Shown: positions 1 to 64,000 of the stretch, in pieces
Position numbering within the stretch: position 1 is the stretch's first letter
How the letters are laid out: the number at the start of each line of letters is the position of its first letter
Assembly (NCBI GenBank): GCA_034336665.1
Contig: JAPFBE010000070.1
Coordinates: 124,001 to 188,000, forward strand
Reading direction: 5' to 3'
Length of the DNA stretch: 64,000 bases
DNA from: Luscinia megarhynchos
Taxonomy: Eukaryota; Chordata; Aves; Passeriformes; Turdidae
Translations under genes and position numbers: made by a program
Notes under the pieces: model-generated
Databases searched by the model: none
Told to the model about the DNA's origin: nothing
What the model saw: only the letters and a program-made list of their open reading frames with translations

Positions 1-1740
1 CCAGTCCATCCCAGTCCATCCCAGTCCATCCCCAGTCCATCCCAGTTCATCCCAGTCCATCCTAGTTCGTCTCAGTCCATCCCTAGTCCATCCCTAGTCC
101 ATCCCTAGTTCGTCCCGAGTCCATCCCTAGTCCATCCCAGTTCTGCTCCCAGTCCATCCCTAGTCCATCCCCTAGTTCTGTCCCAGTCCATCCCAGTTCA
201 TTCCAGTCCATCCCAGTTCGTCTCCAGTCCATCCCAGTCCATCCCAGTCCATCCCAGTTTCGCCCCAGTCCATCCCAGTCCATCCCAGTCCGTCCCAGTC
301 CATCCCAGTCCATCCCAGTCCATCCCAGTTCGTCCCAGTCCATCCCAGTCCATCCCAGTCCATCCCAGTCCATCCCAGTCCATCCCTAGTTCATCCCAGT
401 CCATCCCAGTTCGTCCCAGTCCATCCCAGTCCATCCCAGTCCATCCCAGTTCGTCCCAGTCCATCCCAGTCCATCCCAGTCCATCCCAGTCCATCCCAGT
501 CCATCCCAGTTCATCCCAGTCCATCCCAGTTCGTCCCAGTCCATCCCAGTCCGTCCCAGTCCGTCCTAGTTTGTCCCAGTCCGTCCCAGTCCGTCCCAGT
601 TCATCCCAGTTCGTCCCAGTCCATCCCAATCCCTCCCAGTCCATCCCAGTCCATCCCAGTCCATCCCAGTCCGTCCTAGTTCATCCCAGTTCGTCCCAGT
701 CCATCCCAATCCCTCCCAGTCCATCCCAGTCCATCCCAGTCCATCCCAGTCCATCCCAGTTCATCCCAGTTCATCCCAGTTCGTCCCAGTCCGTCCCAGT
801 CCATCCCAGTTCATCCCAGTTCATCCCAGTCCATCCCAGTCCATCCCAGTCCATCCCAGTCCGTCCCAGTTCATCCCAGTTCATCCCAGTTTGTCCCAGT
901 CCATCCCAGTCCGTCCCAGTTCATCCCAGTCCATCCCAGTCCGTCCCAGTTCGTCTCCAGTTCATCCCAGTCCGTCCCAGTCCGTCCCAGTCCGCTCTCA
1001 GTCCATCCCAGTCCGTCCCCAGTCCCTCCCAGTTCGTCCCAGTCCATCCCAGTCCATCCCAGTCCGCCCCCAGTCCATCCCAGTCCATCCCAGTCCGCCC
1101 CAGTCCGTCCCAGTCCATCCCAGTCCGTCCCAGTCCATCCCAGTCCATCCCAGTCCATCCCAGTCCATCCCAGTCCGTCCCAGTCCATCCCAGTCCGCTC
1201 CAGTTCATCCCAGTCCCTCCCAGTCCATCCCAGTCCGGGCTCCCAGTCCATCCCAGTCCGTTCCAGTTCATCCCAGTCCATCCCAGTCCGTCCCAGTCCG
1301 TCCCAGTCCATCCCAGTCCATCCCAGTTCGTCCCAGTCCGCCTCCCAGTCCATCCCAGTCCGTCCCAGTCCATCCCAGTCCATCCCAGTTCGTCCCAGTC
1401 CGTCCCAGTCCATCCCAGTCCGTCCCAGTCCATCCCAGTCCATCCCAGTCCATCCCAGTCCGTCCCAGTTCATCCCAGTCCTCCCAGTCCATCCCAGTCC
1501 CTCCCAGTCCATCCCAGTCCGTTCCAGTTCATCCCAGTCCATCCCAGTCCGTCCCAGTCCATCCCAGTCCATCCCAGTTCGTCCCAGTTCGCTCCCAGTC
1601 CATCCCAGTCCATCCCAGTCCGTCCCAGTCCGTCCCAGTCCATCCCAGTCCATCCCAGTCCATCCCAGTCCGTCCCAGTCCCTCCCAGTCCATCCCAGTC
1701 CGTCCCAGTCCATCCCAGTCCATCCCAGTCCGTCCCAGTT
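1..1740. repeat. 10-bp minisatellite (TCCCAGTCCA) in the intron before exon A
   Basis: About 170 tandem copies of TCCCAGTCCA with CA/CG/TT variants at the 3' bases of the unit (TCCCAGTCCG, TCCCAGTTCA, TCCCAGTTCG). The array starts before the window. Both strands read open over hundreds of codons (SQSVPVHPSP on +, MDWDGLGWTG on -) because three 10-bp units make ten stop-free codons. No exon-edge copy is seen here. It ends at about 1740, before the spacer to the first exon A acceptor copy. Confidence 0.95.
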
Positions 1741-1807
1741 CCTGCGGATCATCCCCAGCTGGAGGTGACCCCAAACCCCGCCCCAAATTTAACCCCTCCC
1801 CCAACAG

Positions 1808-4022
1808 GTGACACACCTGGGTGGCGCCGCGGACACCCCAAAATGTCCCCAAATGTCCCCAAATGTCCCCAAATGTCCCCAAAATGTGTCACCTGTCCCC
1901 AAATCTGTCCCCAAATGTCCCCAAATGTGTCACCTGTCCCCAAATGTGTCACCTGTCCCCAAAAGTGTCACCTGTCCCCAAATCTCTCACCTGTCCCACA
2001 GGTGACACACCTGGACGGGGCCATGGACACCCCCTCAAATGTCCCCAAATATGTCACCTGTCCCCAAATCTGTCCCCAAATGTTCCCAAATGTGTCACCC
2101 CCCAAATGTGTCACCCCCTAAATGTGTCACCTGTCCCCAAATCTCTCACCTGTCCCCAAGAGGTGACACACCTGGATGGCGCCGTGGACATCCCAAATGT
2201 CACTCCCAAATGTGTCCCCAAATGTCCCATAATGTCCCCAAATGTGTCACCAGATCTGTCCCCAAAATGTGTCACCTGTCCCCAGATGTCCCCAAATCTC
2301 TCACCTGTCCCACAGGTGACACACCTGGATGGCGCCGTGGACACCCCCAAATGCCACCCCAAAATGTCACCCCCCCAAATGTGTCACCTGTCCCCAAATG
2401 TCCCTAAATGTCCTTAAATGTGTCACCAAATGTCCCCTGATGTCCCCAAATGTGTCACCTGTCCCCAAATCTCTCACCTGTCCCGCAGGTGACCCGCCTG
2501 GACGGCACCGTGGATTGCCCCCAAATGTCCCCAAATGACCCCAAATGTCCCTAAATGTCCCTAAATGTGTCACCTAATGTTCCTAAATGTCCCCAAATGT
2601 CCCCAAATGTGTCCCCTGTCCCCAAAAGTGTCCCCTGTCCCAAGAGGGTGACACACCTGGACGGGCACCGTGGATTCCCCCAAATGTCACCTCAAATGTG
2701 ACCCCAAACCTGTCCCCTAAGGTCCCTTAATGTCCCTAAATGTGTCACCTAATGTCCCCAAATGTCCCCAAATGTCCCCAAATGTCCCTAAATGTCCCCA
2801 AATGTCCCCAAATGTCCCCTGCAGAGGTGACCTCGCCTGGACGGCACCGTGGACTCCCCGCCGTGCCTCCGCCTGTGCCACCGCCCCCCGGGGACCCCCT
2901 AATGTCACCCCAAATGTCCCTAAATGTGTCACCTAATGTCATCTAATGTCCCTTAATGTCGCTAAATCTGTCCCCCAAATGTCCCCAAATGTCCCCAAAT
3001 GTCCCTTAATGCCCCCTAATGTCCCTAAATGTGTCACCTAATGTCCTCTAATGTCCCTTAATGTCCCTAAATCTGTCCCCTAATGTCCCCAAATGTCCCC
3101 AAATGTGTTCCTAAATGTCCCCAAATGTCTCCTAATGTCCCCAAATGTGTCACCTGTCCCCAAATGTGTCACCAAATGCCCCCAAATGTCCCCAAATGTT
3201 CTCTAATGTCCCTTAATGTCCCTAAATCTGTCCCTAAATGTCCCCAAATGTCCCCAAATGTCCCCAAATGTGTCCCCGGTCTCTTTAGGTGACCCGCCTG
3301 GACGGCACCGTGGATTCCCCCCAAATGTCACCCCAAATGTGACCCCAAATCTGTCCCCAAATGTCCCTAAATGCCCCCTAATGTCCCCAAATGTGTCACC
3401 TAATGTTCCTAAATGGGTTCCCAAATGTCCCTAAATCTGTCCCCAAATGTCCCCGAATGTCCCCAAAAGTGTCACCTGTCCCCGCAGGTGACCCGCCTGG
3501 ACGGCACCGTGGACTCCCCCCAAATGTCACCCCAAATGTGTCACCAAATCTGTCCCCAAATGTGTCCCCTAATGTTCTCTAATGCCCCTAAATGTCCCTA
3601 AATCTGTCCCCAAATGTCCCCTAAATGTCCCCAAATGTGCTCCCTGTCCCACAGGTGACCCGCCTGGACGGCACCGTGGACTCCCCTGCCGTGCCTCCCC
3701 GCATGTCCCACCGCCCCTGGGGACCCCCTAATGTCACCCCAAATGTCCCCAAATGTCCCCAAATGTGTCACCTAATGTCATCTAATGTCCCTTAATGTCC
3801 CTAAATCTGTCTCTAAATGTCCCCAAATGTCCCCAAACCTCTCACCTGTCCCGCAGGTGACACACCTGGACGGCACCGTGGACTCCCCCCAAATGTCACC
3901 CCAAATGTGTCACCAAATCTGTCCCCAAATGTGTCCCCTAATGTTCTCTAATGCCCCTAAATGTCCCTAAATCTGTCCCCAAATGTCCCCAAATGTCCCC
4001 AAAAGTGTCCCCTGTCCCGCAG
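1808..4022 (+). repeat. AATGTCCCCA array carrying 11 partial copies of the exon A acceptor edge
   Basis: A 9-10-bp unit (AATGTCCCCA, with TGTCACC variants) is interrupted by partial copies of the start of exon A. Each copy has an AG acceptor followed by GTGACMCRCCTGGACGGCAC-like sequence up to the CCCC of GACTCCCC, then returns to CCCAAATGTC. Copies begin near 1808, 2002, 2163, 2316, 2489, 2648, 2827, 3289, 3488, 3655 and 3857; the complete exon follows at 4023. Copies 2827 and 3655 extend further, to about 75 exon bases. The first copies read VTHLDG or VTHLGG rather than VTRLDG. Confidence 0.9.
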
Positions 4023-4386
4023 GTGACCCGCCTGGACGGCACCGTGGACTCCCCGCCGTGCCTCCGCCTGTGCCACCGCCCCCCGGGGACCCCCGCCCCT
4101 CCCCCGGCGCTGCAGTTCCTCCGGCTCAGCCTCCCGGTGCAGTTCCACCCCAAATTCCGCTGCACCCCCGGCGCCACCCCCCTGCCCCAGGCGCCCCCCC
4201 CGGAGCCCCCCGAGGAGCCCGAGCCCCTCTCGGAGTTCGAGCGGCTGCGGAGGTCGGCGGGGGTCCGCAGCGAGGAGGGGGGCGAGGAGGGGAGCCCCGA
4301 AAAAGGGGGAGGGGCGCGGCGGCCAAGGAGCAGAGGGGGGAGAACGAGAAGGACGCGACCACCGAGAAGAGCAAGGGGAGGAGGGG
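4023..4386 (+). CDS. RYR1: RYR1 exon A: start [14 protein letters not shown], divergent region 2
   Basis: The acceptor GTCCCGCAG is followed by [17 protein letters not shown], which matches the RyR segment between SPRY2 and SPRY3. The middle is rich in Pro and Glu ([19 protein letters not shown]) and corresponds to divergent region 2, a part that differs among isoforms and is implicated in skeletal coupling. The last part reads [20 protein letters not shown] in the frame offset by one base, so one base is missing (or two extra) near the A/G runs at about 4300. The donor is GG|GTGAGT, and the split Gly codon joins to FLFKGRK of exon B. The exact end is well supported; the frame between 4280 and 4320 is not. 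Confidence 0.88.
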
Positions 4387-5241
4387 GTGAGTGCTGGGGG
4401 GTCCCAAATTTGTGGGGGGTCGCGAAAAGGGGGTGTCCAATTTCTGGGGTGTAAAAGGGGGTCCCCAATTTCTGGGGTGTAAAAGGGGTGTCCGGTTTGG
4501 GGTGCCAAAAGGGGGTTCCCAATTTCTGGGGGTGTAAAAAGGGGGTGTCCGGTTTTTTGGGGGTGCCAAAAAGGGGGTTCCTGATTCATTAGGGGCACCG
4601 AAAAGGGGTCCCCAATTTCTGGGGGGTCACCAAAGGGGGTCCCCAATTTCTGGGGGGTCCCAAAAAGGGGGTCCCCAATTTCTGGGGGTCCCCAAAAAGG
4701 GGTGACACCCATCCCTGGGGGGTCCCAAATTTCTGGGGGTCACCAAAGGGGTGTCCGGTTTTTGGGGGTGTCAAAAAGGGGTTAGGGGCACCAAAAGGTC
4801 CCCAATTTCTGGGAATCCCCAAAAAGGGGTGACATCCATCCCTGGAGGGTCCCCAATTTCTGGGGATCACTAAAGGGGGCGCCCCGGTTTTTGGGGGTGT
4901 CAAAAAGGGGGTTCCCAATTTCTGGGGGTGCCAAAAAGGGGTGACACCCATCCCTGGGGGGTCCCCAAATTTCTGGGGGGCGTAAAGGGGGTTCCCAATT
5001 TTTGGGGGGTGCCAAAAGGGTGACACCCATCCCTGGGGGGTCCCAAAATTTCTGGGGGTCACTAAAAGGGGGTCCCCAATTTCTGGGGGTCCCCAAAAGG
5101 GGGGTGACACCCATCCCTGGGGGGTCCCCAATTTCTGGGAATCCCCAAAAAGGGGTGACACCCATCCCTGGGGGGTCCCCAATTTCTGGGGGGGTGTCCC
5201 CAAAATCGGGGTGACCCCTCCCCTCCCCACGCGCCCCCCAG
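4387..5241. repeat. Intron A-B: GGGGTCCCCAATTTCTGGGG-type minisatellite
   Basis: A G-rich array of roughly 20-30-bp units built from CCCCAATTTCTGGGG, CAAAAAGGGGTGACACCC and ATCCCTGGGGGGTCCC blocks. No exon-edge copies are present, unlike most neighbouring introns. The + strand has many runs of four or more G and could form G-quadruplexes. The array ends just before the C-rich acceptor of exon B. Confidence 0.9.
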
Positions 5242-5368
5242 GTTCCTGTTCAAGGGCAGGAAGACCCCGTTCGCGCCCCCCCCCGCCCCTCCCCCCGTGC
5301 CCAGGCTGGAGGAGGACGTGGTGCCGGACGAGAGGGACGACCCCGAGGTCATCATGAACACCACCACG
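5242..5368 (+). CDS. RYR1: RYR1 exon B: FLFKGRKTPF...DPEVIMNTTT, start of SPRY3
   Basis: Intact: one split-codon base plus 42 codons, reading FLFKGRKTPFAPPPAPPPVP and then RLEEDVVPDERDDPEVIMNT-TT. The Pro-rich part is variable in RYR1; DDPEVIMNTTT leads into SPRY3. The acceptor is CGCCCCCCAG. The donor is ACG|GTATGG, weaker than the GTGAG donors of most other exons here. The last ~25 exon bases and this donor recur 11 more times downstream, so which donor is used cannot be settled from sequence alone. The first is chosen because only it is attached to the whole exon. Confidence 0.93.
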
Positions 5369-8300
5369 GTATGGGCCCCAAAACACCCCAAAAACACCCC
5401 AAAAATATCCCAAAATCACCCCAAAAATATCCCAAAAATACCGCAAAAATATCCCAAAATATCCCAAAAATATCCCAAAAATATCCCAAAAATAACCCAC
5501 AAACCCCGAGGTCATCATGAACACCACCACGGTATGGGCCCCAAAAACACCCAAAAACACCCCAAAAATATCCCAAAATCACCCCAGAAATATCCCAAAA
5601 ATATCCCAAAAATATCCCAAAAATATCTCAAAAAATATCCCAAAAATATCCCCAAAAATACCGCTAAAATATCCAAAACAACCCACAAACCCCCGAGGTC
5701 ATCATGAACACCACCACGGTATGGGCCCCCAAAAACACCCAAAAACACCCCAAAAATATCCCAACATCACCCCAAAAATATCCCAAAAATATCCCAAAAT
5801 ATCCCAAAAAATATCCCAAAAATATCCCAAAAATATCCCAAAAATACCCCAAAAATACCGCAAAAATATCCCAAAAATATCCCAAAAATATCCCAAAAAT
5901 ATCCCAAAAATATCCCAAAAATATCCCAAAAATACCGCAAAAATATCCCAAAAAATATCCCAAAAATATCCCAAAAATAACCCACAAACCCCGAGGTCAT
6001 CATGAACACCACCACGGTATGGGCCCCAAAACACCCCAAAAACACCCCAAAAATATCCCAAAATCACCCCAGAAATATCCCAAAAATATCCCAAAAATAT
6101 CCCGAAAATATCCCAAAATCAACCCAAAAATATCCCAAAATCACCCCAGAAATATCCCAAAATACCTAGCAAAATATCCCAAAAATACCCCCCAAAAACT
6201 CCCACAAAAATAACACAAAAACACCCAGAAAACACCCCCAAAAATATCCCAAAATATCCGAAAATGCCCCCAAAAATATCCCAAAAATATCCCGAAAATA
6301 TCCCAAAAACACCCCAAAAATATCCCAAAATCACCCCAAAAATACCACAAAAATATCCCAAAAACACCCCAAAAAAAATCCCAAAATCACCCCAAAAATA
6401 TCCCGAAAATATCCCAAAAATATCCCGAAAATATCCCAAAAATATCCCAAAAATATCCCAAAATCACCCCAACATCACCCCAAAAATACCCCAAAAATAT
6501 CCCAAAAATACCCCAAAAATCACCCCAAAAATACCGCTAAAAAATATCCCAAAAATATCCCAAAAATATCCCAAAAATATCCCAAAAATAACCCAAAAAA
6601 TAACCCAAAATCACCCCAAAATATCGATATCCCAAAAATATCCCAAAAATATCCCAAAAATACCCCAAAAATAACCCAAATATATCCCAAAAATACCCCA
6701 AAAATATCCCAAAAATATCCCAAAAATATCCCAAAAATATCCCAAAAATATCCCAAAAATATCCCAAAATACCGCAAAAATATCCCAAAAATCACCCCAG
6801 AAATATCCCAAAAATACCGCAAAAATATCCCAAAAATCACCCCAAAAATATCCCAAAAATATCCCAAAAATATCCCGAAAATATCCCAAAAATATCCCAA
6901 AAATATCCCAAAAATACCCCAAAAATACCCCAAAAATACCCCCAAAATACCCACAAACCCCCGAGGTCATCATGAACACCACCACGGTATGGGCCCCAAA
7001 AATAACCCAAAATCACCCCAAAAATATCCCAAAAATATCCCAAAAATACCGCAAAAATATCCCGAAAATATCCCAAAAATATCCCAAAAATATCCCAAAA
7101 ATATCCCAAAAATATCCCAAAAATATCCCAAAAATACCCCAAAAATATCCCAAAAATATCCCAAAAATATCCCAAAAATATCCCGAAAATATCCCAAAAA
7201 TATCCCAAAAATATCCCAAGAACACCCCAAAAATACCCCAAAAATATCCCAAAAATCACCCCCAGAAATATCCCAAAATATCCCAAAAATACCCACAAAC
7301 CCCCGAGGTCATCATGAACACCACCACGGTATGGGCCCCAAAACACCCCAAAAACACCCCAAAAATATCCCAACATCACCCCAAAAATATCCCAAAAATA
7401 TCCCAAAAATACCCCAAAAAGACCCCGAAAATATCCCAAAAATATCCCGAAAATATCCCAAAAATATCCCAAGAATATCTCAAAAATATCCCAAAAATAC
7501 CCCCAAAAATACCCCAAAAACTCCACAAAAATATCCCAAAATCACCCCAAAAATATCCCAACATCACCCCAGAAATATCCCAAAAATACCGCAAAAATAT
7601 CCCAAAAATACCGCAAAAATATCCCGAAAATATCCCAAAAATATCCCAAAAATATCCCAAGAACACCCCAAAAATACCGCAAAAATATCCCAAAAATATC
7701 CCAAAAATATCCCAAAATCACCCCAAAAATATCCCAAAAATATCCCAAAAATATCCCAAAAATATCCCAAAAATACCACTAAAATATCCCAAAAATATCC
7801 CGAAAATATCCCGAAAATATCCCAAAAATATCCCAAAAATAACCCACAAACCCCAAGGTCATCATGAACACCACCACGGTATGGGCCCCAAAAAAACCCC
7901 AAAAACACCCCAATATCACCCCAAAAATATCCCAAAAATACCGCAAAAATATCCCGAAAATATCCCAAAAATATCCCAAGAATATCTCAAAAATACCGCA
8001 AAAATATCCCAAAAATATCCCAAAAATATCCCAAAAATATCCCAAAAATATCCCAAAATCACCCCAAAAATACCACCAAAAATATCCCAAAAATAACCCA
8101 CAAACCCCTAGGTCATCATGAACACCACCACGGTATGGGCCCCAAAAACACCCAAAACCACCCCAAAATCACCCCCAAAATACCACAAAAATATCCCAAA
8201 AACACCCCAAAAATATCCCAAAAATATCTCAAAAATATCCCAAAATATCCCAAAATAACCCACAAACCCCGAGGTCATCATGAACACCACCACGGTATGG

Positions 8301-9690
8301 GCCCCAAAAACACCCAAAAATATCCCAAAATATCCCAAAATCACCCCAAAAATATCCCGAAATATCCCAAAAATATCCCAAAAATATCCCAAGAACACCC
8401 CCAAAAATACCCCAAAAATATCCCAAAAATATCCCAAAATACCGCAAAAATATCCCAAAAAATACCCCAAAAACTCCACAAAAATAACACAAAAACACCC
8501 AAAAACACCCCAAAAATATACCAAAAATATCCCAAAAATATCCCAAAAATATCGCAAAAATATCCCGAAAATATCCCAAAATCATCCCGAAAATATCCCA
8601 AAAATATCCCAAAAACTCCACAAAAATAACACAAAAACACCAGAAAAACACCCCAAAAATATCCAAAAATACCACAAAAATACCCACAAACCCCGAGGTC
8701 ATCATGAACACCACCACGGTATGGGCCCCAAAAACACCCAAAAACACCCCAAAAATATCCCAAAATCACCCCAAAAATATCCCAAAATACCGCAAAAATA
8801 TCCCAAAAATACCCCAAAACTCCACAAAAATAACACAAAAACACCAGAAAAACACCCCAAAAATATCCCAAAAATATCCGAAAAATGCCCCAAAAATATC
8901 CCAAAAATATCCCAAAAATATCCCAAAAATATCCCAAAAATATCCCAAAAATATCCGAAAAATATCCCAAAAATAACCCACAAACCCCGAGGTCATCATG
9001 AACACCACCACGGTATGGGCCCCAAAAACACCCAAAACCACCCCAAAATCACCCCAAAAATACCACAAAAATATCCCAAAAATACCGCAAAAATATCCCA
9101 AACATATCCCAAAAATATCCCAAAAATACCCCAAAAATATCCCAAACATATCCCAAACATATCCCAAAAATATCCCAAAAATACCCACAAACCCCGAGGT
9201 CATCATGAACACCACCACGGTATGGGCCCCAAAACACCCCAAAAACACCCCAAAATCACCCCAAAAATACTACAAAAATATCCCAAAAATACCGCAAAAA
9301 TATCCCGAAAATATCCCAAAAATATCCCAAAAATACCCCAAAAATATCCCAAACATATCCCAAAAATACCCCAAAAATACCCTGAAACTATCCCAAAAAC
9401 ATCCCAAAAATACCCCAAACATATCCCAAAAATATCCCAAAAAATATCCCAATAATACCCCAGAAATATCCCAAAAATATCCCAAAAATAACCCAAAATC
9501 ACCCCAAAAATATCCCAAAACACCCCTAAAAATATCTGAAAAATATCCCAAAATCACCCTCCTAAAAATACCCCTCTAAAAACACCCCTAAACCACCCCT
9601 AAAATCACTCCCAAAAATACCTTAAAACACCCCCAAAATCACCCCAAAATCACCTCAAAATATCCCAAAATATCCCAAAAATACCCCAAA
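5369..9690 (+). repeat. AAAAATATCCC array carrying 11 copies of the exon B donor edge
   Basis: A 4.3-kb array of an 11-bp unit (AAAAATATCCC, with AAAATACCGC, AAAATCACCC and AAAACACCCC variants). It is punctuated by CGAGGTCATCATGAACACC-ACCACG|GTATGGGCCCC, the last ~25 bases of exon B plus its donor. Copy donors (GT) lie near 5532, 5719, 6017, 6987, 7329, 7879, 8133, 8295, 8719, 9013 and 9220. Copies are nearly identical to the true exon end; two read CCAAGG or CCTAGG for CCGAGG. Intercopy distance varies from ~160 to ~970 bp. The end of the array (9530-9690) is more diverged. Confidence 0.93.
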
Positions 9691-11952
9691 TCCCAAATCC
9701 CTGTCCCCAAATCCCTGTCCCCAAATCCCAAATCCCTGTCCCCATGTCCCTGTCCTTGTCCCTATTCCCAAATCTCCATCCCCAAATTCCCATCCCATGT
9801 CCCCATTCCCAAATCCCTCTCCCCAAATCCCTGTCCCCATATCCCCAACTCCCTGTCCCCAAATCCCTGTCCCCAAATCCCTGTCCCCAAATCCCTGTCC
9901 CAAAAATCCCTGTCCCCAAATTCCCATCCCATGTCCCCATTCCCCAAATCCCTGTCCCCATGTCCCTGTCCCCATGTCCCTGTCCTTGTCCCTATTTCCA
10001 AATCTCCATTCCTAAATCCCTGTCCCCATTCCCAAATCCTCATCCCCAAATCCTTGTCCCCAAATCCCAAATCCCAAATCCCCATGTCCCTAATTTGTCC
10101 CCTCCTGTCCCTAGTACTATTTCTCCTGGGTCTGCTGTTCATGGGCTAGGAGCTGGCAGTGCCTGTCCCTAAATCCCAAATCCCAAATCCCTGTCCCCAT
10201 TCCCAAATCCCAAATCCCAAATCCCCAAAATCCCAAATCCCAAATCCCCATCCCTAAATCCCAAATCCCTGTCCCCAAATCCCAAATCCCTGTCCCCAAA
10301 TCCCTGTCCCTAAACCTCCAAATCCCCATCCCCAAATCCCAAATCCCCATCCCCAAATCCCAAATCCCTGTCCCCAAATCCCAAATCCCTGTCCCCTAAA
10401 TCTCCAAATCCCTGTCCCCAAATCCCAAATCCCAAATCCCTGTCCCCATTCCCAAATCCCAAATCCCAAATCCCCAAATCCCAAATCCCAAATCCCTTGT
10501 CCCTATTCCCAAAATCCCAAATCCCTAAATCCCCAAATCCCAAAATCCCAAATCCCCCAATCCCAAATCCCAAATCCTAAATCCCTAAATCCCTAAAATC
10601 CTAAATTCCAAATCCCCCAAATCCCAAATCCCAAATCCCAAATCCCAAATCCCTGTCCCTCAAATCTCCAAATTTGTCCCTTAAATCCCAAATCCTAAAT
10701 CCCAAATCCCTGTCCCCAAATCCCTAAATCCCAAATCCCCGTCCCCAAATCCCAAAATCCCAAATCCCAAATCCCAAATCCCTGTCCCCTAAATCCCTAA
10801 TTTGTCACCTGTCCCCAGTACTATTTCTCCGGGTCTCAAGTTGTTCATGGCCAGGAGTCGGGCAGCTCTGTCCCCAAATCCCTGTCCCCAAATCCCAAAT
10901 CCCTGTCCCCTAAATCCCCAAATCCCTGTCCCCATGTCCCCAAATTTGTCACCTGTCCCTCCTGTCCCCCAGTACTACTGGTGGCGGGTTGTTCATGGGC
11001 TAGGAGCCGGCAGCTTCTGTCCCCAAAATCCCTGTCCCCTAAATCCCAAATCCCCTAAATCCCAAATCCCAAATCCCAAATCCCAAATCCCAAATCCCAA
11101 ATCCCTAATTTGTCCCTCCCTGTCCCCTAGTACTATTTTCTCCGTCCGCTGTTCATGGGCCAGGAGCCGGGCAGTGCCTGTCCCCAAATCCCCAAATCCC
11201 CAAATCCCCAAATCCCCGTCCCCAAATCCCAAATCCCAAATCCCTGTCCCTAAATCCGAAATCCCTGTCCCCAATCCCAAATCCCTGTCCCCAAATCCCT
11301 AATTTGTCCCTATTCCCATATCCCTGTCTCGAAATCCCTGTCCCAAAATCCCTGTCCCCAAATTCCCATCCCATGTCCCCATTCCCCAAATCCCTGTCCC
11401 CTAATCCCTGTTCCTGTTCCCAAGTCCCTGTCCCCAAATCCCTGTCCCCAAATCCCTGTCCCCATGTCCCCAAATCCCTGTCCCCAAGTCCCTGTCCTTG
11501 TCCCTATTCCCAAATCTCCATTCCCAAATCCCTGTCCCCATTCTCAAATCCTCATCCCCAAATCCCTGTCCCCAAATCCTCAAATCCCTGTCCCCAAATC
11601 CCTGTCCCCAAATCCCAAATCCCAAATCCCTAATTTGTCCCCTCCTGTCCCCAGTACTACTTTTCGGTGCGGCTGTTCGCGGGCCAGGAGCCGGGCAGCG
11701 CCTGTCCCCAAATCCCTGTCCCCAAATCCCAAATCCCAAATCCCCAAATCCCAAATCCCCAAATCCCTGTCCCCAAATCCCAAATCCCAAATCCCTGTCC
11801 CCAAATCCCCAATTTGTCCCCTCCTGTCCCCAGTACTACTTTTCGGTAAAGGGCTGTTCATGGCCAGGAGCCGGACAGTGCCTGTCCCCAAATCCCTGTC
11901 CCCAAATCCCAAATCCCTGTCCCCAAATCCCTAATTTGTCACCTGTCCCCAG
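9691..11952 (+). repeat. CCCAAATCCCTGTCC array carrying 6 copies of the exon C acceptor edge
   Basis: Units of 7 bp (AATCCCA) and 14 bp (CCCCAAATCCCTGT). Six partial copies of exon C, each with acceptor and first ~50 bases, start near 10115, 10819, 10973, 11131, 11655 and 11834. The copy at 11655 is identical to the true exon up to GGCAGCGCCTG, then switches to TCCCCAAATCC. The earlier ones are more diverged (TACTATTTCTCC, GTTCATGGGC). The complete exon follows at 11953. Confidence 0.9.
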
Positions 11953-12113
11953 TACTACTTTTCGGTGCGGCTGTTCGCGGGCCAGGAGCCGGGCAGCGCC
12001 TGGGTGGGTTGGGTCACCCCCCATTTCCACCAGCACGACCCCGAGTTCGAGCTCAGCCGCGTGCGCAGCGTCACCATCACCATGGGCGATGACCGCGGCA
12101 ACGTGCACGACAG
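11953..12113 (+). CDS. RYR1: RYR1 exon C: SPRY3 core
   Basis: Intact: 161 nt, 53 codons plus two bases. It reads [20 protein letters not shown], then [20 protein letters not shown] and [30 protein letters not shown] is the diagnostic SPRY3 signature of RYR1. The acceptor CTGTCCCCAG follows exon B in phase (ACG|TAC). The donor is GACAG|GTGGGA, and the split Ser codon joins to [11 protein letters not shown] of exon D. Confidence 0.95.
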
Positions 12114-13990
12114 GTGGGACCCCGAAATGGGATCTCCAAAATGGGATCCCCAAAATGGGATCTCCAAAATGGGATCCCCAAAGTGGGGTCTGAGGTGGGA
12201 TCCCCAAAATGGGATCTGAGGTGGGATCCGAAAATGGGATCCCCAAAGTGGGATCTGAGGTGGGATCCAAAAATGGGATCCCCAAAGTGGGATCCCCAAA
12301 GTGGGATCTCCAAAATGGGATCCCCAAACCAGGATCCGAGGCGGGAACCCCAAAATGGGATCCCCAAAGTGGGATCCCCAAAATGGGATCCCCAAAATGG
12401 GATCCACAGGGTGGGGGCTGAGGTGGGACCCCAAAATGGGATCCCCAAAGTGGGATCCCCAAAGTGGGGTCTGAGGTGGGATCCAGAAATGGGAACTGAG
12501 GTGGGGTCTAAAAATGGGATCCCCAAAATGGGATCTGAGGTGGGATCCCCAAAATGGGATCCCCAAAATGGGATCCCCAAAGAGGGATCCCCAAAGTGGG
12601 GTCTGAGGTGGGCCCCCAAAATGGGGACTGAGGTGGGGTCCAAAAATGGGATCCCCAAAATGGGATCCCCAAAATGGGATCTGAGGCGGGGACCCCAAAA
12701 TGGGATCCCCAAACTGGGATCCCCAAAATGGGCTCACCAAAATGGGAACTGAGGTGGGATCCAAAAATGGGATCCCCAAAATGGGATCCCCAAAACAGGA
12801 TCTGAGGAGGGAACCCCAAAATGGGATCTCCAAAGTGGGATCTGAGGTGGGGACCCCAAAATGGGATCCCCAAAATGGGATCTGAGGTGGGACCCCAAAA
12901 TGGGATCCCCAAAATGGGATCTGAGGTGGGATCCCAAAATGGGATCCCCAAAATGGGATCCCCAAAACAGGATCTGAGGAGGGAACCCCAAAATGGGATC
13001 TCCAAAGTGGGATCTGAGGTGGGGACCCCAAAATGGGATCCCCAAAATGGGATCTGAGGTGGGGACCCCAAAATGGGATCCCCAAATGGGATCTGAGGTG
13101 GGATCCAAAAATGGGATCCCCAAAATGGGATCCCCAAAATGGGATCTGAGGTGGGATCCAAAAATGGGATCCTCAAAATGGGATCCCCAAAATGGGATCT
13201 GAGGTGGGATCCAAAAATGGGATCCCCAAAATGGGATCCCCAAAATGGGATCTGAGGTGGGATCCCCAAAATGGGATCTGAGGTGGGGACCCCAAAATGG
13301 GATCCCCAAAATGGGATCTGAGGTGGGACCCCAAAATGGGATCCCCAAAATGGGATCTGAGGTGGGATCCAAAAATGGGATCCCCAAAATGGGATCCCCA
13401 AAGTGGGATCTCCAAAATGGGATCTCCAAAATGGGATCTGAGGTGGGATCCCAGCATAAGATCCTAAAATGGGATCCCCTAAATTGGGATCCCCAGAGTG
13501 GGATCTGAGGTGGGACCCCGAAATGGGATCCCCAAAATGGGATCTGAGGTGGGATCTGAAAATGGGATCCCCAAAGTGGGATCCCCAAAATGGGAACTGA
13601 GGTGGGGACCCCAAAATGGGATCCCCAAAATGGGATCACCAAAATGGGGATCTGAGATGGGATCCCCAAAATGGGATCTGAGGTGGGGTCCCCTAAAATG
13701 GGGATCCCCCAAAATGGGATCTGAGGTGGGATCCAAAAATGGGATCCCCAAAATGGGGTCTGAGGTGGGATCCCCAAAATGGGAACTGAGGTGGGACCCC
13801 AAAATGGGATCCCCAAAATGGGATCTGAGGTGGGATTCGAAAATGGGATCCCCAAAATGGGATCCACAAAGTGGGGTCTGAGGTGGGATCCAAAAATGGG
13901 ATCCCCAAAATGGGGTCTGAGGTGGGATCCCCAAAATGGGAACTGAGGTGGGACCCCAAAATGGGATCCCCAAAATGGGATCCCCAAAAT
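12114..13990. repeat. GGGATCCCCAAAAT array in intron C-D
   Basis: A ~14-15-bp unit (AAAATGGGATCCCC) alternates with CTGAGGTGGGATCC and CTGAGGTGGGGACC, making a second-order unit of ~40-70 bp. The palindrome GGGATCCC recurs over a hundred times. No exon-edge copy is seen. The array ends with TTAGATCCAAATTGGG before the composition switches to T/G-rich. Confidence 0.92.
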
Positions 13991-16130
13991 TAGATCCAAA
14001 TTGGGATTTTTTTGGGGGGTGATTTTTCGGGGTGATTTTTCTGCTGATTTTTTGGGGATTTTTGGTGATTTTTGGGATTCTTTCTGTAGTGATTTTTGTG
14101 GATCTTTGGGGGATTTTTTCTAGATTATTTGGGTCTTTTTCTGGCACTTTTGGGGGTTTTCTCGGTCTCACCTGTTTTTCCCCTCCCAGCATCGACAGCT
14201 TGACACTGCCACATGGTAGTAGCTAAATAGAGAATCTTTGGAGGATTTCTTGTGGTTTTTTCCGGGGATCTTTTCTGGCGATCTTTTGGGATTTTTCATG
14301 ATCTTTTGGGGATCTTTGGGGAGATCTTCTGGGGATTATTTTGGGATCTTTTCTAGTGATTTTTCCTCGACACTCTTTTGGGATCTTTCCATGGCATCTT
14401 TTGAGGATCTTGGGGGATCTTTCTGGGAGATTATTTTGGAATTTTCATGATTCTTCACGTGATTTTTGGAGGTTTTTTCTGGAGATTTTTTGGGATTTTT
14501 CTGGCGATTTTTCTGGCGATTTTCTCGGGGATTTTCCTGGTGATTTTTCTCGGGATTTTTGGGGCTTTTGAGGGGGATTTTTCTGGAGATTTTTTGAGGA
14601 TTTTGGGGGGGATTTTTCTGGGGATTATTTTGGGATCTTTTTCCTAGTGATTTTTCCTCGATTTCTTTTGACGATTTTTTGAGGATCGCTTTCCTGGAGA
14701 TTTTTTGGGATTTTTGATGATTTTTAAAGACCATTTTTCTTGGTGATTTTTCCTGGCGATTTTTCTGGGGATTTTTTTAGGTTTTTATGATTTCTTCTAG
14801 TGATTTTTATGCATTTTTCTGGGTATTTCTGGGAGATTTTTTGGGGGATTTTTGGCGATTTTTTTTTATTTCTTCGGGATTTTTTGGGGATTTTCTCGGG
14901 GTCTCACCTCTTTTTTCCCCCTCCCCAGCATCAAGCGCAGCGACTGCTACATGGTGTGGGGGTTAAATAGGAGAATTTTGGGGCGGATTTTCCTGGCGAT
15001 TTTTGGGGGATTTTTGGTGATTTTACTGGTGATTTTTTGGGGGATTTTTTTGGGGATTTTTCTGGTGATTTTTCTCGGGATTTTTTGGGATTTTTCTGGC
15101 GATTTTTTGGGGATTTTGGGGGGATTTTTCTGGGGATTATTTTGGGATTTTTTCTGGTGATTTTTCTGGGGGTTTTTTTGATGATTTTTCTGGAGATTTT
15201 TTGGCGATTTTTCGGCGAATTTTTCTGAGGACTTTTCTGGGGATTTTCTCGGGATTTTTTTAGGATTTTTCTGGCGATTTTTTTAGGATTTTTCTGGCGA
15301 TTTTTCTGGGGATTATTTTGGGATTTTCCTGGTGATTTTTTGGGGGGATTTTTCTCGGATTTTTTTTGAGGATTTTTCTGGCGATTTTTTGGCGGTTTTT
15401 TTCGAGATTTTTTGGGCGATTTTTTTTCTTTCTTCGCGATTATTTTGAGGATTTTTCTGGGGATTATTTTGGGATTTTTCTGGCGATTTTTTTGGGATTT
15501 TCTCGGGGGTCTCACCTGTTTTTCCCCCTCCCCAGCATCAAGCGCAGCGACTGCTACATGGTGTGGGGGTTAAATAGGAGAATTTTGGGGCGGAGTTTTC
15601 TGGCGATTTTTTGGGGATTTTTTGGAGGATTTTTGGGGCGATTTTTTGGGGGATTTTTCTGGTGATTTTTTGAGGATTTTGGGGGGGATTTTTCTGGGGA
15701 TTATTTTGGGATTTTCCTGGTGATTTTTCTCGGGGTTTTTTTGAGAATTTTTCTGGCGATTTTTTGGAATTTTTCTCTCGATTTTTTGGGGATTATGGGG
15801 GGGATTTTTCTGGGGATTATTTTGGGATTTTTCTGGTGATTTTTCTGGCGATTTTTTTAGGATTTTGGGGGGGATTTTTCTGGGGATTTTTTTAGGATTT
15901 TCCTGGTGATTTTTCTCGGGATTTTTTTAGGATTTTTCCGGGATTTTTGTGGTGATTTTTTGGGGGATTTTTCAGGTGATTTTTTGGGGGGATTTTTCTC
16001 GGGATTTTTTTGAGGATTTTTCTGGCGATTTTTTGGGGATTTATCTCGGGGTTTTTTTAGCGGTTTTTTTTTTCTGGCGATTTTTTGGGGGATTTTCTCG
16101 GGGGTCTCACCTCTTTTTCCCCCTCCCCAG
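13991..16130 (+). repeat. T/G-rich GATTTTTCTGGGGATTTT array with 3 copies of the exon D acceptor edge
   Basis: A loosely periodic array of GATTTTTCTGGCGATTTTTT and GGGGATTTTT units. Partial copies of exon D start at about 14190, 14929 and 15536, after TTTTTCCCCCTCCCCAG-like acceptors. Each runs CATCAAGCGCAGCGACTGCT-ACATGGTGTGGGGG and then switches to TTAAATAGGAG. The first copy is strongly diverged (CATCGACAGCTTGACACTGC). The complete exon is at 16131; copies are ~600-740 bp apart, so this array has a large second-order unit. Confidence 0.88.
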
Positions 16131-16297
16131 CATCAAGCGCAGCGACTGCTACATGGTGTGGGGGGGGGAGTTCGCCGCCCCCGCCCAGCAGGCGCGGGTC
16201 ACCCACGCTGACCTGGTCATCGGCTGCCTGGTGGACCTGGCCACGGGGGCTGATGACCTTCACCGCCAACGGCAAGGAGATCAACACCTTCTTCCAG
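16131..16297 (+). CDS. RYR1: RYR1 exon D: SPRY3, [15 protein letters not shown]...
   Basis: After a strong acceptor (CCCCCTCCCCAG) it reads [20 protein letters not shown], then [19 protein letters not shown]. It continues as [16 protein letters not shown] only if one G of ACGGGGGCTGATG (near 16246) is dropped, so there is a one-base insertion in a G run. The length of 167 nt is one over the expected 166. The donor CTTCCAG|GTGAGC opens the array that follows and matches the unit of that array. This exon completes most of the SPRY3 beta-sandwich. Confidence 0.93.
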
Positions 16298-17767
16298 GTG
16301 AGCCCGCACCTGCCCAGGTGAGAATTTGGGTGGGGACCCTGCCCAGGTGAGCCCAGACCCTGCCCAGGTGAGCTCAGACCCTCCCCAGGTGAGATTTTGG
16401 GTGGGGTCCCTGCCCAGGTGAGCTCAGACCCTGCCCAGGTGAGCTCAGACCCTCCCCAGGTGAGCTCAGACCCTCCCCAGGTGAGCTCCAGACCCTCCCC
16501 AGGTGAGCCCAGACACTCCCCAGGTGAGCCCAGACCCTGCCCAGGTGAGCTCAGACCCTCCCCAGGTGAGCTCAGACCCTCCCCAGGTGAGCTCAGACCC
16601 TCCCCAGGTGAGCTCAGACCCTCCCCAGGTGAGCCCAGACCCTCCCCAGGTGAGCTCAGACCCTCCCCAGGTGAGCCCAGACCCTCCCCAGGTGAGCTCA
16701 GACCCTCCCTCAGGTGAGCTCAAACCCTCCTCAGGTGAGCTCAGACCCTCCCTCAGGTGAGCCCAGACCCTCCTCAGGTGAGCCCAGACCCTCCCCAGGT
16801 GAGCCCAGACCCTGCCCAGGTGAGCTCAAACCCTCCTCAGGTGAGCCCAGACCCTCCTCAGGTGAGCCCAAACCCTCCCCAGGTGAGCTCAGACCCTCCC
16901 CCAGATGAGCTCAGACCCTGCCCAGGTGAGCTCAGACCCTCCCCAGGTGAGCTCAGACCCTCCCCCAGGTGAGTTCAGACCCTCCCCAGGTGAGCCCAGA
17001 CCCTCCCCCAGGTGAGCTCAGACCCTCCCCAGGTGAGCTCAGACCCTCCCCAGGTGAGCCCAGACCCTCCCCAGGTGAGCCCAGACCCTCCCCCAGGTGA
17101 GCTCAGACCCTGCCCAGGTGAGCCCAGACCCTCCCAGGTGAGCTCAGACCCTCCCCAGGTGAGCTCAGACCCTCCCCAGGTGAGCTCAGACCCTCCCCCA
17201 GGTGAGCCCAGACCCTCCCCAGGTGAGCCCAGACCCTCCCCCAGGTGAGCTCAGACCCTGCCCAGGTGAGCCCAGACCCTCCCCAGGTGAGCTCAGACCC
17301 TCCCCAGGTGAGCTCAGACCCTGCCCAGGTGAGCCCAGACCCTCCCCAGATGAGCTCAGACCCTCCCCAGGTGAGCTCAGACCCTCCCCAGGTGAGCTCA
17401 GACCCTCCCCAGGTGAGCCCAGACCCTGCCCAGGTGAGCCCAGACCCTCCCCAGGTGAGCTCAGACCCTGCCCAGGTGAGCTCAGACCCTCCCCAGGTGA
17501 GATTTTTGGTGTTCCCAGGTGAGGTTTTGGGGTGGGGTCCCTCCTCAGGTGAGGTTTTGAGGGTCCCAGGTGAGATTTGGGGGGTTCCTAGGTAAGATTT
17601 GGGGTTCCCAGGTGAGATTTTGGGTGGAGATCCATCCCCCGGTGAGATTTTGGGGGTCCCAGGTGAGATTTGGGGGTCCCAGGTGAGATTTGGGGGTCCC
17701 AGGTGAGATTTTGGGGGTCCCGGCCCACGCTGGGGGTCTCACAGCAGAATTTGGGTTTTTGGCACAG
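16298..17767 (+). repeat. Array of ~20-bp CCCTCCCCAG|GTGAGC units (tandem splice-site motifs)
   Basis: From the exon D donor to about 17510 the unit TCAGACCCTCCCCAGGTGAGC repeats some 55-60 times with small variants (CCTGCCCAG, CCTCAG). From 17510 to 17767 longer GAGATTTTGGGGGTCCCAGGT units follow. Every unit joins a pyrimidine tract plus AG directly to a near-perfect donor (CAG|GTGAG), so each is at once an acceptor and a donor, like a recursive-splicing ratchet point. No exon body lies between them. Confidence 0.92.
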
Positions 17768-17854
17768 GTGGAGCCCAACACCAAACTGTTCCCGGCGGTG
17801 TTCGTGCAGCCCACCACCCAAAACGTGCTGCAGTTCGAGCTGGGCAAGCTCAAG
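17768..17854 (+). CDS. RYR1: RYR1 exon [21 protein letters not shown]...
   Basis: Intact: exactly 29 codons, [29 protein letters not shown], phase 0 at both ends. This is the end of SPRY3 and its link into the junctional solenoid. The acceptor is TTTTTGGCACAG and the donor is [21 protein letters not shown] and QFELGK are strongly conserved in RyRs. No copies of this exon's edges were found in either flanking intron. Confidence 0.95.
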
Positions 17855-18824
17855 GTGAGAATAATCAATTAGAGTTTATCACATTTTATTCTATTCTATT
17901 CTATTCTATTCTATTCTATTCTATTCTATTCTATTCTATTCTATTCTATTCTATTCTATTCTATTCTATTCTATTCTATTCTATTCTATTCTATTCTATT
18001 CTATTCTATTCTATTCTATTCTATTCTATTCTATTTCATTATATTGTATTAAATTCTCTCCCATTCCCAGAACATCATGCCCATTATTTCACATTAAATT
18101 CCATTCTATTCTATTAAATTACATTTTATTCTATCAAATCCTCCCCAGAACATCATGCCCATTATTTTAAATTCTATTCTATTCTATTCTATTCAATTAT
18201 ATTTTATTCCATCGAATCCTCCCCCGCAGAACATCATGCCCATTATGTTAATTACATTACAATATATTTTATTAAATTTTATTATATTATATTACATTTG
18301 AATAAATTCTGTCCCATTCCCAGAACATCATGCCCATTATTTTATAATAAATTCTATTCTATTCTATTCTATTCTATTCTATTCTATTCTATTCTATTCT
18401 ATTCTATTCTATTCTATTCTATTCTATTCTATTCTATTCTATTCTATTCTATTCTATTCTATTCTATTCTATTCTATTAAATTCTCTCCCCCCCAGAACA
18501 TCATTCCCATTCTTTCACACTAAATTCCATTCTATTCTGTTAAATTATATTTTATTCCATTAAATTCTCCCCCATTCCCAGAACATCAAGCCCATTATTT
18601 CATACTAAATTCCATTCTAATCCATTAAATTACATTTTATTCCATCGAATCCTCCCCCGCAGAACATCATGCCCATTATATTAAATTCTATTCTATTCTA
18701 TTCTATTAAATTATATTTTATTCCATCGAATCCTCCCCCGCAGAACACCATGCCCATTATTTCACATTAAATTCCATTCTAATCCATTAAATTACATTTT
18801 ATTTCATTAAATTCCCCCCCGCAG
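17855..18824 (+). repeat. TTCTA pentanucleotide array with 8 copies of the exon F acceptor edge
   Basis: Long pure runs of TTCTA occur at ~17886-18035 and ~18345-18478, with diverged ATTAAATTACATTTTATTCC stretches between. Eight partial copies of the exon F start, (C)CCCCGCAG|AACATCATGCCCATTAT, begin near 18071, 18149, 18230, 18324, 18497, 18582, 18663 and 18744. Each keeps about 15 exon bases and ends at CCCATTAT or a variant, where the true exon reads CCGATCTC. Spacing is mostly 78-95 bp. Confidence 0.92.
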
Positions 18825-19051
18825 AACATCATGCCGATCTCGGCCGCCATGTTCAGCAGCGAGCGGCAGAACCCGGCGCCGCAGTGCCCGCCCCGGCTGC
18901 TGATCCAGCACCTGAGCCCCGTCAGCTGGAGCCGCCTGCCGGGGGCGCAGCTGAGCGTGGAGAGCGCGCGCCTGGGCGAGCGCCAGGGCTGGGCCGTGGA
19001 GTGCAGCCAGCCCCTGCAGATGATGGCGCTGCACATCCCCGAGGAGGACAG
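18825..19051 (+). CDS. RYR1: RYR1 exon [21 protein letters not shown]...
   Basis: Intact: 227 nt, 75 codons plus two bases. It reads [60 protein letters not shown] and [16 protein letters not shown], the last Arg split. [23 protein letters not shown] and MALHIPEE are RyR1 signatures just after SPRY3. The acceptor is CCCCCCCGCAG and the donor GGACAG|GTGGGC. A partial copy of its last ~80 bases lies 1.1 kb downstream at 20066-20143. Confidence 0.95.
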
Positions 19052-21024
19052 GTGGGCACACCTGGGGGCACCTGGGACACACCTGGGTACACCTGGGTAC
19101 AGCCCGAGTACACCTGGGTACACCTGGGTACACCTGGAGACAGCCAGGGCACAGACAGGACACACCTGGGCACACCTGGGTACACCTGGGACACACCTGG
19201 GTACACCTGGGGGCACCCTGGGGCACACCTGGGTACACCTGAGTACACCTGGGACACAGCTGGGTACACCTGGAGACAGCCAGGGCACAGCCAGAGACAG
19301 CCAGGGTACGTCTAGGTACAGCCAGGACACACCTGGACACACCTGGGGCACACCTGGGTACACCTGGATACACCTGAGTACACCTGGGACACACCTAGGT
19401 ACACCTGGGAACAGCCCGAGTACACCTAGATACACCTGGGCACACCAGGGTGCACCTGGGACACACTTGAGTACACCTGGGCACACCTGGGTGCACCTGG
19501 GTACACCTGGGACACACCTGAGTACACCTGGGACGCACCTGGGTACACCTGGGTACACCTGGGTACACCTGGGGGACAGCCCGAGTACACCTGGGTACAC
19601 CCTGAGTACACCTGGGTACAGCCCTGAGTACACCTGGGTACACCTGGGACACACCTGAGTACACCTGGGTACACCTGGAGACAGACAGGGCACAGCCAGG
19701 GACACACCTGGGCACACCTGAGTACACCTGGGTACACCTGGGACACACCTGAGTACACCTGGGTACACCTGAGGCACCTGGGACACACCTGAGTACAGCC
19801 TGGGTACACCTGAGTACACCTGGGTACACCTGGGGACAGCCAGGGCACAGCCAGAGACAGCCAGGGCAGATCTAGGTACAGCCAGGGACACACCTGGGCA
19901 CACCTGGGTACACCTGGGTACACCTGGATACACCTGGGTACACCTGAGTACAGCCTGAGTACACCTGGGTACAGCTGGAGACAGCCAGGACACATCTAGG
20001 TACAGCCAGGACACACCTGGGCACACCTGGGCACACCTGGGCACACCTGCGGGGCTATGGCTGGCGTGGAGCTAGGCCTGGCTGGGCCGTGGAGTGCAGC
20101 CAGCCCCTGCAGATGATGGCATGCACATCCCCGAGGAGGACAGGTGGGCACACCTGGGGCACCTGGGACACACCTGGGCACACCTGGGTACACCTGGGCA
20201 CACCTGAGTACAGCTGGGTACACGTGGAGACAGCCAGGGCACAGCCAGAGACAGCCAGGGCAGATCTAGGTACAGCCAGGACACACCTGGGCACACCTGG
20301 GACACACCTGGGTACACCTGAGTACACCTGGGTACACCTGGGACACACCTGAGTACACCTGGGTACACCTGGGTACACCTGGGCACACCTGGGGGCACCT
20401 GGGTACACCTGGAGACAGCCAGGGCACAGCCAGGGACACACCTGAGCACACCTGAGCACACCTGAGCACAACCAGGACACACCTGGGCACACCTGAGTAC
20501 AGCCTGAGTACACCTGGGTACACCTGGGGGCACCTGGGTACACCTGGGTACACCTGGAGACAGACAGGGCACAGCCAGAGACAGCCAGGGCACATCTAGG
20601 GTACAGCCAGGACACACCTGGGACACATCTGAGTACACCTGAGTACACCTGGGCACACCTGGGACACACCTAGGGTACACCTGGAGACAGCCAAGGCCCA
20701 GCCAGGACACACCTGGGTACACCTGGGTACACCTGGAGACAGCCTGAGTACACCTGGGTACACCTGGGACACACCTGGGTACACCTGGGTGCACCTGGGA
20801 CACACCTAGGTACACCTGGGTACAGACCGAGTACACCTGGGCACACCTGGGACACACCTGGGTACACCTGGAGACAGCCTGAGTACACCTGGGCACACCT
20901 GGAGACACCCAGGGCACATCTAGGTACAGCCAGGACACACCTGGGCACACCTGGAGACACCCAGGCACACCTTGCTGACCTCCCCCACCTGACCCCCTCC
21001 CCAAATTCCCGCCTTCCTTCACAG
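19052..21024 (+). repeat. CACACCTGGGTA array with one copy of the exon F donor edge
   Basis: A 12-bp (CACCTGGGTACA) and 9-10-bp unit array, with AGACAGCCAGGGCACAGCC and GTACAGCCAGGACACACC insertions recurring every ~150-300 bp. At about 20066-20143 it contains the end of exon F (CTGGGCCGTGGAGTGCAGCC through GAGGAGGACAG) followed by GTGGGCACACC, exactly as at the true donor. Hundreds of CACCTG E-box hexamers are present. The array ends at the first exon G acceptor copy (21025). Confidence 0.93.
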
Positions 21025-24000
21025 GTGCATCGACATCCTGGAGCCGTGGGAGCGCCAGGACCTGCTGCAGTTCCACTGCCACACCTGGGGGCACACCTGG
21101 GCACACCTGGGCACACCTGGGGGCTCACTCAGGGCACACCTGGGACACACCTGACCCCAAATTCTCGCCTTCCTTCACAGTTGCATCGACATCCTGGAGC
21201 TGTGGGAGCGCCAGGACCTGCTGCAGTTCCACTGCCACACCTGGGGCACACCTGGGGCACACCTGGGCACACCTGGGTCACATACAGGCAAACTCAGGGC
21301 ACACCTGGGACACACCTGGACACACCTGACCCCAAATTCTCCCTCCCCACAGGTGCATCGACATCCTGGAGCTGTGGGAGCGCCAGGAGCTGCTGCAGTT
21401 CCACTGCCACACCTGGGGCACACCTGGGCACACCTGGGCACACCTGGGGCACACACAGAGAAACTCAAGGCACACCTGGGACACACCTGATCACACCTGA
21501 CCCCCAAATATTTTTTTCCCGCCAGGTGCATCGACATCCTGGAGCTGTGGGAGCGCCAGGACCTGCTGCAGTTCCACTGCCACACCTGGGCACACCTGGG
21601 GCACACTCAGAACCAGTCAGGACACATAAGGGCACACCTGAGGCACACCTGGGGCATACCTGGGACACACCTGACCCCCAAATTTTGTTTCCCCACAGGT
21701 GCATCGACATCCTGAGCTGTGGGAGCGCCCTGGGAGCTGCTGCAGTTCCACTGCCACACCTGGGCACACCTGGGCACACCTGGGCACACCTGGGCACACC
21801 TGGGCACACTCAGGGGCTCACCTGGGGCACACTCAGGGAATCTCAGTGCACACCTGGGACACACCTGACCCCAAATTCTCCCTCCCCACAGGTGTATCGA
21901 CATCCTGGAGCTGTGGGAGCGCCAGGACCTGCTGCAGTTCCACTGCCACACCTGGGCACACCTGGGGCACACCTGGGTCACACTCAGGGCACACACAGGG
22001 ACTCTCAGGAGCACACCTGGTCACACCTGACCCCCAAATTTTGTTTCCCCACAGGTGTATCGACATCCTGGAGCTGTGGGAGCTTTCAGGAGCTGCTGCA
22101 GTTCCACTGCCACACCTGGGGCACACCTGGGGCACACCTGGGCACACCTGGGCACACCTGGGTCACATACAGGCAAACTCAAGGCACACCTGGGACACAC
22201 CTGATCACACCTGACCCCAAATATTTTTTTCCCCGCCAGGTGTATCGACATCCTGGAGCTGTGGGAGCGCCAGGACCTGCTGCAGTTCCACTGCCACACC
22301 TGGGCACACCTGGGGCACACCTGGGGCACACACAGAGAAACTCAAGACACACCTGGGACACACACCTGGTCACACCTGACCCCAAATTTTATTTTTCCTC
22401 CCCCACAGGTGCATCGACATCCTGGAGCTGTGGGAGCGCCAGGACCTGCTGCAGTTCCACTGCCACACCTGGGCACACCTGGGCACACCTGGGCACACCT
22501 GGGCACACCTGGGCACACCTGGGGCTCACTCAGGGCACACCTGGGACACACCTGACCCCCAAATTCCCTGCCTTCCTTCACAGGTGCATCGACATCCTGG
22601 AGCTGTGGGAGCGCCAGGAGCTGCTGCAGTTCCACTGCCACACCTGGGGCACACCTGGGCACACCTGGGCACACCTGGGTCACATACAGGCAAACTCAAG
22701 GCACACCTGGGACACACCTGATCACACCTGACCCCAATTTTTCCCTCCCCACAGGTGCATCGACATCCTGGAGCTGTGGGAGGCGCTAGGACCTGCTGCA
22801 GTTCCACTGCCACACCTGGGCACACCTGGGGCTCACACAGAGGAACTCAGGACACACCTGGGACACACCTGGTCACACCTGACCCCCAAATTTTGTTTCC
22901 CCACAGGTGCATCGACATCCTGGAGCTGTGGGAGCGCCAGGAGCTGCTGCAGTTCCACTGCCACACCTGGGGCACACCTGGGCACACCTGGGCACACCTG
23001 GGGGCTCACAGAGGAACTCAGGACACACCTGGGACACACCTGATCACACCTGACCCCAAATATTTTTTTCCCGCCAGGTGCATCGACATCCTGGAGCTGT
23101 GGGAGCGCCAGGACCTGCTGCAGTTCCACTGCCACACCTGGGCACAGCTGGGGCACACCTAGCTCACTCCCAGGGCACACCTGGGACACACCTGACCCCA
23201 AATTCTCGCCTTTCCTTCACAGGTGCATCGACATCCTGGAGCTGTGGGAGCGCCAGGACCTGCTGCAGTTCCACTGCCACACCTGGGCACACCTGGGCAC
23301 ACCCTGGGCACACCTGGGTCACATACAGGCAAACTCAAGGCACACCTGGGACACACCTGATCACACCTGACCCCAATTTTTCCCCTCCCCACAGGTGCAT
23401 CGACATCCTGGAGCTGTGGGAGTGCCAGGACCTGCTGCAGTTCCACTGCCACACCTGGGCACACCTGGGGGCTCACACAGAGGAACTCAGGACACACCTG
23501 GGACACACCTGGTCACACCTGACCCCAAATTTTGTTTCCCCACAGGTGCATCGACATCCTGGAGCTGTGGGAGCGCCAGGAGCTGCTGCAGTTCCACTGC
23601 CACACCTGGGCACACCTGGGCACACCTGGGCACACCTGGGGCTCACACAGAGGGAACTCAGGACACACCTGGGACACACCTGATCACACCTGACCCCCAA
23701 ATATTTTTGTTTCCGCCAGGTGCATCGACATCCTGAGCTGTGGGAGCGCCAGGACCTGCTGCAGTTCCACTGCCACACCTGGGCACAGCTGGGCACACCT
23801 GGGGCTCACTCAGGGCACACACCTGGGACACACCTGACCCCCAAATTCCCGCCTTCCTTCACAGGTGCATCGACATCCTGGAGCTGTGGGAGCGCCGGGA
23901 GCTGCTGCAGTTCCACTGCCACACCTGGGCACACCTGGGGCACACCTGTAAGGGCTCACTCAGGGGCACACCTGGGACACACCTGACCCCAAATTCCCGC

Positions 24001-24364
24001 CTTTCCCTTCACAGTTGCATCGACATCCTGGAGCTGTGGGAGCTGGAGCTGCTGCAGTTCCACTGCCACACCTGGGCACACCTGGGCACACCTGGGCACA
24101 CCTGGGCACACTCAGAACCAGTCAGGACACATAAGGGCACACCTGAGGCACACCTGGGACACACCTGGTCACACCTGACCCCCAAATTTTGTTCCCCCAC
24201 AGGTGTGCATTGACATCCTGGAGCTGTGGAGCGCCAGGACCTGCTGCAGTTCCACCGCCACACCTGGGCACACCTGGGCACACCTGGGTCACATACAGGC
24301 AAACTCAAGGCACACCTGGGACACACCTGATCACACCTGAACCCCAAATATTTTTTCCCGCCAG
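21025..24364 (+). repeat. 20 tandem copies of the exon G acceptor edge, with a four-unit higher-order repeat
   Basis: Each ~145-190-bp unit (mean 167) has an acceptor, about 58 bases of exon G (GTGCATCGACATCCTGGAGC through TTCCACTGCCACAC) and then CTGGGCACACCTGGG intron sequence. Copies start near 21025, 21181, 21353, 21526, 21700, 21892, 22055, 22240, 22410, 22584, 22755, 22906, 23078, 23222, 23395, 23547, 23720, 23865, 24015 and 24202; the full exon is at 24365. Four acceptor types recur in fixed order from 22584 on: CCTTCCTTCACAG, TCCCTCCCCACAG, TTTGTTTCCCCACAG and TATTTTTTTCCCGCCAG. Confidence 0.95.
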
Positions 24365-25506
24365 GTGCATCGACATCCTGGAGCTGTGGGAGCGCCAGGA
24401 CCTGCTGCAGTTCCACTGCCACACGTTGCGCCTTTACTGCGCCGTGTGCGCGCTGGGCAACAACCGCGTGGCGCACGCGCTCTGCAGCCACGTGGACCAG
24501 TCGCAGCTGCTCTTCGCCATCCAGAGCCCCGAACTGCCCGGCCCGCTGCGCGCCGCCTACTACGACCTGCTGCTGGCCATGCACCTGGACTCGGCCCAGC
24601 GGGCTCGCTCCTCCATGAGCGCCGAGTTCATCGTGCCCATCACCGAGGCCACGCGCGGAATCGCGCTTTTCCCGGGCGGTGGTCGCCAGCCCGGTCCGCC
24701 CGGCGTGGGGGCGAGCGTGTGTTTGAGGCCGCAGCCGCGGTTTAGCGAGCCGTGTTTTGTCAGGGTGGATAAACCGGGTGGTGAGGCGGGGAAGGCGCCG
24801 CTGAGCCCGGCGATTCCGCTGGAGGAGTTGGTGGCCAAAGCCATGCGGATGTTGGCGGAGGCGGTGGCCGGGGGTGGTCCCCACGCGCGGGATCCGGTGG
24901 GGGGGAGCGTGGAGTTCCAGCTGGTGCCGGTGCTCAAGTTGGTGTCGGCGCTGCTGGCCGTGGGGGCGCTGGGGGATGGCGAGGTGAGGAGGGTGCTGAG
25001 GATGATCGAGCCGCGGGTTTTTGGGAGGAGGGAGGAGGAGGAGGAGGAAGAAGAAGAAGAAGAGGAAGAAGAAGGGGTGAAAGCCATCGAAGCTGCTGAG
25101 GAGGAGGAGGGAGGGATGGAGGAGGAAGGAGTGAGGAGGAGGAGGAGGAGGAAAAAGGCGATCGAGGCCGGGGAGATGGAGGAGGAGGAGGAGGATGAGG
25201 AGGGAGTGAGGAGGAGGAGGAGGCGACAAGGCCGGGGAGATGGAGGAGGAAGGAGGAGGAGGAGGAGGAGGAAAAAGGCGATCAAGGCCGGGGAGATGGA
25301 GGAGGAGGAGGATGAGGAGGGAGTGAGGAGGGAGGAGGAAGGCCATCGAGGCCGGGGAGATGGAGGAGGAGGAGGAGGATGAGGAGGAGGCCAGGAGGAC
25401 GAAGGCCATGGAGGCCGGGGAGGGGCACGAGGAGGAAGAGGAGGAGGAGGAAGAGCTGGAGGAGGGGCTGCTGCAGATGAAGCTGCCGGAGTCGGTGAAG
25501 CTGCAG
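24365..25506 (+). CDS. RYR1: RYR1 exon G: large junctional-solenoid exon with acidic divergent region 3
   Basis: It starts at [20 protein letters not shown], then [80 protein letters not shown] and [16 protein letters not shown] Glu/Asp/Arg-rich stretch of ~140 codons follows (divergent region 3, a Ca2+-sensitivity-related acidic segment in RyR1). It ends [17 protein letters not shown] and donor CTGCAG|GTGAGG. The ending is in the frame shifted by one base relative to the start, so a net extra base lies in the GAG-rich part. No convincing internal intron was seen, although some vertebrates split this region into two exons. Confidence 0.93.
25020..25440 (+). repeat. Coding minisatellite in the acidic divergent region 3
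   Basis: About six diverged units of roughly 50-75 bp are centred on AAGGCCATCGAGGCCGGGGA-GATGGAGGAGGAGG (near 25080, 25155, 25230, 25276, 25339 and 25401). Encoded motif: [20 protein letters not shown]. Codon runs of GAG/GAGG slip easily, and the reading frame changes within the block. Acidic E/D-rich and basic R-rich blocks alternate depending on frame. Confidence 0.75.
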
Positions 25507-26651
25507 GTGAGGGAGGGGCTGGGGGAGGGGTTGTGTCAGCTCCGTGTGTCCCCGATGTCCCCAAGTGTCCCCAATGTCCTAAATGTCCCAAAAGTCCCCG
25601 ATGTCCCCAATATCCCAAATGTCCCCAATCCCCTCAATGTCCCCAGTGTCCCTAAATGTCCCCAAAGTCCCCAATGTCCCCAATCCCACCAATGTCCCTC
25701 GATGTCCCCAACGTCCCCAGTGTCCCCAAATGTCCTAAATGTCCCCATTCCCCGATGTCCCCCGATGTCCCCAAATGTCCTAAATGTCCCAAAGTCCCCA
25801 ATGTCCCCAAATGTCCTAAATGTCCCAAAAGTCCCCAATGTTCCTGATGTCCCCAATTCCCCCAATGTCCCAAATTTTCCCAACGTCCCCAAATGTCCCC
25901 AATGTCCCCAGTGTCCCCAAATGTCCCTGATATCCCCAGTGTCCCCAGTGTCCCTGTTGTCCCCAATATCCCCATGTTCCTGATGTCCCCAATTCCCCCA
26001 ATGTCCCCAAATGTCCTAAATGTCCCCAAATGTCCCAAATCCCCCAGTGTCTCCTGATGTCCCTAATGTCCCCAATTCCCCACCCCCAATATCCCCCCAA
26101 TGTCCCCTAATCCCCTAATGTCCCCAAAGTTTCCAATGTCCCGAGTGTCCCCAAAGTCCATGATGTCCCCAATGTCCCCAGATGTGCCACCTGTGCGAGC
26201 GGGAGCTGCAGCACCGCGTGGAGATCCCAGTGTCCCCAATGTCCCCAATGTCCCAAATTTCCACAGTGTCTCCAAATGTCCTCAATGTCCTCAATGCTCC
26301 TGATATCCCCAATATCCCCAGTGTCCCTGGTCGGCTCCTAGAGATGTCCCCAATGTCCCCAAATGTCCTCGATGTCCCACTCCCTCCAATAATATCCCTA
26401 TGTCACTGTCCCCAGTATCTCTGATGTCACGTGCATGTGCCCAGATGTGCCACCTGCTGCAGCACCTGCTCAAATGCGGCGCTGCAGCACTGCGTGGAGA
26501 TCCGTGTGTGCCCCACAACGCCCAGTGTCTCAGCGCCCCCAGTGTCCCTGGATGGCTTCCTATGGCACTGTCCCCAGTGTCCCACATGTCCAATTCCTCC
26601 AATGTCCCCAAAGTCCCCGATGTCTCTAATAAAGCTCCCCAATGTCCCCAG
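25507..26651 (+). repeat. AATGTCCCC array with 2 copies of the exon H acceptor edge
   Basis: A 9-11-bp array (CCCCAATGTC, CCAAATGTCC), similar in wording to the intron before exon A but not carrying its exon copies. Partial exon H copies: 26182-26228 (ATGTGCCACCTGTGCGAGCG, lacking 12 bases encoding LLQH, ending at GTGGAGATCC) and 26445 to about 26506 (ATGTGCCACCTGCTGCAGCA, ending at GTGGAGATCCGTGTG). Both follow a CCCAG acceptor. Confidence 0.88.
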
Positions 26652-26865
26652 ATGTGCCACCTGCTGCAGCACCTGTGCGAGCGGGAGCTGCAGCACCGCG
26701 TCGAGGCCATCGTGGCCTTCTCGGAGCGCCACGTGCAGCGGCTGCAGCGCGACCAGCGGCTGGCGCTGCGGCGCGTCACGGTGATCGCGGGCGCGGTGAC
26801 CATGACGGCGGCCCGGGGCCGCCAGCGGGACGCGCAAGGAGTTCCGGCTCGCCTGCAGGGAGCAG
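26652..26865 (+). CDS. RYR1: RYR1 exon H: MCHLLQHLCERELQHRVEAI...
   Basis: It reads MCHLLQHLCERELQHRVEAI, VAFSERHVQRLQRDQRLALR and RVTVIAGAVTMTAARGRQRD. The end, KEFRLACREQ, is in a frame one base later, so there is an extra base near 26830 (GGGACGCGCAAGG). It joins in phase after SVKLQ of exon G. The acceptor is AATGTCCCCAG; the donor GAGCAG|GTGGGG follows the expected REFR...QEQ junction. It lies in the junctional solenoid after divergent region 3. Confidence 0.9.
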
Positions 26866-27430
26866 GTGGGGGACAGAGAGGGACAGAGGGGGACAGAGAG
26901 GGACAGGGCGGGGATTGAGAGTGGGGACGGTGAGGGATTTCTCTGCAGGGACTGAGTGAGGGGATAGTGAAGGGACAGAGACAGAGAAGGGACATGGCAA
27001 GGGATAGAGTGTATAGACACGGCGGGACAGAGGGGGAGAGAGGGACAGGGACTGAGGGATTGAGGAATTATATATATGGGGACGGATTTAGCAGGAGGAC
27101 ATTGCAGGAGTTGAGAGAGCGAAGGGACAGAGGGGTGACAGGGGACGCGAGGGACGGAGAGAGGGACAGTGAGGGACAGAGACAGAGGGACATGGCGAGG
27201 GACTGAGAGGAGGAGGGACAGTGAGGAGTTTCGCGGGATGGCATGGGGACAGTTTGCTTGAGGGATACTGCGAGTGAGAGGGGACACGAGACAATGAGGG
27301 GACAGAGGATGGCGCGAGGGACAGTTTGGGGACGCGCTGTGAGCGGCGATCTTGAGTGGGTGACGGCTGCTGCGGGATGAGCCGCTGACCTCGTGTTCGC
27401 GATAGAAGCTGCGATGCGCCATATAGCCAT
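26866..27430. repeat. AGGGACAGAGAGGGAC purine-rich array
   Basis: A G/A-rich degenerate array (GAGGGACAGAG, 11-bp-like) after exon H. It grades into a short GC/AT transition at 27360-27480 with CATCGCCATAATAGCCGC and GCCATAGCCATATAA. No exon copy is recognised. Confidence 0.85.
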
Positions 27431-29545
27431 CGCCATAATAGCCGCGGCATCGCCATAGCCATATAATAAATAATACTTGGCATAATAAATATGCATAATA
27501 AATAATAAAATAATAAAATAATAAAATGTAAATAATAAAATATGCATAATATAATAAAATAATAAATAAATAATAAATAATAATAATAAAAATAATAAAT
27601 AATAAAAATATTAAAATAATAAATAATATTAAAAATATTAAAATAAAAAGAAATAATAAAAGTAATAAAATAATAATAAATAATAAAAATACAAAAAATA
27701 ATATAAAAAATAATAAAAATAATAAATAATAAAAATAAAAATAAAATAATAATAATAAAAATAATAATAAGAAAATAATAAATATTAAAAATATTAAAAA
27801 TGAAAAATAAATATTAAAAATAAAATAATAAAATAATAGAATAAAATAAAAAATAAAATAAAATAGTAATGAAAAATAATAAATATTAAAAGTAATGAAA
27901 TAAAAATGTAAAATATTAAAAAGTAAAATAATAAAAAATATAATAATAAAATAATAAAATAATAAATAAAAATAAAATAATAAATAAATAAATAAAATAA
28001 AATAATAATAAAAATAAAATAATAAAATAATAAATAAAATAAAAATAATAAAATAAATAATAAAATAATAAAATATATAAAAATAAAATAATAAAAATAA
28101 ATTAAAAAATATGTAAAAATAAAAAAATAAAATGTAATAAAAATAATAAATAATAAAAATATTAAATAAAATAATATTAAAAATAAAAATAAATAAAAGT
28201 AATAAAATAAAAATATAAAAATATTAAAATAATGTAAATATTAAAATAAAAATATTAAATATTAAAATAATAAAAATAATAAAATAATAAAATATAAAAT
28301 AAAAAAATATTAAGTAAAAATAATAAAATAATAAAAATAATAAAAAAAGTAAAATAAATATTAAAAAAAAGTAATAAAATATAAAGTAAAATAAAAATGA
28401 AAAATATTAAAATGTAAAAATAAAAATATTAAAAATAAAAATGAAAATTGTGTGTAAAATAATAAAATGTGTATAAAAATATTAAAAGTAATGTAAAAGT
28501 AAAAAATAAAAAATATTAAAAGTAAAAATATTAAAATAAAATAATGTGTGTAAAATAAATATTAAAAAAATATAAAAAAATAAAAATGAAAATAATAAAA
28601 AATAATAAAATATTAAAAGTAAAAATGTGTAAATAATATTAAAAATTAAAATAATAAAAATAATAAAATAAAAAATATTAAATAAATGTAAAATGTGTGT
28701 AAAAAAATATTAAAAAATATTAAAATAATAAAATAAAATAGTAAAATATTAAAAATAATGAAATGTAAAAGTAAAAGTAATATATTAAAATGTAAATATT
28801 AAAATATATTAAAAAATATAATAAAATAAATATTAAAAATAATAAAAATGTGTGTGTAAAAATGTAAAAATGTGTAAATGTAAAAGTAAAAGTAAAAATA
28901 TTAAAATATTAAATGATAAAAATGTAAAATATTATTAAGTATTGAGAAAATGATATTGAAATGATAAAAAAAAAAAAAAAAAAAAATATTAAGTAATATG
29001 TGTGTGTAAAAGCTAATATAGTAAAAAATGAAATAGTAAATAATAAATAATAAATAATAAAAAAAAATAATAAAATAATAAAATAATATAAAAAATATCA
29101 TGTAAAATAATAAAATAATAAAATATTAAAATATTAATAGAAAATAATGCATGTAAATAATAAAATATTAAATAATGTAATATGTAAAATAATAAAGTAG
29201 TAAAATAATGAAATATTAAATATTAAAATAATGCAAAAATATTAAAATGTAAAGTATTAAGAAATGTGAAATGGTAAAATGTGAAAAATGTGAAAATGTG
29301 AAATGTGAAATGATAAAATAGTAAAGTAATGGTAAATATTAATGTGTGAAATATTAGTAATTAATGCGTGTAAAATGTGAAAATATAGTAAAAGTAGTAA
29401 ATAAAATAGTATTAAAATAATAAATATTAAATAATGAAAAATATTAAAATGTGAAAATGTGGTGTGTGTTAAAATGTGAAATGTGCGTGAAATAAAAATA
29501 TTAAGTAAAATAATATGTGTAAAATGTGGTAAATGTGGGTTCATG
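27431..29545. repeat. 2.1-kb AT-rich low-complexity island (TAATAAAA)
   Basis: Almost pure AATAAAATAATAA and TATTAAAAATAA sequence on the + strand, with sparse TGTG and GTAAAA insertions. G+C is very low, in sharp contrast with the rest of the window. It grades at 29450-29545 into TGTGAAATGTG. No conserved exon is seen inside; polyadenylation-signal look-alikes (AATAAA) are so dense that they carry no information. It lies in the intron between exon H and candidate exon I. Confidence 0.95.
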
Positions 29546-29611
29546 TCTGGATCGGCGTGGCGATTGGGTGCAGGGTGGGACTTGAGGTTGGGGAGTGTCA
29601 CGTCTTGCTGG

Positions 29612-29681
29612 GGACATCGGGGGACAGGAGCTGCTGGACTTCACACAGCTGACCTGCTGTGTACTGTGTGTGGTGAGGGGG
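29612..29681 (+). CDS. RYR1: Candidate degraded RYR1 exon I (DIGGQELLDFTQLTC...)
   Basis: Between exons H and J a RyR exon reading roughly ...EEIRQ-D/E-LLDFHQDLL...HCG is expected. The only candidate is GACAGGAGCTGCTGGACTTC, giving Q-E-L-L-D-F, followed by ACACAGCTGACCTGCTGTG (HQDLLC with indels) and a possible donor GTGAGG near 29674. No clean acceptor or upstream part (INMLLQF...) is visible. It may be a partial copy, a badly sequenced exon, or chance; the true exon may be collapsed in the assembly. Confidence 0.35.
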
Positions 29682-29689
29682 GACAGGAC

Positions 29690-31130
29690 ACCCTGGCCTG
29701 GGGAACCCAATCCTGTGGGGTTTGGGGACACCCCTGTGAGCGTGACAGGGATACCCCTGGGGCTTGGGGACACCCCTGGGGTTTGGGGACAATCCCTCTG
29801 GGGTTTGGGGACATTCTGGGGTTTAGGGACACCCTGGAGCCTGGGGACAATCCTGTGGGGTTTGGAGGACAGTCCTCTGGCGCTTGGGGACACTCTGGGG
29901 CTTTTGGGACAATCCTGTGGGGTTTTGAGAGGGACACGCATGGAGGACCCCCTGGGGTTTAGCACCCTTAGGGGTCTGGGACAATCCCTGCTTAGCAGGG
30001 ACACCTCTCAGGGGTTTGGGACGATCCCTGGGGGTTTGAAAGACATTCCCTGAGGCATTAGGAGGGACACCCTGGGGCTTAGACAATCCTCTAGGGTTTG
30101 AGAGGGACCCCTGGGGGCTTAGGGACGAAATCCTTCAGGGACTTTGGGGACAATCCCCAAGGGACTTTAGGGACAATCCCTGGGGTTTGGGGACAATCCC
30201 TGGGGTTTGGGGACAGTCCACCTGAGTTTTCAGCACAACCCACTGGGCTTGGGGACAATCCCAAGGGTTTGGGGACAATCCTGTGGGGTGTGGGGACAAT
30301 CCTTCAGGGACTTGGGGACATCCTGGGGGTTTTAGGGACAATCCCTGGGGTTTGGGGACAGTCCACCTGGTTTCAGGATCAACCCCTGGGGCTTGGGGAC
30401 AATCCCAAGGGTTTTGGGGACAATTCTCTGAGGTTTGGGGACAATCCTCTGCTTGGGGACACCCCCTGGGGCTTTGGGGGACATTCACAGGGCTTGGGGA
30501 CACCCCTGGGGGTTTTGGGGACAATCCTCTGGGGGTTTGGGGACAATCCCCTGGGGGTTTGGGGACAATTCTCTGAGGCTTGGGGACAATTCTCTGAGGT
30601 TTGGGGACAATTCTCTGAGGTTTGGGGACACCCTCAGGGGCTTGGGGACAATCTCCAGGGAATGGGGACACCCCTGGGGTTTGGGGACAATCCCCAGGGG
30701 TTTGGGGACAATCCCAGGGGGCTTGGGACAATCCTAAGAGGAACTGAAACCCCAAATTTGGGACCCCCAAACCCTCTGGGACTTTCCGCTTGGGGACACG
30801 GGGACAATCCCCTGGCTTGGGGACATCCCCTGGGGGTTTGGGGACAATCTCAGGGCTTGGGGACAATTCTCCAGGGAATGGGGACAATTCTTTCAGGGCT
30901 TAGGGACAAACCCCCTGGGGGTTTGGGGACAATTCTGAGGTTTAGGAGGGACAATCCCGAGGGGGTTTGGGGACAATCCCAGGATTTGGGGACACCCCCT
31001 GGGGTTTGGGGACACCCCGAGGCTTGGGGACAATCCCAAGAGGAACTGAAACCCCACTGGGTCCCCCCCCAAAACCCTCTGGGACTCTCCTTGGGGACAC
31101 GGGGACAAGCTGTGACCCTCCCCGTGTCCC
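29690..31130. repeat. GGTTTGGGGACAATCCC array
   Basis: A ~20-bp G-rich unit (GGGGTTTGGGGACAATCCCT, with GGGGCTTGGGGACACCCCCT variants). It has a second-order block ending in AACTGAAACCCC near 30730 and 31035. The + strand has regular G4 runs compatible with quadruplexes. No recognisable exon-edge copies. Confidence 0.9.
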
Positions 31131-31190
31131 CATGTGTCCCAGCGTGTCCTCAGCAGTGTCCCCAGCGTGTCACCAGTCGTGTCCCCAAAG

Positions 31191-31335
31191 GCATGGAGGT
31201 GGGCGGAGGAGCAGGAGCGGGAGGAGGAGGAGGAGGCGTCACTAGCGGCAGAAGCTGCTGGGGCTGGTGCAGAAGGTGGTCGGGCCGTGGGACAAAAGAG
31301 GGAGGAGGCTACTCGCATGGAGCCGGCGTGCTCCA
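31191..31335 (+). CDS. RYR1: Probable RYR1 exon J: acidic start and RQKLLGLVQKVV
   Basis: After GTGTCCCCAAAG it reads, with frame corrections, G-M-E-V then AEEQEREEEEEASLA, then RQKLLGLVQKVV and a charged tail (KREEATRMEPACSSEE in another frame). This matches the order of the mammalian RYR1 exon, with a Glu-rich opening, a GSRLMSLLEKV-like helix and a K/E-rich end. At least two indels are needed to keep one frame. The donor is CTCCA|GTGAGG. The acceptor lacks a strong pyrimidine tract, so the start is uncertain. Confidence 0.6.
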
Positions 31336-34102
<2,767 letters not shown>

Positions 34103-35281
34103 GCACCCTGCAGGAGCTGATCTCAGCAGACCATGTGTGCACTGGGCTATAGGAGTCTCTGTGTCCCCAGTGTCCCCAATGTCCCCAATGTCCCCAATGT
34201 CTCCAATGTCTTTGCTATCCCCAACAATGTCCCCAATGTCCCCAGTGTCCCCAGTGTCGTTGTCCCCAGTGTCCCAAATTCCAGGCACCCTGCAGGAGCT
34301 GATCTCGCAGACCATGGTGCACTGGGAGCAGGAATCACCGTGTCACCAATGTCCCCAATGTCCCCAGTGTCACTCTCTGTGTCCCCAGTGTCACTCTGTG
34401 TGTCCCCCAGTGTCCCCAATGTCCCCAGTGTCACTCTCTGTGTCCCCAGGCACCCTGCAGGAACTGATCTCGCAGAGACGATGGTGCACTGGGCGCAGGA
34501 ATCACTGTGTCACCATGTCCCCAGTGTCCCCTATGTCCCCTGTGTCCCCAGTGTCTCCAGTGTCATTGTCCCTAATTCCAGGCACCCTGCAGGAGCTGAT
34601 CTCAGCAGCTCCATGGTGCACTGGGCGCAGAGTCTCTGTGTCCCCAATGTCCCCAATGTCCCTGTCCCTGTCCCCAGGCACCCTGCAGGAGCTGATCTCT
34701 TGGGCCCATGGTGCACTAAGGCAGGGAATCACTGTGTCCCCAGTGTCCCCAGTGTCCCCAATGTCCCTGTCCCTGTCCCCAGGCACCCTGCAGGAGCTGA
34801 TCTCGCAGCCCATGGTGCACTGGGCGACAGGAGTCACTGTGTCACCAATGTCCCCAGTGTCCCCAATGTCCCCTGTGTCCCCAGTGGTGTCCCCAATGTC
34901 CCCAGTGTCACTCTCTGTGTCCCCAGGCACCCTCCAGGAGCTGATCTCTGCAGACCATGGTGCACTGGGCGCAGGAATCACTGTGTCCCCAATGTCCCCA
35001 GTGTCCCCAGTGTCCCCAATGTCCCAGTGTCCCTGATGTCATTGTCCCCAATTCCAGGCACCCTGCAGGAGCTGATTTCCCAGACGATGGTGCACTGGGC
35101 GCAGGAATCACTGTGTCACCAATGTCCCCAATGTCACCAATGTCCCTGTCCCTGTCCCCAGGCACTCTGCAGGAGCTGATCTCGCAGACCATGGTGCACT
35201 AGGCAGGAATCACTGTGTCACCAATGTCCCTAATGTCCCCAATGTCCCCAGTGTCCCTGATGTCATTGTCCCCAATTCCAG
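34103..35281 (+). repeat. Nine tandem copies of the exon K acceptor edge
   Basis: Each copy has an acceptor (ATTCCAG or GTCCCCAG), about 50 exon bases (GCACCCTGCAGGAGCTGATC...ATGGTGCACTGGGCGCAGGA) and then ATCACTGTGTCCCCAATGTC intron repeat. Starts are near 34103, 34285, 34450, 34582, 34678, 34783, 34927, 35058 and 35162; the complete exon is at 35282. Spacing is 96-182 bp. The two acceptor classes alternate irregularly. Copies differ by small indels (for example ATCTCAGCAGACC for ATCTCGCAGACC). Confidence 0.93.
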
Positions 35282-35556
35282 GCACCCTGCAGGAGCTGAT
35301 TTCCCAGACGATGGTGCACTGGGCGCAGGAATCCTTCATCCAGAGCCCGGCCCTGGTGCGGGCCATGTTCTCGCTGCTGCACCGCCAGTACGCACTGGCT
35401 AGGCGAGGCTCGGGCGCTGCCTAAGGCCCTACGCTCATCAGCGGGCCATCGGGTGCTGCACACCACGGAGCTGCTCGAGTGCCTGGGGCAGATCCGCTCG
35501 CTGCTCATCGTGCAGATGGGCGCCGAGGAGGAGAACCTCATGATCCAGAGCATCGG
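35282..35556 (+). CDS. RYR1: RYR1 exon [21 protein letters not shown]...
   Basis: [20 protein letters not shown] is followed by [16 protein letters not shown]. After several indels between ~35391 and 35450 come [26 protein letters not shown] and [12 protein letters not shown]. The apparent stop at GCCTAAGG is an artefact of the shifted frame. The acceptor is CCCCAATTCCAG and the donor CATCGG|GTGAGC; the split Gly joins NIMNNK of exon [14 protein letters not shown] and [11 protein letters not shown] are highly conserved in RyRs and lead into the bridging solenoid. Confidence 0.93.
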
Positions 35557-36055
35557 GTGAGCCACGGTGTCACTTTGTGTCACTTTGTGTCACTTTGTGT
35601 CACCTTTGTGTCACCTTTGTGTCGCCATTGTTATCCTGTGTCACTCTGTGTCACCTTTGTGTCGCCATTGTTATCCTGTGTCACTCTGTGTCAGCTTTGT
35701 TACCCTGTGTCACCTCATGATCCAGAGCATCGGCTGAGCCACGGCGTCTCTCTGTGTCACTCTGTGTCACTTTGTGTCACCATTGTTACCTTTGTACCGC
35801 TCTGTGTCACCTCTGTGTCACCTTGTATCATCCTGTGTCACTCTGTGTCAGCTTTGTTATCCTGTGTCACCCTGTGTCACCTTGTATCAATCTGTGTCAC
35901 TCTGTGTCACCTTTGGGTCACTCTGTGTCTCCTTGTATCGCTCTGTGTCACCCTGTGTCACTCTGTGTCACCTTTGTGTCACCATTGTTATCCTGTGTCA
36001 CTCTGTGTCACCTCATGATTCAGAGCATCAGGTGAGTGAGGGGTGTGTCACCTGT
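35557..36055. repeat. TGTGTCACTTTGTGTCACC array
   Basis: A 9-10-bp unit (TGTGTCACYT) with CATTGTTATCC inserts. Near 35709-35738 and 36011-36034 it contains CTCATGATCCAGAGCATCGG|CTGAG-like fragments, that is the last ~22 bases of exon K (LMIQSIG) plus a changed or intact donor. So two short donor-edge copies of exon K are present as well. Confidence 0.85.
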
Positions 36056-37394
<1,339 letters not shown>

Positions 37395-37529
37395 GAGATC
37401 CGGTTCCCCCAAGATGGTGACTTAACTGCTGCCGGTTCCTGTGTTACTTCTGCCGGATCAGCCGCCAGAACCAGCCTCCATGTTCAGACCACCTGGGCTA
37501 CCTGCTGGAGAACAGCGGGATCGGGCTGG
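37395..37529 (+). CDS. RYR1: RYR1 exon M: EIRFPKMV...[14 protein letters not shown]...[11 protein letters not shown]
   Basis: With indels removed it reads [39 protein letters not shown] and GIGLG. The raw sequence has an extra C in TTCCCCCAAG, an extra T in GACTTAAC, two extra C after CAGAACCAG and an extra A before [19 protein letters not shown] is a RyR signature. The acceptor is CCCCCTAG and the donor GGGCTGG|GTGAGA. The last ~45 bases with the donor recur 13 times downstream. Confidence 0.9.
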
Positions 37530-39760
37530 GTGAGACCCCCAAAAATCCCCAAAATCCCCCAAAAATCCTGATGGGAACCCCCTAAAACCCCCACAGTGTC
37601 ACTGGTGTCACCCCAGTGTCACCCCAGTGTCACCCCCACCTGGGCTACCTGTTGAGAATAGTGGGATCGGGCTGGGTGAGACCCCCAAAAATCCCCAAAA
37701 CCCCCAAAATCCTGATGGGAACCCCCAAAACCCCCACAGTGTCAGTGGTGTCACCCCCTGTGTCACCCCCTGTGTCACCCCTGTGCCACCCCAGTGTCAC
37801 CCCAGTGTCACTCCCCTGTGTCACCCCCCACCTGGGCTACCTGCTGGAGAACAGCGGGATCGGGCTGGGTGAGACCCCCAAAATCCCCAAAAATCCCAAA
37901 AATCACCCCCAGAAACCCCCAGTGTCACTGGTGTCACCCTGTGTCACCCCAGTGTCACCCTGTGTCACTGGTGTCACCCCTGTGCCACCCCCACCTGGGC
38001 TACCTGCTGGAGAACAGCGGGATCGGGCTGGGTGAGACCCCAAAAATCCCCAAAATCCCCAAAATCCAAAAATCCAACCTGGGACCCCTGTGTCACTGGT
38101 GTCACCCCAGTGTCACCCCTGTGTCACCCCTGTGTCACTGGTGTCACCCCTGTGTCACCCCTGTGTCACCCCCACCTGAGCTACCTGGTTGGAGAACAGC
38201 GGGATCGGACTCGTGTGAGACCCCAAAATCCCCAAAAATCCCCCAAAATCCTGATGGGAACCCCCAAAACCCCCCCAGTGTCACTGGTGTCACCCCAGTG
38301 TCACCCCTGTGTCACTCCCACCTGGGCTACCTTGCTGGAGAACAAGTGGGATCGGGCTGGGTGAGACCCCAAAAATCCCCAAAAACCCCCCAAAAATCAC
38401 CCCCAGAAACCCACTGTGTCAGTGGTGTCACCCCAGTGTCACCCCCTGTGTCACCCCCTGTGTCACTCCCCTGTGTCACCCCCTGTGTCACTCCCACCTG
38501 GGCTACCTGCTGGAGAACAGCGGGATCGGGCTGGGTGAGACCCCCAAAAATCCCCCAAAATCCCCCAAAAATCCAAAAAATCCAACCTGGGACCCCCCTG
38601 GTGTCACTGGTGTCACCCCTGTGTCACCCCCCCAGCGTCACTGGTGTCACCCCCTGTGTCACCCCTGTGTCACCCCCCGCGTCACCCCCCCACCTGGGCT
38701 ACCTGTTGGAGAACAGCGGGATCGGACTCGGTGAGACCCCAAAAAATCCCCCCCCAAATTATCCTGGGACCCCCCAAAACCCCCCAGTGTCACCAGTGTC
38801 ACCCCTAGTGTCACTGGTGTCACCCCTGTGCCACCCCCACCTGAGCTACCTGCTGGAGAATAGTGGGATCGAGGGCTCGGTGAGACCCCCAAAATCCCCC
38901 AAAATCCCCAAAATCCAACCTGGGACCCCCCAGAACACACCTGTGTCCCTGGTGTCACCCCCTGTGTCACCCCTGTGTCACTCCCACTGTCACCCCTGTG
39001 TCACCCCCAGTGTCACTCCCCTCACCTGGGCTACCTGCTGGAGAACAGCTGGATTGGGCTGGGCGAGACCCCAAAAATCCCAAAATCCCCCCAAAAATCA
39101 CCCCCAGAAACCCCCCCAGTGTCACCTCTGTGTCCTCAGTGTCACCCCCATGCTGCTCACTGTCACCCCCTGTGTCACCCCCTGTGTCACCCCCACCCAG
39201 CTACCTGCTGGAGAACAGCGGGATCGGGCTGGGTGAGACCCCAAAAAATCCCTAAAAATCCCCCCAAAATCCTGATGGGAAACCCCCAAAAACCCCCCAG
39301 TGTCACTGGTGTCACCCCTGTGTCACCCCTGTGTCACCCCTGTGTACCCTGTGTCACCCCCACCTGAGCTACCTGCTGGAGAACAGCGGGATCGGGCTGG
39401 AGTGAGACCCCAAAAATCCCCAAAAAATCCCCCTAAAAATCCCCAAAAATCACCTCCCCAGAAACCCCCAGTGTCACCTCTGTGTCCTCAGTGTCACCCC
39501 CATGCTGTCACTGTCACCCCTGTGTCACCCCTGTGTCACCCCCCACCCGAGCTACCTTGCTGGAGAACAGCTGGATCGGGCTGGGAGTGAGACCCCCAAA
39601 AATCCCAAAATCCCCCCAAAAATCCTGATGTGGAACCCCCCAAAAACCCCCCCAGTGTCACTGGTGTCACCCCTGTGTCACCCCCTTTGTCACCCCCACC
39701 TGGGCTACCTGTTGGAGAACAGCGGGATTGAGCTGGGTGAGACCCCAAAATCCCCCAAAA
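37530..39760 (+). repeat. Thirteen tandem copies of the exon M donor edge
   Basis: The unit (~165 bp) is CACCTGGGCTACCTGCTGGA-GAACAGCGGGATCGGGCTGG|GTGAGACCCC, then CCAAAAATCCCC and GTGTCACTGGTGTCACCCC runs. Exon-edge copies end near 37675, 37868, 38031, 38213, 38360, 38534, 38730, 38879, 39062, 39232, 39401, 39576 and 39736. Most keep GTGAG; the copy at 39062 has GCGAG, and those at 39401 and 39576 gained a base before GTGAG. The complete exon is the first member. Confidence 0.93.
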
Positions 39761-39779
39761 ATCCCCCTCAAAAATCCAA

Positions 39780-40625
39780 CCTGGGATCCCTCCAGTGTCA
39801 CCTCCTGTGTCCCTGGTGTCCCCTCCCTGCCACCCCTCACTCCTGTCACTGTCCCCTCAGTGCCACCCCCTGTCCCCTCCTGTCCCCTGTGTCCTGTTGT
39901 CACCTTGAGGGGGACCCTCTGCCCCCATTCTGTCTCCCCCCATGTCCCAAATTTGTCCCAAATTTGTCCCCAAATTTGTCCCCATGTCCCCTTAATTTGT
40001 CCCCAAATTTGTCCCAAATTTGTCCCCCTGTCCCAAATTTGTCCCCAAATTTGTCCCCAATTTGTCCCCAACTTGTCCCTCCCCTGTCCCAAATTTGTCC
40101 CTCAACTTGTCCCTTAATTTGTCCCAAATTTGTCCCCAAATTTGTCCCCGTTGTCCCTAATTTGTCCCCAAATTTGTCCCCAAATTTGTCCCCTGTCCCA
40201 AATTTGTCCCCAACTTGTCCCTAATTTGACCCTAAATTTGTCCTCAAATTTGTCCCCAATTTGTCCCTCATGATCCTAATTTGTCCCAAATTTGTCCCAA
40301 ATTTGTCCCCAAATTTGTCCCCATGTCCCCTAATTTGTCCCTCAATTTGTCCCGCAATTTGTCCCCAAATTTGTCCCAAATTTGTCCCCCAAAAATTTGT
40401 CCCCAATTTGTCCCCAAATTTGTCCCCCTGTCCCAAATTTGTCCCTAATTTGTCCCAATTTGTCCCCAAATTTGTCCCAAATTTGTCCCCCAAAAATTTG
40501 TCCCCTGTCCCAAATTTGTCCCCTTGTCCCCACTTGTCCCCAATTTGTCCCCAATTTGTCCCCAAATTTGTCCCAAATTTGTCCCCATGTCCCCAACTTG
40601 TCCCCAACGTGTCCCCTGTCCCCAG
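39780..40625. repeat. AATTTGTCCCCA array before exon N
   Basis: A ~10-13-bp unit (AAATTTGTCCCC, ACTTGTCCCC, CCCCTGTCCC) with near-pure stretches between 39950 and 40610. The 39780-39950 lead-in is CCTCCTGTCCCCTGTG-like. No exon-edge copies upstream of exon N; its acceptor is simply GTGTCCCCTGTCCCCAG. Confidence 0.9.
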
Positions 40626-40717
40626 GCATGCAGGGCTCCCACCCCTGGGACCTGGCGCCACCGGGTCATCGACAACAACGCAGCTGGCTGGCGCTGAAGG
40701 AGCAGGACCTGGAGAAG
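40626..40717 (+). CDS. RYR1: RYR1 exon N: GMQGSTPL...IDNNELALALKEQDLEK
   Basis: GCATGCAGGGCTCC encodes (G)MQGS after the split Gly of exon M. ATCGACAACAACG gives IDNN, and GCTGAAGGAGCAGGACCTGG gives LKEQDLEK. Several single-base indels lie between (expected [20 protein letters not shown]). The donor is GAGAAG|GTGGGG. The segment belongs to the bridging solenoid. Its last ~45 bases are repeated seven times in the following 2.7 kb, some copies reading GACAACGAGCTGGCGCT, closer to the expected NNELA than the full exon itself. Confidence 0.85.
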
Positions 40718-43900
<3,183 letters not shown>

Positions 43901-45009
43901 CCCTAATCCCCCAATGTCCCCTCTGTGTGTCCTCAGTGTCCCCAAATGTCCCCAAATGTCCCCAAATGTCACCTGTCCCAGGTGGTGACGTGAGCCTGGC
44001 GAAGCTGCGCCCGCAGAGTCACCCCAAAAACTGCTGCACTCTCAAACTCCCCCGTGTCCCCTGGGTGTCCCCAGTGTCCCCTGGGTGTCCCTCAATGTCC
44101 CCTAATGTCCCCAATGTCCCTGATGTCCCCAATGTCCCCCTGATGCCACCCTCTGTGTCCCCAAATGTCACCTGTCCCAGGTGGTGACGCATCTGGCGAG
44201 CTGCGCCTGCAGAGTCACCCCAAAACTGCTGCACTCCCCGAACTCCCCGTGTCCCCTGGGTGTCCCCAGTGTCCCCTGGGTGTCCCCAAATGTCCCCGAT
44301 GTCCCCTGATGCCACCTCTGTGTCCCCAAATGTCACCTGTGGCAGGTGGTGACGCATCCTGGCGAAGCCGCGCCTGCAGAGTCACCCCAAAACTGCTGCA
44401 CCCCGAACTCCCCGTGTCCCCTGGGTGTCCCCAATGTCCCCAATGTCCCCTGTGTGTCCCAAATGTCACCTGGGTGTCCCAAATGTCCCCAAATGTCACC
44501 TGATCTCACCTGTCTCAGGTGGTGACGCATCTATGAAGCTGGGCGGCCTGCAGAGTCACCCCAAAACTGCTGCAGCCCGAACTCCCCGTGTCCCCTGGGT
44601 GTCCCCCTAATGTCCCTCAGTGTCCCCTGGGTGTCCCCTGGTGTCCCCTGGGTGTCCCCTAATGTCCCCAAATGTCCCCAAATGTCCCCAAATGTCACCT
44701 GGCCTCACCTGTCCCAGGTGGTGACGCATCTGGCGAAGCTGCACCCCTGCAGAGCTGCCCCAAAAACTGCTGCACCCCGAACTCCCCCGTGTCCCTGGGT
44801 GTCCCCAATGTCCCCAATGTGTCCCCAATGTCCCCAAATGTCACCTGACAACACCTGTCCCAGGTGGTGACGTACCTGGCGAGCTGCATCCTGCAGAGCT
44901 GCCCCAAAAACTGCTGCAGCCCCGAACTCCCCCGTGTCCCCTGGGTGTCCCCAAATGTCCCCAGTGTCCCCTGTGTGTCCCAAATGTCCCCAAATGTCAC
45001 CTGTGGCAG
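43901..45009 (+). repeat. Six tandem copies of the exon O acceptor edge
   Basis: Copies start near 43982, 44181, 44346, 44519, 44718 and 44864 after CTGTCCCAG, CTGTGGCAG or CTGTCTCAG. Each has GTGGTGACG, CTGGCGARGCTGC and CTGCAGAG, then CACCCCAAAACTGCTGC or GCCCCAAAAACTGCTGC, where the true exon reads GCTGCCCCCATGCTGCTG. Then ACCCCGAACTCCCCGTGTCC and AATGTCCCC repeat follow. Spacing is 146-199 bp. The complete exon is at 45010. Confidence 0.9.
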
Positions 45010-45155
45010 GTGGTGACGTGACCTGGCGAAGCTGCGGCCTGCAGAGCTGCCCCCATGCTGCTGGCCAAGGGGCTACCCCCGACATCGGCTGGAACCCCCT
45101 GCGCGTGTAGAAGTACCTGGACTTCCCCTGCGCGCTTCGGCCGTGTTTGTCAACG
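45010..45155 (+). CDS. RYR1: RYR1 exon O: VV..[22 protein letters not shown]...
   Basis: The conserved reading [28 protein letters not shown] and KYLDFLRFAVFVNG is recovered once a few indels are allowed: an extra G in GACGTGACC, bases missing around GGGGCTACC, and an in-phase TAG in GCGTGTAGAAG that arises from the shift. SCPML and PDIGWNP are RyR signatures. The acceptor is ACCTGTGGCAG and the donor GTCAACG|GTGAGG. It sits in the human malignant-hyperthermia cluster. Both its edges are amplified, the acceptor side 6 times and the donor side 16 times. Confidence 0.88.
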
Positions 45156-47818
45156 GTGAGGCTGCACAGGTGTGCCCAGGTGTGCCCAGGTGTGCCCAGG
45201 TGTGCCCAGGTGTGACCAGGTGTCACTCAGGTGTCACTCAGGTGTCCCCATGTCCCCACCTGGCAGCAGTACCTGGATTTCCTGCACGTTGTCAATGGTG
45301 ACAGAGCCCCCAGGTGTGCCCAGGTGTGCCCAGGTGTGCCCAGGTGTGACCAGGTGTGCCCAAAGTGTCCCCAGGTCACCTCCAGGGGGATCCCCCGTGT
45401 CCCCACCTGGCAGCAGTACCTGGACTTCCTGCGCTTTGCCAATGGTGAGAGCTGTGCACAGGTGTGCCCAGGTGTGCCCAGGTGTGCCCAGGTGTGCCCA
45501 GGTGTCACTGTCAGGTGTCACTCAGGTGTGCCCAAGTGTCCCCACCTGGCAGCAGTACCTGGACTTCCCTAAGCCGCGTGTTTGTTAACGGTGAGGCGGC
45601 ACAGGTGTGCCCAGGTGTGCCCAGGTGTGCCCAGGTGTCACTCAGGTGTCACTCAGGTGTCCCCAAGTGTCCCCACCTGGCAGCAGTACCTGGACTTCCC
45701 TAAGCTTCGCCCGTGCGGGTTTGTCACAGGTGAGGCGGCTGCAGGTGTCCCAGGTGTGCCCAGGTGTGCCCAGGTGTGCCCAGGTGTCACTCAGGTGTCA
45801 CTCAGGTGTCACTCAGGGTGTCCCCAAGTGTCCCCACCTGGCAGCAGTACCTGGATTTCCTGCACTTTGTCAATGGTGACGGAGCCCCAGGTGTGCCCAG
45901 GTGTGCCCAGGTGTGCCCAGGTGTGCCCAGGTGTCACTCAGGTGTCCCCAAGTGTCACTCAGGTGTCCCCAAGTGTCACTCAGGTGTCCCCAAGTTTCCC
46001 CACCTGGCAGCAGTACCTGGACTTCCTGTGCTTTGCCAATGGTGAGAGCGGCACAGGTGTGCCCAGGTGTGCCCAGGTGTGCCCAGGTGTCACTCAGGTG
46101 TGCCCAGGTGTCACTCAGGTGTCACTCAGGTGTCCCCAGGTGTCCCCAGGTGTCCCCACCTGGCAGCAGTACCTGGACTTCCTGCACGTTGTCAATGGTG
46201 ACGGAGCCCCAGGTGTGCCCAGGTGTGCCCAGGTGTGCCCAGGTGTCACTCAGGTGTCACTCAGGTGTCCCTCAGGTGTCCCCAAGTGTCCCCACCTGGC
46301 AGCAGTACCTGGACTTCATGTACTTTGTCAATGGTGACGGAGCCCCAGGTGTGCCCAGGTGTGCCCAGGTGTGCCCAGGTGTGCCCAGGTGTCACTCCAG
46401 GTGTGCCCAGGTGTCACTCAGGTGTCACTCAGGTGTCCCCAGGTGTCCCCAGGTCACCTCCAGGGGGTCCTTGTGTCCCCCACCTGGCAGCAGTACCCTC
46501 GACTTCCCGCGCTTTGTCAATGTTGAGAGAGGCACAGGTGTGCCCAGGTGTGCCCAGGTGTGCCCAGGTGTGCCCAGGTGTCACTCAGGTGTCCCCACCT
46601 GGCAGCAGTACCTGGATTTCCTGCACTTTGTCAATGGTGACAGAGCCCCAGGTGTGCCCAGGTGTGCCCAGGTGTGTCCAGGTGTCACTCAGGTGTCACT
46701 CAGGTGTCACTCAGGTGTCCCCAAGTGTCCCCACCTGGCAGCAGTACCTGGATTTCCTGCACGTTGTCAATGGTGACAGAGCCCCCAGGTGTGCCCAGGT
46801 GTGCCCAGGTGTGTCCAGGTGTCCCCAAGTGTCACTCAGGTGTCACTCAGGTGTCCCCAAGTGTCCCCACCTGGCAGCAGTACCTGGATTTCCTGCGCTT
46901 CGCCGTGTTTGTCAACGGTGAGAGCGGCACAGGTGTGCCCAGGTGTGCCCAGGTGTGCCCAGGTGTGACCAGGTGTCACTCAGGTGTCCCCAGGTCACCT
47001 CCAGGGGGGTCCTTGTGTCACACCCGGCAGCAGTACCTGGACTTCCCGCGAGCTTTGTCAACGGGTGAGAGTGGCACAGGTGTGCCCAGGTGTGCCCAGG
47101 TGTGCCCAGGGTGTGCCCAGGTGTGCCCAGGTGTCCCCAAGTGTCACTCAGGTGTCACTCAGGTGTCCCCAAGTGTCCCCACCTGGCAGCAGTACCTGGA
47201 CTTCCCGCGGCGCCATGTTCGAGTCAATCGGTGAGAGCGGCACAGTGCCCAGGGTGTGCCCAGGTGTGCCCAGGTGTGCCCAGGTGTGCCCAGGTGTCAC
47301 TCAGGTGTCACTCAGGTGTCACTCAGGTGTCCCCAAGTGTCCCCACCTGGCAGCAGTACCTGGATTTCCTGCACTTTGTCAATGGTGACAGAGCCCCAGG
47401 TGTGCCCAGGTGTGCCCAGGTGTGCCCAGGTGTGCCCAGGTGTGCCCAGGTGTCACTCAGGTGTCACTCCAGGTGTGCCCAGGTGTGCCCCGAGGTGTGC
47501 CCAGGTGTGCCCAGGTGTCACTCAGGTGTCACTCAGGTGTGCCCAGGTGTGCCCAGGTGTGCCCAGGTGTGCCCAGGTGTGCCCAGGTGTCACTCAGGTG
47601 TCACTCAGGTGTGCCCAGGGGGCCCAGGTGTGCCCAGGTGTCACTCAGGTGTGCCCAGGTGTCACTCAGGTGTCCCCAAGTGTCACTCAGGTGTCCCCAA
47701 GTGTCCCCACCTGGCAGCAGTACCTGGATTTCCTGCACTTTTCAATGGTGACAGAGCCCCCAGGTGTGCCCAGGTGTGCCCAGGTGTGCCCAGGTGTGCC
47801 CAGGTGTGCCCAGGTGTC
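45156..47818 (+). repeat. CAGGTGTGCC array with 16 copies of the exon O donor edge
   Basis: A ~10-bp unit (CCCAGGTGTG, CTCAGGTGTCA) interrupted every ~115-370 bp by CCCCACCTGGCAGCAGTACC-TGGACTTCCTGCGCTTTG and CAATGGTGAGAG, the last ~40 bases of exon O with donor. Copies lie near 45264, 45411, 45550, 45681, 45842, 46006, 46166, 46298, 46486, 46603, 46741, 46877, 47030, 47187, 47350 and 47717. Some, such as 46877 (TTCGCCGTGTTTGTCAACGG), preserve the exon end better than the full exon. CCAG|GTGTG recurs in nearly every unit. Confidence 0.93.
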
Positions 47819-50522
47819 CCCTGAATTTGTGTTTTGGGGATTTTGGGGTGAATTTTGGGGTCCCTGCGCTGGGATTTTTGGGTTTCCTGTTTCAGGGAAT
47901 TTTTGGATTTGTGCTCTGGGGATTTTGGGGTGAATTTTGGGGTGCCTGTGCTGGAGGTTTTAGGGGTTTTAGGGATTCCTGTTTTAGGGATTTTTTGGGT
48001 TTTCTTTCTGTGGATTCTGGGGCGTCCCTGTGAATTTTGGGGTGCTTGTGCTGGGATTTTAGAGTTCCCTTTTTAGGGATTTTGTATGTTTGTGTTTTGG
48101 GGATTTTGGGGTGTCCTGTGAATTTTGGGGGTCCCTGCTGGGATTTTCTTGGGTTTCTGTTTCAGGGATTTTTGGATTTGTGCTCTGGGGATTTTGGGAT
48201 GAATTTTTGGGGTCCCTGTGCTGGAGGTTTTAGGGTTTTAGGGATTCCTGTTTTAGGGATTTTTTGGGTTTTCTTTCTGTGGATCTCTGGGGCATCCCTG
48301 TGAATTTTGGGGTCCCCTGAGCTGGGATTATAGAGTTCCCTTTATGGATTTTGTATGTTTGTGTTTTGGGGATTTTGGGGTGTCCCTGTGAATTTTGGGG
48401 TGCTTGTGCTGGGATTTTAGAGTTCCCTTTTCAGGGATTTTGTATGTTTGTGTTTTGGGGATTTTGGGGTGTCCCTGTGAATTTTGGGGTGCCTGTGCTG
48501 GGATTTTAGAGTTCCCTTTTCAGGGATTTTGTATGTTTGTGTTTTGGGGATTTTGGGGTGAATTTTGGGGTGCCTGTGCTGGGATTTTAGAGTTCCCTTT
48601 TCAGGGATTTTGTATGTTTGTGTTTTGGGGATTTTGGGGTGTCCTGTGAATTTTGGGGTCCCTGTGCTGGGATTTTTGGGTTTCCTGTTTTAGAGGCTTT
48701 GTGGTTTTGTGTTTAGGGGTTTTTGGGGCATCCCTGTAAATTTTGGGGTTTGATATTTTCAGGGGAGAGCGTGGAGCAGAACCCAACGTGGTGGTTCGGC
48801 CGCTGATCTGGGGGTCCCTGTTCTGGGGATTTTGGGGGTCCCCATTTTGGGGTTTTTGGGGCATCCCTGTAAATTTTGGGGTTTGATATTTTCAGGGGAG
48901 AGCGTGGAGGAGAACCCACCGTGGTGGTTCGGCCGCTGATCTGGGGTTCCCTGTTCTGGGGATTTTGGGGGTCCACATTTTGAGATTTTTGGGGCATCCC
49001 TGTAAATTTTGGGGTTTGGTATTTTCGGGGAGAGCATGGGGGAGAACCCAACGTGGTGCTGTGGCTGCTGATCCTGTGCTGGGATTTTTGGGTTCCCTGT
49101 TTCAGGGATTTTTTGGATTTGTGCTCTGGGGATTTTGGGGTGAATTTTGGGGTCCCTGTGCTGGAGGTTTTAGGGGTTTTAGGGATTCCTGTTTTAGGGC
49201 TTTTTTGGGTTTTCTTTCTGTGGATTCTGGGGCGTCCCTGTGAATTTTGGGGTGCTTGTGCTGGGATTTTAGAGTTCCCTTTTTAGGGATTTTGTATGTT
49301 TGTGTTTTGGGGATTTTGGGGTGCCCTGTGAATTTTGGGGTCCCTGTGCTGGGATTTTAGAGTTCCCTGTTTCAGGAATTTTTGGATTTGTGCTCTGGGG
49401 ATTTTGGGGTGAATTTTGGGGTCCCTGTGCTGGAGGTTTTAGGGGTTTTAGGGATACCTGTTTTAGGGCTTTTTTGGGTTTTCTTTCTGTGGATTCCGGG
49501 GCGTCCCTGTGAATTTTGGGGTGCCTGCGCTGGAATTTTAGAGCTCCCTTTTTAGGGATTTTGTATGTTTGTGTTTTGGGGATTTTGGGGTGAATTTTGG
49601 GGTGCATGCGCTGGGATTTTAGAGTTCCCTTTTTAGGGATTTTGTATGCTTGTGTTTTGGGGATTTGGGGGTGTCCTGTGAATTTTGGGGTCCCTGTGCT
49701 GGGATTTTTGGGTTTCCTGTTTTAGAGGCTTTGTGGTTTTGTGTTTTGAGGTTTTTGGGGCACCCCTGTAAATTTTGGGGTTCGATATTTTCATGGGAGA
49801 GCGTGGAGGAGAACCCACCGTGGTGGTTCGGCTGCCGATCTGGGGATTTTGGGAGTCCCCATTTTGGGGTTTTTGGGGCATCCCTGTAAATTTTTGGGGT
49901 TTAATATTTTCAGGGAGAGCGTGGAGGAGAGAACCCAACGTGGTGGTTCGGCTGCTGATCTGAGGGATTTTTGGGGTCCACATTTGGGGTTTTTAGGCGT
50001 CCCTGTAAATTTTGGGGTTCGATATTTTCATGGGAGGGAGCGTGGAGGAGAGCCCACAGTGGTGGTGGTTCGCTGCTGATCTAGGGATTTTAGGGGTCCA
50101 CATTTGGGGGATTTTGGGGCATCCCTGTAAATTTTGGGATCTGATTTCTTTAGGGGAGAGCGTGGAGGAGAACCCACCGTGGTGGTTCGGCCGCTGATCT
50201 GGGGATTTTGGGAGTCCCCATTTTGGGGATTTTTGGGGATTTTAGGGCATCCCTGTAAATTTTGGGGTTTGATATTTTCAGGGGAGAGCGTGGAGGAGAA
50301 CCCAGCATGGTGGTTCGGCAGCTGATCTGGGGATTTTGGGAGTCCCCATTTTGGGGATTTTGGGGCACCCTGTAAATTTTGGGGTTCGACATTTTTCAGG
50401 GGAGAGCGCGTGGAGGAGAACGCCAGCGTGGTGGTTCGGCCAGCTGATCTGGGGATTTTGGGGGTCCACATTTTGGGGATTTTGGGGCATCCCTGTAGAA
50501 TTTTGGGATGTGATTTCTTTAG
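47819..50522 (+). repeat. GATTTTGGGGTGAATTTTGGGG array with 9 copies of the exon P acceptor edge
   Basis: A G/T-rich array; 47819-48720 and 49080-49760 have long (~130-bp) units such as GTGCTGGGATTTTAGAGTTC. Exon P edge copies (GGGAGAGCGTGGAGGAGAAC, then CGTGGTGGTTCGGCYGCTGATC) begin near 48763, 48896, 49027, 49794, 49914, 50032, 50154, 50282 and 50400. Three copies (49027 CGGGG, 49794 and 50032 CATGGG) have lost the AG acceptor. The complete exon is at 50523. Confidence 0.92.
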
Positions 50523-50712
50523 GGGAGAGCGTGGAGGAGAACGCACAGCGTGGTGGTTCGGCTGTTGATCCATGAGGCCCGAGTGCTTGAGACAGGGCCA
50601 AGTGCTGCGCAGGGGCTGCAGCGGGCTGCTGGCGGCGATCCAGGAGCGCATGAGCACTCGCCAGAGACCCTCGCGACGGGACAGGACCCAGCGGGAGGAG
50701 AGAGGAGAACCC
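50523..50712 (+). CDS. RYR1: RYR1 exon P: ESVEENA-VVVRLLI.RPECL...GLLAAIQE...
   Basis: After the TTTCTTTAG acceptor comes GESVEENA, then VVVRLLI, with two extra bases in AACGCACAGCGTG. RPECL follows, then the GLQRAAGG/SGLLAAIQE zone (CTGCTGGCGGCGATCCAGGA), and DPARD-like and ERR-rich text to the donor CC|GTGAGG at about 50713. The exact last bases are uncertain because copies read GAGACC|GTGAGG and this one GAGAACCC|GTGAGG. The charged C-terminal part is variable in RyR1. Both edges are amplified (9 acceptor-side, 4 donor-side copies). Confidence 0.87.
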
Positions 50713-51440
50713 GTGAGGAGTGGGATTGGGATTATTATGGGATGGGATTGGGATTATTATGGGATGGGATTGGGGTTATTATGGGATTGGGATTGGGGTT
50801 ATTATGGGATTGGGATTGGGGGGCTGCTGGCTGATCCAGGACACGCTGAGCATCGCCCAGGACCCTGCACGGACGCGAGGGCCCAGCGAGGAGGAGAGAG
50901 AGAGACCGTGAGGAGTGGGATTGGGATTATTATGGGATGGGATTGGGATTATTATGGGATTGGGATTACTATGGCTGGGATGGGGTTGGGGCTGGGGGCT
51001 GCTGTGCTTGATCCAGGACGCAGCTGAGCATCGCTTGGGACCCCCTTGGGGGCAGGCCCAGCCGGGAGAGGAGAGAGGAGACCGTGAGGATTGGGATTGG
51101 GATTATTATGGGATTTGGGTTATTATGGGATTGGGATTAGGGGTTGGGGCTGGGGGCTGCTGGCCGGCGATCCAGGACAGCTAGTCGCCCAGGACCCCTG
51201 CAGGGGACGCAGACCCCAGGCGGGAGGAGGGAGAGGAGACCGTGAGGATTGGGATTGGGATTATTATGGGATGGGATTTGGGTTATTATGGGATTGGGAT
51301 TGGGGTTATTATGGGATTGGGATTGAGGTTATTATGGGGTTGGGGCTGGGGGCTGCTGGCGGCGATCCAGGGCGTGAGCATCGCTTAGGACCCGCGGGGC
51401 CAGGCCCAGCGGGAGGAGGGAGAGGAGACCGTGAGGATTG
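50713..51440 (+). repeat. Four copies of the exon P donor edge with GGGATTGGGATTATTAT repeats
   Basis: Units of ~170-190 bp. Each has GGGATTGGGATTATTATGGG repeats, then GGGGGCTGCTGGCGGCGATC-CAGGA (LLAAIQ), a GAGCATCGC..AGGACCC stretch, CAGCGGGAGGAGGGAGAGGA and GACC|GTGAGG. The exonic portions start near 50820, 50995, 51150 and 51347 and are ~90 bases long, the longest donor-edge copies in the window. They differ by many small indels. Confidence 0.9.
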
Positions 51441-52500
51441 GGATTATTATGGGATGGGATTGGAATGGGGAATGGGATTGGGAATGGGATTGGGAATGGA
51501 ATGGGAATGGGAATGGGAATGGGAATGGGATTGGGAATGGGAATGGGAATGGGATTGGGAATGGGAATGGGAACTGGGAATGGGAACTGGGAATGGGAAT
51601 GGGGAATGGGGAATGTGGAATGGGAATGGAATGGGAATGGGAATAGAATAGGATGGTGATAGGAATGAATTGGAATTGGAATGGGAAATGGGAATGGGAA
51701 TGGGAATGGAAATGGGATAAATGGGAATAGGGAATGGGAATGGGAATGGGAATGGAATGGGAATGGGAATGGGAATGGGAATGGAATGGAATGGAATAGG
51801 AATAGGAATGGGAATGGAATGGGAATGGGATTCAGTGGAAATGAGAGTGGGAATGGGATTGGAATGGAATGGGAATGGAAATGGGAATGGAAATGGGAAT
51901 GGGAACAGGAATCGGAACAGAATGGGAATGGGAAATGGGAATGGAATGGGAATGGGGAATGGGAATGGGAATGGGAAATGGAAATGGAAATGGAAATGGA
52001 AATGGAAATGGAAATGGAAATGGAAATGGAAATGGAAATGGAATGGAATGGAATGGGAATGGGAATTGGAATGGGGAATGGGAATGGAAATGGGATTGGG
52101 AATGAGATGAGAATGGGAATGGGATAGATGGGAATGGGGATGGGAGTGGAACTGGGGATGGAACTGGGAATGGGAATAGGAACAGGAATCCGGAACAGAA
52201 TGGGAATGGGAATGGGAATGGAAATGGGAATGGGGATGGGATTGGAATGGAATGAGAATGGGGATGGGAATGGAAATGGAATGGGAACAGGAATCCGGAA
52301 CAGAATGGAATGGGAATAGGAATGGGAATGGGGAAATGGGAATGGGGATGGGAATGGGAATGGAAATGGGATGGGAATGGGATTGGGAATGGGATTGGGA
52401 AATGGGAATGGGAATGGGAATGGGAACAGAATGAGAATGGGAAATGGGAATGGGAATGGGAAATGGGGAATGGGATAAATGGAATTGGGAACGGAGCTGA
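51441..52500. repeat. GGGAAT hexamer satellite
   Basis: About 1.06 kb of GGGAAT and GGAAAT hexamers with a pure GGAAAT run at ~51965-52040. It resembles the GGAAT family of simple satellites in motif only. All frames are open (MGMGMGNGN on +, FPFPFPIP on -). The ~130 bases after it (52500-52628) are unique-looking sequence leading to exon Q, with no recognised feature. Confidence 0.95.
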
Positions 52501-52628
52501 AACCGAAAGGAACGTGCTCAGATCCTGGGAACGGGCTGGGCTGTGCCGAACACACCCACACTGTGATGCTCTGAGTGGGGACCCCAGCCCCTCAGACCCC
52601 CAAAACCCCTGACCCCCCAAGCTACTAG

Positions 52629-52736
52629 CCGGCCCCCGGAGGAGCCCCCGAGGAGAACCGGGTGCACCTGGGCCACGCCATCATGTCCTTCACGCGCCCT
52701 CATCGACCTGCTGGGGCGAGGCGCCCCGAGATGCAC
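52629..52736 (+). CDS. RYR1: RYR1 exon Q: PEEPPEENRVHLGHAIMSF...LIDLLGR..PEMH
   Basis: The acceptor CAAGCTACTAG is followed by PPEEPP-EENRVHLGHAIMSF (one C missing in CCCCCGAGGAG), then ALIDLLGR and PEMH with small indels, and the donor ATGCAC|GTACGG. HLGHAIMSF and ALIDLLGRCAPEMH are near-invariant in RyRs. The DLLGR motif corresponds to the human 2431-2435 hot spot, numbering from memory. A compact 76-bp intron separates it from exon R. Confidence 0.9.
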
Positions 52737-52812
52737 GTACGGCCCGGGGGGTCCTGGGGGCAGGGTTTGGGGTGAGACCCCTCCCCGAATCCTGTGTGAC
52801 CCCTCCCAACAG
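52737..52812 (+). other. Compact 76-bp intron Q-R, not expanded
   Basis: From GTACGGCCCGGGGGGTCC to GACCCCTCCCAACAG. No array and no exon-edge copy. The donor GTACGG is unusual beside the GTGAG and GTGGG donors of other exons. Confidence 0.88.
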
Positions 52813-52925
52813 CTGATCCAGGCGGGAAGGGCGAGGATCAGGCGGGCTGGCAGCTGGTGCCAGCTGGAGGACCTGGCTGGGGATCATCAGCCTCCCCCTG
52901 CAAGATCCCGGCCGCTGGGGAAAAG
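52813..52925 (+). CDS. RYR1: RYR1 exon R: LIQAGKGE...IR......LEDLVGIISLPLQIPALGK
   Basis: The CCCAACAG acceptor is followed by LIQAGKGE. The raw sequence has an extra A in GGGAAGG and lacks several bases in the RIRAILR helix. The end, LEDL-(V)GIISLPLQ-IP-ALGK, is clear although the first copy has GGCTGGGG for GGTGGGG and an extra A in CTGCAAGATC. The length is 113 nt against about 121 expected. The donor AAAAG|GTGGGG leaves a split codon completed by exon S (D-G-N-V-V). The eight downstream copies of its 3' half are cleaner than the exon itself. Confidence 0.88.
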
Positions 52926-54420
52926 GTGGGGAGGGGGCTCTGAAAATGGGGAGGGGTCTCCCAAATGAGAGGGAACAGCCCAAACCTTGGGGGAAAGCCC
53001 AAAGTGTGGGGACACCCCAAAATTGGGGACCTGGTGGGGATCATCAGCCTCCCCCTGCAGATCCCGGCGCTGGGAAAAGGTGGGGAGGGGGCTCCCGGGA
53101 AATAGAGGAGGGGTCTCTGAAAATGAGGAGGGGTCTCCAAAAAATGGGGGGGACATCCTAAACCTGGGGGGAAAGCCCAAAGTGTGGGGACACCCCAAAA
53201 TTGGGGGACCTGGTGGGGATCATCAGCCTCCCCTGATGATCCCGGGCGCTGGGAAAAAGGTGGGGAGGGGGCTCCAAAAATGGGGGAGGGTCTCTGAAAT
53301 AGAGGAGGGGTCCCTAAAGTGTGAGGGGACACTTCAGAATGCGGGGACACCCCAAAATTGGGGACCTGGTGGGGATCATCAGCCTCCCCTGATGATCCCG
53401 GCGCTGGGAAAAGGTGGGGAGGGGGCTCTCGAAATAGAGGAGGGTCTCTGGAAAATGAGGGAGGGGTCCCTAAAGTGTGAGGGGATACACCCCAAAATGT
53501 GGGAGGTCATTGAATGTAGGGACACCCCAAAATTGGGGGACCTGGTGGGGATCATCAACCTCCCCCTGCAGATCCCCGGGCGCTGGGAAAAAGGTGGGGA
53601 GGGGGCTCCTGAAATAGAGGAGGGGTCTCTGAAAATGGGGGAGGGGTCTCCCAAAAATGGGGGGGACATCCTAAACCTGGGGGGGATAGCCCAAAGTGTG
53701 GGGACACCCCAAAATTGGGGGACCTGGTGGGGATCATCAGCCTCCCCCTGCAGATCCTGGCGCTGGGAAAAGGTGGGGAGGGGCTCCGAAATAGAGGAGG
53801 GTCTCCAAAAAATGGGGAGGGTCTCCAAAATGAGAGGGAACAGCCCAAACCTTGGGGAAAACCTCAATGTGTGGGGGCCCCCCAAAATTGGGGGACCTAG
53901 TGGAAGTCATCAGCCTCCCCCCTGCAAGATCCCGGCGCTGGGAAAAGGTGGGAGGGGGCTCTGAAATTGGGGAGGGGTCCCTGAAATAGAGGAGGGTCCC
54001 TAAAGTGTGAGGGGATACACCCCCAAAATGTGGGAGGTCATTGGAATGTAGGACGCCCCAAAATTGGGGGACCTGGTGGGGATCATCAACCTCCCCCTGC
54101 AGATCCCGGCGCTGGGAAAAGGTGGGGAGGGGGCTCCGAAATTGGGGAGGGGTCTCTGAAATAGAGGAGGGGTCCCTAAAGTGTGAGGGGACACTTCAGA
54201 ATGCGGGGACACCCCAAAATTGGGGGACCTGGTGGGGATCATCAGCCTCCCCCTGCAGATCCCGGTGCTGGGAAAAGGTGGGGAGGGGGCTCCGAAATTG
54301 GGGAGGGGTCTCCAAAAATGGGGAGGGGTCCCCAAAAATGGGGGGGAACACCCCAAAGTGTGAGGGGAGTCACCCCAAAATTGGGGGTGGATCATCATCA
54401 CTGCGCTGTAGGATACCCCA
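52926..54420 (+). repeat. Eight tandem copies of the exon R donor edge (~170-bp unit)
   Basis: Each unit has TTGGGGGACCTGGTGGGGAT-CATCAGCCTCCCCCTGCAGA-TCCCGGCGCTGGGAAAAG|GTGGGG (most of DLVGIISLPLQIPALGK). Then come GGGGCTCYGAAATAGAGGAG, GGGTCTCC and ACACCCCAAAA. Exon ends lie near 53079, 53259, 53413, 53593, 53772, 53947, 54121 and 54277, spaced 154-180 bp. Two copies (53259, 53413) read CCCTGATGATCC for CCCTGCAGATCC. Confidence 0.94.
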
Positions 54421-56719
54421 AAATGGGCCAGGCTGGGGGATTCCAAAATTTGGGGGGGGGAATTTTATGGGACTCAGATTTTGGGGATTTTTGGGGTCCC
54501 CCTGACTTTCGGGGTGCCGCAGATGGGAACGTGGTGGGAATTCCAGAATTTGAATTTTGAGGATTTTGGGGGTGATTTTTCGGGTGATTTTTTTGGGGAT
54601 TTTTTTCGGAATTTTTTTTTCGTTATTTTTTTGGGGCATTTTACGGGACTCAGATCTGGGGATTTTTGGGGTCCCCCTGAATTTCGGGGTGCCGCAGATG
54701 GGAACGTGGTGGGAATTCCAGAATTGGATTTGGATTTTTAGCGGTCATTTTTCAGCATGATTTTTTTGGGGATTTTTTTTCGTGATTTTTTGGGGGCATT
54801 TTACGGGACTCAGATCTGGGGATTTTGGGGTCCCCTGAGTTTTAGAAAGGTGCCAGATGGGAACGCTGTGGTGGGAATTCCAAAAATTTGAATTTTGAGG
54901 ATTTTTGGGGTGATTTTTTGGGTGATTTTTGGGGGATTTTTTGGGGGGATTTTTTTCGTGATTTTTTGGGGGATTTTATGGGACCCAGATCTGGGGATTT
55001 TTTGGGGTCCCCTGAATTTCAGGGTGCCGCAAATGGGAACGTGGTGGGAATTCCAAAATATGAATTTTTGATTTCGGAGGTTTCTGGGGGATTTTTTGGG
55101 GATTTTTTTGGGAATTTTTTTTTCGTTATTTTTTTGGGGCATTTTACGGGACTCAGATCTGGGGATTTTTGGGGTCCCCTGAATTTCGGGGTGCCGCAGA
55201 TGGGAACGTGGTGGGAATTCCAAATTTTTAATTTAGATTTCAGGTTATTTTGGGGTGATTTTTTTTGTGATTTTTGGGAATTTTTTTTGGCTGAGTTTTT
55301 TTTTGGGGGATTTTACGGGACTCAGATCTGGGATTTTGGGGTCCCCTGACTTTCGGGGTGCCGCAGATGGGAACGTGGTGGGAATTCCAGAATTTGGATT
55401 TGCATTTTAGAGTTTTTTAGGGGTGATTTTTGGGGGATTTTTTGGGGGATTTTTTGGGGCATTTCTGCGGACTCAGATCTGCGAGAGTTTTTGGGGTCCC
55501 TAAATTTCAAGTGCCGCGAGATGGGAACGTGGTGGGAATTCCAAAATTTGAATTTTGAGGATTTTTGGGGGATTTTTTCGGGTGATTTTTAGGGTGATTT
55601 TTTGGGGGATTTTTTTCCGTGATTTTTTGGGGCATTTTACGGACTCAGATCTGGGGATTTTGGGGTCCCCTGAATTTCGGGGTGCCGCAGATGGGGAACG
55701 TGGTGGGAATTCCAAATTTTTAATTTAGATTTTCAGGTTATTTTGGGGTGATTTTTTGTGATTTTTTGGGAATTTTTTTGGCGATTTTTTTGGGGGGATT
55801 TTTACGGGACTCAGATCTGGGGATTTTTGGGGTCCCCTGACTTTCGGGGTGCCGCAGATGGGAACGTGGTGGGAATTCCAGAATTTGGATTTGGATTTTG
55901 CCGGTCATTTTTCGGGTGATTTTTTGGGGATTTTTTTGGGGGATTTTTTTCGTGATTTTTTTGGGGCATTTTACGGGACTCAGATCTGGGGATTTTTGGG
56001 GTCCCCCTGAATTTCGGGGTGCCGCAGATGGGAACGTGGTGGGAATTCCAAAAATTTGAATTTTGAGGATTTTGGGGTGATTTTTCGAGTGATTTTTGGG
56101 GGATTTTTGGGGGATTTTTTTCATGGATTTTTGGGGCATTTTACGGGACTCCAGATCTGGGGATTTTTGGGGGTCCCTAAATTTCGGGGTGCCGCAGATG
56201 GGAACGTGGTGGGAATTCCAGAATTTGAATTTTGAGGATTTTGGGGGGATTTTTCGGGTGATTTTTCGGGTGATTTTTTTGGGGATTTTTTTTGTGATTT
56301 TTTTGGGGGCATTTTACGGGACTCAGATCTGGGGATTTTTGGGGTCCCCTGAATTTCGGGGTGCCGCAGATGGGAACGTGGTGGGAATTCCAAAATTTTA
56401 ATTTAGATTTCAGGTTATTTTGGGGTGATTTTTTGGGTGATTTTTTTGTGATTTTTTTGGGAATTTTTTTCGTGATTTTTTTGGGGCATTTTACGGGACT
56501 CAGATCTGGGGATTTTTGGGGTCCCCCTGAATTTCGGGGTGCCGCAGATGGGAACGTGGTGGGAATTTCAGAATTTGAATTTTGAGGATTTTGGGGGCAT
56601 TTTTCGGGTGATTTTTTTGTGATTTTTTTGGGAAATTTTTTTTTGGGGATTTTTTTGGGGCATTTTACGGGACTCAGATCTGGGGATTTTTGGGGTCCCT
56701 GAGTTTCGGGGTGCCGCAG
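54421..56719 (+). repeat. Thirteen tandem copies of the exon S acceptor edge (~169-bp unit)
   Basis: The unit is GGGGTCCCCTGAATTTCGGG-GTGCCGCAG|ATGGGAACGTGGTGG, then GAATTCCAGAATTTGAATTT and T/G-rich spacer to GGCATTTTACGGGACTCAGA. Copies start near 54523, 54698, 54857, 55033, 55200, 55367, 55521, 55691, 55858, 56028, 56198, 56370 and 56548, then the true exon at 56720. Spacing is 154-178 bp, mean 169. About 15 exon bases are repeated. Copy 4 has GCAA in place of GCAG. Confidence 0.95.
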
Positions 56720-56889
56720 ATGGGAACGTGGTGGAGCCCCGCATGGCCGCCAGCTTCGTGCCCGAGCACAAGGCGCCGATGGTTCTGTTCCTGGACCGCG
56801 TGTACGGCGTGCAGAGCCAGCAGTTCCTGCTGCACGTGCTGGAGGTCGGATTCCTGCCCGACATGCGCGCCGCTGCCTCCCTGGACACG
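56720..56889 (+). CDS. RYR1: RYR1 exon S: (D)[20 protein letters not shown]...
   Basis: Intact: 170 nt. It reads [40 protein letters not shown] and [26 protein letters not shown] and [15 protein letters not shown] are RyR signatures. The acceptor GTGCCGCAG has a poor local pyrimidine tract and is identical in the 13 upstream copies, so the true exon is chosen because only it continues past GTGGTGG into GAGCCCCGC. The donor is GACACG|GTGAGC. Confidence 0.96.
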
Positions 56890-57410
56890 GTGAGCGGCGC
56901 CCCAAAACTCCCTGGGGAGCCCCAAAATCTCCGTGGGGAGCCCCAAAATCCCTCAAAATCTTTTACACCAAGGGGCGACCCAAAACTTCCCTGGGAAACC
57001 GCAAAATCTCACTGGGGTGTCTCAAAATCTCACTGGGGAACCTTGAAATGCTTCACAGCAAGGGGCACCCCAAAACCTTCCTGGGGAACCCCAAAATCTC
57101 CATGGGGAACCCCAAAATCCTTCACAGCAAGGGGTGACCCAGAATCTCATCAGGGAACCCCAAAACCTCCCTGGGATGCCCCTAAAACCCTCAAAATTCT
57201 TCACAGCAAGGGACGCCCCAAAACCTTCCTGGGGAACCCCAAAATCTCCATGGGGAACCCCCAAAAATCCTTCACAGCAAGGGGTGACCCAAAACTTCCC
57301 CAGGGAAACCCAAAATCTCACTGGGGAACCCCAAAATCTCCATGGGAACCCCAAAACCTCCATGGGGTGCCCCAAAATCTCCCTGGGGAACCCCAAAAAC
57401 CCTCAAAATC
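56890..57410. repeat. CCTTCACAGCAAGGGGYGAC-type array in intron S-T
   Basis: A ~25-bp unit (AACCCCAAAATCTCCATGGGG) with larger ~130-bp blocks, each containing TCCTTCACAGCAAGGGG (near 57045, 57118, 57200 and 57268). TTCACAG gives repeated acceptor-like AGs but no exon copy follows. Confidence 0.87.
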
Positions 57411-58500
57411 CTTCACCCAAAATCTTTTTCATGGAATTGATCTGGGATCCCTCAAATCCCCAAATCTCCCACATGGGATGGATTTGGGGTCACCCCAAAT
57501 CTTCCCCAAATCTTCATTATGGGATGGATTTGAGGTCACCCCAATTTTCTCCAAATCTCCACCCTGAGATGGATTTGGGGTCACCCCAAATCTTTTTCAT
57601 GGGATGGATTTGGGGTGACCCCAAATCTTCCCCAAATCTTTTTCATGGGATGGATTTGGGATCCCCCAAATCCCCAAATCTCCGCCATGGGATGGATTTG
57701 GGGTCACCCCAATTTTCCCCAAATCTCTGCCGTGGGTTGGATTTGTGATCACTCCAAATCTTCCCCAAATCCTTTTCATGGAATGGATTTGGGATCCCTC
57801 AAATCCCCAAATCTCCCCCATGGGATGGATTTGGGGTCACCCCAAATCTTTTTCATGGGATGGATTTGGGATCCCCCAAATCCCCAAATCTCCACCATGG
57901 GATGGATTTGGGGTCACCCCAAATCTCCGCCGTGGGATGGATTTGGGGTCACCCCAAATCTTCTTTATGGGATGGATTTGGGGTCACCCCAAATCTTTTT
58001 TATGGGATGGATTTGGGGTCACCTCAATTTTCCCCAAATCTTTTTTATGGGATGGATTTGGGATCACCCCAAATCTTCCCCAAATCTTTTTCATGGGATG
58101 GATTTGGGATCCCCCAAATCCCCAAATCTCCCCCATGGGATGGATTTGGGATCACCCCAAATCTTCTTTATGGGATGGATTCGGGGTCACCTCAAATCTT
58201 CCCCAAACCTCCGCCGTGGGATGGATTTGTGATCACCCCAAATCCCCAAATCTCCCACATGGGATGGATTTGAGGTCACCCCAGTTTTCCCCAAATCTCC
58301 GCTGTGGGTTTGATTTGTGATCACTCCAAATCTTCCCCAAATCTTTTTTCATGGGATGGATTTGGGATCCCCAAATCCCCAAATCTCCCCCGTGGGATGG
58401 ATTTGGGGTCACCTAAATCTTCTTTATGGAATGGATTTGGGATCACCCCAATTTTCCCCAAATCTTTTTTTATGGGACGGTTTGGGATGGCTCCGCTCCC
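57411..58500. repeat. ATGGGATGGATTTGGGGTCACC array
   Basis: A ~33-60-bp unit: CCCCAAATCTTTTTCATGGG, ATGGATTTGGGGTCACC. Variants include CATGGGATGGATTTGGGATC and CCGCCGTGGGATGG. No exon T edge copies. It ends with CTCCGCTCCCCGTGACC before the exon T acceptor. Confidence 0.92.
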
Positions 58501-58525
58501 CGTGACCCCGCCCGTGTCCCCCCAG

Positions 58526-58740
58526 GCCACGTTCAGCACCACGGAGATGGCTGGCGCTGAACCGCTACCTGTGCCTGGCGGTGATGCCGCTGATCACCAA
58601 GTCGCGCGCTGTTCGCCGAGCACCGAGCACGCGCCATCATGGTGGACTCCATGCTGCACACCATCTACCCGGGCTGTCAGCGGCAGCGCCCTCACCAAAG
58701 GCAGCGACGCCATCGAGGAGTGCCTGATGGCGCTGTGCAG
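58526..58740 (+). CDS. RYR1: RYR1 exon T: ATFSTTEMA...NRYLCLAVMPLITK...
   Basis: ATFSTTEM is followed, after two missing bases, by ALALNRYLCLAVMPLITK. With more indels come LFAEHRARAIMVDSMLHTIY, then SALTKGSDAIEECLMALCR (the last Arg split). The acceptor is GTGTCCCCCCAG and the donor CTGTGCAG|GTGGGG. The bridging-solenoid helices NRYLCLAV and AIMVDSMLHT are conserved. No exon-edge copies lie in either neighbouring intron although both are arrays. Confidence 0.9.
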
Positions 58741-61209
58741 GTGGGGGCACAAAACGGGCGATGGGGAGGCCGCGCAGGGCGGGTGGTGCCAAAATGGGTG
58801 ATGGAATGGCCAAGCAGGGCGGGTGGTGCCAAAATGGGCAATGGAATGGCCAAGCGGGGCGGGTGGTGCCAAAAACGGGATGATTCTAATGGTTAATGTA
58901 ATGGTTGTGGTCAACCTAACGGTCATGGTCAACCCAACGGTCATGGTTAACTGAATGGTCATGGTCAACCCAACTGTTATGGTTATCTCAACGGTCATGG
59001 TCAATCCAACCCTTGTGGTTAATGCAATGGTTGTGGTCAACCCAACGGTTGTGGTCAACCCAACTGTCATGGTTAACTCAACAGTCATGGTTAACTCAAC
59101 GGTCATGGTCAACCCAACTGTTATGGTTAATTCAACGGTCATGGTCAATCCAACCCTTGTGGTTAACTCAATGGTTTTGGTCAACCCAACGGTCATGGTC
59201 AACCCAACGGTCATGGTCAACCCAACTCTTGTGCTTAAGGCCACGGTCATGGTCAATCCAACCCTTGTGGTTAATGCAATGGTTGTGGTCAACCCAACTG
59301 TTATGGTTAACTCAATGGTCATGGTCAATCCAACCCTTGTGGTTAACTCAATGGTCATGGTCAACCCAATCCTTGTGGTTAACTCAACGGTCATGGTCAA
59401 CCCAACGGTCATGGTCAACCCAACCCTTACGGTTAACTCAACGGTCATGACCAACTCAACACTCATGGCCAACTCAACCATCATGCCCAACCCTCATGAC
59501 CAACCCAACCCTCATGCCCAATCCAACCCTCATGCCCAATCCAACCATCATGACCAACCCAACCCTGATGGCCAACCCAATCCCTCATGACCAACTCAAC
59601 CGTCATGCCCAACCCAACCCTCATGGCCAACCCAATCCTCATGACCAACCCAACCCTCATAACCAACTCAGCCCTCATGACCAACCCAACCCTCATGGCC
59701 AGCCCAACTCAACCATCATGGCCAACCCAACCATCATGGCCAACCCAACCCTCATGGCCAACCCAATCCTCATGGCCAACCCAACCCTCATGGCCAACCC
59801 AACTCAACCATCATGGCCAACCCAACCATCATGCCCAACCCAATCCTCATGCCCAACCCAAACCTAATGGCCAACCCAACCCTCATGGCCAACCCAAACC
59901 TCATGGCCAACCCAACCCTCATAACCAACTCAGCCCCCATGACCAACCCAACCCTCATGGCCAGCTCAGCCCTCATGCCCAACCCAACCCTCATGCCCAA
60001 CCCAACCCTCATGCCCAACCCAACCCTCATAACCAACTCAGCCCCCATGACCAACCCAACCCTCATGGCCAACCCAACTCAACCATCATGGCCAACCCAA
60101 CCATCATGGCCAACCCAATCCTCATGGCCAACCCAACCCCTCATGGCCAACCCAACTCAACCCTCATGCCCAACCCAACCCTCATGCCCAACCCAACCAT
60201 CATGCCCAACCCAACCCTCATGGCCAACCCAACTCAACCATCATGCCCAACCCAACCCTCATGACCAACCCAACCATCATGCCCAACCCAACCCTCATGG
60301 CCAACCCAACTCAACCATCATGCCCAACCCAACCATCATGCCCAACCCAACCCTCATGGCCAACCCAACTCAACCATCATGGCCAACCCAACCATCATGC
60401 CCAACCCAACCCTCATGGCCAACCCAACCATCATGGCCAACCCAACCCTAATGCCCAACCCAACCCTAATGCCCAACCCAACCCTCATGGCCAACCCAAC
60501 CGTCATGCCCAATCCAACCATCATGACCAACCCAACCCTCATGGCCAACCCAATCCCTCATGCCCAACCCAACCCTCATGCCCAACCCAACCCTCATGTC
60601 CAACCCAACCCTCATGTCCAACCCAAACCTCATGGCCAACCCAACCCTAATGGCCAACCCAACCCTCATGACCAAGCCAACCCTCATGACCAAGCCAACT
60701 CAACCATCATGCCCAACCCAACCCTGATGGCCAACCCAACCCTAATGACCAACCCAATGCCTCATGCCCAACCCAACCCTCATGGCCAACCCAACCCTCA
60801 TGGCCAACTCAACTCTAATGCCCAACCCAACCCTCATGGCCAACCCAACCCTCATGGCCAACTCAACTCTAATGCCCAACCCAGCCCTCATGGCCAACCC
60901 AACCCTCATGGCCAACTCAACTCTAATGCCCAACCCAACCCTCATGACCAACCCAACTCAACCATCATGCCCAATCCAACTCAACCATCATGCCCAATCC
61001 AACCCTGATGGCCAACCCAATCCCTCATGACCAACTCAACCCTCATGACCAACCCAACCCTCATGGCCAACCCAACTCAAGCATCATGCCCAACTCAGTC
61101 CCATGGCCAACCCCGCCACATTGTCACCTCCCCAGGTGCCACCGTGCCCCCTCACTGTCCCACATCCCCCCTCAGGTGACCCCAAACCCCCAAATTTCCC
61201 CCCCCACAG
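58741..61209. repeat. 18-bp minisatellite (CATGGCCAACCCAACCCT) in intron T-U
   Basis: 58741-58880 has 40-bp GGGCGGGTGGTGCCAAAA units. 58890-59450 has GGTCATGGTCAACCCAAC and GTTATGGTTAACTCAA. 59450-61090 has CTCATGGCCAACCCAACC, with GCCCAA, GACCAA and CAACCATC variants. Eighteen bases make six codons without a stop, so all + frames and most - frames are open for hundreds of codons (TLMANP; MRVGLA). 61090-61209 is short unique sequence and the C-rich acceptor of exon U. Confidence 0.95.
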
Positions 61210-61300
61210 GTACATCCGGCCCCTCCATGCTCCAGCACCTCCTGCGCCGCCTCGTCTTGACGTCCCCATCCTCAACGAGTTCGCCAAGATGCCGCTCAAG
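61210..61300 (+). CDS. RYR1: RYR1 exon U: [20 protein letters not shown]...
   Basis: The acceptor CCCCCCACAG is followed by [20 protein letters not shown] and LNEFAKMPLK, with one extra C in CGGCCCCTCC and one base missing in GTCTTGACG, which cancel out. The donor is CTCAAG|GTGAGC. The length is 91 nt as expected. [17 protein letters not shown] is a near-invariant RyR motif. An 82-bp unexpanded intron leads to exon V. Confidence 0.94.
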
Positions 61301-61382
61301 GTGAGCCCCGAAATGGGGGATCCCCCAAACCCCCCCGGCCCCCCCAGACCTCGCTGACCCCGCCCCGTGTCCCCCCAAAAAG
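61301..61382 (+). other. Compact 82-bp intron U-V, not expanded
   Basis: From GTGAGCCCCGAAATGGGG to CCCCCCAAAAAG. The acceptor is unusual: the pyrimidine tract CCCCGTGTCCCCCC is separated from AG by five A. No repeats. Confidence 0.88.
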
Positions 61383-61523
61383 CTGCTGACCAATCACTAC
61401 GAGCGGTGCTGGCGGTACTACTGTCTGCCCAGCGGGTGGCCCAACATGGGCGTGAGCTCGGAGGAGGAGCTGCACCTGACCAGGAAACTCTTCTGGGGCA
61501 TCTTCGACTCGCTGGCGCACAAG
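61383..61523 (+). CDS. RYR1: RYR1 exon [21 protein letters not shown]...
   Basis: Intact: 141 nt, 47 codons, phase 0 at both ends. It reads [40 protein letters not shown] and [16 protein letters not shown] and [17 protein letters not shown] are RyR signatures. The donor is CACAAG|GTGGGG. One partial copy of its last ~60 bases lies downstream at 61628-61690. Confidence 0.96.
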
Positions 61524-62815
61524 GTGGGGACACTGTGGGGACAGGGGACACAGCTGGGGGGCACTGGGGACACGGTGACACTAGGGACAGGGGTGACGTG
61601 GGGACAGGGTGACACTGGGGACACGGCTCGGGGGAGGAGCTGCACCTGACCAGGAAACTCTTCTGGGGCATCTTGACTCGCTGGCACAAGGTGGGGACAT
61701 GGTGACACTGGGGATGTGGGGATGGTGGCACTGGGGACCACCGGTGACACTGGGGACATGGGTATGGTGGCACTGGGGACAACGGTGACACTGGGGACAC
61801 GGGGATGGTGGCACTGGGGACACTACGGGGATGGTGGCACTGGGGACACGGTGACACTGGGTCAGGGTGACACTGGGAACCACGGTGACACTGGGGACAG
61901 GGGTGACATTGGGGACATGGGGATGGCGACATTGGGGATGTGGTGTTGGTGGCACTGGGGACAACGGGGATGGTGGCACTGGGGATGTGGGGATGTGGCA
62001 CTGGGGACATGGGGATGGTGACATTGGGGATGTGGTGTTGGTGGCACTGGGGACACGGGGATGGTGGCACTGGGGATGTGGGGATGTGACACTGGGGACA
62101 TGGGGATGGCAACATTGGGGATGTGGTGTTGGTGGCACTGGGGACACCGGGGATGGTGGCACTGGGGATGTGGGGATGTGGCACTGGGGACATGGGGATG
62201 GTGACATTGGGGACATACGGGGATGGTGGCACTGGGGACACGGGGATGGTGGCACTGGGGATGTGGGGATGTGGCACTGGGGACATGGGGATGGTGACAT
62301 TAAGGGACATGGTGTTGGTGGCACTGGGAACCGCAGTGACACTGGGGACATGGTGACACTGGGGACATGGGGATGGTGGCACTGGGGACAGGGTGGCACT
62401 GGTGACATGGGGATGGTGGCACTGGGGACATGGGGATGGTGGCACTGGGGACACGATGATGGTGGCACTGGGGACATGGGGATGGTGGCACTGGGGACAC
62501 GATGATGGTGGCACTGGGGATGTGGGGATGGTGACATTGGGGACATGGGGATGGTGACACTGGGGACACGATGATGGTGCACTGGGGACACGGGGATGGT
62601 GACACTGGGGACATGGGGATAATGGCATTGGGGACAGGGGTGGCATTGGGGACACTGGGGACACGGTGACACTGGGGACATGGGGATGGTGACATTGGGG
62701 ATGTGGGGATGGTGACACTGGGGACACGAGGATGGTGACATTGGGGACGTGGTGTTGGTGACATTGGAGAGATGGGGATGGGGGCATTGGGGACACGGGG
62801 ATGTGGCACTGGTGG
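61524..62815 (+). repeat. GGGGATGGTGGCACTGGGGACA array with one copy of the exon V donor edge
   Basis: The exon V end copy is at ~61628-61690 (GGGGAGGAGCTGCACCTGAC, CAGGAAACTCTTCTGGGGCA, TCTTGACTCGCTGGCACAAG|GTGGGG), with two small deletions. Then comes a ~21-33-bp unit array (GGGGACATGGGGATGGTGGC, ACTGGGGATGTGG, GACATTGGGG) with a second-order repeat of ~110 bp. G-rich on +. Confidence 0.92.
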
Positions 62816-63629
62816 CACAGAGATGATGTCACTGGTGACACACAGATGATGTCACTGGTGGCACTGGTGACACGGGGCTGGTGGCACTGGTGACACACAG
62901 ATGATGTCACTGGTGACACACAGATGATGTCACTGGTGACACACAGATGATGTCACTGGTGGCACTGGTGACACAGAGATGATGGCACTGGTGTTACACA
63001 GATGATGTCACTGGTGACACAGGGCTGGTGGCACTGGTGGCACACAGATGATGTCACACTGATGACGTCACTGATGGCGTCATTGATGCCCCTGCAGAAG
63101 TTCGACCCCGAGCTGTACAAGCTGGCCATGCCGTGCCTGTGCTGGCACACTGATGATGTCACACTGATGACTCTGATGTCACACAGATGATACTGATGAT
63201 GTCACTGCTGACAGACAGATGATGTCACTGATGGCGTCACTGATGACGTCACGTCTCTGTCACACAGAAGTTCGACCCCGAGCTGTACAAACTGGCCATG
63301 CCGTTGCCCGTGCTGGCACACTGATTACGTCACTGCTGACTCTGATGTCACACAGATGATGTCACTGCTGACACACTGACGATGTCAACAGATGATATCA
63401 CACTGATGACGTCACTGATGACGTCACTGCTCTCCCCGCAGAAGTTCGACCCCGAGCTGTACAAGCTGGCCATGCCGTGCCTGTGCTGGCACACTGATGA
63501 TGTCACTGATGACTCTGATGTCACACAGATGACACTGATGATGTGACACAGATGATATCACACTGATGATATGACACAGATGATATCACACTGATGACGT
63601 CACTGATGACGTCATTAATGTCCCCGCAG
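62816..63629 (+). repeat. GATGATGTCACTGGTGACAC array with 3 copies of the exon W acceptor edge
   Basis: A ~20-bp unit (GATGATGTCACTGGTGACAC) changes to TGATGACGTCAC near 63060. Exon W copies start at about 63098, 63268 and 63442 after CCTGCAG, CACACAG or CCCCGCAG: AAGTTCGACCCCGAGCTGTA, CAAGCTGGCCATGCCGTGCC, then TGTGCTGGCACACTGATG. The complete exon is at 63630. Spacing is 170-188 bp. Six perfect TGACGTCA palindromes lie at 63063, 63244, 63407, 63419, 63595 and 63607. Confidence 0.93.
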
Positions 63630-63793
63630 AAGTTCGACCCCGAGCTGTACAAGCTGGCCATGCCGTGCCTCTGCGCCATCGCCGGGGCGCTGCCCCCCGA
63701 CTACGCCGACGCGAGTTACTCGTCGCGCACCGAGAAGAAAGCGTCGGTGGACGCCGAGGGCAACTTCGACCCCAAGCCCGTGGAGACCCTCAA
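63630..63793 (+). CDS. RYR1: RYR1 exon [21 protein letters not shown]...
   Basis: Intact: 54 codons plus two bases. It reads [40 protein letters not shown] and [33 protein letters not shown] and [13 protein letters not shown] are RyR1 signatures immediately before the second pair of RyR repeats. The exon is ended at CTCAA|GTAGCG because the protein family continues with Asn here. The TAG seen in CTCAAGTAG is then part of the donor, not a stop. A GTAGCG donor is weak but usable; an assembly error is possible. Confidence 0.9.
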
Positions 63794-64000
63794 GTAGCGC
63801 CCCAGACCCCTCCCCAAATTCATTATCCTCACAGAGACCCCTCCCCAAATTCGTCCAGAAACCCCCTCCCCAAATTTATCCTCATCCAGGAACCCTCTCC
63901 CCAAATTTATCATCCTTACAGGGGAACCCTCCCCAAATTTATCCATCCTCACAGGGACCCCTCCCCAAATTCATCATCCTCACAGAGACCCCTCCCCAAA
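63794..64000. repeat. CCTCCCCAAATTCATCATCCTCA array after exon W
   Basis: A ~34-bp unit (AGACCCCTCCCCAAATTCAT, CATCCTCACAG) runs to the window end. TCCTCACAG|AG repeats an acceptor-like motif; whether it carries edge copies of the next exon cannot be judged from what is visible. Confidence 0.88.

Follow-up and report, generated by a model that had tools for sequence, protein, structure and literature searches.

Exon stuttering in RYR1 of Luscinia megarhynchos: tandem intronic arrays of exon edges with splice sites

Copies of exon edges together with their splice sites were found in the introns of a gene that is, judged from its sequence, RYR1. In total, 154 such copies were analysed across 21 arrays in the window, the whole stretch of 64,000 nucleotides considered here (124001-188000 of the 242,327-base contig C908), and 22 of the 46 exon edges, about half, had an array when the one at the exon D donor was counted in. 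The copies are of a kind already published as exon stuttering, which was described on the dot chromosomes of chicken with its mechanism left open in the available text (Hron et al. 2026, PMC12954441). In RYR1 the arrays very probably arose by one founding duplication per exon edge followed by amplification in blocks to form tandem arrays. Breakpoint sharing, a higher-order repeat in array G, spacing of about 170 bp, arrays free of quadruplex motifs and clean counterparts of exon G are added here. An earlier note on this DNA had reported about 150 exon-edge copies, and its counts were matched to within one or two, although the 16 exons it mentioned are 17 in its own lists.

A mammalian RYR1 probe was used in tblastn to place the exons, together with reading of splice sites, and the array labels A to W were fitted here to the lists of the earlier note, which had no coordinates per label. 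All features lie on the forward strand, including exon A (4023-4386), exon B (5242-5368), exon G (24365-25506) and exon W (63630-63793). Exon G had its best match to RYR1 with 277 bits versus 241 for RYR3 and 231 for RYR2 (216 residues against PDB chains). Tandem repeats were abundant, with 514 entries in the 64 kb and 88% coverage of the exon G flanks.

On the acceptor side, the array of exon A (1808-4022) consisted of 11 copies with 26-72 exon bases at a median spacing of 173, and those of exon C (10115-11952; six copies, modal 50 exon bases) and exon D (14190-16130; three copies) were counted at up to 8 edits. The exon F array (18071-18824; eight copies) is AT-rich and of an ATTCT type, and the exon G array (21025-24364) had 20 copies at a median spacing of 171 in a four-unit higher-order repeat. 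Further acceptor arrays preceded exons H (26182-26651; two copies), K (34103-35281; nine), L (36362-37207; three), O (43982-45009; six), P (48763-50522; nine, modal 48 exon bases), S (54523-56719; 10-13 by threshold, median spacing 170) and W (63098-63629; three, spacing 170-188).

Donor arrays followed exons B (5504-9260; 11 copies with 28-29 exon bases plus GTATGGG), M (37635-39776; 13 copies, median spacing 171), N (40855-43362; seven), O (45253-47747; 15 listed, 12-18 depending on threshold), P (50818-51430; four, about 90 exon bases) and R (53019-54277; eight, modal 61 exon bases, median spacing 174.5). Two fragments with 22 exon bases were located after exon K (35712-36031), and lone donor-side copies were found for exon F (20079-20143) and exon V (61623-61690; 68 exon bases). 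Most donor-side numbers of the earlier note agreed with these, but it had overlooked a 21-bp minisatellite at 16298-17721 (16.3-17.7 kb) that carries the exon D donor motif, with 54 exact copies of CCAGGTGAG in the intron in total.

Copies were counted by a semi-global scan with a template of the splice dinucleotide and 24 exon bases; the edge scan and the copy listing covered the expected side of each exon, and a whole-exon BLAST screen covered both adjacent introns. In non-adjacent introns, used as the control, no match occurred at up to 5 edits for 45 of the 46 edges, the exception being the exon H acceptor with one. The counts for arrays C and D and the higher counts for S (10 at 6 edits, 12 at 7 and 13 at 8) depend on looser limits, as many edges match control introns at 7-8 edits. 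For the exon F acceptor, eight copies were found at up to 7 edits with 11 control hits and seven at up to 6 edits with none, and for the exon O donor, where one copy served as a 40-base template, 12 were found at up to 12 edits with no control hit and 18 at up to 14 edits with one. The screen of Hron et al. was also reused (blastn-short, length at least 20, at least 42.1 bits), and the RYR1 hits pass it. The exons of the window gave 88 proximal, 0 distal and 0 shuffled hits, and 63 exons from contig base 4001 onward, 40 of them outside the window with approximate bounds, gave 404 proximal, 42 distal (41 from one exon) and 0 shuffled hits.

The exon share of the copies ranged from 0 to 90 bases, the longest being 90 of 190 bases, and no whole exon with both splice sites was found among the 154 copies. 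In tandem exon duplication, a whole exon is copied and the copies adjoin their source; the RYR1 copies resemble this in being tandem exon sequence beside the source exon and differ in being exon ends with a single splice site. The dinucleotide (AG or GT) was intact in 145 of the 154 copies against 133 expected from the divergence of the exon parts, partly by construction, as the junction served as the anchor of the scan. That excess would be in keeping with decoy splice sites retained for a function such as regulated or recursive splicing, but the scan template contained the dinucleotide and so favoured intact copies, and with no copy holding a whole exon and both sites, such a function appears most improbable. 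The opposite pattern, a preferential decay of decoy splice sites, was also considered and not found; the sites were no less intact than the exon parts.

Breakpoints within the exons were largely shared. Of the 152 copies belonging to the 19 multi-copy arrays, 112 ended at the commonest exon breakpoint of their own array, which suggests one founder duplication and subsequent amplification. Agreement was complete in arrays G (20/20 at base 60), S (12/12 listed at 15), B (11/11 at 28-29) and P donor (4/4 at 90) and high in M (11/13 at 41) and F (7/8 at 11). Breakpoints in array A fell into two or more classes, among them 32 and 72; none reached a majority in N (3/7), in O donor (7/15) or in H (one each), and the commonest one in K accounted for only 5/9. 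Self-alignments of exon S stopped at 56734, 15 bases inside the exon, in all nine listed (the longest nine of 11), and those of exon G at 24424, 60 bases inside, in six of nine listed (the longest nine of 26). The absence of distal hits above the threshold for window exons, the breakpoints largely common within arrays and the alignments stopping at one exon point support the proposal of the earlier note that expansion was local and ran across splice junctions. Its rule that the full exon stands last in acceptor arrays and first in donor arrays holds as geometry but carries no extra information, because in any tandem duplication spanning an intron-exon boundary the full exon ends up outermost.

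Array G showed signs of block amplification. Similarity was greatest between units four positions apart (p<0.001 at lag 4 and p=0.003 at lag 8), and one of the four flank types includes the real exon edge. Variant order at p<0.05 was found only in A and G (13 arrays, up to eight lags each, uncorrected), and no lag above 3 reached p<0.05 in the 12 tested arrays other than G. A clear distance gradient was seen in array A only, where the divergence of copies rises with distance from the exon (r=0.88). Alpha-satellite higher-order repeats consist of diverged units of about 171 bp in repeated multi-unit blocks. Array G is similar in its diverged units of about 171 bp and ordered multi-unit blocks, whereas the RYR1 arrays are intronic, gene-specific, exon-ended and placed between conserved exons, with no centromere connection seen. 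In several arrays the exon parts were less diverged than the 60 bases of flanking intron (0.06 versus 0.25 in G), although not in C or O donor. Exon-specific conservation of the copies, for example by conversion from spliced RNA, was dropped after reading the copies because the variable piece in array G is the pyrimidine tract.

Base quality was poor across much of the window. Apparent frameshifts numbered 39 and affected 15 of the 23 exons, so that base-level detail at 26 to 62 kb is unreliable, and exon copies in that region were blurred by consensus errors. Exon M matched the probe at 39 of 40 residues yet had four frameshifts, and exon U at 28 of 28 yet had two, which suggests consensus errors of the indel type. 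The earlier note had offered a systematic assembly fault as an alternative cause. In such a fault, copies of the same reads, or unpolished reads, would have been chained by the assembler and the arrays thereby inflated. The frameshifts, the scarcely recognisable exons I and J and a 135-base segment of the intron preceding exon F that recurs at 98.5% identity would fit such a fault. However, the other repeat alignments listed (up to nine per array, chosen by length, and for W all four) were 74-88% identical, exons A-G had just three apparent frameshifts and their arrays nevertheless contained 60 edge copies, and the variants of array G follow the lag-4 order. Counterparts of exon G, the one exon compared, were located on two other contigs of the same assembly (C6 at 56% identity and C9 at 54%, presumed to be RYR2 and RYR3), and these had no copies and no tandem repeats in about 1.5 kb on each side; the GC content of their flanks was 0.32-0.35. 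With diverged units, higher-order variant order and clean counterparts, an assembly fault is highly unlikely as the main cause.

A founding duplication with block amplification would account for these patterns as follows. Long introns would have become short-unit tandem arrays extending close to the exons, and a tandem duplication reaching from within the array to a point about 10-90 bases inside the exon would have created a chimeric unit of array sequence, splice site and exon end. This unit would then have been amplified and rearranged as a block through ordinary array turnover, by unequal exchange or replication slippage, with the sole complete exon retained by purifying selection. This enzymology is inferred, and a few bases of shared sequence may have helped. 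The copies are presumably not normally spliced in, and amplification would be ongoing in the population. Shared sequence at the founder junctions was weak, with a combined p of 0.005 (16 junctions) or 0.009 (14 junctions), values for which 5 and 7 of 21 junctions were without a usable parent and the best copy was picked as the observed value; several junctions shared 0-1 bases. In a first test of microhomology, some of the supposed parents were undetected exon copies, and the signal was weak once these were excluded. Intron gain by AGGT duplication likewise begins with a duplicated segment bearing a splice site, but there a new intron is spliced, whereas the RYR1 copies sit inside existing introns.

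The spacing of copies had a preferred size. With the D donor array of 21 bp left out, the median spacing in the other 21 of 22 edge arrays lay between 60 and 1100 bp; it was 140-205 bp in 11 of them, including 165-175 in nine, and the array sequences are unrelated. It is possible, and proposed tentatively, that unit length was set by chromatin or replication, the founding and block duplications each spanning about one nucleosome repeat or Okazaki fragment (about 150-185 bp). This would be compatible with founder amplification and would refine it, giving a satellite-like organisation on two levels, the short units often measuring 10-20 bp and the larger ones close to 170 bp. According to the available text of a review (PMC8122249), the units of most satellites are either of nucleosomal size or 5-10 bp long.

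The 11 arrays at 140-205 compare with 2.75 expected log-uniformly (p=2e-5), with size range and null picked after the data were seen. Within those arrays the exon share varied widely (CV 0.39) and the total unit little (CV 0.05), the exon shares being hand-entered, with O donor represented by its longer class (44; the mode is 10) and V by a single copy. Pooled copy spacings fell at 140-205 in 100 of 154 cases, as did 33 of 98 arrays upstream of the window, and Tandem Repeats Finder placed 43 of the 181 larger-unit arrays of the contig at 150-185 against 24.0 from a smoothed curve (p=3e-4). On the other side, Silverman's test for one mode gave p=0.08, only 9 of 44 arrays downstream of the window were at 140-205, about the log-uniform expectation, and a 70-edge array outside the window had a median spacing of 92. 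Off-size arrays in the window were F (81), P acceptor (123), K (131), D acceptor (607), D donor (21), B (294) and N (354). A helical-turn rule for the short units was rejected as not general, 10 or 11 bases being commonest in only 10 of 30 segments.

G-quadruplex-driven replication stress is one possibility raised by Hron et al. Runs of C or G are frequent in many of the RYR1 arrays, and coverage by G4 motifs reached 0.64 in array C. Coverage was nevertheless 0.00 in six of 20 arrays (D acceptor, F acceptor, N, P acceptor, S and W) and 0.02 in R, and GC was just 28% in array F and 36% in B. These values describe the present arrays, whose founding sequences may have differed; quadruplexes are an unlikely cause of the arrays seen here. 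A strand bias was not supported, as the sign of GC skew switches between introns. The wider proposition that exon stuttering is itself nucleosome- or Okazaki-sized duplication, with unrelated arrays converging near 170 bp whatever their exon share and without G-quadruplexes, is rather doubtful; if true, genes on such chromosomes would be producing satellite DNA on the spot and using exon edges to build it.

The suggestion of the earlier note that this behaviour is peculiar to one essential gene was wrong, since the available text of Hron et al. (PMC12954441) reports it in 115 chicken genes, with 190 of 236 introns on dot chromosomes, and the general structure of PHF8 was verified there in raw nanopore reads. 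The RYR1 arrays share with that description the local exon-end copies with donor or acceptor in the neighbouring intron, the source at the exon border, the introns made of tandem repeats and a clean paralogous gene elsewhere. RYR1 does not occur in the main text of PMC12954441, whose gene list is in Fig. S5 outside that text, nor do 'nucleosome', 'period', 'microhomology', 'unequal', 'Okazaki' or 'higher-order' in the text available. A literature search on RYR1 and microchromosomes matched only synteny work in the records available, one on RYR1, chicken, hidden genes and GC-rich sequence had no RYR1 among the matches listed, and one on splice sites and minisatellites returned only an unrelated match. 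The expression 'sequence stuttering' occurred in a single paper among the matches listed.

The window documents a densely populated example of a recently described form of genome instability, located in an essential, very large muscle gene. Any mechanism must account for breakpoints that in most arrays point to a single founding event, for a unit length that favours about 170 bp, for amplification in blocks that took in the real exon edge in one array or more, and for arrays that today lack quadruplex motifs or a high GC content. When such genes are annotated, there is a risk that decoy splice sites or errors of the consensus are taken for biology. The 404 hits on this one contig, obtained with approximate exons, compare with 1,345 over 115 chicken genes, and a single exon outside the window had 62 upstream hits in the same screen, above the maximum of 44 copies stated by Hron et al. 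in the available text (PMC12954441).

The contig C908 (242,327 bases of a 1.093 Gb genome) includes the window as its bases 124001-188000, within which 23 RYR1 exons, labelled A to W, were located on the plus strand. The 216 residues of exon G matched PDB chains of RYR1 at 277 bits, compared with 241 bits for RYR3 and 231 bits for RYR2. Tandem repeats crowded the introns of the window (514 rows) with the exception of three introns of 72-82 bases, and the borders of exons I and J were approximate because the sequence there was badly garbled.

Repeated exon ends with their splice sites (edge copies) formed arrays in the adjoining introns, including those of exons A (1808-4022), F on the acceptor side (18071-18824), G (21025-24364) and S (54523-56719). 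Scans with fitted exon labels regained nearly all the per-exon counts of an earlier sequence-only note, including G (20), M (13), A (11), B (11) and R (8). That note gave the number of exons affected as 16 while its own lists name 17, and the lists had overlooked a minisatellite with a 21 bp unit downstream of exon D (16298-17721), which is built on the exon's own donor motif and holds 54 exact copies of CCAGGTGAG. Counts for S (10-13), the O donor (12-18), the F acceptor (7-8), C and D were threshold-dependent, and the set taken for further analysis consisted of 154 listed copies in 21 arrays.

A control scan of non-adjacent introns returned no matches at up to five edits for 45 of the 46 edges. 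The published screen (blastn-short, length at least 20, at least 42.1 bits) gave 88 proximal matches in the window, with none in distal introns and none after shuffling. Across C908, 63 exons, 40 of them with only approximate borders, gave 404 proximal, 42 distal and no shuffled matches; a single exon accounted for 41 of the distal matches, and 388 of the proximal matches were independent of it. Outside the window, an acceptor-edge array before an upstream RYR1 exon (C908:56047-62277) contained 70 edge matches including the real edge, at a median spacing of 92 bp, and this edge was represented by 22 exact 36-mers on the contig.

The RYR1 edge copies are exactly the phenomenon named "exon stuttering" on chicken dot chromosomes, as Hron et al. 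describe it (PMC12954441, published February 2026). In chicken, 115 genes and 236 introns were reported with 1,345 hits and 1-44 copies, the copied source sits at the exon border, the introns differ in length among chickens, and the general structure of PHF8 was verified with raw nanopore reads (PMC12954441). RYR1 is absent from the main text of that paper. The observation is real and well made but belongs to an already published kind, to which the present analysis adds the shared breakpoints, a higher-order block, a size preference and quadruplex-free arrays.

On contigs C6 and C9, the counterparts of exon G (56% and 54% identical), which were taken as RYR2 and RYR3, had flanks without copies or tandem repeats, and the assembly thus does not create edge copies everywhere. 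These flanks were AT-rich (GC 0.35 and 0.32) and the exons had a GC of 0.42 and 0.39 versus 0.70 in RYR1. Among the within-array repeat alignments listed, identity was 74-88%, except for a 135-base stretch before exon F at 98.5%. Relative to a mammalian RYR1 probe, 39 apparent frameshifts occurred over 15 of the 23 exons, 36 of them in exons H-U. Residues were otherwise near-unchanged in frameshifted exons U (28/28), M (39/40) and Q (29/31). Residue divergence accompanied the frameshifts in H (34/66), I (11/18), J (18/37) and P (38/55). The frameshifts, spread over many exons (26652-61300), are read as consensus indel errors rather than gene decay, and individual copies between 26 and 62 kb are not reliable to the base.

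Among the 19 arrays with more than one copy, 112 of the 152 copies shared the most frequent exon breakpoint of their array, including G (20/20), S (12/12), the P donor (4/4), M (11/13) and F (7/8). All 11 breakpoints of B agreed within one base, A had 7 of 11 at the main breakpoint and a second class of two, and N, the O donor and H were without a majority breakpoint. This largely shared inner breakpoint is read as one founding tandem duplication per array, which would then have been amplified without repeated fresh copying from the exon. Some junctions had a few bases in common with the array, such as CACAC in G, and several had 0-1; tested against random breakpoints, the sharing had only weak significance (a combined p of 0.005 over 16 junctions and of 0.009 over 14), the observed value being taken from the best copy.

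In array G, likeness peaked between units four apart (p<0.001 at lag 4 and p=0.003 at lag 8), and its four types included the real exon edge. Amplification can therefore act on blocks of several units, and the real edge was probably itself once inside duplicated blocks. In array A, copies further from the exon were more diverged (r=0.88). Order reached p<0.05 in only A and G among 13 arrays at up to 8 lags each, uncorrected.

None of the 154 copies contained a whole exon. The full exon does stand last in acceptor-side and first in donor-side arrays as previously noted, although this arrangement is forced by geometry and is uninformative as a rule. Splice dinucleotides were intact in 145 of 154 copies versus 133 expected from exon-part divergence, and the putative decoy sites thus do not look purged, although the scan template was biased toward intact copies.

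Median spacing was 140-205 bp in 11 of the 21 arrays and 165-175 bp in nine (21-bp D donor array excluded), and the exon share in those 11 ranged from 15 to 90 bases, with the O donor entered as its longer class of 44 rather than the modal 10. The excess over a log-uniform expectation across 60-1100 bp was significant (p=2e-5) for a size range chosen post hoc with the data already seen, and the preference has clear exceptions. Independently of exons, Tandem Repeats Finder placed 43 of the contig's 181 larger-unit arrays at 150-185 bp where a smoothed curve predicted 24.0 (p=3e-4), but multimodality reached only p=0.08 when tested. Arrays at 140-205 bp made up 19 of 40 in the window and 33 of 98 upstream, with no excess in the downstream part of the contig (9/44). 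Two 8-kb pieces of other contigs, picked for matching an array of RYR1, added 11 arrays, five at 156-180 bp. Satellite units are mostly of nucleosomal length or 5-10 bp according to a review (PMC8122249), and a unit size set by nucleosomes or Okazaki fragments is a lead.

On the mechanism Hron et al. offer only speculation, naming quadruplex-associated replication stress and meiotic events as options (PMC12954441). Quadruplex motifs were missing from both strands in six of the 20 edge arrays, and the GC of array F was 28%; the arrays in their present form therefore do not depend on either quadruplexes or a high GC. Between exons H and I is an AT-rich array (27080-29480, 16% GC) in which the edge scan found no exon copies. 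Positions 1-1739 hold approximately 171 copies of the 10-bp unit CCAGTCCATC with no clear larger unit. An ATTCT pentanucleotide array is located at 17883-18824, ATTCT being also the motif of an unstable human repeat (SCA10).
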